Under the pieces are notes generated by a model. That model ran no database searches. It saw nothing but the letters and a program-made list of their open reading frames with translations, and was not told where the DNA came from. Source: Megascapheus bottae (lineage: Eukaryota > Chordata > Mammalia > Rodentia > Geomyidae). From it: a stretch of DNA of 64,000 bases. The position numbers were made by a program, and so were the translations under genes. The stretch spans positions 620,001-684,000 of the forward strand of contig JANJXV010000262.1 of NCBI GenBank assembly GCA_024803745.1, given 5' to 3'. This document shows positions 1-64,000 of the stretch, one piece after another (within the stretch, counting starts at the first letter, position 1; the number at the start of each line of letters is the position of its first letter).

Positions 1-347
1 CCATGGCTTCCAGTCTCCATGGACACAATGACATCAAGGTGATGCCAACTTCCCCATCTCTATATACTTCTAACTATGGGAAGGGAGCTGAGGTTCTCTT
101 CTGTGACTCCATCCGCTAAGAGGCTCATGCAGATTTCTATCCTTTGCTCATCATGGTGACTCTTTGGTTAACAAGTCACTGCTGGGCTTCCAGTTCACCA
201 CATATAGAACCCATACTCCAACACTTTTCGTAGAAGGACTGATGACTTTTAAATATTCTCTAGTTTTAAATTTCTAGTTCCTTCTCTCTTTCATTTATAT
301 ATTTCCCTTCCTCACATACTTCCCTTTTTTACCTTCCTTCTTTCATT
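1..347. other. Unassigned non-coding sequence
   Basis: No gene, RNA or repeat family is recognised here. The stretch is AT-rich and becomes pyrimidine-rich towards its right end, where a minus-oriented SINE begins. No long open frame or splice structure is visible. Confidence 0.4.
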
Positions 348-558
348 CCTGGCCTTGAACTCAAGATCTGGAGCTTTTTCTTAGCTTTTATTTGCTCAAG
401 GTAGCACTCTAGCTCTTGAGCCACAGCTCTACTTCAATCTTTGTTCTTGCTCTAAACTGGGAGTATGAGTCTCATGCATTTTTCCCTTTGCTGGGTTGGT
501 TTTAAACCACAATACTAAGATCAGGATCCTGAATATGCCTCGGATTACAGGTATTATC
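348..558 (-). repeat. Diverged composite SINE (B1 plus ID type)
   Basis: Read on the plus strand this is the reverse complement of the composite SINE that recurs through the window. It shows the ID-like part first (CTTGAACTCA, then TGCTCAAGGTAGCACTCTAG and GAGCCACAG). The B1-like part follows (AGTCTCATG, then GGATTACAG). It is clearly older than the copies at 9,491 and 23,825. The family name is from memory. Confidence 0.6.
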
Positions 559-1496
559 TAATCAAAACAAATTCCTGATTTCTTTTTTAGACATAATTAG
601 TTCTTTCAGGTGAGCCACCAGCCACTCATGCAAGAGCATTGCAGGATCCCAGCATTCATCTTGTCTCCAGTCTTATTCCATCCATCTCACAATGGTCATC
701 TAAAACACCCTGCTGCATGGTTGAAGTCGCAAGGAACGTTCTCAACGCCATGAGAGGCCCCCTTAAGCTCTGCCTCAGACATGCCCAGCCCCCATCCCAC
801 TTCCACATGAGCATTTGTTTAGGAGAAATTTCCTGAGTACATCATCATCTTTTCCTCACCATTCAAATTTCATCTTTGGAGTCATTTCTCCCAGACAAAG
901 AGGAACATGATCCATGGTTTGATAGCAGCTCCAGCTTCATAGTCCCAGCCACCAACACCCCCCATTACCCTGCCAGACACCTGAATTCAAGAACAATGTT
1001 TTCACTACCCCTGACGCTTATCAAATGATTTAACTTATACAGTGCATTAAAATAATTTTACTAAATGGAATAAACACATGGCATCAAGCTTCAGAATCTT
1101 TGCACCTGAATTTTTAGTGAATCACAGACACACCAGCATTTCTGTAGCCAACAGAAATCTTAGCTTTAAGATTTAAGCATTCCTGGTATCCAAGTTTGGA
1201 TGTGCTAACACTGCCCTTAATGGGGCACTTCAATCACACAATCCCACAACAATCAATGTCATTTGACATTCACTGGTAGGTGGTGCTAGGAAAAAGACTG
1301 ATGTGCCAACTCCATGCTGGCTTGACCTATGCCATCTTCAAGTGGGGCTCCTCTCTCCATGACACCTTTTGTGTACTACCCCAGGAGGACCTTTACCTTG
1401 GGACAAAATTATGAAGACTATCTCTACCAGCAAAGATTCCAGTGAGATGTGCCTACATGGATAAAGCTAAAATCTCACTAAAGTGAGGTTGTTGGC
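559..1496. other. Unassigned non-coding sequence
   Basis: No recognisable gene or repeat. A 65-codon open frame on the plus strand (639-836) has no family features, no splice context and no codon pattern suggesting real coding, so it is not called. Confidence 0.4.
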
Positions 1497-1690
1497 AGTG
1501 CTGGAGCCTGAACTCAGGGCCTGGGCACTAAGCATTTGTACTCAAGAATAGCCCTTTACCACTGGAGCACAAACTCCATTCTCAGCTCTTTTTATTTTTG
1601 GTAGTAAGAATCTATCAGTCTTTCCTGTTCTAGGTGATTTGGAACTTCCATACTCATATCTCAGCCTCGTGACCAGCCTGGATTAAAAGT
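1497..1690 (-). repeat. Degenerate composite SINE
   Basis: Weak but ordered similarity to the composite SINE in reverse orientation: CTGAACTCAGGGCCTGGGCA, a degraded ID-like middle, then TCATATCTCAGCCTC near the end. It is one of the most diverged copies in the window. Confidence 0.5.
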
Positions 1691-2097
1691 GTGGATCAGC
1701 CATGCACCACACCTGAGGACTTCAGCCAGCACATTTTTTCCCAAAAATTGGAAGAGGAAGATGAGGGAGGGTTGGGCTCATCCTGCCCTGCATATGAAGG
1801 AGAGCATCAGCGCCTGAACTTCATTCCCTGTTGTAGGCTGCTGGAGGAAAAGGAAGCAAATAGGCACAGGCTGGCAGCAGATACCACAGAACAACTTGTG
1901 ACCAAGACTCCCAGAGCAGACCTCAGAATCGATGACAGAGTTGGATCTACGCAGTAACAGAGGCAGTGGTGACACCTGAAACTGCGCGTTTGAGCCTTTG
2001 CTGCTAGTAAACAGGGCCACCTATGTCTCAATGAGAAAGGTGAGATTTTGGTGGAGAAGGTGAGATTAAACATTATGTATCATGCAAGAAGACAGAC
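1691..2097. other. Unassigned sequence next to L1
   Basis: Open frames exist on both strands (1,691-1,957 plus, and two overlapping minus frames), but none resembles a known family and they overlap one another. I see no supportable gene. Confidence 0.35.
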
Positions 2098-2978
2098 TAT
2101 AAGGGGTCTTTTATTATTCCAAGTGAAATTTTGGATTTCCTCTTCTGTTTCTTTAAAGAATGACATTCTGATCTTGATGAATATTGCACTGAATTTGTAG
2201 ATAGTCCTTATCAAGATTGCCATTTTTACAATATTACTTCTTCCAAACCAGGAGCATAGGTTTTTGCATTTCCTCAGTTCTGCGTTAATTTCCTTCTCCA
2301 GGGTTTATAGTTCCATCAAAAAGGTGCTTTACATTCTAAGTTAATTCCTAGGTATTTTATTTTCTTTGATAGCAAAATGAGTTGCTATCCTGATTCTTGC
2401 CTCATTCCTCTCATTTGTTGGCATATAGGAATGCAGTTGACATTGAGGGTTAATTTTATACCCTGCTACCTTACCAAAGTTTTATATCAGCTCAAGCAGC
2501 TTTGGAGTAGAGTATATAGGGTTCTTTAAATACAGAATCATGTCATCTGTAAGGAGAGAAAGTTTCAGTTCCTCTTTCCCTTTTCCTCCTCACTCCAGTT
2601 AGAATGGCCAAGATCCAGAAATCTAATAACGTATGCTGGAGGTGATGTGGCCAGGAGGGATCACTACTACACTGCTGGTGGGATTGCAAACTCCTTCAAC
2701 CACTATGGAAAGCACTATGGCAGTATCCCAAAAAGACTAAACATAGAGCTCCCCTGTGATCCAGCAATTTCACTACTTGCCAATCGTCCAGATAGGACAT
2801 ACTAAATTCACTAGAACAATAACATTTATCACAGCACTATTTACTATGGCAAAGGTATGGAACCAACCCAGATGCCCGTCAGTTGATGAGTAGATCAAAT
2901 ATGGTATTTTTACACAATGGAATTCTGTGCTTCTGTCAGAAAGAATGACATAGACGAATTTGTAAAGAAATAGAAAGA
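2098..2978 (+). mobile_element. LINE-1 fragment with inverted 5' part
   Basis: Two pieces of the same L1 ORF2 lie in opposite orientation. Positions 2,098 to about 2,580 match, on the minus strand, the reverse-transcriptase region of the L1 at 21,716-22,210. Positions of about 2,588-2,978 match, on the plus strand, the C-terminal ORF2 region (counterpart of about 20,930 down to 20,520). The second piece includes the tract encoding the Cys-rich end and the AAGGTATGGAACCAACCCAG segment. About 0.8 kb of ORF2 is missing between the two pieces. This is the form expected from twin priming: a 5' part inverted relative to the 3' part. Both pieces have accumulated many changes, so the insertion is old. 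The 3'UTR and tail are not recognisable before the simple repeat that follows. Confidence 0.75.
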
Positions 2979-3056
2979 CTGTAAAGTTTAGAAATTAGTT
3001 TCTGTCTCCTTCTCTCTCTCCTTCTCTATCTCTGTAAAATTTAGAAGTTCCCGTTT

Positions 3057-3112
3057 CTCTCTCTTTTCTCTCTTTCTCTCTCTCTTTCTGTGTCTGTCTG
3101 TCTGTCTCTCTG

Positions 3113-3191
<79 letters not shown>
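3057..3191. repeat. (TC)n / (TCTG)n microsatellite
   Basis: A pyrimidine-only tract moves from mixed CTTT and CTGT units into a pure TC run of about 60 bases. On the minus strand it gives the arginine/glutamate-rich translation seen around 2,995-3,288, which is therefore not a gene. Confidence 0.95.
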
Positions 3192-3192
<1 letters not shown>

Positions 3193-3362
3193 ATCCTTAG
3201 GCTTGAACTCAGGGCCTGAGCTACTTTTGCTCAAGGTTAGCACTCTACCATTTGAACCACAGTGCTGCTTCTGGCTTGCTCTTTTCACGTAGTATTGAGG
3301 AATCTAACCCAGGCCTTCATCCTTGATAGGTTAGCACTCTACCACTAAGCCACACAGTCAGC
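3192..3362 (-). repeat. ID-type dimeric SINE
   Basis: Reverse-oriented ID dimer. GGCTTGAACTCAGGGCCTGA and GCTCAAGGTTAGCACTCTAC form the first unit. The second includes GAGGAATCTAACCCAGGCC and a second GTTAGCACTCTACCACTAAG. The TC microsatellite abuts it. Confidence 0.75.
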
Positions 3363-3619
3363 TTTTAGAGGTTTCTGACAAAGGTTTTCCTACATGCTAT
3401 TATTTCTTCTGTGAGTGCTCTTAATGCTTGCTGAAGGTTGACTTTGTTTAGAAGACTTACCCTAATGCTCCCATATACAGAGATTCTATATATAGCTAAA
3501 TGTTTTTCATTACTCAGAATTTCTCTATTGTGTATGTTCTGAAATGTACTGAAGACTGACTTCTGATTAAAAGTCATTGCACATTTGTTCTATTCATTAG
3601 TTTTCTTTTATTCTATGGG

Positions 3620-5581
3620 AATCAGGTTTGTGATGAACACAGAAGTATGCCTTCCAGGTCAAACACTTTCCACATTTGTAATATTCATAAGGTTTTTCTC
3701 TCCTATGTGCATTTTATACTTAGTCATGCGTTCATGATGTATTTTTCATATTCTTATATTCATACGATTTTTATCCTGGGTCTGTGTGGTATCATGCAAA
3801 CTCAACTATGAGTTCTTCAAAAAAATTTCCCTTTCATTTTATTCATAGGATTCTATCCTGTGGGTGTTTAGTGATAAATCTTGACTTGTGCCTTCTGGGG
3901 AAAAGACTGAACATTTGCTACATTCATTAAGGGTTTTATCTTGTGTTGGTTCTGTGACACAAGCTGAGTTTTCTTCCACAGACTAAAAAGTCTTTCCTAT
4001 TTATTACATTGCTAAGGCTTCTCATATGTGTGAACTCTCTTACGCTTCCTGAAGGGTGAATACTGCACGAAAGACTTTCAACTTTGGTGATATTCCTAAG
4101 GTTTCTAATATGTGTGAATTCTGTTATGCCTCCTGTAATGTGACTTCCATCTGAAGGTCTTACCACATTTGATGCACTCGTACAGTTTCTCTCCTGTGTG
4201 TGTTCTCTGATGCAATCTGAGGGAAGACTTCCATTTGAAAGACATTCCACATCGGTTACATTCATAAGGTTTTTCTCCTGTTTGAATTGTCTTATGCATG
4301 TTGAGGTTTGGCTTCTGTGTGAAGGACTTTCCACATATGTTACACACATAAGGTGTTTCTCCTGAGTATATTCTCTGATGAACATGGAGTTTTACCTTCC
4401 ATTTGAAAGACTTTCCGCATTCACTACATGCATTAGTTTTCTCTCCTGTGTGTGTTCTATTATGCCCATCAAGATATGACTTCCACTATAAGGTCTTTCC
4501 ACATTTGTTGCACACATCAGGTTTCTCTCCTGTGTGTGTTCTTTGATGCAATTTGAGGGAAGATTTCTGTCTGAAAGACTTTACACATTGGTTACATTCA
4601 TAAGGTTTCAGTCCTGTGTGTATTCTCTGATGAACACGAAGTTTTCCCTTCCCTTGTAAAGACTTTCCACATTCATTACACTTATAAGATTTCTCTCCTG
4701 TGTGTGTTATTTGATGAACCCGAAGGTGTATCTTCTGGGTGAAAGACTTTTCACATTTGTTACATTCATAAGGTTTCTCTTCTGTGTGTCTTCTCTGGTG
4801 CAAAGTGAGGTATGATTTCAGTCTAAAAGTCTTCCCACATTTATCCCATTCATAAGATTTCTCTTCTGTGTGAGATCTCTGATGTGTGCTGAGAGCTGAA
4901 TTCTGGGCAGAAATTTTATTACGTTCCTCATATTCATAAGGTTTGTCTTCTCTTGGAGATCGAGGTTGGAGCGTCAGGTCTGACTTCTCAGAAATTAATT
5001 TTCACACTTGATGTATGCATCACATATCTCAGGATACTTGCTCTGAGGTATTGTAAGGCGTATTTCATTACTGAAAGATTTCTCACATTCACTACATGTA
5101 TGAGGAGTCTCTCCTGTGTACATTTTCGGATGTGTAGTGATGGTCGGTGTTAAGTACAATAGTTTTCATCACACAGTACATTTAGCAGTTTTCCTCCCTC
5201 CCTGAAGAATTTCTTGGGCAGGGAGAACAGAATTATGATACTGCAGATCATTTGGACTGTCACAATCATGAATAAAATGCTCTGAATATCCGATGGATTT
5301 TTTAAGAACAGGAGACATACGAGATCTATATGCAGCATGCATCTCATCAGGCTTAGGAGACAGAAGCATGTTCTGACACTTAATGAACTCCTCAGTCCTC
5401 ACCCCTAAGTTGTTACCGTTATTACTAATCAGCTCTGGATTATGTGTAGAGCTCAAATTTAAAGTTGTTGCAAATCTCACGTTTTCCTCCACTTCGATAC
5501 TACTTGCAACTGCTACTACACAAAGACATTCATGTGGACTTTCCTGGCAGGTCTTGAACACATTTTCCATTAGCTGGACAT
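3620..5581 (-). pseudogene. C2H2 zinc-finger exon of a KRAB-ZNF gene, disrupted
   Basis: This is the last exon of a KRAB zinc-finger gene. KRAB-ZNF proteins bind DNA through tandem C2H2 fingers and recruit TRIM28/KAP1 to silence chromatin. The acceptor TTTTAG ends at 5,582 and the exon opens in the phase supplied by the 90-bp exon, reading DVQLMENVFKTCQES. A spacer runs to a double stop at about 5,171. Finger-like sequence then continues in other frames. About a dozen fingers are traceable between 5,100 and 4,105, several intact (for example YECNKCEKSFTQKIHLRVHQ at about 4,770) with TGEKP-type linkers. Breaks include a TGATGA at about 5,171, a one-base frameshift near 5,000, TAG at 4,488-4,486 inside a finger, TAG at 4,107-4,105 in a linker, lost Cys or His in several fingers, and heavily decayed fingers at 4,100-3,620. 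The 5' fingers are worse than the middle ones. Confidence 0.88.
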
Positions 5582-5789
5582 CTAAAATGAGCCATAGAAA
5601 AAAAGACACAAACATACATGAGATACAAATATTCCTTACTGTAAAGGTAATGACTTTACTTTCCCATCCTAAGTGATAGATATTTTAAAATATAAAAGTG
5701 GAAATTGATTTGTGAGAAATATATGCTTTTCTCCCTAACATATTAAGAAAATGATATTTTACAATGACCAATAATGTTTTTCTGTGTTT

Positions 5790-6107
5790 TAGTTCTCTTT
5801 TTTTTGTATTTATTTAATTGTAATTAGTAAAAGGGTTACATGATATTGGCCAGATAGAAGGTGCATTAATTCACATACATTGATACCCTTTCACATGTCT
5901 TTGTACCCGTATCCCTTCCCCCCCACACCCCCCACCCGTCTTGATTTTCCCCCCTTCCCTATCAAATTTCAAATATCCAAATACAAATAAATTCAATAAA
6001 TCAGATGACAAAGTGAGATACTATACCAATATGAGATAACCAAGGGACAGCAAAGGATTGCTCCAGTGGCGCAATCGGTTAGAGCGCGATACTTATATAA
6101 TAGTTCT
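5790..6107 (-). mobile_element. Short L1 3'UTR insertion with tRNA half and candidate TSD
   Basis: From 5,797 a T-rich run leads into the reverse complement of the same L1 3'UTR seen at 20,031-20,275. It contains the C-rich plus-strand tract at about 5,918-5,955 (the G-rich tract of L1 3'UTRs). The L1 part stops at about 6,059, and a tRNA-Ile 5' half follows directly (6,060-6,097). TAGTTCT occurs on both sides (5,790-5,796 and 6,101-6,107), a plausible 7-bp target-site duplication that encloses L1 and tRNA together. The duplication is short, so a single insertion event is likely but not proven. Confidence 0.75.
6060..6097 (+). pseudogene. tRNA-Ile(UAU) 5'-half retro-fragment
   Basis: The 38 bases start exactly at the mature tRNA 5' end (GCTCCAGTGGCGCAATCGG) and run through the D arm and the 5' side of the anticodon arm, ending with ACTTATA at the anticodon loop. 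Against my memory of mammalian tRNA-Ile(UAU) I count two substitutions. The 3' half, T arm and acceptor partner strand are absent, so it cannot be a functional tRNA gene. It sits in the orientation opposite to the adjoining L1. Confidence 0.75.
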
Positions 6108-6330
6108 GTTTTTATATCACAGGAAATATTTATTGAAATTACCCATCTATGTATTGCTACAGTTTTAAGCTGAGTACTACCTATAATATACCTGCAGCTG
6201 TTTTTTTTCAAATACTGCTTTGTTTATACATTGAGGTATAGCTGCCTTTCTTTTATTTTTGAGAAATAATCTAAATACTGTGCTGTTTTGCATCTTTTTA
6301 AAACTTTCTTTTCTTTTCTTTTCTTTTTTT

Positions 6331-6475
6331 TGTAGTTCATAGGCCTCGGCCCTGTCCCTGAACACTTCAGCAGAAGACTATAACCCCTATCCTTGAGCTA
6401 CAGCCCCACTTCCTCTTTTCAAGAGTTAACTACAGATAAGAGTCTCAGGCCCTGAGTAGCAGATAGGATTACCTT
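6331..6475 (-). repeat. Composite SINE, partial
   Basis: Reverse-oriented composite SINE with CCTCGGCCCTGTCCCTGA, TTGAGCTACAGCCCCACTTC and GATAAGAGTCTCAGG. It ends at GATAGGATTACC, short of the usual B1 start. Confidence 0.65.
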
Positions 6476-6820
6476 ACCCAGTTTCAATGCTGTTTGCTTA
6501 TTAACCATTAAGTGAGGAACACGAATTTTTCTAGATTCAGCGGCCACAAGTTTGGTGTATATGACTGTTGGCTTTGATCCAAGCAAGAACGATTCTTGAG
6601 AGTAAGGACTTACACCTATATCCCTTCAGTTACAACTTCTCACTAAAGTCTCAATTTAGGTATTTGTGGGAATTTTGAAATTTATTTCTTTCCATTTGAA
6701 GTCTTATAAAAATTCCTTTTCTAACACTCCTGTCCCTTAGAACCATGGAAGACCAGAAAATCCCCAGCTCATTGTCTAGTTAATTTTCTTATGTTGATTG
6801 AAACTTTGTTGTTTTTTTTC

Positions 6821-6995
6821 CCTTCCATTCCTGGGTTTGAACTTAGGACCTAACCACTGTCCTTGGGTTTTCTCAAGACTAGAACCATACCAATGAAGTC
6901 ATTACTTCTGGCTTTTTCTATGTATGTGGTAATAAGCAATCAAACCTGTGTCTTTGTGCATGCTAGGCAAGCACTCTACCACTAGGCTCAATTTC
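6821..6995 (-). repeat. ID-type dimeric SINE
   Basis: Reverse-oriented dimer: GGGTTTGAACTTAGGACCTA, GGGTTTTCTCAAGACTAGAA, then the second unit with TGCATGCTAGGCAAGCACTC. It starts after a T run, consistent with its A-rich tail. Confidence 0.75.
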
Positions 6996-7134
6996 TGGTG
7001 GAAAGGTCTGGTTCTGAATACCAGTCTCTTCCTACCAGCAAAAAGATATTATCCTTATCAGAGAATAATGCCCTGACTTATTCCTTGTTTACTCAATCAT
7101 TTATAGTCTTAGTTTTAAAGAAATGAAATATCAT

Positions 7135-7178
<44 letters not shown>

Positions 7179-7242
7179 TCCTTCCTACCCTCTTTCTACC
7201 CTCTTTCTTCTTTCTTTCTTTCTTTTTCTTTCTTTCTTTCTT

Positions 7243-7312
<70 letters not shown>
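7135..7312. repeat. (TTTC)n microsatellite
   Basis: About 178 bp of TTTC/CTTT tetranucleotide repeat interrupted by CCTTCCTACC, ACCCTC and a short TC run. It abuts the 3' end of the minus-oriented SINE at 7,313, so it probably grew from that SINE's tail. The open frame across it (LSFFLSFF repeats) is an artefact. Confidence 0.95.
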
Positions 7313-7548
7313 GTTTTGCAGTCATGGGACTTGAATTCTAGACCTGGCTGTTCTTCCTGAGCTCTTCAACTCAAGGCTACTGCCCTATGTCTTTAGACTC
7401 AACCCCACTTCCCATTTTCTATTGGTTCATTGGAGAGAAAAGTCTAAGGTGTTTTTGTGATAGGTCAGTCTTTGAACCTTGATCCTCAGATCTCAGCCTC
7501 CTAAGTAGCTAGGATTACAGGCATGAGCCACGGGCTCATGGCTTTCCC
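7313..7548 (-). repeat. Composite SINE (B1 plus ID type), near full length
   Basis: Reverse-oriented copy containing GGGACTTGAATTCTAGACCT, CTGAGCTCTTCAACTCAAGG, TTGATCCTCAGATCTCAGCC and AGCTAGGATTACAGGCATGA. The middle is well preserved. Confidence 0.8.
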
Positions 7549-7646
7549 ATTTTATTTTGTTTCACAGTGATTTCTACAGAGAAATCTAACTTTAACTCTA
7601 CTGCCACATAGAATTCATCATATCACCCTATGATTCTTGGTGCCGG

Positions 7647-7790
7647 GGGTTTGGGCTAGCATGCACAAAGACCTGGTTCAGTTCCTTGGTACTACATACA
7701 AAGAAAAAGCCAGAAGTGGTGCTATGACTCAAGAAGTAGAGAGCTAGCCTTGAGAAAACCCAAGGACCAAGCATAGGATTGGGACAATGA
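7647..7790 (+). repeat. ID-type dimeric SINE, partial
   Basis: Plus-oriented: GGGCTAGCATGCACAAAGAC, GGTTCAGTTCCTTGGTACTA, AGCCAGAAGTGGTGCTATGA and a second AGAGAGCTAGCCTTGAG. The usual internal GTGGTAGAGTGC of the first unit is missing. Confidence 0.65.
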
Positions 7791-7936
7791 AATGATTCTT
7801 GATTCATTCACAAAGAATTCCATAGGTTCCACACAGGATTTAGGGTAACTAATAATATTATTGCTCAGTACATCACAACATGAACTAACCAATGGGGCTC
7901 AGGCTCCAACATCAATATGAAGATGAATTCACCCAC

Positions 7937-8026
7937 CTGTGATATTCTTGTCAGAGGAATTTCCTATCCAGAGTTCTGCACAGTGGTCTAGCTTGCCAAT
8001 TAATACAGGTTTGGGAACACAGGGCC
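7937..8026 (-). pseudogene. KRAB-b exon of the KRAB-ZNF gene
   Basis: A 90-bp exon. The acceptor TTTACAG ends at 8,027 and the donor GTGGGT starts at 7,936. Joined to the upstream exon in phase 1 it reads GPCVPKPVLIGKLDHCAEL and then WIGNSSDKNIT. This corresponds to the KRAB b-type box (family pattern KPELIFKLEQGxEPW). The expected E and F of that pattern are changed (VLIGKL), which may weaken the box. It ends in phase 1, and the first two bases of the zinc-finger exon complete an Asp codon. Splice signals and frame are intact, so decay of the locus is confined mainly to the finger exon. The exon is too short to appear as a stand-alone open frame. Confidence 0.82.
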
Positions 8027-8159
8027 CTGTAAATTAGAAACAGTAGAGAATTATTGCTTATGCTGTGTCATCATTTCTTTAAGTTCGCAGACATTCTACT
8101 CACAAGTTACCTATTAAATCTTTTTTCTCATTTCTCACTGGCTCCATGGTTGACTTTTC

Positions 8160-8455
8160 CCCAGCTCTGGATCCATTTTGTATGGCATAAACTTAGCTGT
8201 CTTGCTCAAGGCTAGAAAAATACCAGTTTGAGTCCCAGCTCCACTTACATGCATAGGTCTTCATGCATGCTAGGCAAGCACTCAACCACAAAGTCAAACT
8301 CTTGACACTCCACTAACATTTTTGAGGGGTTACTTGGAGTTACAGAGTTTCATGGCAATTTTTATGCCATTGCTGGCTTCAAATTAGAATTCTTAGATTT
8401 CTTCCTCCTGAATATTTTAAGATTACAGGCATGAAACATTGCACCTAGTGCCAGG
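8160..8455 (-). repeat. ID dimer followed by B1-like fragment
   Basis: Reverse-oriented ID unit at 8,160-8,305 (TTGCTCAAGGCTAGAAAAAT, then CATGCTAGGCAAGCACTCAA). A degraded B1-like part follows (ATGGCAATTTTTATGCC, then AAGATTACAGGCATGA) at about 8,306-8,455. Confidence 0.6.
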
Positions 8456-8703
8456 TTTCCATTATAAACTCACTGTTTAGTGATTTGTAGATCCTATTTC
8501 CAATAATGATATATATTCTATTCTGGATGGTTTATCCACTTACAATTACTGTGTAAGTTTGGAATGTCGTCTCCATTAGAGGAAACATAATTTAGAACTG
8601 TTGTCAAAGTATCCTGAAGGTATCCTGAAGAATGAGTACAAAATTACCTTAGGTTTTCTTTAGAAAGTAATGATACTTCTCAGGGCCTGGAATCTTTCAT
8701 TTA

Positions 8704-8943
<240 letters not shown>

Positions 8944-9035
8944 TTAGCACTGAGTTATAAACACACCATGTCTGGAATTTTATTCTTTTTTTGTTGGAAT
9001 TGTATTCCTTTACTTAAATGTTTAGACTTACATGA

Positions 9036-9285
9036 AATATTGACCTGAAAAGCTTAGGGATGGTGCCTAGGCCCAGAGTTCAAGTCCCAAGACCCACAAA
9101 AAAATAAAAAGGCAAGCCAGGTGTTGGTGGCTCACGCCTGTCATCCTAGCTACTCAGGAGACTGAGATCTGAGGACCATGGTTCAAAGCCAGCCTAGCAC
9201 AAAATTCCATGAGACTCCTTTCCAATTACCCACCATAAAATGTTTAATGGCTTGTGGCATATCGTGGTAGAGCAATTGTGGTATC
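9036..9285 (+). repeat. Two adjoining SINE pieces
   Basis: Positions 9,036-9,105 are the 3' half of an ID-like unit ending in an A-rich tail (GTTCAAGTCCCAAGACCCAC). From 9,106 a B1-type start follows (GCCAGGTGTTGGTGGCTCAC, CATCCTAGCTACTCAGGAGA, GTTCAAAGCCAGCCTAGCAC). This looks like one SINE ending where another begins. Confidence 0.75.
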
Positions 9286-9490
9286 GACAAAAATAAGTCG
9301 GGGGAGTAGATTTAGGTTATAAATGGAATTATTCCATTGAAAAGGAACTACATTATATGATGACATATGCTGGTACTGTGAGAATATTGCAAAATCTTAG
9401 GGTATCAATTAATAATACTGTGAAGTACACCCAGAATGTTAATGTTCTATGTCTGGCATAATAATCACTTGGGGAAGAAACTTTTTTTTC

Positions 9491-9733
9491 TTTTTTTTGG
9501 CTGGGTGATTTGTAAGGCTTGAACTCTGGGCCTGGGCACTGTCCTGAGCTCTTCAACTCAAGGCTATCACCCTACCTATGAAGCCACAGTGCCATTTCCC
9601 ATATTCTAGTGGTTAACTGTAGATGAGAGTCTCATAGACTTTCTAATGCCCAGGCTGGCTTTGAACCAAATCTTTAGATATCAGCCTGATATCTGAGTAG
9701 CTAGGATTACAGGTAGAAGTCACTGCACCTGGC
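9491..9733 (-). repeat. Composite SINE, near full length
   Basis: Reverse-oriented copy in the canonical order: GGCTTGAACTCTGGGCCTGG, GAGCTCTTCAACTCAAGGCT, GAGAGTCTCATAGACTTTC, GAGTAGCTAGGATTACAGG. It starts after a T run (tail) and ends at CACCTGGC, the B1 start. Confidence 0.85.
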
Positions 9734-9837
9734 AAGAAATTTATTTCTTGCTGTTTTATACTACAAATTTACTGTATGTTTTACTTTTTCAAAAAGTCTG
9801 AGGATGACCTTTGTTCTGTATATAATGAGAAGAGGGG

Positions 9838-9965
9838 TAGGGAGCTGTGAGCAGAAGAACTGAGGGGCAATACTCAGGGTAGGACAATAGCCTTAAACTA
9901 AAGAGCTCACTGCCCAAGGTCCAAGCCCCATGACTTTCTCCACTACCCCACAAAAAAAGGGAAAA
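9838..9965 (+). repeat. ID-like SINE half
   Basis: Plus-oriented: AGGACAATAGCCTTAAACTA, GAGCTCACTGCCCAAGGTCC, CCCCACAAAAAAAGGG tail. It is a partial, diverged copy. Confidence 0.5.
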
Positions 9966-10125
9966 AAATTGGAGATTGGAGAGGATTTTCTAAAAAGAAT
10001 ATATAGAAATAGTAGTTCAAAATGTAGAAAGAAGTTCAATATTAACAGTCATGAGAAAAATTAAAATTACAATGAAATCATTACTTTAAATATGTTAATA
10101 TAAATATAATTTTAAACAAAAAGAT

Positions 10126-10170
10126 CCACATACACACACACAAACACACACACATACACACATACAAAAA
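10126..10170. repeat. Impure (CA)n microsatellite
   Basis: About 45 bp of CACA runs with ATA and AAA interruptions. Confidence 0.85.
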
Positions 10171-10179
10171 AACAACTTT

Positions 10180-10710
10180 CAAAGTCTAACTATTACTGGG
10201 AAGGTAGTGAGAAGAAGTAGAACTTTGGAATAGTTCTGCAAGGAATATAAAACAATCAAAAATTGCGTGGAGAGTGCTAAAAAAGTACTAAATATAGAAT
10301 TACATAGAAATATGGTCCAACACTTCTATTTCTAGATTTGTACCTAACGGAAGAGAAAGCAGAGACTAGGACAAATATGTGGAGAATCCATTCACAACTA
10401 TTAATACTAATCAAAAGGTAGAAATATGCAAAACAATGCATTGAAAAGGAAGAACATTTTACTATATTTTACAGATGAATCTTGATTACAGTAAACTAAA
10501 AATACAGCAGTCATAAAGGAAGAGCTAGGGTATGTTTTTCCTTCCAGAGCTTCCAAGGATCAACAAACCCTTAGAGCCAAAAAGCAGGATGGTTCCAGAG
10601 AATGGAGTAGAGAGGAACAGGAGCTGAATGTTTAATGATTATACATGGAAGATGAAAATTGCTCTAGATGGGTAGAATGAAGAGAGAACTGTACCCTAAA
10701 CAATGGTTAT
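10180..10710 (+). mobile_element. Ancient LINE-1 3' end
   Basis: Order and wording follow the 3' end of old mammalian L1s on the plus strand. There is a degraded ORF2 C-terminus (AACACTTCTATTTCTAGATT, CATTCACAACTATTAATACT). The 3'UTR section with GGTTCCAGAGAATGGAGTAG, GAGGAACAGGAGCTGAATG and AACTGTACCCTAAACAATGG follows. Divergence is high and all frames are broken. Assignment is from memory of the ancient L1 consensus. Confidence 0.6.
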
Positions 10711-10985
10711 GTAGCCACACAGGATGGGACACACCTATACTCCCTGATCTTGGGAAACTCAAGAAGGATTTCTAGCCAACCTGGATGCATGGAAAGATCT
10801 ATCATAAAAACTAATGTGGAGGGGCTGGGAGTTTGGCATAGTTGTAGAGTGCTTGTATGAAGACGAAGGTTCAATTCCGCAGTACCACATACACAGAAAA
10901 AACCAGAAGTAGTGCTGTGGCTCAAGTAGAAGATCACTAGGCTTGAGGAAAGCTGAAGGACAGTGCTCAGACCGAGTTCCATCCA
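10711..10985 (+). repeat. B1-like fragment plus ID dimer
   Basis: A degraded B1-like start lies at 10,711-10,815. An ID dimer on the same strand follows: GGGGCTGGGAGTTTGGCATA, GTAGAGTGCTTGTATGAAGA, GTTCAATTCCGCAGTACCAC, AGAAGTAGTGCTGTGGCTCA. Minus-strand open frames over it are shadows. Confidence 0.7.
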
Positions 10986-11004
10986 AAGGGCTTGTTTAAA
11001 AAGC

Positions 11005-11265
11005 CCAGAAAGCTGAGCATGATGGGGTGGTGGCTCACTTCTATAATCCTAGCTACTCAGGAGGCTGAGATCTGAGGATCAAGGTTTAAAGCCATCCTGG
11101 CACAAAAAGACCTGAGACTCCTATCTCCAATTTACTTTTAGAAAATGGGAAGTGGGGCTTGGCTCCAGGGTAAGGTGGTAGCCTGGAGCTGAAGAGCTCA
11201 GGGATAGTGCCCAGGCTGAGTTCAAGATCTATGACCCACCAAAAAAAAAACAAAAAACAAAAAAT
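11005..11265 (+). repeat. Composite SINE, full length with A tail
   Basis: Plus-oriented: GGTGGTGGCTCACTTCTATA, ATCCTAGCTACTCAGGAGGC, TGAGATCTGAGGATCAAGG, then the ID-like part with GTAGCCTGGAGCTGAAGAGC and an A-rich tail (CAAAAAAAAAACAAAAAAC). Confidence 0.85.
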
Positions 11266-11700
11266 AATATGGAAAAATTTGGATTCTGTGAATTTTATCA
11301 GGCATATAAATGGTTTTTTTGCTGTTGAAATAAATTGTTTGGAAATATTTTAAAAGTTTTTACCTAGAAATGTACACTACAAATGGAATTAATAACAAAC
11401 ACAAAATATGAAAAAGATACAAATTATCACAATATGGGTATCCTGCTTCTGTATCTTTCACTGACTCCTCTTCAAATGAGTCACATATTCTGAATCATTT
11501 CTCCCAGTCAATATATGCCACACATGTTAGCTTGTACTGAACTTCTTGGAAAATCAAAATCAATTACTAAGCAAATGTGTGTTAGCTTTTGTCAACAGTG
11601 ATATTTCAAATATAAATCCCTACTCATTGCATTATTTAATATCAATGCCGGAATCTAACTTACACTGGCAGAATCTTCAATCTTTTGAGAATCTTCAGAA
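11266..11700. other. Unassigned sequence up to the L1 junction
   Basis: AT-rich sequence with no recognised gene or repeat. It ends abruptly at 11,700, where L1 ORF2 coding sequence begins in reverse orientation with no poly-T tail between them. Confidence 0.4.
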
Positions 11701-12003
11701 GGGTGTGTAAATATTTAGGATCGTTATGTCTTCCTGGAGGAAAGATCCCGTTAGTGGTATATAGTAACCTTCTTTGTCTTTTCTTACTAATTTTAGTTTG
11801 AAGTCTATTTTATCTGATATGAGGATGGCAACTCCAGCCTGTTTATGGGGGCAGTTAGCTTGATAGAGTTTATTCCAACCTCTCACTTTCAAAAGATGAT
11901 TGTTTTTGGGTAAGATGTGTCTCTTGAAGACAGCAGAACGATGGCTCTTGCTTTTTGATCCAACTAGACAGCCTATGCCGTTTAATTGGAGAGTTAAGTC
12001 CAT
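11701..12003 (-). pseudogene. L1 ORF2p N-terminal fragment (endonuclease domain start)
   Basis: About 100 codons, opening MDLTLQLNGIGCLVGSKSKS. It includes the conserved LKVRGWNKLYQ and QAGVAILISDK stretches and ITILNIYTP of the L1 endonuclease. ORF2p nicks target DNA and reverse-transcribes L1 RNA; here the catalytic remainder and the reverse transcriptase are absent because the element is cut at 11,701. The copy-B equivalent (16,814 downward) continues past this point. Confidence 0.85.
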
Positions 12004-12097
12004 TGATATTGAGAGTTAGGATTGAGAGATATTTATTAGTTCCTACCATTTTTAAAAGCTTTTAGTAGTGCCTGTGTCTTGACAGTTCTTGTGGTCC

Positions 12098-13285
12098 TTA
12101 GATGGTATGCTGTTTAGGTGCCATTTCTTTCCCTATATTGCATTTATTTTGGTTTTCTATGTATAGAGCATCTTTGAGAATTCTCTGTAGTGTTGGTTTT
12201 GTTTCGACATATTGTTGCAGCTTTTCCCTGGAATGGAATGTTTTTATTGTTCCCTCAGTTATGAATGAGAGCTTAGCTGGCTACAGTATTCTTGGTTGGT
12301 AGTTATTTGATTTAAGGGCATGACATATATGCTTCCAGTCACTTCGTGCTTGCATGGTCTCTGTTGAGAAATCTGGGGTCATTCTGATTGGTTTGCCTTT
12401 ATAGGTTACTGATCCCTTTTCCCTGGCTGCTTTTAGGATCTTTCCTTTCGTTTCTATTGATCCAGTACGGATCACAATGTGGCGGTGGCATGTTCTTTTC
12501 TGGTCAGGTCTGTATGTGGATCTAAAAGCTTCTCGTGTCTGGATGGGCCTGCCCTTCTGGATATTTGGGAAATTCTCTGAGATGATTCCCTGAAGTATAT
12601 TTCCAATACCATTGACCTCTTTCTCCACGCCCTCCTCAAGACCAACTAGCCTTAAATTAGGCTTCCTAATGGCATCTTGGACCTCCTTAAGCGCTCTCTC
12701 ATATTTCCTAGATTTGGATTGACTCATTTTCTGTTCTTTCTCTATAATAACTAAATTATCTTCAGCCCCGGAAATTCTCTCCTCTGCAATGTCTAACCTG
12801 CTATCAAAGCTATCTACTTTATTTTTCATCTCCCTTGCTTCTAATTGTTCATTTTTGATGCCTTGCATCTCCTGATTTTGATCATGTATGGATTTCTTTA
12901 TCTCCTTGATTTCCTTTTGAGTGGTTAGCTCAGTAGCTTTATTTTCTTTGGACATTTGCTGGAGTTTGGTCCAGTTTTTATTTGTGGATTCTATGAATTC
13001 ATCCATCTTTCTTTGAAAAACCTTTATTATGGCCTCCTTTATGGCTTCTTCTTTTTCACTTATCACCTTGTTTTTGCTTTCCTCTTGTTCAGCTATGGCT
13101 TCCTCCATTATCTCTTTCTTTATATTTTCAAGTTTTCCGTTAATGATGTTTATCAATTGCATTTGTGTAGCACTTGGAGGACTCTGGTCTAGGTTTGCCA
13201 GTGACTGTTCCATTGTCTGTTTGCATTGGGTGGGTGATGTTGATTCTTGATTTGACATTTTTCTTGAGTTTCTTGTTCTGCCCAT
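12098..13285 (-). pseudogene. L1 ORF1 (RNA-binding chaperone), one in-frame TAG
   Basis: ORF1p coats L1 RNA as a trimer. The frame opens with MGRTRNSRKMSNQ and is uninterrupted for 334 codons. A Glu/Lys-rich coiled coil spans roughly residues 50-190. The RRM follows (NLRLVGLEEGVEKEVNGIGN, then NFPNIQKGRPIQ and RHIVIRTGS), and then the C-terminal domain with AAREKGSVTYKGKPIRM and SNNYQPRIL. TAG at 12,283-12,281 interrupts it. Sixty more codons beginning PAKLSFITEG continue in the same frame to TAA at 12,100-12,098. They match the end of ORF1p in other mammals, where a Tyr precedes PAKLSF. So the full length would be about 395 codons, and the 334-codon product lacks the end of the C-terminal domain. 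The same TAG is present in copy B. Confidence 0.85.
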
Positions 13286-13604
13286 TTGAAAATGGGAGCA
13301 AGATTACTACTAAATACGATTATAGTTTTTCAGATATAACCAACCTAGACCTCTGTAGCTGGCAGACACTAGATGTTCACAAGTTTTGATTGGTATTATC
13401 ACTCTTTCTTTTTGTGCACTTACAGACCAGCCTAATACAACCACTGATAAGCGATTTATACCCCAAACAATAAGCCTCTCAATCCAATCTCTATTGTCTT
13501 TAAGTCCCTCTGAGCCTAGAGAATAATTAACCACCTACATATACAATATTGCTCAACAGCCATCAAGTGTAGATCCATGCAGTATAAGGGTTGAAAGATG
13601 AGCA

Positions 13605-16600
13605 GAGATGTGGAGCATTTCTTCATGTGTCTATAGGCCATTTTTGTTCCTTCTTCAGAGAAGACTCTCTTTAAGTCTTTGGCCTATTTTTAATGGGATG
13701 GGTGTTACTTTGGAGGTTAGTTTTGGAGTGATTCAATTTTTAGAGTTGTTGATATATTTTAGATATGAGGCCTTTGTCCGTTGTTTGGGTGGTGAAGATC
13801 TTCTCCCACTCTGTAGGCTTCCTGATTAGTTTACTAGCTATATCTGTTGCCATACAAAAGCTTTGCACTTTAATGCAGTCCCACTTATCCAGCCTTTCTC
13901 TGATTTGTTGTGATTCTTGGTCCTTATTAAGAAAGTTTCGACCTGTACCAAGGAGGCCTAGTGTATCTCCTATTCCTTCCTGTAAACTTTTCAGTGTGTC
14001 AGCTTTTACCTCCAGGTCTTTGATCCATTTGGAGTTAATTCTAGTTCAAGGTGACAAAGAAGGATACAACTTTAGTTTTCTGCAGGTGTTTAACCAGTTC
14101 TGCCAGCACAACTTGTTGAAGAGGCTATCTTTCTTCCATTCTATTTTTTTGGCTCCCTTGTCAAAGATTAGGTGGCCATAGGTCTGTGGTTTAATATCTG
14201 GGTCCGCAGTTCTACTCCATTGGACTTCAGGCCTGTTCTTGTGCCAGTACCAAGCTGTTTTGAGAATTATAGCTCTGTAATAGAGTCTTAAGTTTGGAAT
14301 TGAAATTCCTCCAGCGCTGTTCTTTCTGCTAAGAATTGCCTATTCTATTTCTTTAAAGAATGACATTGGGATGTTGATTGGTATTACATTGAATTTGTAG
14401 ATAGCCCTTGGCAAGATTGTCATTTTCACAATGTTGATTCTTCCAATCCAGGAGCATGGGAGGTTTTTCCATTTCCTTAGTTCTGCTTTAATTTCCTTTT
14501 TTATGGTTTTAAAGTTTTCATCTAAACGGTCTTTACATTCTTAGTTAAGCTAACTGCTAGGTACTTTATTTTCTTTAAGGCTATTGTGAAAGGAATTTCT
14601 TTCCTGATTATTGCCTCGTTCCTCTCAGTGTTGGCGTAAAGTAAGGCAGTTGATTTGTGAGGGTTGATTTTATGGCCTGCTACCCTTCCACAACTTTGAA
14701 TCAGCTCAAGGAACTTGGGAGTAGAGTCTATAGGATTCTTTAAATACAAAATCATGTCATCTGCAAAGAGGGATAGTTTTGTTTCCTCTTTCCCTACTTG
14801 GATCCCCTTTATGCTTGCTTCTTGCCTTATTGCACTGCCTAGGAATTCTAGTACTATGTTAAAAAGGAGTGGAGAGAGTGGGCATCCTTGTCTCGTTCCT
14901 GATTTTAGAGGGAATGGCTTTAGATTTTCACCATTAAGTATAATACTGGCAGTGGGTTTCTCATACACAGCCTTTATTACATTCAGAAATGTTCCATGGA
15001 TTCCTAGTTTCTCCACATCTTTTAAGATAAAGGGGTTCTGGATGTTGTCAAATGCCTTTTCCGCATCTATTGAGACAGTCATGTGATTTTATCCCTGCTC
15101 CTGTTGATGTGTTGAATTATATTAATTGATTTGTGTATGTTGAACCAGCTTTGCCTCCCTGTGATGAATCCAGTTTGATCATAGTGTATAATTTTTTGAT
15201 GAGTTGTTGTAGAAGGTTGGCCAGTATTTTGTTGAGAAGTTTTGCATTGATGTTCATCAAAGATATGGGTCTATAGATCTCTTTCTTTGATGAATCTCTG
15301 TCTGGTTTGGGGATGAGGGATATGCTGGCTTCACCGAATCATTTTGGTAAAGAACCTTCAGTTTCAATTTCGTTGAAGAGCTTGAGGAGTATTGGTGTGA
15401 GCTCTGCTTTGAAGACCTTATAGAATTCAGCTGTGAATCCATCTGGCCCTGGGCTCTTTTTAAGTGGAAGTTGTCTTATTTCCATTTCTATTTCAGAGCT
15501 TGAAATAGGCCTGTTGAGTTGGGTTAGCTCTTCTTGGTTCAGTGTGGGTATGTTAATATTGTCGAGGAATTCATCCATTTCTTCTAGATTCTCAAATTTG
15601 TTGGCGTAAAATTTTGAGAAGTATTCCCTCATGATATTCTGGATCTTGGTAATTTCTGTCGTGATATTACCATTTTCATCTGCGATTTTGTTTTTTTCGA
15701 TATGCTCTCTTCTTTTTTTGGTAAGATTTGCTAAGGGCTTGTCAATTTTGTTAATTCTTTCAAAGAACCAACTCCTTGTTTTGTTGATTCTTTCTATAGT
15801 TTTTTTAATTCCAAATCATTTAATTCTGCTTTGATTTTAATAATTTGCTTTCTCCTAATGGGTTTAGGGTTGGTTTGTTGCTCTTTTTCCAGGAGGTTAA
15901 GGTGAGACATTAACTAGTTGGCTTGCCATTTTTCCAACTTGCTGTTGTAGGCACTCAGCACTACAAATTTTCCTCTGAGTACTGCCTTTGTTGTGTCCCT
16001 AAGGAGTTGATATTTGTGTGCTCCTTATTGTTAAATTTCATAAACAGTTGGATATCTGTTCTGATCTCTTCGATTACCCATTGTTTTTGATTCAACAATG
16101 TGTTGTTCAGTCTCCATGAGTTACAGGGTCATCTTTGGTGGAGATGTGTGTTCAGCTCCAATTTGATGCCTTTATGGTCTGAGAGTGTGCATGGAATAAT
16201 TTCAGTGTTTCTGAATCTGTCCAGGTTTGCTTTATGGCCTAAGATGTGGTCTATTTTGGAAAATGTTCCATGTGCGGCTGAGAAAAACGTATATTGTGGT
16301 GTAACTGGGTGGAATATTGTGCAGATGTCTGTTACATCTAGTCGGTCTATATAGTTGTTCAGTTCTAAGGTTTCTTTTTGAGTTTTTGCCTTCTTGATCT
16401 GTGCATAGGTGAGAGTGGTGTGTTAACCTCACCAACAATCACTGTATTTCGATCTATGTATGGTTTCAGTGTAGGTAAAGTTTGCTTCATGAAGTTTGGA
16501 GCTCCGGGATTGGGTGTGTAAATATTTAGGATCGTTATGTCTTCCTGGAGGAAAGATCCCTTTAGTAGTATGTTGTAACCTTCTTTGTCTTTTCTAACTA

Positions 16601-16814
16601 ATTTTAGTTTGAAGTCTATTGTATCTGATATGAGGATGGCAACTCCAGCCTGTTTATGGGGGCATTTAGACTGATAGAGTTTATTCCAACCTCTCACTTT
16701 CAAAAGATGATTGTTTTTGGTTAAGATGTGTCTCTTGAAGACAGCAGAACGATGGCTCTTGCTTTTTGATCCAACTAGACAGCCTATGCCGTTTAATTGG
16801 AGAGTTAAGTCCAT
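13605..16814 (-). pseudogene. L1 ORF2 (endonuclease and reverse transcriptase), disrupted
   Basis: The endonuclease part opens MDLTLQLNGIGCLVGSKSKS at 16,814. It reaches NRNTVIVGEVNTPLS, where the usual Asp of GDFNTPL is Glu and Phe is Val. The RT part is split. [13 protein letters not shown] lies at about 15,440, and the palm segment at 15,082-14,522 contains [20 protein letters not shown] and FADDMILYL (the catalytic FADD motif). Several frameshifts and stops separate these pieces. The thumb and part of the C-terminal region follow to 13,605, where the coding sequence ends at the junction with copy A. It is not functional. Confidence 0.88.
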
Positions 16815-16904
16815 TGATATTGAGAGTTAGGATTGAGAGATATTTATTAGTTCCTACCATTTTTAAAAGCTTTTAGTAGGGCCTGTGTCTTGACAGTTCT
16901 TGTG

Positions 16905-18090
16905 GTCCTTAGATGGTATGCTTTTTAGGTGCCATTTCTTTCCCTATAATGCATTTATTTTGGTTTTGTATGTATAGAGCATCGTTGAGAATTCTCTGTA
17001 GTGTTGGTTTTGTTTCGACATATTGTTGCAGCTTTTCCCTGGAATGGAATGTTTTATTGTTCCCTCAGTTTGAATGAGAGCTTAGCTGGCTACAGTATTC
17101 TTGGTTGGTAGTTATTTGATTTAAGGGCATGACATATATGCTTCCAGTCACTTCGTGCTTGCATGGTCTCTGCTGAGAAATCTGGGGTTATTTTGATTGG
17201 TTTGCCTTTATAGGTTACTGATCCCTTTTCCCTGGCTGCCTTTAGGATCTTTCCTTTCGTTTCTCTTGATCCAGTTCGGATCACAATGTGGCGGTGGGAT
17301 GTTGTTTTCTTGTCAGGTCTGTTTGGGGTTCTAAAAGCTTCTCGTATCTGGATGGGCCTGCCCTTCTGGATATTTGGGAAATTCTCTGAGATGATTCCCT
17401 GAAGTATATATCCAATACCATTGACCTCTTTCTCCACGCCCTCCTCAATACCAACTAGCCTTAAATTAGGCTTCCTAATTGTATGTTGGACCTCCTGAAG
17501 CGCTCTCTCATATTTCCTAGATTTGGATTGACTCATTTTCTGTTCTTTGTAATACCTAAATTGTCTTCAGCCCCGGAAATTCTCTCCTCTGCATTGTCTA
17601 ATCTGCTATCAAAGCTATCTACTTTATTTTTCATCTCCCTTGCTTCTAATTGCTCACTTTTTATGCCTTGCGTCTCTTATTTTACATCATGTATGGATTT
17701 CTTTATCTCCTTGATTTCCTTTTGAGTGGTTAGCTCAGTAGCTTTATTTTCTTTGGACTTTTGCTGGAGTTTGGTCCCGTTTTTATTTGTGGATTCTATG
17801 AATTCATCCATCTGTCTTTGAAAAACCTTTATTATGGCCTCCTTTATGGCTTCTTCTTTTTCACTTATCACCTTGTTTTTGCTTTCCTCTTGTTCATCTA
17901 TGGCTTCCTCCATTATCTCTTTCTTTATATTTTCACATTTTCCATTAATGATGTTTATCAATTGCATTTGTGTAGCACTTGGAAGAATCTCCTCTAGGTT
18001 TGTCAGTGACTGTTCCATTGTCTATTTACATTGGGTGGGGGATGTTGTTTCTTGATTTGACATTTTTCTTGAGTTTTTTGTTCTGCCCAT
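16905..18090 (-). pseudogene. L1 ORF1 of copy B, disrupted
   Basis: The frame opens MGRTKNSRKMSNQE at 18,090. It is stopped after 22 codons by TAG at 18,024-18,022, where copy A has CAG. Coiled-coil sequence continues from MEQSLTNLEE to about 17,677. A frameshift follows at about 17,540-17,680. The RRM and C-terminal domain are open at 17,536-17,090, ending at the same TAG as copy A (after NNYQPRIL). A one-base loss near 17,070 shifts the last 60 codons. Confidence 0.85.
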
Positions 18091-18410
18091 TTGAAAATGG
18101 GAGCAAGATTACCACTAAATATGATTATAGTTTTTCAGATATAACCAACCTAGACCTCTGTAGCTGGCAGACACTAGATGTTCACAAGTTTTCATTGGTA
18201 TTATCACTCTTTGTTTTTGTGCACTTACAGACCCGTCTAATACAACCACTGATAAGCGATTTATACCCCAAACAATAAGCCTCTCAATCCAATCTCTATT
18301 GTCTTTAAGTCCCTCTGAGCCTAGAGAATAATTAACCACCTACATATACAATATTGCTCAACAGCCATCAAGTGTAGATCCATGCAGTATAAGGGTTGAA
18401 AGACGAGCAG

Positions 18411-18767
18411 AGGTCCAGTGATAGAAAAAAAAGAATGAGAGAGGTCAGGGGAGGTACAAAAGGATTAACGTAGGATTGTACGAATATTGTAGTCATGAAG
18501 AAAAGGTATACCATAAGGATAACTGCCCTAAGTTGGTAAGTAGGTAGCATATTTGAGTACAAAGTTTGGAAAGTATTAGTATAAAACATATGTGTTGCTG
18601 AACGACTAGCTCTTAGCTCAACCAGTGGCCTCACAGTGGACCATGGGATGGATCTGTTTTTCGTGTCTACGTTGAGGGAAAGGGGTATTTCACAATATGC
18701 AGAAGCGAAGATTTCAGAAGCAAATGCTGTGAGTGAATTAGCTCATTAAAAGCATTTTTATTTTCTT
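18411..18767. other. Unassigned sequence beyond the L1 5' end
   Basis: Starts GGTCCAGTGATAG. It may be flanking DNA or an additional 5'UTR part of copy B; copy A carries no equivalent, so I cannot decide. No gene recognised. Confidence 0.35.
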
Positions 18768-18960
18768 TTATCTTTCTGCCAGTCTTGGGGCTTGAATTCA
18801 GGGACTGAGCACTGTCCTCGGGTTTTCTCAAGTCTAGCCCTCTGCCACTTGAGCCACAGTGCCACATCTAGATTTTCTATCTATGTGATACTGAGCAATC
18901 AAACCCAGATCTTCATGGATGCTAGGCAAGCACTCTACCACTATGCCAAACTCTCAACCC
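18768..18960 (-). repeat. ID-type dimeric SINE
   Basis: Reverse-oriented: GGGGCTTGAATTCAGGGACT, CGGGTTTTCTCAAGTCTAGC, GAGCAATCAAACCCAGATCT, ATGCTAGGCAAGCACTCTAC. Well preserved. Confidence 0.85.
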
Positions 18961-18976
18961 TGACATAGTAATTATA

Positions 18977-18999
18977 AAGTCATCATCATCATCATCATA
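18977..18999. repeat. (ATC)n microsatellite
   Basis: Short run of CATCATCAT next to the SINE start. Confidence 0.85.
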
Positions 19000-19192
19000 T
19001 CCAAATATCTTTTCTCCTACAAAGAATGAACACTTAAGTGTGTCTAATGCTTTTTTTTATAATTTCACTAATTCTTCTGTGTTTTTCCCTCTTGCATTTT
19101 TTACACTTGACAGCAAAGCTAATCATCAGGAAAAAATTGATTAGGATACAGAAACCTAATAATATCCTAGTAGATTGACGTCAAAAATATGT

Positions 19193-19398
19193 GCAAGATG
19201 CCCTGTGTTTCACCTAGTGGTACAGTACTTGGCTACCAAGCAAAAAGGCTCAGGTTGGATTCCTCATTACCACATACATAGAAAACGCTGCAAGTGGTGC
19301 AGTGGCTCGGTGGGACAGCTAAAGCCTAAAGAAAGCCCAAGAACAATGTTCACACTCTGAAGTCAAGTCCCAAGACTAGCAAAAACAAAAAAAATTCG
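19193..19398 (+). repeat. ID-type dimeric SINE
   Basis: Plus-oriented: CACCTAGTGGTACAGTACTT, TTGGATTCCTCATTACCACA, AAGTGGTGCAGTGGCTCGG, AAGTCAAGTCCCAAGACTAG and an A-rich end. The second unit has lost its GTAGAGTGC part. Confidence 0.75.
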
Positions 19399-20021
19399 AC
19401 AAGGGGCAAAATGCAGGCAGAGAAGGCACTGTGAAGCAAATGTTTTGTAAAGGATGAGGGCAATATTGACCCTTAAGTTTGGATCTTACCTAAGAAAGGC
19501 TCCTTGAGCCTGAGACCAGACTGGTAGTTGGGCCTAGTGGAAGACATTGGGATTGGACAAATAAGGTGTGCTGTTTACTACATCCACATGTATATTGTGA
19601 GATTGGAGGAGATGTTCAGCCTCCAGTATGTCTCTGGTGAGGTCTTTTGTGAGCAAGGATCTTTGGTCATTGGGCCCTGAAAGGTGACCCTGCCTCCCTC
19701 ACAATGGAACAGAATATGGAACCCTGGTAACCAAGCCACTGTAACTAACAACCAGCTCAAGCCAGCTCACTTGGCCTGTGGCTCAGGAGGAAGAAAGATG
19801 TTGCTGTGCTGTTGCCAAAGGTCAGGAAACTCGAGTCTCAGGCATGGAAGTTGTGGATGTCTTACTCGAAGATGTACATGCTAGATCATGGCCAAGCCAC
19901 AAACCCAGTATAACAGAACTTTCTCTAAGAAGAAGGCCAGGAAAATCCAGGGCAACCAGATGAGGTAAATTTCTAAGAAGAAATGTATTTGACCCCATCA
20001 TCCTCCCTACACACTACAACT
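19399..20021. other. Unassigned sequence
   Basis: More GC-rich than its surroundings, with several short overlapping open frames on both strands, but I recognise no family. It could be an old transposon or LTR fragment; I cannot support that from the sequence. Confidence 0.35.
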
Positions 20022-22306
20022 TTCTTTTTTTTTCATTTTTTTATTGTAATTAGTAAAAGGGTTAGATGATATTTGCCAGATAGAAGGTGCATTAATTTAC
20101 ATACATTGATACCCTTTCACATGTCTTGGTACCCATTTCCCTCCAACCCCACACCCCCCACCCGTCTTGGTTTTCCCCCCTTCCCTATCAAATTTCAAAT
20201 ATCCAAATACAAATGAATTCAATATATAAGATAAAGTGAGATACTATACCAATATGGGATAACCAAGGGACAGCAAGCGAGATGAGAGACAACATAGTAC
20301 ATTAAGGACAACAATCATTCATTATATGGCTTTGGTGTCAATATCCTGGAGGTCCATTCAATTAGCTTCACATTATATTGCCTTATATATGGCCTTTTGC
20401 TCTATTGACAATCTCTGCTAGTAGAGCCCAAGGTTTCTACTGATTATGACTAATGAAGGAAACCACTGAGACTAAGTTCCTTTGAGTCTGTCTTACTTCA
20501 CTTAATATGATTTGTTCTAAGTCTTTCCATTTCCTAACAAATGGGGCGATGCCATTCTTTCTGAGAGCAGCATAGAATTCCATTGTGTACAAATACTACA
20601 ACTTGTTGATCCACTCATCAACTGAGGGACATCTGGGTTGGTTCCATATCTTTGCTATGGTGAATAGTGCTGCAATGAACATTGTTGTGCTAGTGGGTTT
20701 AGTATGCCCTTGTTTCTGGATTGTTGGGTAAATGCCAAGTAGTGGAATTGCTGGGTCATAGGGGAGTTCTATGTTTAGCCTTTTGAGGCACTGCCACACT
20801 GCTTTCCATAGTGGTTGAATGAGTTTGCACTCCCACCAACAATGTAGTAGTGATCCCTCCTGTCCGCATCCCCTCCAGGATCTGTTGTCATTCATTTTCC
20901 TGATCCTGGCCATTCTAACTGGAGTGAGGTGGAATCTTAGAATTGTTTCGATTTGCATTTCTTTTATGACCAGAGATGTGGAGCATTTCTTCATGTGTCT
21001 ATAGGCCATTTTTGTTTCTTCTTCAGAGAAGACTCTCTTTAAGTCTTTGGCCTATTTTTAATGGGATGGGTGTTACTTTGGAGGTTAGTTTTGGAGTGAT
21101 TCAATTTTTTGAGTTGTTGATATATTTTATATATGAGGCCTTTGTCCGTTGTTTGGTTGGTGAAGATCTTCTCCCACTCTGTAGTCTTCCTGATTAGTTT
21201 ACTAGCTATATCCGTTGCCATACAAAAGCTCTGCACTTTAATGCAGTCCCACTTATCCAGCCTTTCTCTGATTTGTTGTGATTCTTGGTCCCTATTAAGA
21301 AAGTTTCGACCTGTGCCAAGGAGGCCTAGTGTATCTCCTATTCCTTCCTGTAAACTTTTCAGTGTGTCAGCTTTTACCTCCAGGTCTTTGATCCATTTGG
21401 AGTTAATTCTAGTGCAAGGTGACAAAGAGGATCCAACTTTAGTTTTGTGCAGGTGTTTAACCAGTTCTGCCAGCACAACTTGTTGAAGAGGCTATCTTTC
21501 TTCCATTCTATTTTTTTGGCTCCCTGGTCAAAGATTAGGTGGCCATAGGTCTGTGGTTTAATATCTGGGTCCGCAGTTCTACTCCATTGGACTTCAGGCC
21601 TGTTCTTGTGCCAGTACCAAGCTGTTTTGAGAATTATAACTCTGTAATAGAGTCTTAAGATTGGAATTGAAATTCCTCCAGGGCTGTTCTTTCTGCTAAG
21701 AAGTGTTTTTGCTATATTGGGTCTTTTATTATTCCATATGAAATTTTGAATTGCCTCTTCTATTTCTTTAAAGAATGACATTGGGTTGTTGATTGGTATT
21801 ACATTGATTTTGTAGATAGCCCTTGGCAAGATTGTCATTTTCACAATGTTGATTCTTCCAATCCAGGAGCATGGGAGGTTTTTCCATTTCCTTAGTTCTG
21901 CTTTAATTTCCTTTTTTATGGTTTTAAAGTTTTCATCTAAACGGTCCTTTACATTCTTAGTTAAGCTAATTCCTAGGTACTTTATTTTCTTTGAGGCTAC
22001 TGTGAAAGGAGTTTCTTTCCTGATTATTGCCTCGTTCCTCTCAGTGTTGGCGTAAAGGAAGGCAGTTGATTTGTGAGGGTTGATTTTATGGCCTGCTACC
22101 CTTCCAAAGCTTTGAATCAGCACAAGGAGCTTGGGAGTAGGGTCTATAGGATTCTTTAAATACAGAATCATGTCATCTGCAAAGAGGGATAGTTTTATTT
22201 CCTCTTTCCCTACTTGGATCCCCTTTATGCTTGTTTCTTGCCTTATTGCACTGCCTAGGCGTTCTAGTACTATGTTAAAAAGGAGTGGAGAGAGTGGGCA
22301 TCCTGA
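20022..22306 (-). mobile_element. LINE-1 copy C: 3'UTR and ORF2 C-terminal two-thirds
   Basis: A T-rich run at 20,022-20,045 is the reverse-complemented tail. The 3'UTR (to about 20,275) holds a C-rich plus-strand tract at about 20,140-20,185 (a G-rich tract in the sense strand). ORF2 follows: the Cys-rich C-terminal segment at 20,596-21,009 (CGQEGSLLHCWWECKLIQPL), the connecting region, and the RT palm ending soon after the FADD motif region at about 22,171. The element stops at 22,306 within the sequence that copy B continues as TTGTCTCG. It is 5'-truncated, with multiple frameshifts and a TAG after DEWINKL. No clear target-site duplication. Confidence 0.9.
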
Positions 22307-22374
22307 ATGCTAACCCTTATCAGTTTTATGCAAAGCTTAGGCCTGTGGCATTTTAAGCACAATTCAACGTTCTG

Positions 22375-22490
22375 TTTTTTGCTGGTTAATTAGAGGTAAA
22401 AGTCTTATGGAATTTATTGCATGGCTGATTTTGACCTGGAATCCTCAGGTCTCAGCTTATCTTGAGTAGCTAGGATTACAGTACTTTTAC
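22375..22490 (-). repeat. B1-like half of a composite SINE
   Basis: Reverse-oriented: GGTTAATTAGAGGTAAAAGT, GAATCCTCAGGTCTCAGC, GAGTAGCTAGGATTACAG. The ID-like half is absent. Confidence 0.65.
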
Positions 22491-23585
22491 AACCTGTATG
22501 CTCATACACATCGCTTCTGATCCAAACACTCATTGTTCAATTTAACTAACAAGATGTGAGGAAAGATGATTGACTGTAATTTACTAGATGGGCTTCTAGT
22601 GAGTATATATTTCCACTTCCACTCTGAAGCCAGGGAAATGTTTCTGGTACATGTTTCAACTATCTCCCAAAGAGGAAATAATTTGTGAGTACGTTTGCTA
22701 GTATTTCAGATAGGAGATGGACTTTGGTGTTTGGAACCTGTTGGGCAGAGTGTATCAGCTGGGCTGTGATAACAGAGATGATGTTTCAGACAGGAATATT
22801 TTCATCCCAGACAGACTTAATCCAGATCCTTGGATTTCAGGCCTTGAGTAGATAGAATTACAAGTGTGAGCTGCCACCACCACCTGGTTCATTTTGGAAA
22901 CCTTAATTGCTTCTCATTTGTTCCTTTCCTTTTTTGGAAGATTGATCAAGCTGGCTGATTCTGCATCACAATGAAGTGATTGGCCTCAGGAATTGCAAAT
23001 ATTTGTTTCATCAGCACGGAATGAATGAAGTTGATCTAAACCCAATAGTATTTTCCTTCTGATAAATAGGGAACTTACTTATATCATTTTTCCTTGCCTT
23101 TGCTTTCCCAAAGCAAGCAACATGTTTCTTAAAAACTATACTTCATGAGAATATTATAATTAGAAGCTATCTTCTGCACACTTCAGAATAGTCCTTGCAT
23201 TTATAAACTTATATTACAATATTAGGTAGAAGAATGGTGACTGTTAGTTTCATAACTATTTCATATGTTTTACTCTTTAAGGCTCATTAACTCAAGAAGG
23301 GATTAAATACATTTAGATAATAGTAGAACATAGCTGCTGCTGATTTGATGTGTGTGCAAATGATACACAGATTTATTAGGATTACTCAAAAGTTTTCTTC
23401 AAATTTTCAGTAGTAGACTGCTATGCTAACTGGAAGGTGATAGTAATGATGCTGAAATTCTATGAATCAGCTATGAAGCAGAATTTCAGGGGAGAGTATT
23501 TGCTAGGGACTTAATTTCTAAGACGCATATCAAGAATATTGAACTATAACAGTAAATGATGGAGGACTCAGCGTCACATTTTGTT
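22491..23585. other. Mostly unique sequence with a weak SINE remnant
   Basis: A degraded B1-like remnant at about 22,770-22,890 ends in TAGAATTACAAGTGTGAGC. The rest has no recognisable gene or repeat. Confidence 0.4.
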
Positions 23586-23810
23586 TGTTTTATGCAAGTT
23601 TTGGGACTTGAACCCAGGGCCTGGGAACTGTCCTTAAATGTTTTTTTTTTTTTGCTTCAGGCTAGTGTTCTACCACTTGATCCACAGATCCACCTCCAGA
23701 TTTTTGGTAATGAACTGTAAATCAGAATATCATGCAATTTGTTTGGGCTGGATTCAAACCTGATTCTCTGTAGATAGGATTCCAAGTGTGAGCGCACAGA
23801 GCCTGGCTAG
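23586..23810 (-). repeat. Composite SINE, diverged
   Basis: Reverse-oriented: GGGACTTGAACCCAGGGCCT, a 14-base T run, CACTTGATCCACAG, TCTGTAGATAGGATTCCAAG. Confidence 0.7.
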
Positions 23811-23824
23811 TATCATTCATCATT

Positions 23825-24048
23825 CAAGTCATGGGACTGCAATTCTGCACCTGGGTCTTGTCACTGAGCTTTTCAGCTCAAGACTACTGCCCTATCCCTT
23901 GAGCCATAGGGCCACTTCTGGGTTTCTGGTGGTTAATTGGAGATAAGAGTCACATGGACTTCAGTGCCCAGGCTGACTTTGAACTGCTATCCTTGGATCC
24001 CAGCCTCTTGAGTAGCTACATTTACAAGTGTGAGCCACCACACCCGGC
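23825..24048 (-). repeat. Composite SINE, near full length
   Basis: Reverse-oriented copy with all parts: CATGGGACTGCAATTCTGCA, GCTTTTCAGCTCAAGACTAC, GGTTAATTGGAGATAAGAGT, GAGTAGCTACATTTACAAG, CACCACACCCGGC. Confidence 0.85.
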
Positions 24049-24479
24049 TAAATTATTTTTTAAGTTAATTTCTTTTGTTAAGTCAATATATAGTTGGCAT
24101 ACGGTTACATAAGTAATGAACACATTTCTTAAGAAAATTGTTATCCCCTCCCTCCTTTTTCTCTGTTTTCCTACCCTCAGCCCCCTCTCTACCCAGATTG
24201 TTCAGTTCATTTCCGTTTAGTGTCTTCCAAGTATCACTGTTCAATTGGTTCACCCTTTTTCCTTTGTTTTTTTTTTTACCATTTTATTATACCCTCTCCA
24301 TTACCCAAATCACATACACCTATGTACAAGACACAGGGTAGCCGAATTCAACACAGTGACTACAGAGAATAAAACTAAAGGGAAAAAGAAGAAAAGAGGT
24401 AAAAAGCAAAGAAAATGAAAGAACATCATACAGTACCTTAGAAGCAACAACACTGAAAAAACAAAACATAAAACCTTGG
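24049..24479. other. Pyrimidine-rich unassigned sequence
   Basis: T- and C-rich to about 24,300, then A-rich. It could be the 3' part of an old L1, but I see no diagnostic string. Short open frames on both strands are compositional. Confidence 0.35.
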
Positions 24480-24945
24480 GCTGAAAATGAAGCTTGCCTA
24501 GCATGTATGAAACCGTGGATTCCATTCCTCAGCACCACATAAAAAAAATCTGGAAGTGCCACTGTGACTCAGCTGGTAGATTTCTAACGTTCAGCACAGA
24601 GTGTCTCCAAGTGACAAAAATCTGTCACATTTAAGTCAGGCTTCAAAACTTTGCTAGGAACCAGTTACATGATTTGGAAGAAAGTCCAATTTTCAAAAAA
24701 TCACTAGCCAGGCGCTGGAGGGTCATAATTGTCATTCTACTAGCCAGGGAGAAGGTGATTCAAAGCCTTTGCAAGCAAAAAAACGAAAACAAAAAAAACT
24801 GTAAGATTCTACTCTCCACTTATCCACCCAAAAACTAAGTGGAGTTGTGGCTAAAACTGGTACAGCATTAGCCTTGAGGATAAAGAACTAAGAGACCTTG
24901 CCCAGGTCCAAAGTTCAAGGTCCCCACCAAGAAAGAAAAAAAAGG
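24480..24945 (+). repeat. ID-like fragment and composite SINE
   Basis: Positions 24,480-24,590 carry an ID-like unit (GCTTGCCTAGCATGTATGAA, CCATTCCTCAGCACCACAT). From 24,705 a composite SINE follows (GCCAGGCGCTGGAGGGTCAT, ATTCAAAGCCTTTGCAAGC, ACAGCATTAGCCTTGAGGAT) to an A-rich tail at about 24,945. Confidence 0.65.
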
Positions 24946-25319
24946 AGTCCAGATACCTTAGTTTAAAAAGTATATCTGGATATCTTAGTAGATTTTTCTG
25001 ATTTTTCCTCATTCATCTGATGGAACCACATAATCTTGATCCTGATCTGACTAAGAGCCTGCATTGTGCTTAATAAATTCATTCCACATATTCCAGTAGA
25101 ATCTTGACAGCTAACAGCCACTTACCAATGCTTTATTCTACGTTTAGGCCAGTATGTCTTCATACCATCTACACAGTCAGCTATATCATCTTTCCAGAAG
25201 TATCATTGAGTGTAGAACACTCAGAACTAAAATAATTGCATAAAGATGTAATAAAACCCCTTGATTCATTAAGAAAATTTCTGTACCACTTAGAGCAAGT
25301 ACATTAGTGGTATTTACCT
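24946..25319. other. Unassigned sequence
   Basis: No gene or repeat recognised. Confidence 0.4.
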
Positions 25320-25744
25320 CTAGCCTCTTTTTTAAAAAAATTTATTAACATTGAAATTTACATCATATTTCAAATGTCATGTTTAACCAACAAGTATTCA
25401 AGAAGGGAATCGCTATACAATCACTGGCACATAGATTTTAGAATATAGTAGTCTTTGTATGTCATAGATACAGATTAATCTATAATAAAACACATGTCTA
25501 TAGAGTGCATAGTCTATCCTAGATTTTTATGTCTATGTAGTTATGTTTATATCTCCAAAATTATGTCCAGAACTTTGGGTATCAACTATTCAATCATCGC
25601 TCTACTACTGTTTGAAACTAATATCCATATATTAAGGATATCATGTACCTTTTGTTCCTTGGTCTTGACTTATCTCACTCAACAGGATTCACTCTAATTT
25701 CATCCACTACCCCAAAATGCCATTATTATTTTTTTCTGTGCAGA
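25320..25744 (-). mobile_element. Probable old LINE-1 3' end
   Basis: Starts with a T/A-rich run. Near its right end it carries GGTCTTGACTTATCTCACTC and ATTTCATCCACTACCCC, which resemble the reverse complement of the ORF2 terminus in old L1s. A younger L1 3'UTR begins directly at 25,745, suggesting insertion next to or into it. Confidence 0.45.
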
Positions 25745-26314
25745 TCTTCTTTTTATGTATTTATTTTTATTGTAATTTATAGAAGGTTTACATTATATTC
25801 ACCAGATAGAAGGTGCATTACTTCTCAAACTTTGATACCCCATGTAATGATATGGTCCCCATTTCCCTTCCCCTACCCCCACTCATGTTCATTTCCCCCC
25901 TTCCCTATCCAATTTCAAATAACCAATTAGGCACATATGAAATATATCAGAAAACAAGGTGAAATATGGTAACAATATGATATAACCAAGGGATAGCAAA
26001 AGAGATAAGAGATCACATAGTTCATTAAGGACAACAATCACTCATTATATGAGTTTTGTTTCTTTATCTTGGAGGTCCTTACATTTAGTGTCATACTATT
26101 TGTCACGATGTCTCTAGATTTTGTTCTATTGTAAATCTCTGGTAGCCCAAGGTTTCTACTGAATTTGACAAATGAGGGAGACTCTTGGGCCTATGTTCCT
26201 TTGAGTTTGGCTTACTTCACTTAATATGATTTTTTTCCTTTTCTTCCACTTCCCCGAGAATGCCATTATTTTATCTTGTCTGTTGGCTATGTATCATTCC
26301 ATTGTGTGTGCGTT

Positions 26315-26365
<51 letters not shown>

Positions 26366-26420
26366 CACATTTTTTTAGCAGGGCATCTGGTTGTTTCCAT
26401 CATCCAGCCTCATTTTCTAC
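25745..26420 (-). mobile_element. LINE-1 3' end, 5'-truncated
   Basis: The 3'UTR matches copy C in order: TATTTTTATTGTAATTTATA, AGATAGAAGGTGCATTA, a C-rich tract at about 25,870-25,905, CAAGGGATAGCAAAAGAG. The ORF2 end follows. A TG microsatellite interrupts it at 26,302-26,363, after which L1-like sequence (GGGCATCTGGTTGTTTCCAT) resumes. More diverged than copy C. Confidence 0.8.
26302..26363. repeat. (TG)n microsatellite inside L1
   Basis: ATTGTGTGTGCGTTCGTT followed by about 22 pure TG units. It sits where the L1 ORF2 end has CCATTGTGTA, so it appears to have expanded from that short TG run. Confidence 0.95.
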
Positions 26421-26429
26421 AGATATTTT

Positions 26430-27158
26430 TATAGTCTCTTTTTTATTTTCAGGGTAATGTATAGAGGGGTTACGATTACATTTACAGGTAGTGGACTGCA
26501 TTACTTCTCACACATTTATTCCACTCCATATGTTTTTGTCCCCAGTTCCCTCTCCCCTCCCCTTCCCAATCATCTTGTTTCCCCCCTTCCCTTTCCTATT
26601 TGACAAATAAACATATATACAATATGCCAGGGAAAAAATCAGATACAGTAACAATCTGACATTAACCAAAGGGCAAAATAAGAGATGAGAAATAACATAG
26701 TAGATTAAGGACAAAAATCACACAAGATTAAGAGCAACGATGACACAAGATATAGCTCTTGTTCCCATATCCTAGAGATCCTTTCATTTAGTCTCATCCT
26801 ATATGACCTTATATACCTAGGTTTTTGAGTTATTGTAATCCTCTGCAGGGAGAGTCCTAGATGTGAACTAATTATTACAAATGAGGGAAACCATTGAGCT
26901 TATCTTTCTTTGGATCTGGCTTGCTTCACTTAATATGAATTTTTCCAACTCTTTCCATTTCCTTACAAATGGGGCGATGTCTTTCCTTCTGATGGCAGCA
27001 TAGCATTCCATTGTGTATAAGTACCACATCTTCTTGATTCAGTCATCTACTGTGTGGCATCTGAGTTGGTTTCATAGCTTTGCTATGGTAAATAGTGCTG
27101 CAATGAGCATCATTGTGCTAGTGGCTTTAGTATGTCCTTTTTTCTGGACATTTGGGAA
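26430..27158 (-). mobile_element. Second LINE-1 3' end, 5'-truncated
   Basis: A new 3'UTR start at 26,430 (TTTTTTATTTTCAGGGTAAT), with a C-rich tract at about 26,550-26,590, then the ORF2 terminus (GCATAGCATTCCATTGTGTA, CTGAGTTGGTTTCATAGC) up to GGACATTTGGGAATGG. It lies in tandem with the preceding copy on the same strand. Confidence 0.8.
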
Positions 27159-27159
27159 T

Positions 27160-27510
27160 GGAAGCCATCATGCTGGCTCACAACTTAATTTCAGCTACTT
27201 AGGAGGCTCAGGGCTTAGGATCACAGGTCAAAGCCAACCAGGGCCCTACAGTGTGTGAGATCAAACTCTGTGAACATACAATGACTGTAAGAGGAATCTC
27301 ACTGCTTGGGAATGTAGCCTAATGGTAGAGTGCTCACCTAGAATGCATGAAGACCTAGGTTCTATTGACCGGTACCGCATACTCAAGAAAAAAGCTAGAA
27401 GTGGCGCTGTGTCTCAAGAGGAAGAGCACTCACCTTGGGCAAGCGAGTCCAATGAAAATGTCTAGGCCCTAAGTCCAAGCCGTAGGACTGGCAAAAAGAA
27501 AAAAAAAGAG
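27160..27510 (+). repeat. B1-like fragment and ID dimer
   Basis: Positions 27,160-27,265 are a B1-like unit (CATGCTGGCTCACAACTT, AGGAGGCTCAGGGCTTAGGA). Positions 27,298-27,510 are an ID dimer (TAGCCTAATGGTAGAGTGCT, AGAAGTGGCGCTGTGTCTCA) ending in an A-rich tail. Confidence 0.8.
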
Positions 27511-27604
27511 CAATCTTACTTAAGTAACAAGGAATGTACCCTATATTTATACAGACTGAAAAATTCATTAAGAAATTAGAAAATATGTATAAAGTGCATA
27601 ATTT

Positions 27605-27705
27605 CTTTGGTGTGTTGGCACTGGGTCTTCAACTTAGTACTTCAGCTCTATCCCTGACCTTTTCTGCTCAAGGCTAGCACTCTACCAATGCAGCCCCAAA
27701 TCAAC
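27605..27705 (-). repeat. ID-like SINE half
   Basis: Reverse-oriented: CACTGGGTCTTCAACTTAGT, CTGCTCAAGGCTAGCACTCT, ACCAATGCAGCCCC. Confidence 0.65.
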
Positions 27706-27914
27706 TATCTTCAATTGAGATATAAGCGATGAATATTTCAGGGTGCTTCATGAAAAACATTTTTATAAATTGAAACTTTCAACACAGTCTTATTTTAGTA
27801 TGAATGTTGAGATGGGAAGAGGCAGAAAAAGTGAAATGTTTCCTGATCCCCATAGAGAAGAGACTCAGCAGAACCACTGTGGTCTGCAGGCTTCTTTGTG
27901 AGTTTTGTTTGCTT

Positions 27915-28130
27915 GTTTGATTTTTGTCAATTGTGGGGCTTGAACTCTGGGCCTGGGCACTGTCCCTGAGCTCTTCAGCTCAAGGCTAGTGCTTTAATCT
28001 GTGAGCCACAGTGCCACTTCTGGTTTTTCTGGCAGTTAACTGGGTACTTTGGCTGGCTTTAAACTTTGATTCTCATATTTTAGCCTCCTGAGTAGCTAAG
28101 ATTATAGGTGTGAGGTACCATTACCAGGCT
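27915..28130 (-). repeat. Composite SINE, near full length
   Basis: Reverse-oriented: GGGGCTTGAACTCTGGGCCT, GAGCTCTTCAGCTCAAGGCT, GTGAGCCACAGTGCCACTTC, GAGTAGCTAAGATTATAGGT. Confidence 0.85.
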
Positions 28131-28489
28131 GCTGCTCTGTTACTATGCAGGTTCTGGATCAAGAACTTCAAGTTCTTACTTCAATTTTTTCTTCTCTTGC
28201 CTGATACTCTGCCATTTGAACGAAGCCCCAGTTCCTGGTCTTTGTTGGTTAATGAGAGATATTATGATTTTCTAATATTCAGAGCAATGATTATAACACC
28301 CAGCATTTTACTTACTTGAATAAATTAAGAGACAGGACCTAGTGAGATGGCAAAAAAATTTTTTTCAACTTGCTATCCTGTTCTAATGCATAAGTCTGGC
28401 TATTTTGCTTACACACAAATATGTATTTTACCAGTTTCTACTCTATTTTTGCTTAGCTTAAAACCACCACTGCCATTTCATAGATTTTG
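28131..28489. other. Unassigned sequence
   Basis: No recognised gene. A few phrases recall degraded SINE sequence (TGCCATTTGAACGAAGCCC), too weak to define an element. Confidence 0.35.
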
Positions 28490-28756
28490 TTGTTGTTGTT
28501 TGCGGTGCTTGAACTCTGTCCCTGGGCTGTTCCTCAGATCTTCAGTTCAATGCCAGTGCTCTACTACTTTTGATTTGGCCAGTCCTGGGCTTGAACTCAG
28601 GGACTGAGCACTGTCCTTATATTTTCTCAAGGCTAGGGCTCTACCACTTCAGCCTCAGCACCACTTCCAGCATTTTTCTATGTATGTTGTATTGAGGAAT
28701 TGAACCCAGGTCTTCGTGCATGCTAGGCAAGCACTCTACCACTAGGCCAAACTCTG
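28490..28756 (-). repeat. SINE fragment and ID dimer abutting the satellite
   Basis: A partial unit lies at 28,490-28,568. A well-kept reverse-oriented ID dimer follows at 28,577-28,756: CCTGGGCTTGAACTCAGGGA, CTCAAGGCTAGGGCTCTACC, GAGGAATTGAACCCAGGTCT, ATGCTAGGCAAGCACTCTAC, CACTAGGCCAAACTC. The tandem array starts on the next base, at what would be the SINE's 5' end. Confidence 0.85.
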
Positions 28757-31700
28757 TGTGAAGTCACAGAATGGAGGTGTGTGAACTCACAATGGAGGTG
28801 AGTGAAGTCACAGAATAGAGGTGTGTGAAGTCATAGAATGGAAGTGTGTGAAGTCATAGAATGGAGGTGTGTGATGTCAGAATGGAGGTGTGTGAAGTCA
28901 CAGAATGGAGGTAGGTGACGTCATAAATGTTGGTGTGTGAAGTCATAGAATGGAGGTCTGTGAAGTCAGATTGGAGGTGTGTGAAGTAAAAGAATGGAGG
29001 TGTGTCAACTCAGAAAGGAGGTGTGTGAAGTCATAGAGTGGAGGTGTGTGAAGTTATAGAATGCAGGTGTGTGAAATCATAGAATGGAGATGTGTGAAGC
29101 CACAGAAATGAGGTGTTTGAAGTCAAAATGGAAGTGTGTGAAGTCAGAATGGAGGTGTGTGAAGTCATAGAATGGAGGTGTGTGAAGACATAGAATGGAG
29201 GTGTGTGAACTCATAGAATGGAGGAGTGTGAAGTCATAGAATGGATGTGTGTGAAGTCACAGATGGAGGTGTGTGAAGTCATAGAATGGAGGTGTGTGAA
29301 GTCACAGAATGGAGGTGTGTGAAGTCACAGAATGGAGGTGTGTGAACTCAGAATGGAGGTGTGTGAATTCACAGAAGGAGGTTTGTGAAGTCATAGAATG
29401 GATGTTTCTGAAGTAAGAATGAAGGTGTGTGAAGTCATAGAATGGAGGTGTGTGAAGTCAAAATGCAGGTGTGTGAAGTCAAACAATGGAGGGGTGTTAA
29501 GTCACAGAATGGAGGTATGTGAAGTCACAGAATGGAAGTGTGTGAAGTCAAAATGGAGGTGTGTGAAGTCAGAAAATGGAGGTGTGTGAAGTCATAGAAT
29601 GGAGGTGTGTCAAGTCAGAATGGAGATGTGTGAAGGCACAGAATTGAGGTGTGTGAAGTCATAGAATATTGGTGTGTGAAGTCATACAATGGAGGTGTAT
29701 GAAGTCATAGAATGGAGGTGTGTGAAGTCATAGAATGAAGGTGTGTGAAATCATAGAATGGAGGTTTGTGAAGTCACAGATTGAGGTGTGTGAAGTCACA
29801 ATGGAGGTGTGTGAAGTCAGAATGGAGGTGTGTAAAGTCATAGAATGGAGGTGTGTGAAGTCACAATGCAGGTGTGTGAACTCAGAGAATGGAGGTGTGT
29901 TAAGTCACAATGTAGGTGTGTGAAGTCATAGAATGGAGGTGTGTAAAGTCATAGAATGTAGGTGTGTAAAGTCAAAAAATGGAGGTGTGTGAAGTCATAG
30001 AATGGAGGTGTTTGAGTCACAGAATGGAGGTGTGTGAAGTCATAGAATGGAGGTGTTGAAGTCATAGAATAGAGGTGTGTGAAGTCATATATTGGAGGTG
30101 TGTGAAGTTACAGAATGGAGGTGTGTGAAGTCACAGAATGGAAGTGTGTGAAGTCCTAGAATGGACATGTGTGAAGGCACAGAATGGAGGTGTGTGAAAT
30201 CATAGAATGGAGCTGTGTGAAGTCAGAGAATCGAGGTGTGTGAAGTCACAGAATGGAGGTGTGTGAAGTCATAGAATAGAGGTGTGTGAAGTAAGATTGG
30301 AGGTGTGTGAAGTAAAAGGATGGAGGTGTGTCAACTCAGAAAGGAGGTGTGTGAATTCATAGAATGGAGGTGTGTGAAGTCAAAGAATGGAGGTGTGCGA
30401 AATCATACAATGGAGGTGTGTGAAGTGACAGAACTGAGGTGTGTGAAGTCAGAATGGAGGTGTGTGTATTCAGAATGGAGGTGTGTGAAGTCAGAGACTG
30501 GAGGTGTGTGAAGTCACAATGCAGGTGTGTGAACTGATAGAACGTAGGTGTGTGAAGTCACAATGTAGGTGTGTGAAGTCATAGAATGGAGGTGTGTGAA
30601 GTCCTAGAATGGAGGTGTGTGCAGTCACAAAATGGAGGTGTGTGAAGTCAGATTGGAGGTGTGTGAAGTCACAGAATGGAGGTGTGTGAACTCAGATTGG
30701 AGGTGTGTGAAGTCACAGAATGGAGATGTGTGAAGTCATAGAATGGAGATGTGTGAAGTCACAGAATGGAGGTGTGTGAAGTCACAGAATGGAGGTGTGT
30801 GAAGTCAAAATGGAAGTGTGTGAAGTCATAGAATGGAGGTGTGAGAAGTCACAGAATGGAGGTGTGTGAAGTCATAGAATGGAGGTGAGTGAAGTCACAG
30901 AATGGGGGTGTGTGAAGGCATAGAATGGAAGTGTGTGAAGTCATAGATGGAGATGTGTGAAGTTACAGATGGAGGTGTGTGAAGTCATAGAATGTTGGTG
31001 TGTGAAGTCATACAATGGAGGTGTATGAAGTCATAGAATGGAGGTGTGTGAAGTCAGAGAATGGAGGTGTGTGAAATCATAGAAGGGAGGTTGTGACGTC
31101 ACAGATTTACGTGTGTGAAGTCAGAATGGAGGTGTGTGAAGTCAGAATGGAGGTGTGTAAAGTCATAGAATGGAGGTGTGTGAAGTCACAATGCATGTGT
31201 GTGAACTCAGAGAATGGAGGTGTGTGAAGTCATAGAATGGAGGTGTGTAAAGTCATAGAATGTAGGTGTGTAAAGTCAAAAAATGGAGGTGTGTGAAGTC
31301 ATAGAATGGAGGTGTTTAAGTCACAGAATGGAGGTGTGTGAAGTCATAGAATGGAGGTGTGTGAAGTCATAGAATGGAGTTGTATGAAGTCATATATTGT
31401 AGGTGTGTGAAGTTACGGAATGGAGGTGTGTGAAGTCACAGAATGGAGGTGTGTGAACTCATAATGGAGGTGTGGGAAATCACAAAATGAAGGTGTGTGA
31501 AGTCATAGAATGGAGATGGGTGAAGGCACAGAATGGAGGTGTGTGAAATCATAGAATGGAGGTGTGTGAAGTCAGAGAATTGAGGTGTGTGAAGTCACAG
31601 AATGGAGGTTTGTGAGGTCACAGAATGGAGGTGTGTGAACACACAATGGAGGTGAGTGAAGTCACAGAATGGAGGTGTGTGAAGTCATAGAATGGAGATG

Positions 31701-32495
31701 TGTGAAGTCACAGAATGGAGGTGTGTGAAGTCAAAAAATTGAGGTGTGTGAAGTCCTGGAATGGAGGTGTGTGAAGTCAAAGGAGGAGGTGTGTGAAGTC
31801 ATAGAATGCAGGTGTGTAAAGTCATAAAATGGAGATGTGTGAAGTCACAGAATGGAGCTGTGTGAAATCATAGAATGGAGGTGTGTGAAGTCAGAGAATC
31901 GAGGTGTGTGAAGTCACAGAATGGAGGTGCGTGAAGTCAGAATGGTGTTGTATGAAGTCACAGAATTGAGGTGTGTGAACTCATAGAATGTAGGTGTGTG
32001 AAGTCATGGATTGGACGTGTGTGAAATCAAAGAATGGAGGTGTGGGAAGTGAAAAAATGGAGGTGTGTGAAGTCACAGAATGGAGGTGTGTGAAGTCACA
32101 GAATGGAAGTGTGTGATGTCAAAATTGAGGTGTGTGAAGTCACAGAATGGAGGTGTGTGAAGTCAAAATGGAGCTGTGTGAAGTCAAAGAAAGAGGTGTG
32201 TGAAGTCATAGAATGGAGGTCTGTGAAGTCATGGAATGGAGGTTTGTGAGGTCAAATATTTGAAGTGTGTGAAGTTACAGAAAGGAGGTGTGTGAAGTCA
32301 TAGAATGGAGGTGTGTGAAGTCATAGAATGGAGGTGTGTGAAGTCACAGAAGGCAGGTGTGTGAAGTCACAGAATAGAGTTGTGTGAAATCACAATGGTG
32401 GTGTGTGAATTCATAGAATGGAGGTGTGTGAAGTGAAAGAATGGAGGTGTGTGAAGTCACATTGGAGGGGTGTGAAGTAACAGAATGGAGGTGTG
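28757..32495. repeat. Left flank of the array: older, about 1.33-kb period
   Basis: Monomers here vary more than in the centre. Rare variants recur at about 1,326-1,327 bp: TCAACTCAGAAAGG at 29,005 and 30,331, and GTGTGTGAAATCATAGAA followed by a shortened AGGT-TTGTGA form at 29,741 and 31,068. From about 32,095 the sequence changes into the end part of the central 1.5-1.8-kb unit (CAAATATTTGAAG marker at 32,253). Confidence 0.8.
28916..28923. promoter_or_regulatory. Perfect CRE palindrome in a satellite monomer (first of nine)
   Basis: TGACGTCA, the binding site of CREB/ATF factors, arises by an A-to-C change in the usual TGAAGTCA. Other exact copies lie at 31,094, 39,347, 40,230, 44,889, 45,772, 57,083, 58,375 and 62,929. 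Whether any is bound is unknown; each contains a CpG that could be methylated. Confidence 0.5.
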
Positions 32496-35400
32496 TCAAC
32501 TCAGAAAGGAGGTGTGTGAAGTCATAGAATGGAGGTGTGTGAAGTCATAGAATAGAGGTGTGTGAAATCATAGAATGGAGGTGTGTGAAGTCACAGAAAT
32601 GAGGTGTTTGAAGTCAAAATGGAAGTGTGTGAAGTCAGAATGGAGGTGTGTGAAGTCATAGAATTGAGGTGTGTGAAGTCATAGAATGGAGGTGTGTGAA
32701 GTCACAGAATGGAGGTGTGTGAACTCATAGAATGGAGGAGTGTGAAGTCATGGAATGGAGGTGTGTGAAGTCACAGATGGAGCTGTTTGAAGTCATAGAA
32801 TGGAGGTGTGTGAAGTCACAGAATGGAGGTGTGTGAAGTCACAGAATGGAGGTGTGTGAAGTCACAGAATGGAGGTGTGTGAAGTCACAGAATGGAGGTG
32901 TGTGAAGTCACAGAATGGAGGTGTGTGAAGTCACAGAATGGAGGTGTGTGAAGTCAAAGAATGGAGGTGTGTGAAGTCACAGAATGGAGGTGTGTGAATT
33001 CACAGAAGTGAGGTTTGTGAAGTTATAGAATGAATGTTTCTGAAGTAAGAATGAAGGTGTGTATAGCCATAGAATGGTGGTGTCTGAAGTCAAAATGAAG
33101 TTGTGTGAAGTCAAACAATGGAGGTGTGTGAAGTCACAGAATGGAGGTGTGTGAAGTTACAGAATGGAAGTGTGTGAAGTAAAAATGGAGGTGTGTGAAG
33201 TCAGAGAATGGAGGTGTGTGAAGTCAAATCATGGACGTGTGTGAAGTCAAAATTGTGGTGTGTGAAGTCACAAATGCAGGTGTGTGAAGTCACAGAATGG
33301 AGGTGTGTGAAGTCAAAATGGAGGTGTGTGAAGTCAAAGAATGGATGTGTTTGAAGTCATAGAATGGAGGTGTATGAAGCCATGGAATGGAGGTTTGTGA
33401 AGTCAAACATTGGAAGTGTGTGAAGTTCCAGAATGGAGGTGTGTGAAGTCATAGAATGGAGCTGTGTGAAGTCATAGAATGGAGGTGTGTGAAGTCAGAC
33501 TGCAGGTGTGTGAAGTCATAGAATGGAGGTGTGTGAAGGCATAGATTGGAAGTGTGTGAAGTCATAGAATGGAGGTGTGTGAAGTCACAGAATGGAGTTG
33601 TGTGAAGTCACAATGGAGGTGTGTGAAGTCATAGAATGGAGGTGTGTGAAGTCACAGAAAGGAGGTGTGTGAAGTCACAGAATGGAGTTGTGTGAAGTCA
33701 CAATGGAGGTGTGTGAAGTCATAGAATGGAGGTGTGTGAAATCAAAGAATGGAGGTTTGTTAAGTCATAGAATGGATTGTGTGTGAAATCATAGAATGGA
33801 GGTGTGTGAAGTCACAGAATTGAGGTGTGTAAAGTCACAGAGTGGAAGTGTGTGAAGTCACAGAATGGAAGTGTGTGATGTCAAAATTGACGTGTGTGAA
33901 GTCACAGAATGGAGGTGTGTGAAGTCATAATGGAGCTGTGTGAAGTCAAAGAAAGAGGTGTGTGAAGTCATAGAATGGATGTCTGTGAAGTCATGGAATG
34001 GAGGTTTGTGAGGTCAAATATTTGAAGTGTGTGAAGTTACAGAAAGGAGGTGTGTGAAGTCATAGAATGGAGGTGTGTGAAGTCATAGAATGGAGGTGTG
34101 TGAAGTCACAGAAGGCAGGTGTGTGAAGGCACAGAATAGAGTTGTGTGAAATCACAATGGTGGTGTGTGAATTCATAGAATGGGGGTGTGAGAAGTGAAA
34201 GAATGGAGGTGTGTGAAGTCACATTGGAGGTGTGTGAAGTAACAGAATGGAGGTGTGTCAACTCAGAAAGGAGGTGTGTGAAGTCATAGAATGGAGGTGT
34301 GTGAAGTCATAGAATAGTGGTGTGTGAAATCATAGAATGGAGGTGTGTGAAGTCACAGAAATGAGGTGTTTGAAGTCAAAATGGAAGTGTGTGAAGTCAG
34401 AATGGAGGTGTGTGAAGTCAGAATGGAGGTGTGTGAAGTCATAGAATGGAGGTGTGTGAAGTCACAGAATGGTGGTGTGTGAACTCATACAATGGAGGAG
34501 TGTGAAGTCATGGAATGGAGGTGTGTGAAGTCAAAGATGGAGGTGTTTGAAGTCATAGAATGGAGGTGTGTGAAGTCACAGAATGGAGGTGTGTGAAGTC
34601 ACAGAAGGGAGGTGTGTGAACTCAGAATGGAGGTGTGTGAATTCACAGAAGGGAGGTTTGTGAAGTTATAGAATGGATGTTTCTGAAGTTAGAATGAAGG
34701 TGTGTGAAGCCATAGAATGGAGGTGTGTGAAGTCAAAATGAAGGTGTGTGAAGTCAAACAATGGAGGTGTGTGAAGTCACAGAATGGAGGTGTGTGAAGT
34801 TACAGAATGGAAGTGTGTGAAGTAAAAATGGAGGTGTGTGAAGTCAGAGAATGGAGGTGTGTGAAGTCAAATCATGGACGTGTGTGAAGTCAAAATTGTG
34901 GTGTGTGAAGTCACAAATGCAGGTGTGTGAAGTCACAGAATGGAGGTGTGTGAAGTCAAAATGGAGGTGTGTGAAGTCAAAGAATGGATGTGTTTGAAGT
35001 CATAGAATGGAGGTGTATGAAGTCATGAAATGGAGGTTTGTGAAGTCAAACATTGGAAGTGTGAGAAGTTACAGAATGGAGGTGTGTGAAGTCATAGAAT
35101 GGAGGTGTGTGAAGCCATAGATTGGAAGTGTGTGAAGTCATAGAATGGAGGTGTGTGAAGTCATAGATTGAAGGTGTGTGGGAGTCATAGTATGGAGGTG
35201 TGTGAAGTCACAGAAAGGAGGCGTGTGAAGTCACAGAATGGAGTTGTGTGAAGTCACAATGGAGGTGTGTGAAGTCATAGAATGGAGGTGTGTGAAATCA
35301 AAGAATGGAGGTTTGTTAAGTCATAGAATGGATTGTGTGTGAAATCATAGAATGGAGGTGTGTGAAGTCACAGAATTGAAGTGTGTAAAGTCACAGAGTG

Positions 35401-38400
35401 GAGGTATGTGAAGTCACAGAATGGAAGTGTGTGATGTCAAAATTGAGGTGTGTGAAGTCACAGAATGGAGGTGTGTGAAGTCAAAATGGAGGTGTGTGAA
35501 GTCAAAGAAAGAGGTGTGTGAAGTCATAGAATGGATGTCTGTGAAGTCATGGAATGCAGGTTTGTGAGGTCAAATATTTGAAGTGTGTGAAGTTACAGAA
35601 AGGAGGTGTGTGAAGTCATAGAATGGAGGTGTGAGAAGTCATAGAATGGAGGTGTGTGAAGAAACAGAAGGCAGGTGTGTGAAGTCACAGAATAGAGTTG
35701 TGTGAAATCACAATGGTGGTGTGTGAATTCATAGAATGGAGGTGTGTGAAGTGAAAGAATGGAGGTGTGTGAAGTCACATTGGAGGTGTGTGAAGTAACA
35801 GAATGGAGGTGTGTCAACTCAGAAAGGAGGTGTGTGAAGTCATAGAATGGAGGTGTGTGAAGTCATAGAATAGACGTGTGTGAAATCATAGAATGGAGGT
35901 GTGTGAAGTCACAGAAATGAGGTGTTTGAAGTCAAAATGGAAGTGTGTGAAGTCAGAATGGAGGTGTGTGAAGTCATAGAATGGAGGTGTGTGAAGTCAT
36001 AGAATGGAGGTGTGTGAAGTCACAGAATGGAGGTGTGTGAACTCATAGAATGGAGGAGTGTGAAGTCATGGAATGGAGGTGTGTGAAGTCACAGATGGAG
36101 CTGTTTGAAGTCATAGAATGGAGGTGTGTGAAGTCACAGAATGGAGGTGTGTGAAGTCACAGAATGGAGGTGTGTGAAGTCACAGAATGGAGGTGTGTGA
36201 AGTCAAAGAATGGAGGTGTGTGAAGTCACAGAATGGAGGTGTGTGAATTCACAGAAGTGAGGTTTGTGAAGTTATAGAATGGATGTTTCTGAAGTAAGAA
36301 TGAAGGTGTGTATAGCCATAGAATGGTGGTGTCTGAAGTCAAAATGAAGGTGTGTGAAGTCAAACAATGGAGGTGTGTGAAGTCACAGAATGGAGGTGTG
36401 TGAAGTTACAGAATGGAAGTGTGTGAAGTAAAAATGGAGGTGTGTGAAGTCAGAGAATGGAAGTGTGTGAAGTCAAATCATGGACGTGTGTGAAGTCAAA
36501 ATTGTGGTGTGTGAAGTCACAAATGCAGGTGTGTGAAGTCACAGAATGGAGGTGTGTGAAGTCAAAATGGAGGTGTGTGAAGTCAAAGAATGGATGTGTT
36601 TGAAGTCATAGAATGGAGGTGTATGAAGCCATGGAATGGAGGTTTGTGAAGTCAAACATTGGAAGTGTGTGAAGTTCCAGAATGGAGGTGCGTGAAGTCA
36701 TAGAATGGAGGTGTGTGAAGTCAGAATGGAGGTGTGTGAAGTCAGACTGCAGGTGTGTGAAGTCATAGAATGGAGGTGTGTGAAGGCATAGATTGGAAGT
36801 GTGTGAAGTCATAGAATGGAGGTGTGTGAAGTCACAGAATGGAGTTGTGTGAAGTCACAATGGAGGTGTGTGAAGTCATAGAATGGAGGTGTGTGAAGTC
36901 ACAGAAAGGAGGTGTGTGAAGTCACAGAATGGAGTTGTGTGAAGTCACAATGGAGGTGTGTGAAGTCATAGAATGGAGGTGTGTGAAATCAAAGAATGGA
37001 GGTTTGTTAAGTCATAGAATGGATTGTGTGTGAAATCATAGAATGGAGGTGTGTGAAGTCACAGAATTGAGGTGTGTAAAGTCACAGAGTGGAAGTGTGT
37101 GAAGTCACAGAATGGAAGTGTGTGATGTCAAAATTGAGGTGTGTGAAGTCACAGAATGGAGGTGTGTGAAGTCAAAATGGAGCTGTGTGAAGTCAAAGAA
37201 AGAGGTGTGTGAAGTCATAGAATGGAGGTCTGTGAAGTCATGGAATGGAGGTTTGTGAGGTCAAATATTTGAAGTGTGTGAAGTTACAGAAAGGAGGTGT
37301 GTGAAGTCATAGAATGGAGGTGTGTGAAGTCATAGAATGGAGGTGTGTGAAGTCACAGAAGGCAGGTGTGTGAAGGCACAGAATAGAGTTGTGTGAAATC
37401 ACAATGGTGGTGTGTGAATTCATAGAATGGAGGTGTGTGAAGTGAAAGAATGGAGGTGTGTGAAGTCACATTGGAGGTGTGTGAAGTAACATAATGGAGG
37501 TGTGTCAACTCAGAAAGGAGGTGTGTGAAGTCATAGAATGGAGGTGTGTGAAGTCATAGAATAGAGGTGTGTGAAATCATAGAATGGAGGTGTGTGAAGT
37601 CACAGAAATGAGGTGTTTGAAGTCAAAATGGAAGTGTGTGAAGTCAGAATGGAGGTGTGTGAAGTCAGAATGGAGGTGTGTGAAATCATAGAATGGAGGT
37701 GTGTGAAGTCACAGAATGGTGGTGTGTGAACTCATACAATGGAGGAGTGTGAAGTCATGGAATGGAGGTGTGTGAAGTCAAAGATGGAGATGTTTGAAGT
37801 CATAGAATGGAGGTGTGTGAAGTCACAGAATGGAGGTGTGTGAAGTCACAGAATGGAGGTGTGTGAACTCAGAATGGAGGTGTGTGAATTCACAGAAGGG
37901 AGGTTTGTGAAGTTATAGAATGGATGTTTCTGAAGTTAGAATGAAGGTGTGTGAAGCCATAGAATGGAGGTGTGTGAAGTCAAAATGAAGGTGTGTGAAG
38001 TCAAACAATGGAGGTGTGTGAAGTCACAGAATGGAGGTGTGTGAAGTTACAGAATGGAAGTGTGTGAAGTAAAAATGGAGGTGTGTGAAGTCAGAGAATG
38101 GAGGTGTGTGAAGTCAAATCATGGACGTGTGTGAAGTCAAAATTGTGGTGTGTGAAGTCACAAATGCAGGTGTGTGAAGTCACAGAATGGAGGTGTGTGA
38201 AGTCAAAATGGGGTGTGTGAAGTCAAAGAATGGATGTGTTTGAAGTCATAGAATGGAGGTGTATGAAGTCATGGAATGGAGGTTTGTGAAGTCAAACATT
38301 GGAAGTGTGTGAAGTTCCAGAATGGAGGTGTGTGAAGTCATAGATTGAAGGTGTGTGGAAGTCATAGTATGGAGGTGTGTGAAGTCACAGAAAGGAGGCG

Positions 38401-41400
38401 TGTGAAGTCACAGAATGGAGTTCTGTGAAGTCACAATGGAGGTGTGTGAAGTCATAGAATGGAGGTGTGTGAAATCAAAGAATGGAGGTTTGTTAAGTCA
38501 TAGAATGTATTGTGTGTGAAATCATAGAATGGAGGTGTGTGAAGTCACAGAATTGAAGCGTGTAAAGTCACAGAGTGGAGGTGTGTGAAGTCACAGAATG
38601 GAAGTGTGTGATGTCAAAATTGAGGTGTGTGAAGTCACAGAATGGAGGTGTGTGAAGTCAAAATGGAGGTGTGTGAAGTCAAAGAAAGAGGTGTGTGAAG
38701 TCATAGAATGGATGTCTGTGAAGTCATGGAATGGAGGTTTGTGAGGTCAAATATTTGAAGTGTGTGAAGTTACAGAAAGGAGGTGTGTGAAGTCATAGAA
38801 TGGAGGTGTGTGAAGTCATAGAATGGAGGTGTGTGAAGAAACAGAAGGCAGGTGTGTGAAGTCACAGAATAGAGTTGTGTGAAATCACAATGGTGGTGTG
38901 TGAATTCATAGAATGGAGGTGTGTGAAGTGAAAGAATGGAGGTGTGTGAAGTCACATTGGAGGTGTGTGAAGTAACAGAATGGAGGTGTGTCAACTCAGA
39001 AAGGAGGTGTGTGAAGTCATAGAATGGAGGTGTGTGAAGTCATAGAATAGAGGTGTGTGAAATCATAGAATGGAGGTGTGTGAAGTCACAGAAATGAGGT
39101 GTTTGAAGTCAAAATGGAAGTGTGTGAAGTCAGAATGGAGGTGTGTGAAGTCATAGAATGGAGGTGTGTGAAGTCATAGAAGGGAGGTGTGTTTAGTCAC
39201 AGAATGGAGGTGTGTGAACTCAGAATGGAGGTGTGTGAACTCAGAATGGATGTGTGTGAATTCACAGAAGGGAGGTTTGTGAAGTTATAGAATGGATGTT
39301 TCTGAAGTAAGAATGAAGGTGTGTGAAGCCATAGAATGGAGGTGTGTGACGTCAAAATGAAGGTGTGTGAAGTCAAACAATGGAGGTGTGTGAAGTCAGA
39401 GAATGGAGGTGTGTGAAGTTACAGAATGGAAGTGTGTGAAGTAAAAATGGAGGTGTGTGAAGTCAGAGAATGGAGGTGTGTGAAGTCAAATCATGGACGT
39501 GTGTGAAGTCAAAATTGTGGTGTGTGAAGTCACAAATGCAGGTGTGTGCAGTCACAGAATGGAGGTGTGTGAAGTCAAAATGGAGGCGTGTGAAGTCAAA
39601 GAATGGAAGTGATTGAAGTCATAGAATGGAGGTGTATGAAGTCATGGAATGTAGGTTTGTGAAGTCAAACATTGGAAGTGTGTGAAGTTACAGAATGGAG
39701 GTGTGTGAAGTCATAGAATGGAGGTGTGTGAAGTCAGAGAATGGAGGTGTGTGAAGTCAGAATGCAGGTGTGTGAAGTCATAGAATGGAGGTGTGTGAAG
39801 TCATAGAATGGAGGTGTGTGAAGCCATAGATTGGAAGTGTGTGAAGTCATAGAATGGAGGTGTGTGAAGTCATAGATTGAAGGTGTGTGGAAGTCATAGT
39901 ATGTATGTTTGTGAAGTCACAGAAAGGAGGTGTGTGAAGTCACAGAATGGAGTTGTGTGAAGTCACAATGGAGGCGTGTGAAGTCATAGAATAGAGGTGT
40001 GTGAAATCAAAGAATGGAGGTTTAAGTCATAGAATGGATTGTGTGTGAAATCATAGAATGGAGGTGTGTGAAGTCACAGAATTGAGGTGTGTAAAGTCAC
40101 AGAGTGGTGGTGTGTGAAGTCACAGAATGGAGTTGTGTGTGAAGTCATAGAATGGAGGTGTGTGAAGTCACAGAATGCAGGTGTGTGATGTCAGAATGGA
40201 GGTGTGGGAAGTCACCGAATGGAGGTATGTGACGTCATAAATGTTGGTGTGTGAAGTCATAGAATGGAGGTGTGAAGTCATAGAATGGAGGTGTGTGAAG
40301 TCATAGAATGGAGTTGTGTGAAGTCACAGAAGGCAGGTGTGTGAAGTCACAGAATACAGTTGTGTGAAGTCATGTAATGGAGGTGTGTGAAGTCAGAATG
40401 CATGTGTGTGAAGTCATAGAATGGACGTGTGTGAAGTCATAGAATGGAGGTGTGTGAAGTCAAAGATTGGAAGTGTGGGAAGTCATAGAATGGAGGTGTG
40501 TGAAGTCATAGATTGAAGGTGTGTGGAAGGCATAGTATGGAGGTGTGTGAAGTCACAGAAAGGAGGTGTTTGAAGTCACAGAATGGAGGTGTGTGAAGTC
40601 AAAATGGAGGTGTGTGAAGTCAAAGAATGGAGGTGTGTGAAGTCATAGAATGGAGGTGTATGAAGTCATGGAATGGAGGTTTGTGAAGTCAAACATTGGA
40701 AGTGTGTGAAGTTACAGAATGGAGGTGTGTGAATTCATAGAATGGAGGTGTGTGAAGTCATAGAATGGAGGAGTGTGAAGTCAGAATGGAGATGTGTGAT
40801 GTCACATAATGGAGGTGTGTGAAGTCACAGAATGTTGGTGTGTGAAGTCATAGAATGGAGGTGTATGAAGTCATAGAATGGAGGTGTGTGAAGTTATAGA
40901 ATGGAGGTGTGTGAAGTCACAGGATGGAGGTGTGTGAAGTCATAGATTGGAAGTGTGTGAAGTCATATAATGGAGGTGTGTGAAGTAATAGAATGGAGGT
41001 TTGTGAAGTCAGAATGGAGATGTGTGAAGTCACATAATTGATTTGTGTGAAGTCATAGAATATTGGTGTGTGAAGTCCTAGATTGTAGGTGTATGAAGTC
41101 ATAGAATGGAGGTGTGTGAAGTCAGAATGCAGGTGTGTGAAGTCATAGAATGGAGCTTGGGAAGTCATAGAATGGAGGTGTGTGAAGTTATAGAATGGAG
41201 GTGTGTGAAGTCACAGAATCGAGTTGTGTGAAAACACAATGGAGGTGTGTGAAGTCATAGAATAGAGGTGTGTGAAGTCAGAATAGAGGTGTGCGAAGTC
41301 ATAGAATGGAGGTGTGTGAAGTCAGAATGGAGGTGTGTGAACTCATAGAATGGAGGTGAGTGAAGTCACAATGGAGGTGTGTGAAGTCCTAGAATGGGGG

Positions 41401-43018
41401 TTTTTGAAGTCATAGAATGGAGGTGTGTGAAGTCATAGAATGGAGGTGTGGGAAGTAAAAATGGAGTTTGTGAACTCATAGAATGAAGGTTGTGAAGTCA
41501 TGGAATGGAGGTGTGTGAAGTCAAAGAATGAAGGTGTGTGAAGTCAAACAATAGAGGTGTGTGAGGTGAAACAATGGAGGTGTGTGAAGTCACAAAATGG
41601 ATGTGTGTGAAGTCAAAACAGAGGTGTGTGAAGTCCCAAAATGGAGGTGTGTGGTCACAGAATGAAGGTGTGTGAAGTCAAAAAGGTGGTGTGTGAAGTC
41701 ACAAATGTACGTGTGTAAAGTCACAGAATGGAGGTGTGTGAAGTCAAAATGAGGTGTGTGAAGTCAAAGTATGTAGGTGTGTGAAGTCATCGAATGGAGG
41801 TATGTAAAGTCATGTCATGGAGGTGTGTGAAGTCACAGAATGGAGGTGTGTGAAGTCAGAATTGAGGTGTGCTAAGTCATATAATGCAGGTGTGTGAAGT
41901 CAGAATGTAGGTGTGTGAAGTCATAGAATGGAGGTGTGTGAAGTCAGAATGGAGGTGTGTGAACTCATAGAATGGAGGTGTGTGAAGTCACAATGGAGGT
42001 GTGTGAAGTCATAGAATGGTGTTGTGTGAAGTTACAGAATGGAGGTGTGTAAGTCATAGAATGGAGGTGTGTGAAGTCAGAAATTGAGGTGTGTGAAGTC
42101 ACAGAATATAGGTGTGGGAATTCAGAATGGAGGTGTGTGAAGTCATAGAATGGAGGTCTGTGAAGTCATGGAATGGAGGTGTGCGAAATCATAGAATGGA
42201 GGTCTCTGAAGTCACAGAATGGAGGTGTGTGAACACATCGAATGGAGGTGTGTGAAGTCAGAATGCAGGTGTGTGAAGTCACAGAATGGAGGTGTGTGAA
42301 GTCACAGAATGGACGAGTGTGAATTCAAAATTGTGATGTCTGAAGTCACAAATGGAGGTGTGTGAAGTCACAGAATTGTGGTGTGTGAAGTCAAAATGGA
42401 GGTGTATGAAGTCAAAGAAAGGAGGTGTGTGAAGTCATAGAATGGAGGTGTATGAAGTCATGGAATGGAGGTTTGTGAAGTCATAGAATGGAGATTTGTG
42501 AAGTCATAGAATGGATGTGTGTGAAGTCAGAATGGAGATGTGTGTAGTCACAGAATGGAGGTGTGTGAAGTCAAAGAATATTGGTGTGTGAAGTCATAGA
42601 ATGGAGGTGTGTAAAGTCTTAGAATGGAGGTGTGTGAAGTCTTAGAATGGAGGTGTGTGAAGTCAGAGAAGGAAGGTGTGTGAACTCACAGAATGGAAGT
42701 GTGTAAAGGCACAGAGTGCAGGTGTGTGAAGGCACAGAATGGAGGGGTGTGAAGTCAAGGAATGGCGATATGTGAAGTCACAGAATGGAGGGGTGTGAAG
42801 TCAGAATAGAGGTGTGCGAAGTCATAGAATGGAGGTGTGTGAAGTCAGAATGGAGCTGTGTGAACTCATAGAATGGAGGTGTGTGAAGTCACAATGGAGA
42901 TGTGCGAAGTCATAGAATGGTGGTTTTTGAAGTCACAGAATGGAGGTGTGTGAAGTCATAGAATGGAGGTGTGTGAAGTCAGATTGGAGGTATGTGAAGT
43001 CACAGAATGGAGGTGTGT
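32496..43018. repeat. Super-repeat 1 (10.5 kb)
   Basis: Bounded by the marker TCAACTCAGAAA and divided by it at 34,258, 35,814, 37,505 and 38,991. This gives units of 1,762, 1,556, 1,691 and 1,486 bp and a last unit of 4,027 bp. Units share ordered rare monomers such as GATGTTTCTGAAGT, AATCATGGACGTG and CAAATATTTGAAG. The last unit carries its own extra variants between about 40,100 and 43,000. Confidence 0.9.
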
Positions 43019-46000
43019 CAACTCAGAAATGAGGTGTGTGAAGTCATAGAATGGAGGTGTGTGAAGTCATAGAATAGAGGTGTGTGAAATCATAGAATGG
43101 AGGTGTGTGAAGTCACAGAAATGAGGTGTTTGAAGTCAAAATGGAAGTGTGTGAAGTCAGAATGGAGGTGTGTGAAGTCATAGAATTGAGGTGTGTGAAG
43201 TCATAGAATGGAGGTGTGTGAAGTCACAGAATGGAGGTGTGTGAACTCATAGAATGGAGGAGTGTGAAGTCATGGAATGGAGGTGTGTGAAGTCACAGAT
43301 GGAGCTGTTTGAAGTCATAGAATGGAGGTGTGTGAAGTCACAGAATGGAGGTGTGTGAAGTCACAGAATGGAGGTGTGTGAAGTAACAGAATGGAGGTGT
43401 GTGAAGTCACAGAATGGAGGTGTGTGAAGTCACAGAATGGAGGTGTGTGAAGTCAAAGAATGGAGGTGTGTGAAGTCACAGAATGGAGGTGTGTGAATTC
43501 ACAGAAGTGAGGTTTGTGAAGTTATAGAATGAATGTTTCTGAAGTAAGAATGAAGGTGTGTATAGCCATAGAATGGTGGTGTCTGAAGTCAAAATGAAGT
43601 TGTGTGAAGTCAAACAATGGAGGTGTGTGAAGTCACAGAATGGAGGTGTGTGAAGTTACAGAATGGAAGTGTGTGAAGTAAAAATGGAGGTGTGTGAAGT
43701 CATAGAATGGAGGTGTGTGAAGTCAAATCATGGACGTGTGTGAAGTCAAAATTGTGGTGTGTGAAGTCACAAATGCAGGTGTGTGAAGTCACAGAATGGA
43801 GGTGTGTGAAGTCAAAATGGAGGTGTGTGAAGTCAAAGAATGGATGTGTTTGAAGTCATAGAATGGAGGTGTATGAAGCCATGGAATGGAGGTTTGTGAA
43901 GTCAAACATTGGAAGTGTGTGAAGTTCCAGAATGGAGGTGTGTGAAGTCATAGAATGGAGGTGTGTGAAGTCATAGAATGGAGGTGTGTGAAGTCAGACT
44001 GCAGGTGTGTGAAGTCATAGAATGGAGGTGTGTGAAGGCATAGATTGGAAGTGTGTGAAGTCATAGAATGGAGGTGTGTGAAGTCACAGAATGGAGTTGT
44101 GTGAAGTCACAATGGAGGTGTGTGAAGTCATAGAATGGAGGTGTGTGAAGTCACAGAAAGGAGGTGTGTGAAGTCACAGAATGGAGTTGTGTGAAGTCAC
44201 AATGGAGGTGTGTGAAGTCATAGAATGGAGGTGTGTGAAATCAAAGAATGGAGGTTTGTTAAGTCATAGAATGGATTGTGTGTGAAATCATAGAATGGAG
44301 GTGTGTGAAGTCACAGAATTGAGGTGTGTAAAGTCACAGAGTGGAAGTGTGTGAAGTCACAGAATGGAAGTGTGTGATGTCAAAATTGACGTGTGTGAAG
44401 TCACAGAATGGAGGTGTGTGAAGTCAAAATGGAGCTGTGTGAAGTCAAAGAAAGAGGTGTGTGAAGTCATAGAATGGAGGTCTGTGAAGTCATGGAATGG
44501 AGGTTTGTGAGGTCAAATATTTGAAGTGTGTGAAGTTACAGAAAGGAGGTGTGTGAAGTCATGGAATGGAGGTGTGTGAAGTCATAGAATAGAGGTGTGT
44601 GAAATCATAGAATGGAGGTGTGTGAAGTCACAGAAATGAGGTGTTTGAAGTCAAAATAGAAGTGTGTGAAGTCAGAATGGAGGTGTGTGAAGTCATAGAA
44701 TGGAGGTGTGTGAAGTCATAGAAGGGAGGTGTGTTTAGTCACAGAATGGAGGTGTGTGAACTCAGAATGGAGGTGTGTGAACTCAGAATGGATGTGTGTG
44801 AATTCACAGAAGGGAGGTTTGTGAAGTTATAGAATGGATGTTTCTGAAGTAAGAATGAAGGTGTGTGAAGCCATAGAATGGAGGTGTGTGACGTCAAAAT
44901 GAAGGTGTGTGAAGTCAAACAATGGAGGTGTGTGAAGTCAGAGAATGGAGGTGTGTGAAGTTACAGAATGGAAGTGTGTGAAGTAAAAATGGAGGTGTGT
45001 GAAGTCAGAGAATGGAGGTGTGTGAAGTCAAATCATGGACGTGTGTGAAGTCAAAATTGTGGTGTGTGAAGTCACAAATGCAGGTGTGTGCAGTCACAGA
45101 ATGGAGGTGTGTGAAGTCAAAATGGAGGCGTGTGAAGTCAAAGAATGGAAGTGATTGAAGTCATAGAATGGAGGTGTATGAAGTCATGGAATGTAGGTTT
45201 GTGAAGTCAAACATTGGAAGTGTGTGAAGTTACAGAATGGAGGTGTGTGAAGTCATAGAATGGAGGTGTGTGAAGTCAGAGAATGGAGGTGTGTGAAGTC
45301 AGAATGCAGGTGTGTGAAGTCATAGAATGGAGGTGTGTGAAGTCATAGAATGGAGGTGTGTGAAGCCATAGATTGGAAGTGTGTGAAGTCATAGAATGGA
45401 GGTGTGTGAAGTCATAGATTGAAGGTGTGTGGAAGTCATAGTATGTATGTTTGTGAAGTCACAGAAAGGAGGTGTGTGAAGTCACAGAATGGAGTTGTGT
45501 GAAGTCACAATGGAGGTGTGTGAAGTCATAGAATAGAGGTGTGTGAAATCAAAGAATGGAGGTTTAAGTCATAGAATGGATTGTGTGTGAAATCATAGAA
45601 TGGAGGTGTGTGAAGTCACAGAATTGAGGTGTGTAAAGTCACAGAGTGGTGGTGTGTGAAGTCACAGAATGGAGTTGTGTGTGAAGTCATAGAATGGAGG
45701 TGTGTGAAGTCACAGAATGCAGGTGTGTGATGTCAGAATGGAGGTGTGGGAAGTCACCGAATGGAGGTATGTGACGTCATAAATGTTGGTGTGTGAAGTC
45801 ATAGAATGGAGGTGTGAAGTCATAGAATGGAGGTGTGTGAAGTCATAGAATGGAGTTGTGTGAAGTCACAGAAGGCAGGTGTGTGAAGTCACAGAATACA
45901 GTTGTGTGAAGTCATGTAATGGAGGTGTGTGAAGTCAGAATGCATGTGTGTGAAGTCATAGAATGGACGTGTGTGAAGTCATAGAATGGAGGTGTGTGAA

Positions 46001-48540
46001 GTCAAAGATTGGAAGTGTGGGAAGTCATAGAATGGAGGTGTGTGAAGTCATAGATTGAAGGTGTGTGGAAGGCATAGTATGGAGGTGTGTGAAGTCACAG
46101 AAAGGAGGTGTTTGAAGTCACAGAATGGAGGTGTGTGAAGTCAAAATGGAGGTGTGTGAAGTCAAAGAATGGAGGTGTGTGAAGTCATAGAATGGAGGTG
46201 TATGAAGTCATGGAATGGAGGTTTGTGAAGTCAAACATTGGAAGTGTGTGAAGTTACAGAATGGAGGTGTGTGAATTCATAGAATGGAGGTGTGTGAAGT
46301 CATAGAATGGAGGAGTGTGAAGTCAGAATGGAGATGTGTGATGTCACATAATGGAGGTGTGTGAAGTCACAGAATGTTGGTGTGTGAAGTCATAGAATGG
46401 AGGTGTATGAAGTCATAGAATGGAGGTGTGTGAAGTTATAGAATGGAGGTGTGTGAAGTCACAGGATGGAGGTGTGTGAAGTCATAGATTGGAAGTGTGT
46501 GAAGTCATATAATGGAGGTGTGTGAAGTAATAGAATGGAGGTTTGTGAAGTCAGAATGGAGATGTGTGAAGTCACATAATTGATTTGTGTGAAGTCATAG
46601 AATATTGGTGTGTGAAGTCCTAGATTGTAGGTGTATGAAGTCATAGAATGGAGGTGTGTGAAGTCAGAATGCAGGTGTGTGAAGTCATAGAATGGAGCTT
46701 GGGAAGTCATAGAATGGAGGTGTGTGAAGTTATAGAATGGAGGTGTGTGAAGTCACAGAATCGAGTTGTGTGAAGACACAATGGAGGTGTGTGAAGTCAT
46801 AGAATAGAGGTGTGTGAAGTCAGAATAGAGGTGTGCGAAGTCATAGAATGGAGGTGTGTGAAGTCAGAATGGAGGTGTGTGAACTCATAGAATGGAGGTG
46901 AGTGAAGTCACAATGGAGGTGTGTGAAGTCCTAGAATGGGGGTTTTTGAAGTCATAGAATGGAGGTGTGTGAAGTCATAGAATGGAGGTGTGGGAAGTAA
47001 AAATGGAGTTTGTGAACTCATAGAATGAAGGTTGTGAAGTCATGGAATGGAGGTGTGTGAAGTCAAAGAATGAAGGTGTGTGAAGTCAAACAATAGAGGT
47101 GTGTGAGGTGAAACAATGGAGGTGTGTGAAGTCACAAAATGGATGTGTGTGAAGTCAAAACAGAGGTGTGTGAAGTCCCAAAATGGAGGTGTGTGGTCAC
47201 AGAATGAAGGTGTGTGAAGTCAAAAAGGTGGTGTGTGAAGTCACAAATGTACGTGTGTAAAGTCACAGAATGGAGGTGTGTGAAGTCAAAGTATGTAGGT
47301 GTGTGAAGTCATCGAATGGAGGTATGTAAAGTCATGTCATGGAGGTGTGTGAAGTCACAGAATGGAGGTGTGTGAAGTCAGAATTGAGGTGTGCTAAGTC
47401 ATATAATGCAGGTGTGTGAAGTCAGAATGTAGGTGTGTGAAGTCATAGAATGGAGGTGTGTGAAGTCAGAATGGAGGTGTGTGAACTCATAGAATGGAGG
47501 TGTGTGAAGTCACAATGGAGGTGTGTGAAGTCATAGAATGGTGTTCTGTGAAGTTACAGAATGGAGGTGTGTAAGTCATAGAATGGAGGTGTGTGAAGTC
47601 AGAAATTGAGGTGTGTGAAGTCACAGAATATAGGTGTGGGAATTCAGAATGGAGGTGTGTGAAGTCATAGAATGGAGGTCTGTGAAGTCATGGAATGGAG
47701 GTGTGCGAAATCATAGAATGGAGGTCTCTGAAGTCACAGAATGGAGGTGTGTGAACACATCGAATGGAGGTGTGTGAAGTCAGAATGCAGGTGTGTGAAG
47801 TCACAGAATGGAGGTGTGTGAAGTCACAGAATGGACGAGTGTGAAGTCAAAATTGTGATGTCTGAAGTCACAAATGGAGGTGTGTGAAGTCACAGAATTG
47901 TGGTGTGTGAAGTCAAAATGGAGGTGTATGAAGTCAAAGAAAGGAGGTGTGTGAAGTCATAGAATGGAGGTGTATGAAGTCATGGAATGGAGGTTTGTGA
48001 AGTCATAGAATGGAGATTTGTGAAGTCATAGAATGGATGTGTGTGAAGTCAGAATGGAGATGTGTGTAGTCACAGAATGGAGGTGTGTGAAGTCAAAGAA
48101 TATTGGTGTGTGAAGTCATAGAATGGAGGTGTGTAAAGTCTTAGAATGGAGGTGTGTGAAGTCTTAGAATGGAGGTGTGTGAAGTCAGAGAAGGAAGGTG
48201 TGTGAACTCACAGAATGGAAGTGTGTAAAGGCACAGAGTGCAGGTGTGTGAAGGCACAGAATGGAGGGGTGTGAAGTCAAGGAATGGCGATATGTGAAGT
48301 CACAGAATGGAGGGGTGTGAAGTCAGAATAGAGGTGTGCGAAGTCATAGAATGGAGGTGTGTGAAGTCAGAATGGAGCTGTGTGAACTCATAGAATGGAG
48401 GTGTGTGAAGTCACAATGGAGATGTGCGAAGTCATAGAATGGTGGTTTTTGAAGTCACAGAATGGAGGTGTGTGAAGTCATAGAATGGAGGTGTGTGAAG
48501 TCAGATTGGAGGTATGTGAAGTCACAGAATGGAGGTGTGT
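43018..48540. repeat. Super-repeat 2 (5.5 kb), internally deleted
   Basis: The first about 1.5 kb matches unit 1 of super-repeat 1 (offset 10,522). From 44,539 it matches the last unit (offset 5,542; 39,181 to 44,723 and 40,917 to 46,459). The middle three units are absent. The switch occurs in the shared string CAGAAAGGAGGTGTGTGAAG. A 20-bp piece present at about 41,740 is missing at about 47,287. Confidence 0.9.
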
Positions 48541-51500
48541 CAACTCAGAAATGAGGTGTGTGAAGTCATAGAATGGAGGTGTGTGAAGTCATAGAATAGA
48601 GGTGTGTGAAATCATAGAATGGAGGTGTGTGAAGTCACAGAAATGAGGTGTTTGAAGTCAAAATGGAAGTGTGTGAAGTCAGAATGGAGGTGTGTGAAGT
48701 CATAGAATTGAGGTGTGTGAAGTCATAGAATGGAGGTGTGTGAAGTCACAGAATGGAGGTGTGTGAACTCATAGAATGGAGGAGTGTGAAGTCATGGAAT
48801 GGAGGTGTGTGAAGTCACAGATGGAGCTGTTTGAAGTCATAGAATGGAGGTGTGTGAAGTCACAGAATGGAGGTGTGTGAAGTCACAGAATGGAGGTGTG
48901 TGAAGTCACAGAATGGAGGTGTGTGAAGTAACAGAATGGAGGTGTGTGAAGTCACAGAATGGAGGTGTGTGAAGTCACAGAATGGAGGTGTGTGAAGTCA
49001 AAGAATGGAGGTGTGTGAAGTCACAGAATGGAGGTGTGTGAATTCACAGAAGTGAGGTTTGTGAAGTTATAGAATGAATGTTTCTGAAGTAAGAATGAAG
49101 GTGTGTATAGCCATAGAATGGTGGTGTCTGAAGTCAAAATGAAGTTGTGTGAAGTCAAACAATGGAGGTGTGTGAAGTCACAGAATGGAGGTGTGTGAAG
49201 TTACAGAATGGAAGTGTGTGAAGTAAAAATGGAGGTGTGTGAAGTCATAGAATGGAGGTGTGTGAAGTCAAATCATGGACGTGTGTGAAGTCAAAATTGT
49301 GGTGTGTGAAGTCACAAATGCAGGTGTGTGAAGTCACAGAATGGAGGTGTGTGAAGTCAAAATGGAGGTGTGTGAAGTCAAAGAATGGATGTGTTTGAAG
49401 TCATAGAATGGAGGTGTATGAAGCCATGGAATGGAGGTTTGTGAAGTCAAACATTGGAAGTGTGTGAAGTTCCAGAATGGAGGTGTGTGAAGTCATAGAA
49501 TGGAGGTGTGTGAAGTCATAGAATGGAGGTGTGTGAAGTCAGACTGCAGGTGTGTGAAGTCATAGAATGGAGGTGTGTGAAGGCATAGATTGGAAGTGTG
49601 TGAAGTCATAGAATGGAGGTGTGTGAAGTCACAGAATGGAGTTGTGTGAAGTCACAATGGAGGTGTGTGAAGTCATAGAATGGAGGTGTGTGAAGTCACA
49701 GAAAGGAGGTGTGTGAAGTCACAGAATGGAGTTGTGTGAAGTCACAATGGAGGTGTGTGAAGTCATAGAATGGAGGTGTGTGAAATCAAAGAATGGAGGT
49801 TTGTTAAGTCATAGAATGGATTGTGTGTGAAATCATAGAATGGAGGTGTGTGAAGTCACAGAATTGAGGTGTGTAAAGTCACAGAGTGGAAGTGTGTGAA
49901 GTCACAGAATGGAAGTGTGTGATGTCAAAATTGACGTGTGTGAAGTCACAGAATGGAGGTGTGTGAAGTCAAAATGGAGCTGTGTGAAGTCAAAGAAAGA
50001 GGTGTGTGAAGTCATAGAATGGAGGTCTGTGAAGTCATGGAATGGAGGTTTGTGAGGTCAAATATTTGAAGTGTGTGAAGTTACAGAAAGGAGGTGTGTG
50101 AAGTCATAGAATGGAGGTGTGTGAAGTCATAGAATGGAGGTGTGTGAAGTCACAGAAGGCAGGTGTGTGAAGGCACAGAATAGAGTTGTGTGAAATCACA
50201 AAGGTGGTGTGTGAATTCATAGAATGGGGGTGTGTGAAGTGAAAGAATGGAGGTGTGTGAAGTCACATTGGAGGTGTGTGAAGTAACAGAATGGAGGTGT
50301 GTCAACTCAGAAAGGAGGTGTGTGAAGTCATAGAATGGAGGTGTGTGAAGTCATAGAATAGTGGTGTGTGAAATCATAGAATGGAGGTGTGTGAAGTCAC
50401 AGAAATGAGGTGTTTGAAGTCAAAATGGAAGTGTGTGAAGTCAGAATGGAGGTGTGTGAAGTCAGAATGGAGGTGTGTGAAGTCATAGAATGGAGGTGTG
50501 TGAAGTCACAGAATGGTGGTGTGTGAACTCATACAATGGAGGAGTGTGAAGTCATGGAATGGAGGTGTGTGAAGTCAAAGATGGAGGTGTTTGAAGTCAT
50601 AGAATGGAGGTGTGTGAAGTCACAGAATGGAGGTGTGTGAAGTCACAGAAGGGAGGTGTGTGAACTCAGAATGGAGGTGTGTGAATTCACAGAAGGGAGG
50701 TTTGTGAAGTTATAGAATGGATGTTTCTGAAGTTAGAATGAAGGTGTGTGAAGCCATAGAATGGAGGTGTGTGAAGTCAAAATGAAGGTGTGTGAAGTCA
50801 AACAATGGAGGTGTGTGAAGTCACAGAATGGAGGTGTGTGAAGTTACAGAATGGAAGTGTGTGAAGTAAAAATGGAGGTGTGTGAAGTCAGAGAATGGAG
50901 GTGTGTGAAGTCAAATCATGGACGTGTGTGAAGTCAAAATTGTGGTGTGTGAAGTCACAAATGCAGGTGTGTGAAGTCACAGAATGGAGGTGTGTGAAGT
51001 CAAAATGGAGGTGTGTGAAGTCAAAGAATGGATGTGTTTGAAGTCATAGAATGGAGGTGTATGAAGTCATGGAATGGAGGTTTGTGAAGTCAAACATTGG
51101 AAGTGTGAGAAGTTACAGAATGGAGGTGTGTGAAGTCATAGAATGGAGGTGTGTGAAGTCAGAGAATGGAGGTGTGTGAAGTCAGACTGCAGGTGTGTGA
51201 AGTCATAGAATGGAGGTGTGTGAAGCCATAGATTGGAAGTGTGTGAAGTCATAGAATGGAGGTGTGTGAAGTCATAGATTGAAGGTGTGTGGGAGTCATA
51301 GTATGGAGGTGTGTGAAGTCACAGAAAGGAGGCGTGTGAAGTCACAGAATGGAGTTGTGTGAAGTCACAATGGAGGTGTGTGAAGTCATAGAATGGAGGT
51401 GTGTGAAATCAAAGAGTGGAGGTTTGTTAAGTCATAGAATGGATTGTGTGTGAAATCATAGAATGGAGGTGTGTGAAGTCACAGAATTGAGGTGTGTAAA

Positions 51501-54500
51501 GTCACAGAGTGGAAGTGTGTGAAGTCACAGAATGGAAGTGTGTGATGTCAAAATTGACGTGTGTGAAGTCACAGAATGGAGGTGTGTGAAGTCAAAATGG
51601 AGCTGTGTGAAGTCAAAGAAAGAGGTGTGTGAAGTCATAGAATGGAGGTCTGTGAAGTCATGGAATGGAGGTTTGTGAGGTCAAATATTTGAAGTGTGTG
51701 AAGTTACAGAAAGGAGGTGTGTGAAGTCATAGAATGGAGGTGTGTGAAGTCATAGAATGGAGGTGTGTGAAGTCACAGAAGGCAGGTGTGTGAAGGCACA
51801 GAATAGAGTTGTGTGAAATCACAATGGTGGTGTGTGAATTCATAGAATGGGGGTGTGTGAAGTGAAAGAATGGAGGTGTGTGAAGTCACATTGGAGGTGT
51901 GTGAAGTAACAGAATGGAGGTGTGTCAACTCAGAAAGGAGGTGTGTGAAGTCATAGAATGGAGGTGTGTGAAGTCATAGAATAGTGGTGTGTGAAATCAT
52001 AGAATGGAGGTGTGTGAAGTCACAGAAATGAGGTGTTTGAAGTCAAAATGGAAGTGTGTGAAGTCAGAATGGAGGTGTGTGAAGTCAGAATGGAGGTGTG
52101 TGAAGTCATAGAATGGAGGTGTGTGAAGTCACAGAATGGTGGTGTGTGAACTCATACAATGGAGGAGTGTGAAGTCATGGAATGGAGGTGTGTGAAGTCA
52201 AAGATGGAGGTGTTTGAAGTCATAGAATGGAGGTGTGTGAAGTCACAGAATGGAGGTGTGTGAAGTCACAGAAGGGAGGTGTGTGAACTCAGAATGGAGG
52301 TGTGTGAATTCACAGAAGGGAGGTTTGTGAAGTTATAGAATGGATGTTTCTGAAGTTAGAATGAAGGTGTGTGAAGCCATAGAATGGAGGTGTGTGAAGT
52401 CAAAATGAAGGTGTGTGTAGTCAAACAATGGAGGTGTGTGAAGTCACAGAATGGAGGTGTGTGAAGTTACAGAATGGAAGTGTGTGAAGTAAAAATGGAG
52501 GTGTGTGAAGTCAGAGAATGGAGGTGTGTGAAGTCAAATCATGGACGTGTGTGAAGTCAAAATTGTGGTGTGTGAAGTCACAAATGCAGGTGTGTGAAGT
52601 CACAGAATGGAGGTGTGTGAAGTCAAAATGGAGGTGTGTGAAGTCAAAGAATGGATGTGTTTGAAGTCATAGAATGGAGGTGTATGAAGTCATGGAATGG
52701 AGGTTTGTGAAGTCAAACATTGGAAGTGTGAGAAGTTACAGAATGGAGGTGTGTGAAGTCATAGAATGGAGGTGTGTGAAGTCAGAGAATGGAGGTGTGT
52801 GAAGTCAGACTGCAGGTGTGTGAAGTCATAGAATGGAGGTGTGTGAAGCCATAGATTGGAAGTGTGTGAAGTCATAGAATGGAGGTGTGTGAAGTCATAG
52901 ATTGAAGGTGTGTGGGAGTCATAGTATGGAGGTGTGTGAAGTCACAGAAAGGAGGCGTGTGAAGTCACAGAATGGAGTTGTGTGAAGTCACAATGGAGGT
53001 GTGTGAAGTCATAGAATGGAGGTGTGTGAAATCAAAGAATGGAGGTTTGTTAAGTCATAGAATGGATTGTGTGTGAAATCATAGAATGGAGGTGTGTGAA
53101 GTCACAGAATTGAAGTGTGTAAAGTCACAGAGTGGAGGTGTGTGAAGTCACAGAATGGAAGTGTGTGATGTCAAAATTGAGGTGTGTGAAGTCACAGAAT
53201 GGAGGTGTGTGAAGTCAAAATGGAGGTGTGTGAAGTCAAAGAAAGAGGTGTGTGAAGTCATAGAATGGATGTCTGTGAAGTCATGGAATGGAGGTTTGTG
53301 AGGTCAAATATTTGAAGTGTGTGAAGTTACAGAAAGGAGGTGTGTGAAGTCATAGAATGGAGGTGTGAGAAGTCATAGAATGGAGGTGTGTGAAGAAACA
53401 GAAGGCAGGTGTGTGAAGTCACAGAATAGAGTTGTGTGAAATCACAATGGTGGTGTGTGAATTCATAGAATGGAGGTGTGTGAAGTGAAAGAATGGAGGT
53501 GTGTGAAGTCACATTGGAGGTGTGTGAAGTAACAGAATGGAGGTGTGTCAACTCAGAAAGGAGGTGTGTGAAGTCATAGAATGGAGGTGTGTGAAGTCAT
53601 AGAATAGACGTGTGTGAAATCATAGAATGGAGGAGTGTGAAGTCACAGAAATGAGGTGTTTGAAGTCAAAATGGAAGTGTGTGAAGTCAGAATGGAGGTG
53701 TGTGAAGTCATAGAATGGAGGTGTGTGAAGTCATAGAATGGAGGTGTGTGAAGTCACAGAATGGAGGTGTGTGAACTCATAGAATGGAGGAGTGTGAAGT
53801 CATGGAATGGAGGTGTGTGAAGTCACAGATGGAGCTGTTTGAAGTCATAGAATGGAGGTGTGTGAAGTCACAGAATGGAGGTGTGTGAAGTCACAGAATG
53901 GAGGTGTGTGAAGTCACAGAATGGAGGTGTGTGAAGTCAAAGAATGGAGGTGTGTGAAGTCACAGAATGGAGGTGTGTGAATTCACAGAAGTGAGGTTTG
54001 TGAAGTTATAGAATGGATGTTTCTGAAGTAAGAATGAAGGTGTGTATAGCCATAGAATGGTGGTGTCTGAAGTCAAAATGAAGGTGTGTGAAGTCAAACA
54101 ATGGAGGTGTGTGAAGTCACAGAATGGAGGTGTGTGAAGTTACAGAATGGAAGTGTGTGAAGTAAAAATGGAGGTGTGTGAAGTCAGAGAATGGAAGTGT
54201 GTGAAGTCAAATCATGGACGTGTGTGAAGTCAAAATTGTGGTGTGTGAAGTCACAAATGCAGGTGTGTGAAGTCACAGAATGGAGGTGTGTGAAGTCAAA
54301 ATGGAGGTGTGTGAAGTCAAAGAATGGATGTGTTTGAAGTCATAGAATGGAGGTGTATGAAGCCATGGAATGGAGGTTTGTGAAGTCAAACATTGGAAGT
54401 GTGTGAAGTTCCAGAATGGAGGTGCGTGAAGTCATAGAATGGAGGTGTGTGAAGTCATAGAATGGAGGTGTGTGAAGTCAGACTGCAGGTGTGTGAAGTC

Positions 54501-57500
54501 ATAGAATGGAGGTGTGTGAAGGCATAGATTGGAAGTGTGTGAAGTCATAGAATGGAGGTGTGTGAAGTCACAGAATGGAGTTGTGTGAAGTCACAATGGA
54601 GGTGTGTGAAGTCATAGAATGGAGGTGTGTGAAGTCACAGAAAGGAGGTGTGTGAAGTCACAGAATGGAGTTGTGTGAAGTCACAATGGAGGTGTGTGAA
54701 GTCATAGAATGGAGGTGTGTGAAATCAAAGAATGGAGGTTTGTTAAGTCATAGAATGGATTGTGTGTGAAATCATAGAATGGAGGTGTGTGAAGTCACAG
54801 AATTGAGGTGTGTAAAGTCACAGAGTGGAAGTGTGTGAAGTCACAGAATGGAAGTGTGTGATGTCAAAATTGACGTGTGTGAAGTCACAGAATGGAGGTG
54901 TGTGAAGTCAAAATGGAGCTGTGTGAAGTCAAAGAAAGAGGTGTGTGAAGTCATAGAATGGAGGTCTGTGAAGTCATGGAATGGAGGTTTGTGAGGTCAA
55001 ATATTTGAAGTGTGTGAAGTTACAGAAAGGAGGTGTGTGAAGTCATAGAATGGAGGTGTGTGAAGTCATAGAATGGAGGTGTGTGAAGTCACAGAAGGCA
55101 GGTGTGTGAAGGCACAGAATAGAGTTGTGTGAAATCACAATGGTGGTGTGTGAATTCATAGAATGGAGGTGTGTGAAGTGAAAGAATGGAGGTGTGTGAA
55201 GTCACATTGGAGGTGTGTGAAGTAACATAATGGAGGTGTGTCAACTCAGAAAGGAGGTGTGTGAAGTCATAGAATGGAGGTGTGTGAAGTCATAGAATAG
55301 AGGTGTGTGAAATCATAGAATGGAGGTGTGTGAAGTCACAGAAATGAGGTGTTTGAAGTCAAAATGGAAGTGTGTGAAGTCAGAATGGAGGTGTGTGAAG
55401 TCAGAATGGAGGTGTGTGAAATCATAGAATGGAGGTGTGTGAAGTCACAGAATGGTGGTGTGTGAACTCATACAATGGAGGAGTGTGAAGTCATGGAATG
55501 GAGGTGTGTGAAGTCAAAGATGGAGATGTTTGAAGTCATAGAATGGAGGTGTGTGAAGTCACAGAATGGAGGTGTGTGAAGTCACAGAATGGAGGTGTGT
55601 GAACTCAGAATGGAGGTGTGTGAATTCACAGAAGGGAGGTTTGTGAAGTTATAGAATGGATGTTTCTGAAGTTAGAATGAAGGTGTGTGAAGCCATAGAA
55701 TGGAGGTGTGTGAAGTCAAAATGAAGGTGTGTGAAGTCAAACAATGGAGGTGTGTGAAGTCACAGAATGGAGGTGTGTGAAGTTACAGAATGGAAGTGTG
55801 TGAAGTAAAAATGGAGGTGTGTGAAGTCAGAGAATGGAGGTGTGTGAAGTCAAATCATGGACGTGTGTGAAGTCAAAATTGTGGTGTGTGAAGTCACAAA
55901 TGCAGGTGTGTGAAGTCACAGAATGGAGGTGTGTGAAGTCAAAATGGGGTGTGTGAAGTCAAAGAATGGATGTGTTTGAAGTCATAGAATGGAGGTGTAT
56001 GAAGTCATGGAATGGAGGTTTGTGAAGTCAAACATTGGAAGTGTGTGAAGTTCCAGAATGGAGGTGTGTGAAGTCATAGATTGAAGGTGTGTGGAAGTCA
56101 TAGTATGGAGGTGTGTGAAGTCACAGAAAGGAGGCGTGTGAAGTCACAGAATGGAGTTCTGTGAAGTCACAATGGAGGTGTGTGAAGTCATAGAATGGAG
56201 GTGTGTGAAATCAAAGAATGGAGGTTTGTTAAGTCATAGAATGTATTGTGTGTGAAATCATAGAATGGAGGTGTGTGAAGTCACAGAATTGAAGCGTGTA
56301 AAGTCACAGAGTGGAGGTGTGTGAAGTCACAGAATGGAAGTGTGTGATGTCAAAATTGAGGTGTGTGAAGTCACAGAATGGAGGTGTGTGAAGTCAAAAT
56401 GGAGGTGTGTGAAGTCAAAGAAAGAGGTGTGTGAAGTCATAGAATGGATGTCTGTGAAGTCATGGAATGGAGGTTTGTGAGGTCAAATATTTGAAGTGTG
56501 TGAAGTTACAGAAAGGAGGTGTGTGAAGTCATAGAATGGAGGTGTGTGAAGTCATAGAATGGAGGTGTGTGAAGAAACAGAAGGCAGGTGTGTGAAGTCA
56601 CAGAATAGAGTTGTGTGAAATCACAATGGTGGTGTGTGAATTCATAGAATGGAGGTGTGTGAAGTGAAAGAATGGAGGTGTGTGAAGTCACATTGGAGGT
56701 GTGTGAAGTAACAGAATGGAGGTGTGTCAACTCAGAAAGGAGGTGTGTGAAGTCATAGAATGGAGGTGTGTGAAGTCATAGAATAGAGGTGTGTGAAATC
56801 ATAGAATGGAGGTGTGTGAAGTCACAGAAATGAGGTGTTTGAAGTCAAAATGGAAGTGTGTGAAGTCAGAATGGAGGTGTGTGAAGTCATAGAATGGAGG
56901 TGTGTGAAGTCATAGAAGGGAGGTGTGTTTAGTCACAGAATGGAGGTGTGTGAACTCAGAATGGAGGTGTGTGAACTCAGAATGGATGTGTGTGAATTCA
57001 CAGAAGGGAGGTTTGTGAAGTTATAGAATGGATGTTTCTGAAGTAAGAATGAAGGTGTGTGAAGCCATAGAATGGAGGTGTGTGACGTCAAAATGAAGGT
57101 GTGTGAAGTCAAACAATGGAGGTGTGTGAAGTCACAGAATGGAGGTGTGTGAAGTTACAGAATGGAAGTGTGTGAAGTAAAAATGGAGGTGTGTGAAGTC
57201 AGAGAATGGAGGTGTGTGAAGTCAAATCATGGACGTGTGTGAAGTCAAAATTGTGGTGTGTGAAGTCACAAATGCAGGTGTGTGAAGTCACAGAATGGAG
57301 GTGTGTGAAGTCAAAATGGAGGCGTGTGAAGTCAAAGAATGGAAGTGATTGAAGTCATAGAATGGAGGTGTATGAAGTCATGGAATGTAGGTTTGTGAAG
57401 TCAAACATTGGAAGTGTGTGAAGTTAGAGAATGGAGGTGTGTGAAGTCATAGAATGGAGGTGTGTGAAGTCAGAGAATGGAGGTGTGTGAAGTCAGAATG

Positions 57501-60500
57501 CAGGTGTGTGAAGTCATAGAATGGAGGTGTGTGAAGTCATAGAATGGAGGTGTGTGAAGCCATAGATTGGAAGTGTGTGAAGTCATAGAATGGAGGTGTG
57601 TGAAGTCATAGATTGAAGGTGTGTGGAAGTCATAGTATGTATGTTTGTGAAGTCACAGAAAGGAGGTGTGTGAAGTCACAGAATGGAGTTGTGTGAAGTC
57701 ACAATGGAGGTGTGTGAAGTCAAAATGGAGGCGTGTGAAGTCAAAGAATGGAAGTGATTGAAGTCATAGAATGGAGGTGTATGAAGTCATGGAATGTAGG
57801 TTTGTGAAGTCAAACATTGGAAGTGTGTGAAGTTAGAGAATGGAGGTGTGTGAAGTCATAGAATGGAGGTGTGTGAAGTCAGAGAATGGAGGTGTGTGAA
57901 GTCAGAATGCAGGTGTGTGAAGTCATAGAATGGAGGTGTGTGAAGTCATAGAATGGAGGTGTGTGAAGCCATAGATTGGAAGTGTGTGAAGTCATAGAAT
58001 GGAGGTGTGTGAAGTCATAGATTGAAGGTGTGTGGAAGTCATAGTATGTATGTTTGTGAAGTCACAGAAAGGAGGTGTGTGAAGTCACAGAATGGAGTTG
58101 TGTGAAGTCACAATGGAGGTGTGTGAAGTCATAGAATAGAGGTGTGTGAAATCAAAGAATGGAGGTTTAAGTCATAGAATGGATTGTGTGTGAAATCATA
58201 GAATGGAGGTGTGTGAAGTCACAGAATTGAGGTGTGTAAAGTCACAGAGTGGTGGTGTGTGAAGTCACAGAATGGAGTTGTGTGTGAAGTCATAGAATGG
58301 AGGTGTGTGAAGTCACAGAATGCAGGTGTGTGATGTCAGAATGGAGGTGTGGGAAGTCACCGAATGGAGGTATGTGACGTCATAAATGTTGGTGTGTGAA
58401 GTCATAGAATGGAGGTGTGAAGTCATAGAATGGAGGTGTGTGAAGTCATAGAATGGAGTTGTGTGAAGTCACAGAAGGCAGGTGTGTGAAGTCACAGAAT
58501 ACAGTTGTGTGAAGTCATGTAATGGAGGTGTGTGAAGTCAGAATGCATGTGTGTGAAGTCATAGAATGGACGTGTGTGAAGTCATAGAATGGAGGTGTGT
58601 GAAGTCAAAGATTGGAAGTGTGGGAAGTCATAGAATGGAGGTGTGTGAAGTCATAGATTGAAGGTGTGTGGAAGGCATAGTATGGAGGTGTGTGAAGTCA
58701 CAGAAAGGAGGTGTTTGAAGTCACAGAATGGAGGTGTGTGAAGTCAAAATGGAGGTGTGTGAAGTCAAAGAATGGAGGTGTGTGAAGTCATAGAATGGAG
58801 GTGTATGAAGTCATGGAATGGAGGTTTGTGAAGTCAAACATTGGAAGTGTGTGAAGTTACAGAATGGAGGTGTGTGAATTCATAGAATGGAGGTGTGTGA
58901 AGTCATAGAATGGAGGAGTGTGAAGTCAGAATGGAGATGTGTGATGTCACATAATGGAGGTGTGTGAAGTCACAGAATGTTGGTGTGTGAAGTCATAGAA
59001 TGGAGGTGTATGAAGTCATAGAATGGAGGTGTGTGAAGTTATAGAATGGAGGTGTGTGAAGTCACAGGATGGAGGTGTGTGAAGTCATAGATTGGAAGTG
59101 TGTGAAGTCATATAATGGAGGTGTGTGAAGTAATAGAATGGAGGTTTGTGAAGTCAGAATGGAGATGTGTGAAGTCACATAATTGATTTGTGTGAAGTCA
59201 TAGAATATTGGTGTGTGAAGTCCTAGATTGTAGGTGTATGAAGTCATAGAATGGAGGTGTGTGAAGTCAGAATGCAGGTGTGTGAAGTCATAGAATGGAG
59301 CTTGGGAAGTCATAGAATGGAGGTGTGTGAAGTTATAGAATGGAGGTGTGTGAAGTCACAGAATCGAGTTGTGTGAAGACACAATGGAGGTGTGTGAAGT
59401 CATAGAATAGAGGTGTGTGAAGTCAGAATAGAGGTGTGCGAAGTCATAGAATGGAGGTGTGTGAAGTCAGAATGGAGGTGTGTGAACTCATAGAATGGAG
59501 GTGAGTGAAGTCACAATGGAGGTGTGTGAAGTCCTAGAATGGGGGTTTTTGAAGTCATAGAATGGAGGTGTGTGAAGTCATAGAATGGAGGTGTGGGAAG
59601 TAAAAATGGAGTTTGTGAACTCATAGAATGAAGGTTGTGAAGTCATGGAATGGAGGTGTGTGAAGTCAAAGAATGAAGGTGTGTGAAGTCAAACAATAGA
59701 GGTGTGTGAGGTGAAACAATGGAGGTGTGTGAAGTCACAAAATGGATGTGTGTGAAGTCAAAACAGAGGTGTGTGAAGTCCCAAAATGGAGGTGTGTGGT
59801 CACAGAATGAAGGTGTGTGAAGTCAAAAAGGTGGTGTGTGAAGTCACAAATGTACGTGTGTAAAGTCACAGAATGGAGGTGTGTGAAGTCAAAGTATGTA
59901 GGTGTGTGAAGTCATCGAATGGAGGTATGTAAAGTCATGTCATGGAGGTGTGTGAAGTCACAGAATGGAGGTGTGTGAAGTCAGAATTGAGGTGTGCTAA
60001 GTCATATAATGCAGGTGTGTGAAGTCAGAATGTAGGTGTGTGAAGTCATAGAATGGAGGTGTGTGAAGTCAGAATGGAGGTGTGTGAACTCATAGAATGG
60101 AGGTGTGTGAAGTCACAATGGAGGTGTGTGAAGTCATAGAATGGTGTTCTGTGAAGTTACAGAATGGAGGTGTGTAAGTCATAGAATGGAGGTGTGTGAA
60201 GTCAGAAATTGAGGTGTGTGAAGTCACAGAATATAGGTGTGGGAATTCAGAATGGAGGTGTGTGAAGTCATAGAATGGAGGTCTGTGAAGTCATGGAATG
60301 GAGGTGTGCGAAATCATAGAATGGAGGTCTCTGAAGTCACAGAATGGAGGTGTGTGAACACATCGAATGGAGGTGTGTGAAGTCAGAATGCAGGTGTGTG
60401 AAGTCACAGAATGGAGGTGTGTGAAGTCACAGAATGGACGAGTGTGAAGTCAAAATTGTGATGTCTGAAGTCACAAATGGAGGTGTGTGAAGTCACAGAA

Positions 60501-61143
60501 TTGTGGTGTGTGAAGTCAAAATGGAGGTGTATGAAGTCAAAGAAAGGAGGTGTGTGAAGTCATAGAATGGAGGTGTATGAAGTCATGGAATGGAGGTTTG
60601 TGAAGTCATAGAATGGAGATTTGTGAAGTCATAGAATGGATGTGTGTGAAGTCAGAATGGAGATGTGTGTAGTCACAGAATGGAGGTGTGTGAAGTCAAA
60701 GAATATTGGTGTGTGAAGTCATAGAATGGAGGTGTGTAAAGTCTTAGAATGGAGGTGTGTGAAGTCTTAGAATGGAGGTGTGTGAAGTCAGAGAAGGAAG
60801 GTGTGTGAAGTCACAGAATGGAAGTGTGTAAAGGCACAGAGTGCAGGTGTGTGAAGGCACAGAATGGAGGGGTGTGAAGTCAAGGAATGGCGATATGTGA
60901 AGTCACAGAATGGAGGGGTGTGAAGTCAGAATAGAGGTGTGCGAAGTCATAGAATGGAGGTGTGTGAAGTCAGAATGGAGCTGTGTGAACTCATAGAATG
61001 GAGGTGTGTGAAGTCACAATGGAGATGTGCGAAGTCATAGAATGGTGGTTTTTGAAGTCACAGAATGGAGGTGTGTGAAGTCATAGAATGGAGGTGTGTG
61101 AAGTCAGATTGGAGGTATGTGAAGTCACAGAATGGAGGTGTGT
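48540..61143. repeat. Super-repeat 3 (12.6 kb)
   Basis: Marker positions 48,540, 50,302, 51,925, 53,548, 55,241, 56,727 and 61,143 give units of 1,762, 1,623, 1,623, 1,693, 1,486 and 4,416 bp. The 1,762 and 1,486 lengths equal those in super-repeat 1. The second unit is duplicated (1,623 twice, against 1,556 in super-repeat 1). The last unit is longer by 409 bp and shorter by 20 bp relative to super-repeat 1, which accounts exactly for 4,416 versus 4,027. Confidence 0.9.
57312..58129. repeat. 409-bp direct duplication inside super-repeat 3
   Basis: CAAAATGGAGGCGTGTGAAG begins at 57,312 and again at 57,721. The two 409-bp stretches carry the same succession of variants (GAAGTGATTGAAGTCATAG, AATGTAGGTTTGTGAAG, GTATGTATGTTTGTG). 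Super-repeats 1 and 2 have it once. Confidence 0.92.
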
Positions 61144-64000
61144 CAACTCAGAAATGAGGTGTGTGAAGTCATAGAATGGAGGTGTGTGAAGTCACAGAAG
61201 GCAGGTGTGTGAAGTCACAGAATAGAGTTGTGTGAAGTCACAATGGAGGTGTGTGAATTCATAGAATGGAGGTGTGTGAAGTCAAAGAATGGAGGTGTGT
61301 GAAGTCATAGAATGGAGGTGTGTGAAATCACAGAATGGAGTTGTGTGTAGTCACAGAGTGTAGGTGTGCAAAGTCACAGAGTGGAGGTGTGTGAAGTCTC
61401 AGAATGGAGGTGTGTGAAGTCATAGAATGGAGGTGTTTGAAGTCATAGAATGTTGGTTTTTGAAGACACAGAATGGAGGTGTGTGAAGTCATTGAATGGA
61501 GGTGTGTTACGTCAGATTGGAGGTGTGTGAAGTAACAGAATGGAGGTGTGTCAACTCAGAAAGGAGGTGTGTGAAGTCATAGAATGGAGGTGTGTGAAGT
61601 CATAGAATGCAGTTGTGTGAAGTCATAGAATGGAGGTGTGTGAAGTCACAGAATGGAGGTGTGTGAACTCATAGAATGGAGGAGTGTGAAGTCAGAATGG
61701 AGGTGTGTGAAGTCACAGATGGAGGTGTGTGAAATCATAGAATGGAGGTGTGTGAAGTCACAGAATGGAGGTGTGTGAACTCAGAATGGAAGTGTGTGAA
61801 TTCACAGAAGGTAGGTTTGTGTATTCATAGAATGGATGTTTCTGAAGTAAGAATGAAGGTGTGTGAAGTGATAGAATGGAGGTGTGTGAAGTCAAAATGC
61901 AGGTGTGTGAAGTCAAACAATGGATGTGTGTTAAGTCACAGAATGGAGGTGTGTGAAGCACAGAATGGAAGTGTGTGAAGTCGAAATGGAGGTGTGTGAA
62001 GTCAGAGAATGGAGGTGTGTGAAGTCATAGAATGGAGGTGTGTGAAATCATAGAATGGAGGTTTGTGAAGTCACAGATTGAGGTGTGTGAAGTCAGAATG
62101 GAGGTGTGTAAAGTCATAGAATGTAAGTGTGTGAAGTCACAATGCAGGTGTGTGAACTCAGAGAATGGAGGTGTGTGAAGTCATAGAATGGAGGTGTGTA
62201 AAGCCATAGAATGGAGGTGTGTAAAGTCAAAAATGGAGGTGTGTGAAGTCATAGAATGGAGGTGTTTGAGTCACAGAATGGAGGTGTGTGAAATCATAGA
62301 ATGGAGGTGTGTGAAGTCATAGAATGGAGGTGTGTGAAGTCATATATAGGAGGTGTGTGAAGTTACAGAATTGAGGTCTGTGAAGTCACAGAATGGAGGT
62401 GTGTGAATTCAGAATGGAGGTGAGTGAAGTCACAGAATGGAGGTGTGTGAAGTCATAGAATGGAGATGTGTGAAGTCATAGAATGGAGGTGTGTGAAGTC
62501 ATAAAATGGAGGTGTGTGAAGTCAGAGAATGGAGATATGTGAAGGCACAGAATGGAGTTGTATGAAATCAGAGAATGGAGGTATGTGAAGTCAGAGAATC
62601 GAGGTGTCTGAAGTCACAGAATGGAGGTGTGTGAGGTCACAGAATGGAGGTGTGTGAACACACAATGGAGGTGAGTGAAGTCACAGAATGGAGGTGTGTG
62701 AAGTCATAGAATGGAGATGTGTGAAGTCACAGAATGGAGGTGTGTGAAGTAATAGAATGGAGGTGTGCGAAGTCACAAAATGGATGTGTGTGAATTCATA
62801 GAATGGAGGTGTGTGAAGTCAAAGGATGGAGGTGTGTGAAGTCATAGAAGTCAGGTGTGTGAAGTCATAAAATGGAGATGTGTGAAGTCACAGAATGGAG
62901 ATGTGTGAAGTCATAGAATGGAGGTGTGTGACGTCACAGAATCGAGGTGTGTGAAGTTATATAATGGAAGTGTGTGAAGTCATAGAATGGAGGTGTGTGA
63001 ACTCATAGAATGGAGGTGTGTGAAATCATGGACTGGACGTGTGTGAAATCAAAGAATGGAGGTGTGGGAAGTGAAAAAATGAAGGTGTGTGAAGTCACAG
63101 AATGGAAGCGTGTGAAGTCAAAATTGAGGTGTGTGAAGTCACAGAATGGAGGTGTGTGAAGTCACAGAATGGAGGTGTGTGAAGTCAAAATGGAGGTGTG
63201 TGAAGTCAAAGAAAGAGGTGTGTGAAGTCATAGAATGGAGGTCTGTGAAGTCATGGAATGGAGGTTTGTGAGGTCAAATATTTGAAGTGTGTGAAGTTAC
63301 AGAAAGGAGGTGTGTGAAGTCATAGAATGGAGGTGTGTGAAGTCATAGAATGGAGGTGTGTGAAGTCACAGAAGGCAAGTGTGTGAAGTCACAGAATACA
63401 GTTGTGTGAAATCACAATGGAGGTGTGTGAATTCATAGAATGGAGGTGTGTGAAGTGAAAGAATGGAGGTGTGTGAAGTCATAGAATGGAGGTGTGTGAA
63501 ATCACAGAATGGATTTGTGTGTAGTCACAGAGTGCAGGTGTGTAAAGTCACAGATTGGAGGTGTGGGAAGTCAGATTGGAGGTGTGTGAAGTAACAGAAT
63601 GGAGGTGTGACCACTCAGAAAGGAGGTGTGTGAAGTCATAGAATGGAGGTGTGTGAAGTCATAGAATGGAGGTGTTTGAAGTCATAGAATGTTGGTATTT
63701 GAAGTCACAGAATGGAGGTGTGTGAAGTCACAGAATGGAGGTGTGTGAAGTCAGATTGGAGGTGTGTGAAGTAACAGGATGGAGGTGTATCAACTCAGAA
63801 AGGAGGTGTGTGAAGTCATAGAATGGAGGTGTGTGAAGTCATAGAATTGAGGTGCGTGAAATCATAGAATGGAGGTGTGTGAAGTCACAGAAATGAGGTG
63901 TTTGAAGTCAAAATGGAAGTGTGTGAAGTGAGAATGGAGGTGTGTGAAGTCATAGAATGGAGGTGTGTGAAGTCACAGAATGGAGGTGTGTGAACTCATA
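61143..64000. repeat. Right flank of the array: older variants
   Basis: After 61,143 the sequence no longer follows the central unit. It shares rare strings with the left flank instead: GTGTGTGAACACACAATGG at 31,631 and 62,650, and GATGTTTCTGAAGTAAGAAT at 29,401 and 61,835. A tail part of the central unit reappears at about 63,110-63,480 (CAAATATTTGAAG at 63,274). The array is not finished at the window end. Confidence 0.8.

What the first reader, a model, noticed from the sequence alone, without database searches (positions are those of the whole stretch)
32496..61143. Three-tier higher-order structure: 23 bp, about 1.5-1.8 kb, about 10-12 kb
Seen: the marker TCAACTCAGAAA divides the centre into units of 1,762/1,556/1,691/1,486/4,027 bp, then a 5,522-bp block, then 1,762/1,623/1,623/1,693/1,486/4,416 bp. 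Identical lengths recur in the same order, and rare monomers keep fixed offsets (10,522, 5,522, 5,542, 12,603 bp). Such nested order is known for centromeric alpha satellite; for a 23-bp repeat in a rodent it is notable.
Basis: seen in the sequence. Interest (0 to 1): 0.88.

Follow-up and report, generated by a model that had tools for sequence, protein, structure and literature searches.

The report
Nested repeats in a 23-base satellite
A 35-kb stretch of tandem 23-base repeats really is built from repeats inside repeats inside repeats, a known way in which satellite DNA grows by misaligned exchange, so it is a tidy new example and not a new kind of thing.

Summary
A 23-bp satellite (1,564 monomers) runs unbroken from 28,755 to the window end. 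From 32,087 to 61,183 it shows long diagonals; 20 of 20 monomer shuffles gave none. The order is deeper than three tiers. The ~1.6-kb units fall into two types, A and B (A-B 97.2-97.7%, within type 99.0-100%, one mixed unit set aside), which alternate as a ~3.2-kb dimer. The block A-B-A-B-L (10.5 kb, L = 4.0 kb) is present twice (partners 99.5-100%), with a partial copy (A-L, 5.5 kb) between. One unit (S7) is a B/A recombinant at the seam of a 1,623-bp tandem duplication. Best explanation: an ordinary satellite array growing by homologous out-of-register exchange. That this is notable for a short repeat in a rodent is weakened: mouse TRPC-21A (21-bp monomer) is reported with higher-order repeats in all its arrays (PMC3218096), and human HSat2 has a published 1.77-kb unit (PMC4022460). 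Species, chromosome position, function and raw-read support could not be tested. New member of a known kind.

The parts
28755..64000 (+). uninterrupted 23-bp satellite array, consensus TGTGTGAAGTCACAGAATGGAGG, 1,564 monomers, cut by the window end
   Evidence: TRF (28,755-63,998, period 23); wraparound decomposition (monomers of 20-25 bp, plus one of 14 bp at the window end)
28755..32086 (+). left edge of the array without long diagonals; holds diverged marker-led heads at 29,005 and 30,331
   Evidence: 148 uncovered monomers; first 400 bases 93.9% and 90.6% to S1 head
32087..32495 (+). truncated unit tail (S0), left end of the higher-order domain
   Evidence: 98.0-99.3% to tails of S1-S4
32496..34257 (+). 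unit S1, type A
34258..35813 (+). unit S2, type B
35814..37504 (+). unit S3, type A
37505..38990 (+). unit S4, type B, 0 mismatches to S10
38991..43017 (+). long block L1; 39,232-40,088 is S-related
   Evidence: L1-L3 99.8%; SW 73.1 against null maximum 6.8 of 5 shuffles
43018..44532 (+). unit S5, type A, 3' truncated, 0 mismatches to S6 where aligned
   Evidence: the S5/L2 border is set from the 5,542 offset, no marker stands there
44533..48539 (+). long block L2; L2+S6 is a tandem duplicate of L1+S5 (offsets 5,542, 5,522, 5,545)
48540..50301 (+). unit S6, type A, partner of S1 (99.5%)
50302..51924 (+). unit S7, B head and A tail, switch between 51,333 and 51,491; product of a 1,623-bp tandem duplication
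51925..53547 (+). unit S8, type B, partner of S2 (99.7%)
53548..55240 (+). unit S9, type A, partner of S3 (99.9%)
55241..56726 (+). unit S10, type B, partner of S4 (100%)
56727..61142 (+). long block L3 with an internal 409-bp duplication (exact 429-bp match 57,294/57,703)
61183..64000 (+). right part without long diagonals; 61,993-63,470 resembles 31,045-32,447 (92.4%); an S-like head at 63,790 (96.7% over 211 bases)

Best explanation
This is a non-coding satellite array whose nested order is the record of successive rounds of homologous out-of-register exchange (unequal sister-chromatid or inter-homologue crossover). Inferred order: old 23-bp monomers diverged; a stretch of ~70 monomers became a ~1.6-1.76 kb unit; two versions (A, B) were amplified as an AB dimer; A-B-A-B plus the neighbouring L block (10.5 kb) was duplicated; a 5.5-kb, a 1,623-bp and a 409-bp tandem duplication and several monomer-scale gains and losses were added. 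Shown: the units, their identities, the A/B recombinant and its seam, and the kept 23-bp register at the seams examined. Inferred: crossover as the mechanism and the time order. The array itself most likely has no sequence-specific task beyond being heterochromatin-type repeat DNA (inference; no test of function was possible).
For: Identity rises with the size of the unit: random monomers differ on average by 3.76 edits in 23 bp; A against B 97.2-97.7%; A-A 99.2-100% and B-B 99.0-100% (S7 set aside); block partners S1-S6 99.5, S2-S8 99.7, S3-S9 99.9, S4-S10 100, L1-L3 99.8%. S7 carries B letters up to the last A/B-diagnostic column 1171 and A letters from column 1329. The seam matches a 1,623-bp tandem duplication with 3 mismatches from 49,711 to 51,415. 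Separate trees put S7 with B by its head and with A by its tail, each across a 100-support branch. The monomers around the seams at 44.55, 51.42, 57.70 and 61.18 kb are 21-24 bp long, as elsewhere, which homology-guided exchange predicts and blunt joining does not. No inverted 20-mers in the array, so all copies are direct.
Against: Replication slippage, break-induced or rolling-circle amplification and gene conversion can give similar patterns, and the small indels may be slippage. The tail-tree support for grouping S7 with S5/S6 inside A is low (36), so only the A against B assignment is firm. No raw reads, second haplotype or relative could be seen.
Confidence: 0.78

Rival explanations
1. 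Assembly artefact: haplotypes or repeat copies joined falsely in tandem, making the 5.5- and 10.5-kb copies look like a tier.
For: Block partners differ by only 0-0.5%, within a possible heterozygosity range; longest exact repeat 2,973 bp.
Against: Copies differ by scattered substitutions and by indels of 20, 23, 67 and 409 bp; the partial copy A-L and the recombinant S7 are not what a simple haplotype join gives; the older A/B difference (97.2-97.7%) is large for heterozygosity.
Confidence: 0.1
2. Active centromere satellite, in which the higher-order repeat is kept by selection for kinetochore function, as proposed for alpha satellite.
For: Uninterrupted array with a stretch of closely similar units in its middle.
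Against: No CENP-B box on either strand (motif recalled); a CENP-B box is not obligatory (recalled), so this is weak. Position in the chromosome unknown; the left flank has L1 pieces and a zinc-finger-like stretch.
Confidence: 0.1
3. Rolling-circle (extrachromosomal circle) amplification and reinsertion made the tiers.
For: Direct tandem copies with near-identical units.
Against: Unit lengths vary (1,486-1,762 for full S units) and the order A B A B L / A L / A B/A B A B L is irregular, whereas a rolling circle is expected to give uniform units.
Confidence: 0.07
4. A transcribed or coding tandem repeat (protein minisatellite or strand-specific repeat RNA).
For: Very strong strand asymmetry: GC skew 0.69 in the array against -0.03 in the left flank.
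Against: Longest ORF listed in the array is 83 aa (starts ATG, GTG, TTG; ORFs running off the window end not listed); no Rfam match at gathering score; base skew follows from the monomer itself.
Confidence: 0.03

Closest known systems
Mouse TRPC-21A satellite (PMC3218096; sections 9 and 16 read, other passages seen)
   Same: Rodent tandem repeat with 21-bp monomer, all arrays with higher-order structure, 60-mer units, 2,017-bp units of two subunits, longest array ~30 kb.
   Different: The mouse arrays have 48-50% GC (Table 4), while this one has about 43% G+C, nearly all G on one strand; the sequences could not be compared because the mouse monomer is not printed in the sections read.
Human satellite 2 (HSat2; PMC4022460, passages seen)
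   Same: Simple-sequence satellite with a kb-scale repeat unit (published 1.77-kb unit); its authors liken the pattern to a multimeric higher-order repeat.
   Different: ATTCC-derived (recalled); no sequence relation tested.
Human HSat1A nested tandem repeat (PMC9909926, passages seen)
   Same: 42-bp monomer with a second period (9-mer, 378 bp).
   Different: One higher tier only is reported in the passages seen.
[quoted passage not shown]
   Same: Divergent monomers inside near-identical multi-monomer units.
   Different: 171-bp monomer, CENP-B boxes and centromere role (recalled); period and box were tested and not met, role not shown.
Bovine 1.706 satellite (recalled from memory; paper searches returned nothing)
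   Same: Recalled as a ~2.35-kb unit built from 23-bp subrepeats.
   Different: Not tested; recalled only.

Membership tests
satellite DNA with higher-order repeats (general class) | tandem head-to-tail monomers over kilobases | tested here: met
satellite DNA with higher-order repeats (general class) | monomers within a unit differ more than whole units do from each other | tested here: met
   mean 3.76 edits per random monomer pair against 97.2-100% between units
satellite DNA with higher-order repeats (general class) | regular iteration of the top unit | tested here: inconclusive
   ten S units of 1.49-1.76 kb, but only two full and one partial copy of the 10.5-kb block, window cut at 64,000
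alpha satellite / CENP-B-binding centromeric satellite | 171-bp monomer | tested here: not met
   period 23
alpha satellite / CENP-B-binding centromeric satellite | CENP-B box | tested here: not met
   0 matches on both strands of the array
alpha satellite / CENP-B-binding centromeric satellite | CENP-A chromatin | not testable with these tools
   needs ChIP or CUT&RUN
Mouse TRPC-21A | sequence similarity to the 21-bp monomer | not tested
   monomer sequence not printed in the sections read
Mouse TRPC-21A | pericentromeric location | not testable with these tools
   own genome could not be reached

The most novel reading that the evidence does not exclude
A previously undescribed satellite family with at least four, possibly five, nested levels (23 bp, ~1.6 kb, ~3.2 kb AB dimer, ~10.5 kb block, and perhaps a ~31-kb layer, since 61,993-63,470 resembles 31,045-32,447 at 92.4% against a background of 84.2-88.5% in 9 comparisons), laid out as a young homogenised centre between older edges, like the layered expansions described for human centromeres (recalled).
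Probability: 0.3. Interest if true: 0.5.

Novelty: new member of a known kind. Interest (0 to 1): 0.32.

Why it matters
The window holds a nearly readable history of how a satellite array grows: successive rounds left their own divergence classes, and one crossover-type seam (S7) can be placed within about 160 bp. That makes it a good worked case for testing models of unequal exchange in a short-monomer satellite. It does not change what is known about satellites.

Tried and rejected
A coding array: rejected (longest listed ORF 83 aa). Structured RNA: no Rfam family at gathering score in the window. Two or more TTAGGG, CENP-B box, ACACAGCGGG (kangaroo-rat HS-beta motif, recalled) and four or more AAG: 0 each on both strands of the array. 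Canonical G-quadruplex: 0 on the + strand, the only strand tested; a loose two-G pattern gave 61, without a control. Inverted repeats in the array: no 20-mers. Origin of the monomer in the left flank: best match 9 mismatches of 23 on + and 7 on -, while 20 shuffled flanks gave 7-9. An intermediate 67-bp (three-monomer) tier suggested by a TRF row: not supported; identity at lag 3 is 0.024 against a background of 0.021. Internal repeats of L: its two halves score 7.1 over 4 monomers against a maximum of 6.1 in 5 shuffles, too little to claim. Segment 61,183-61,550 as a unit tail: 84.6-85.4% over its length to ten tails, background level. A whole-array gapped self-BLAST did not help, because 23-bp register alone gives ~84% identity at the offsets listed. 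PMC8122249 passages gave nothing used here.

Nine paper searches were made. Those for 23-bp + satellite + higher-order repeat + rodent and for bovine or cattle satellites returned nothing. The Pacific pocket mouse genome paper (PMC9348616, listing only) shows 0 uses of the word satellite. I do not claim that this satellite is absent from print.

Dropped before a count: in the background control, 12 random segments were drawn and 3 near the compared segments were skipped, leaving 9. S7 was set aside when within-type and between-type ranges were given; it is 97.8-98.1% to A and 98.6-99.3% to B.

Full report
Observation. Tandem Repeats Finder gives a period-23 array from 28,755 to 63,998 (an overlapping row gives period 67). 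My own decomposition gives 1,564 monomers to 64,000, 1,129 of 23 bp and 324 of 21 bp, in 345 variants, with no interruption. Shared 50-mers pile up at offsets 12,603, 17,736, 5,542, 16,044, 18,145, 1,623 and others; the longest exact repeat is 2,973 bp (45,234/57,837) and the next 2,260 bp (37,139/54,875). On the monomer string there are 57 diagonals of 25 monomers or more in which each 20-monomer window is at least 60% identical, and none in 20 of 20 shuffles of monomer order at a laxer setting. These diagonals cover 82.4% of monomers, nearly all of 32,087-61,183 (two single monomers missing), leaving 148 monomers at the left and 125 at the right uncovered.

Anatomy. Taking the marker as unit start, and setting the S5/L2 border at 44,533 from the 5,542 offset where no marker stands, gives S1-S4, L1, S5, L2, S6-S10, L3. 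Global alignment of the ten S units shows two types: A (S1, S3, S5, S6, S9) and B (S2, S4, S8, S10), with S7 mixed. A-B identity is 97.2-97.7%, A-A 99.2-100%, B-B 99.0-100%. The third block is 12,603 bp because it has the extra 1,623-bp unit S7, a 409-bp duplication inside L3 (net +389 against L1, which has 20 bp more elsewhere), 67 bp more in S8 than in S2, and 2 bp more in S9 than in S3.

Block partners. S1-S6 99.5%, S2-S8 99.7%, S3-S9 99.9%, S4-S10 100%, L1-L3 99.8%. Shared indels agree with this pairing: S4 and S10 share a 136-bp and a 1-bp gap, and S1 and S6 alone have no gap at all. The middle copy is a tandem duplicate: L1+S5 and L2+S6 align at offsets 5,542, 5,522 and 5,545, the steps being a 20-bp and a 23-bp indel.

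A placed exchange. S7 has B letters at the A/B-diagnostic columns up to 1171 and A letters from column 1329, which is 51,333 to 51,491 in the window. At offset 1,623 the stretch 49,711-51,415 has 3 mismatches, after which 14 mismatches follow up to 52,087. This is what one out-of-register exchange by one unit between a B and an A unit would leave. Trees from columns 1-1262 and 1263-1762 place S7 on the B and on the A side of a 100-support branch; the finer grouping within A is weak (support 36).

Edges. The left 3.3 kb and the stretch after 61,183 are not long-diagonal copies. The marker-led heads at 29,005, 30,331 and 61,551 are 93.9%, 90.6% and 90.1% like the S1 head over about 400 bases, no background having been computed for that length; 32,087-32,495 is a 98.0-99.3% unit tail; 61,993-63,470 is 92.4% like 31,045-32,447 against a background of 84.2-88.5% (9 values); and the 211 bases from 63,790 are 96.7% like the S1 head. 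Monomer-level local alignment agrees: right part against left edge 89.3 (null maximum 8.8), right part against S1-S4 34.6 (7.1), left edge against L1 19.2 (6.2), right part against L1 18.0 (5.9), five shuffles each. Older relatives therefore lie on both sides of a younger centre. A ~31-kb layer is possible but rests on one pair at the window's end. The edges are not further from the 23-bp consensus than the centre, so this is not simple edge decay.

What it does. No listed ORF over 83 aa, no Rfam family, no CENP-B box or telomere repeat. The strand asymmetry is extreme (GC skew 0.69; CpG observed/expected 0.11), but follows from the monomer. I take it as non-coding satellite DNA and put the mechanism in how it grows: homologous, out-of-register exchange. 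The 23-bp register is kept at the four seams examined. Crossover itself is inferred.

Setting. Of seven flank ORFs scanned against Pfam, two matched: L1 ORF1 (PF02994, E 1.1e-23) and a reverse transcriptase piece (PF00078, E 8.9e-26). A zinc-finger-like stretch with in-frame stops lies at 4,060-4,890 (read by eye). SINE-like pieces reach the array edge near 28,750; that they look like those of kangaroo rats and pocket mice is recalled and untested.

Known kinds. PMC3218096 (sections 9 and 16 read; other passages seen) describes mouse TRPC-21A: 21-bp monomer, higher-order repeats in all arrays, 60-mer units, 2,017-bp units with two subunits. PMC4022460 (passages) mentions a published 1.77-kb HSat2 unit, likens the pattern to a multimeric higher-order repeat, and names unequal crossover. 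PMC9909926 (passages) gives HSat1A a 42-bp monomer with a 9-mer period. Short-monomer satellites with larger tiers are thus known, one of them in a rodent.

Verdict. Confirmed observation; interpretation right on structure and overstated on rarity. New member of a known kind; interest 0.32.

Noticed in passing
4060-4890 (-): Zinc-finger-like C2H2 repeats (84-bp period in TRF) with in-frame stops in the frame read, so probably a decayed gene.
   Followed up: partly
12281-13285 and 17090-17536 (-): Two similar L1 ORF1 pieces about 4.8 kb apart (by eye); the first matches PF02994, the second was not scanned. A reverse transcriptase piece lies at 14,522-15,082.
   Followed up: partly
28560-28754: A SINE-like element on the - strand (recalled type) ends within a few bases of the first satellite monomer, so the array edge may sit in or beside a SINE.
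   Followed up: no
61993-63470 and 31045-32447: Segments outside the two ends of the higher-order domain resemble each other (92.4%), a possible ~31-kb layer.
   Followed up: partly
57294-58131: 409-bp tandem duplication inside L3 with a 429-bp exact match, so a recent-looking event.
   Followed up: yes
28755-64000: Extreme strand asymmetry: C only 6.8% and G 36.3% on the + strand, GC skew 0.69.
   Followed up: no
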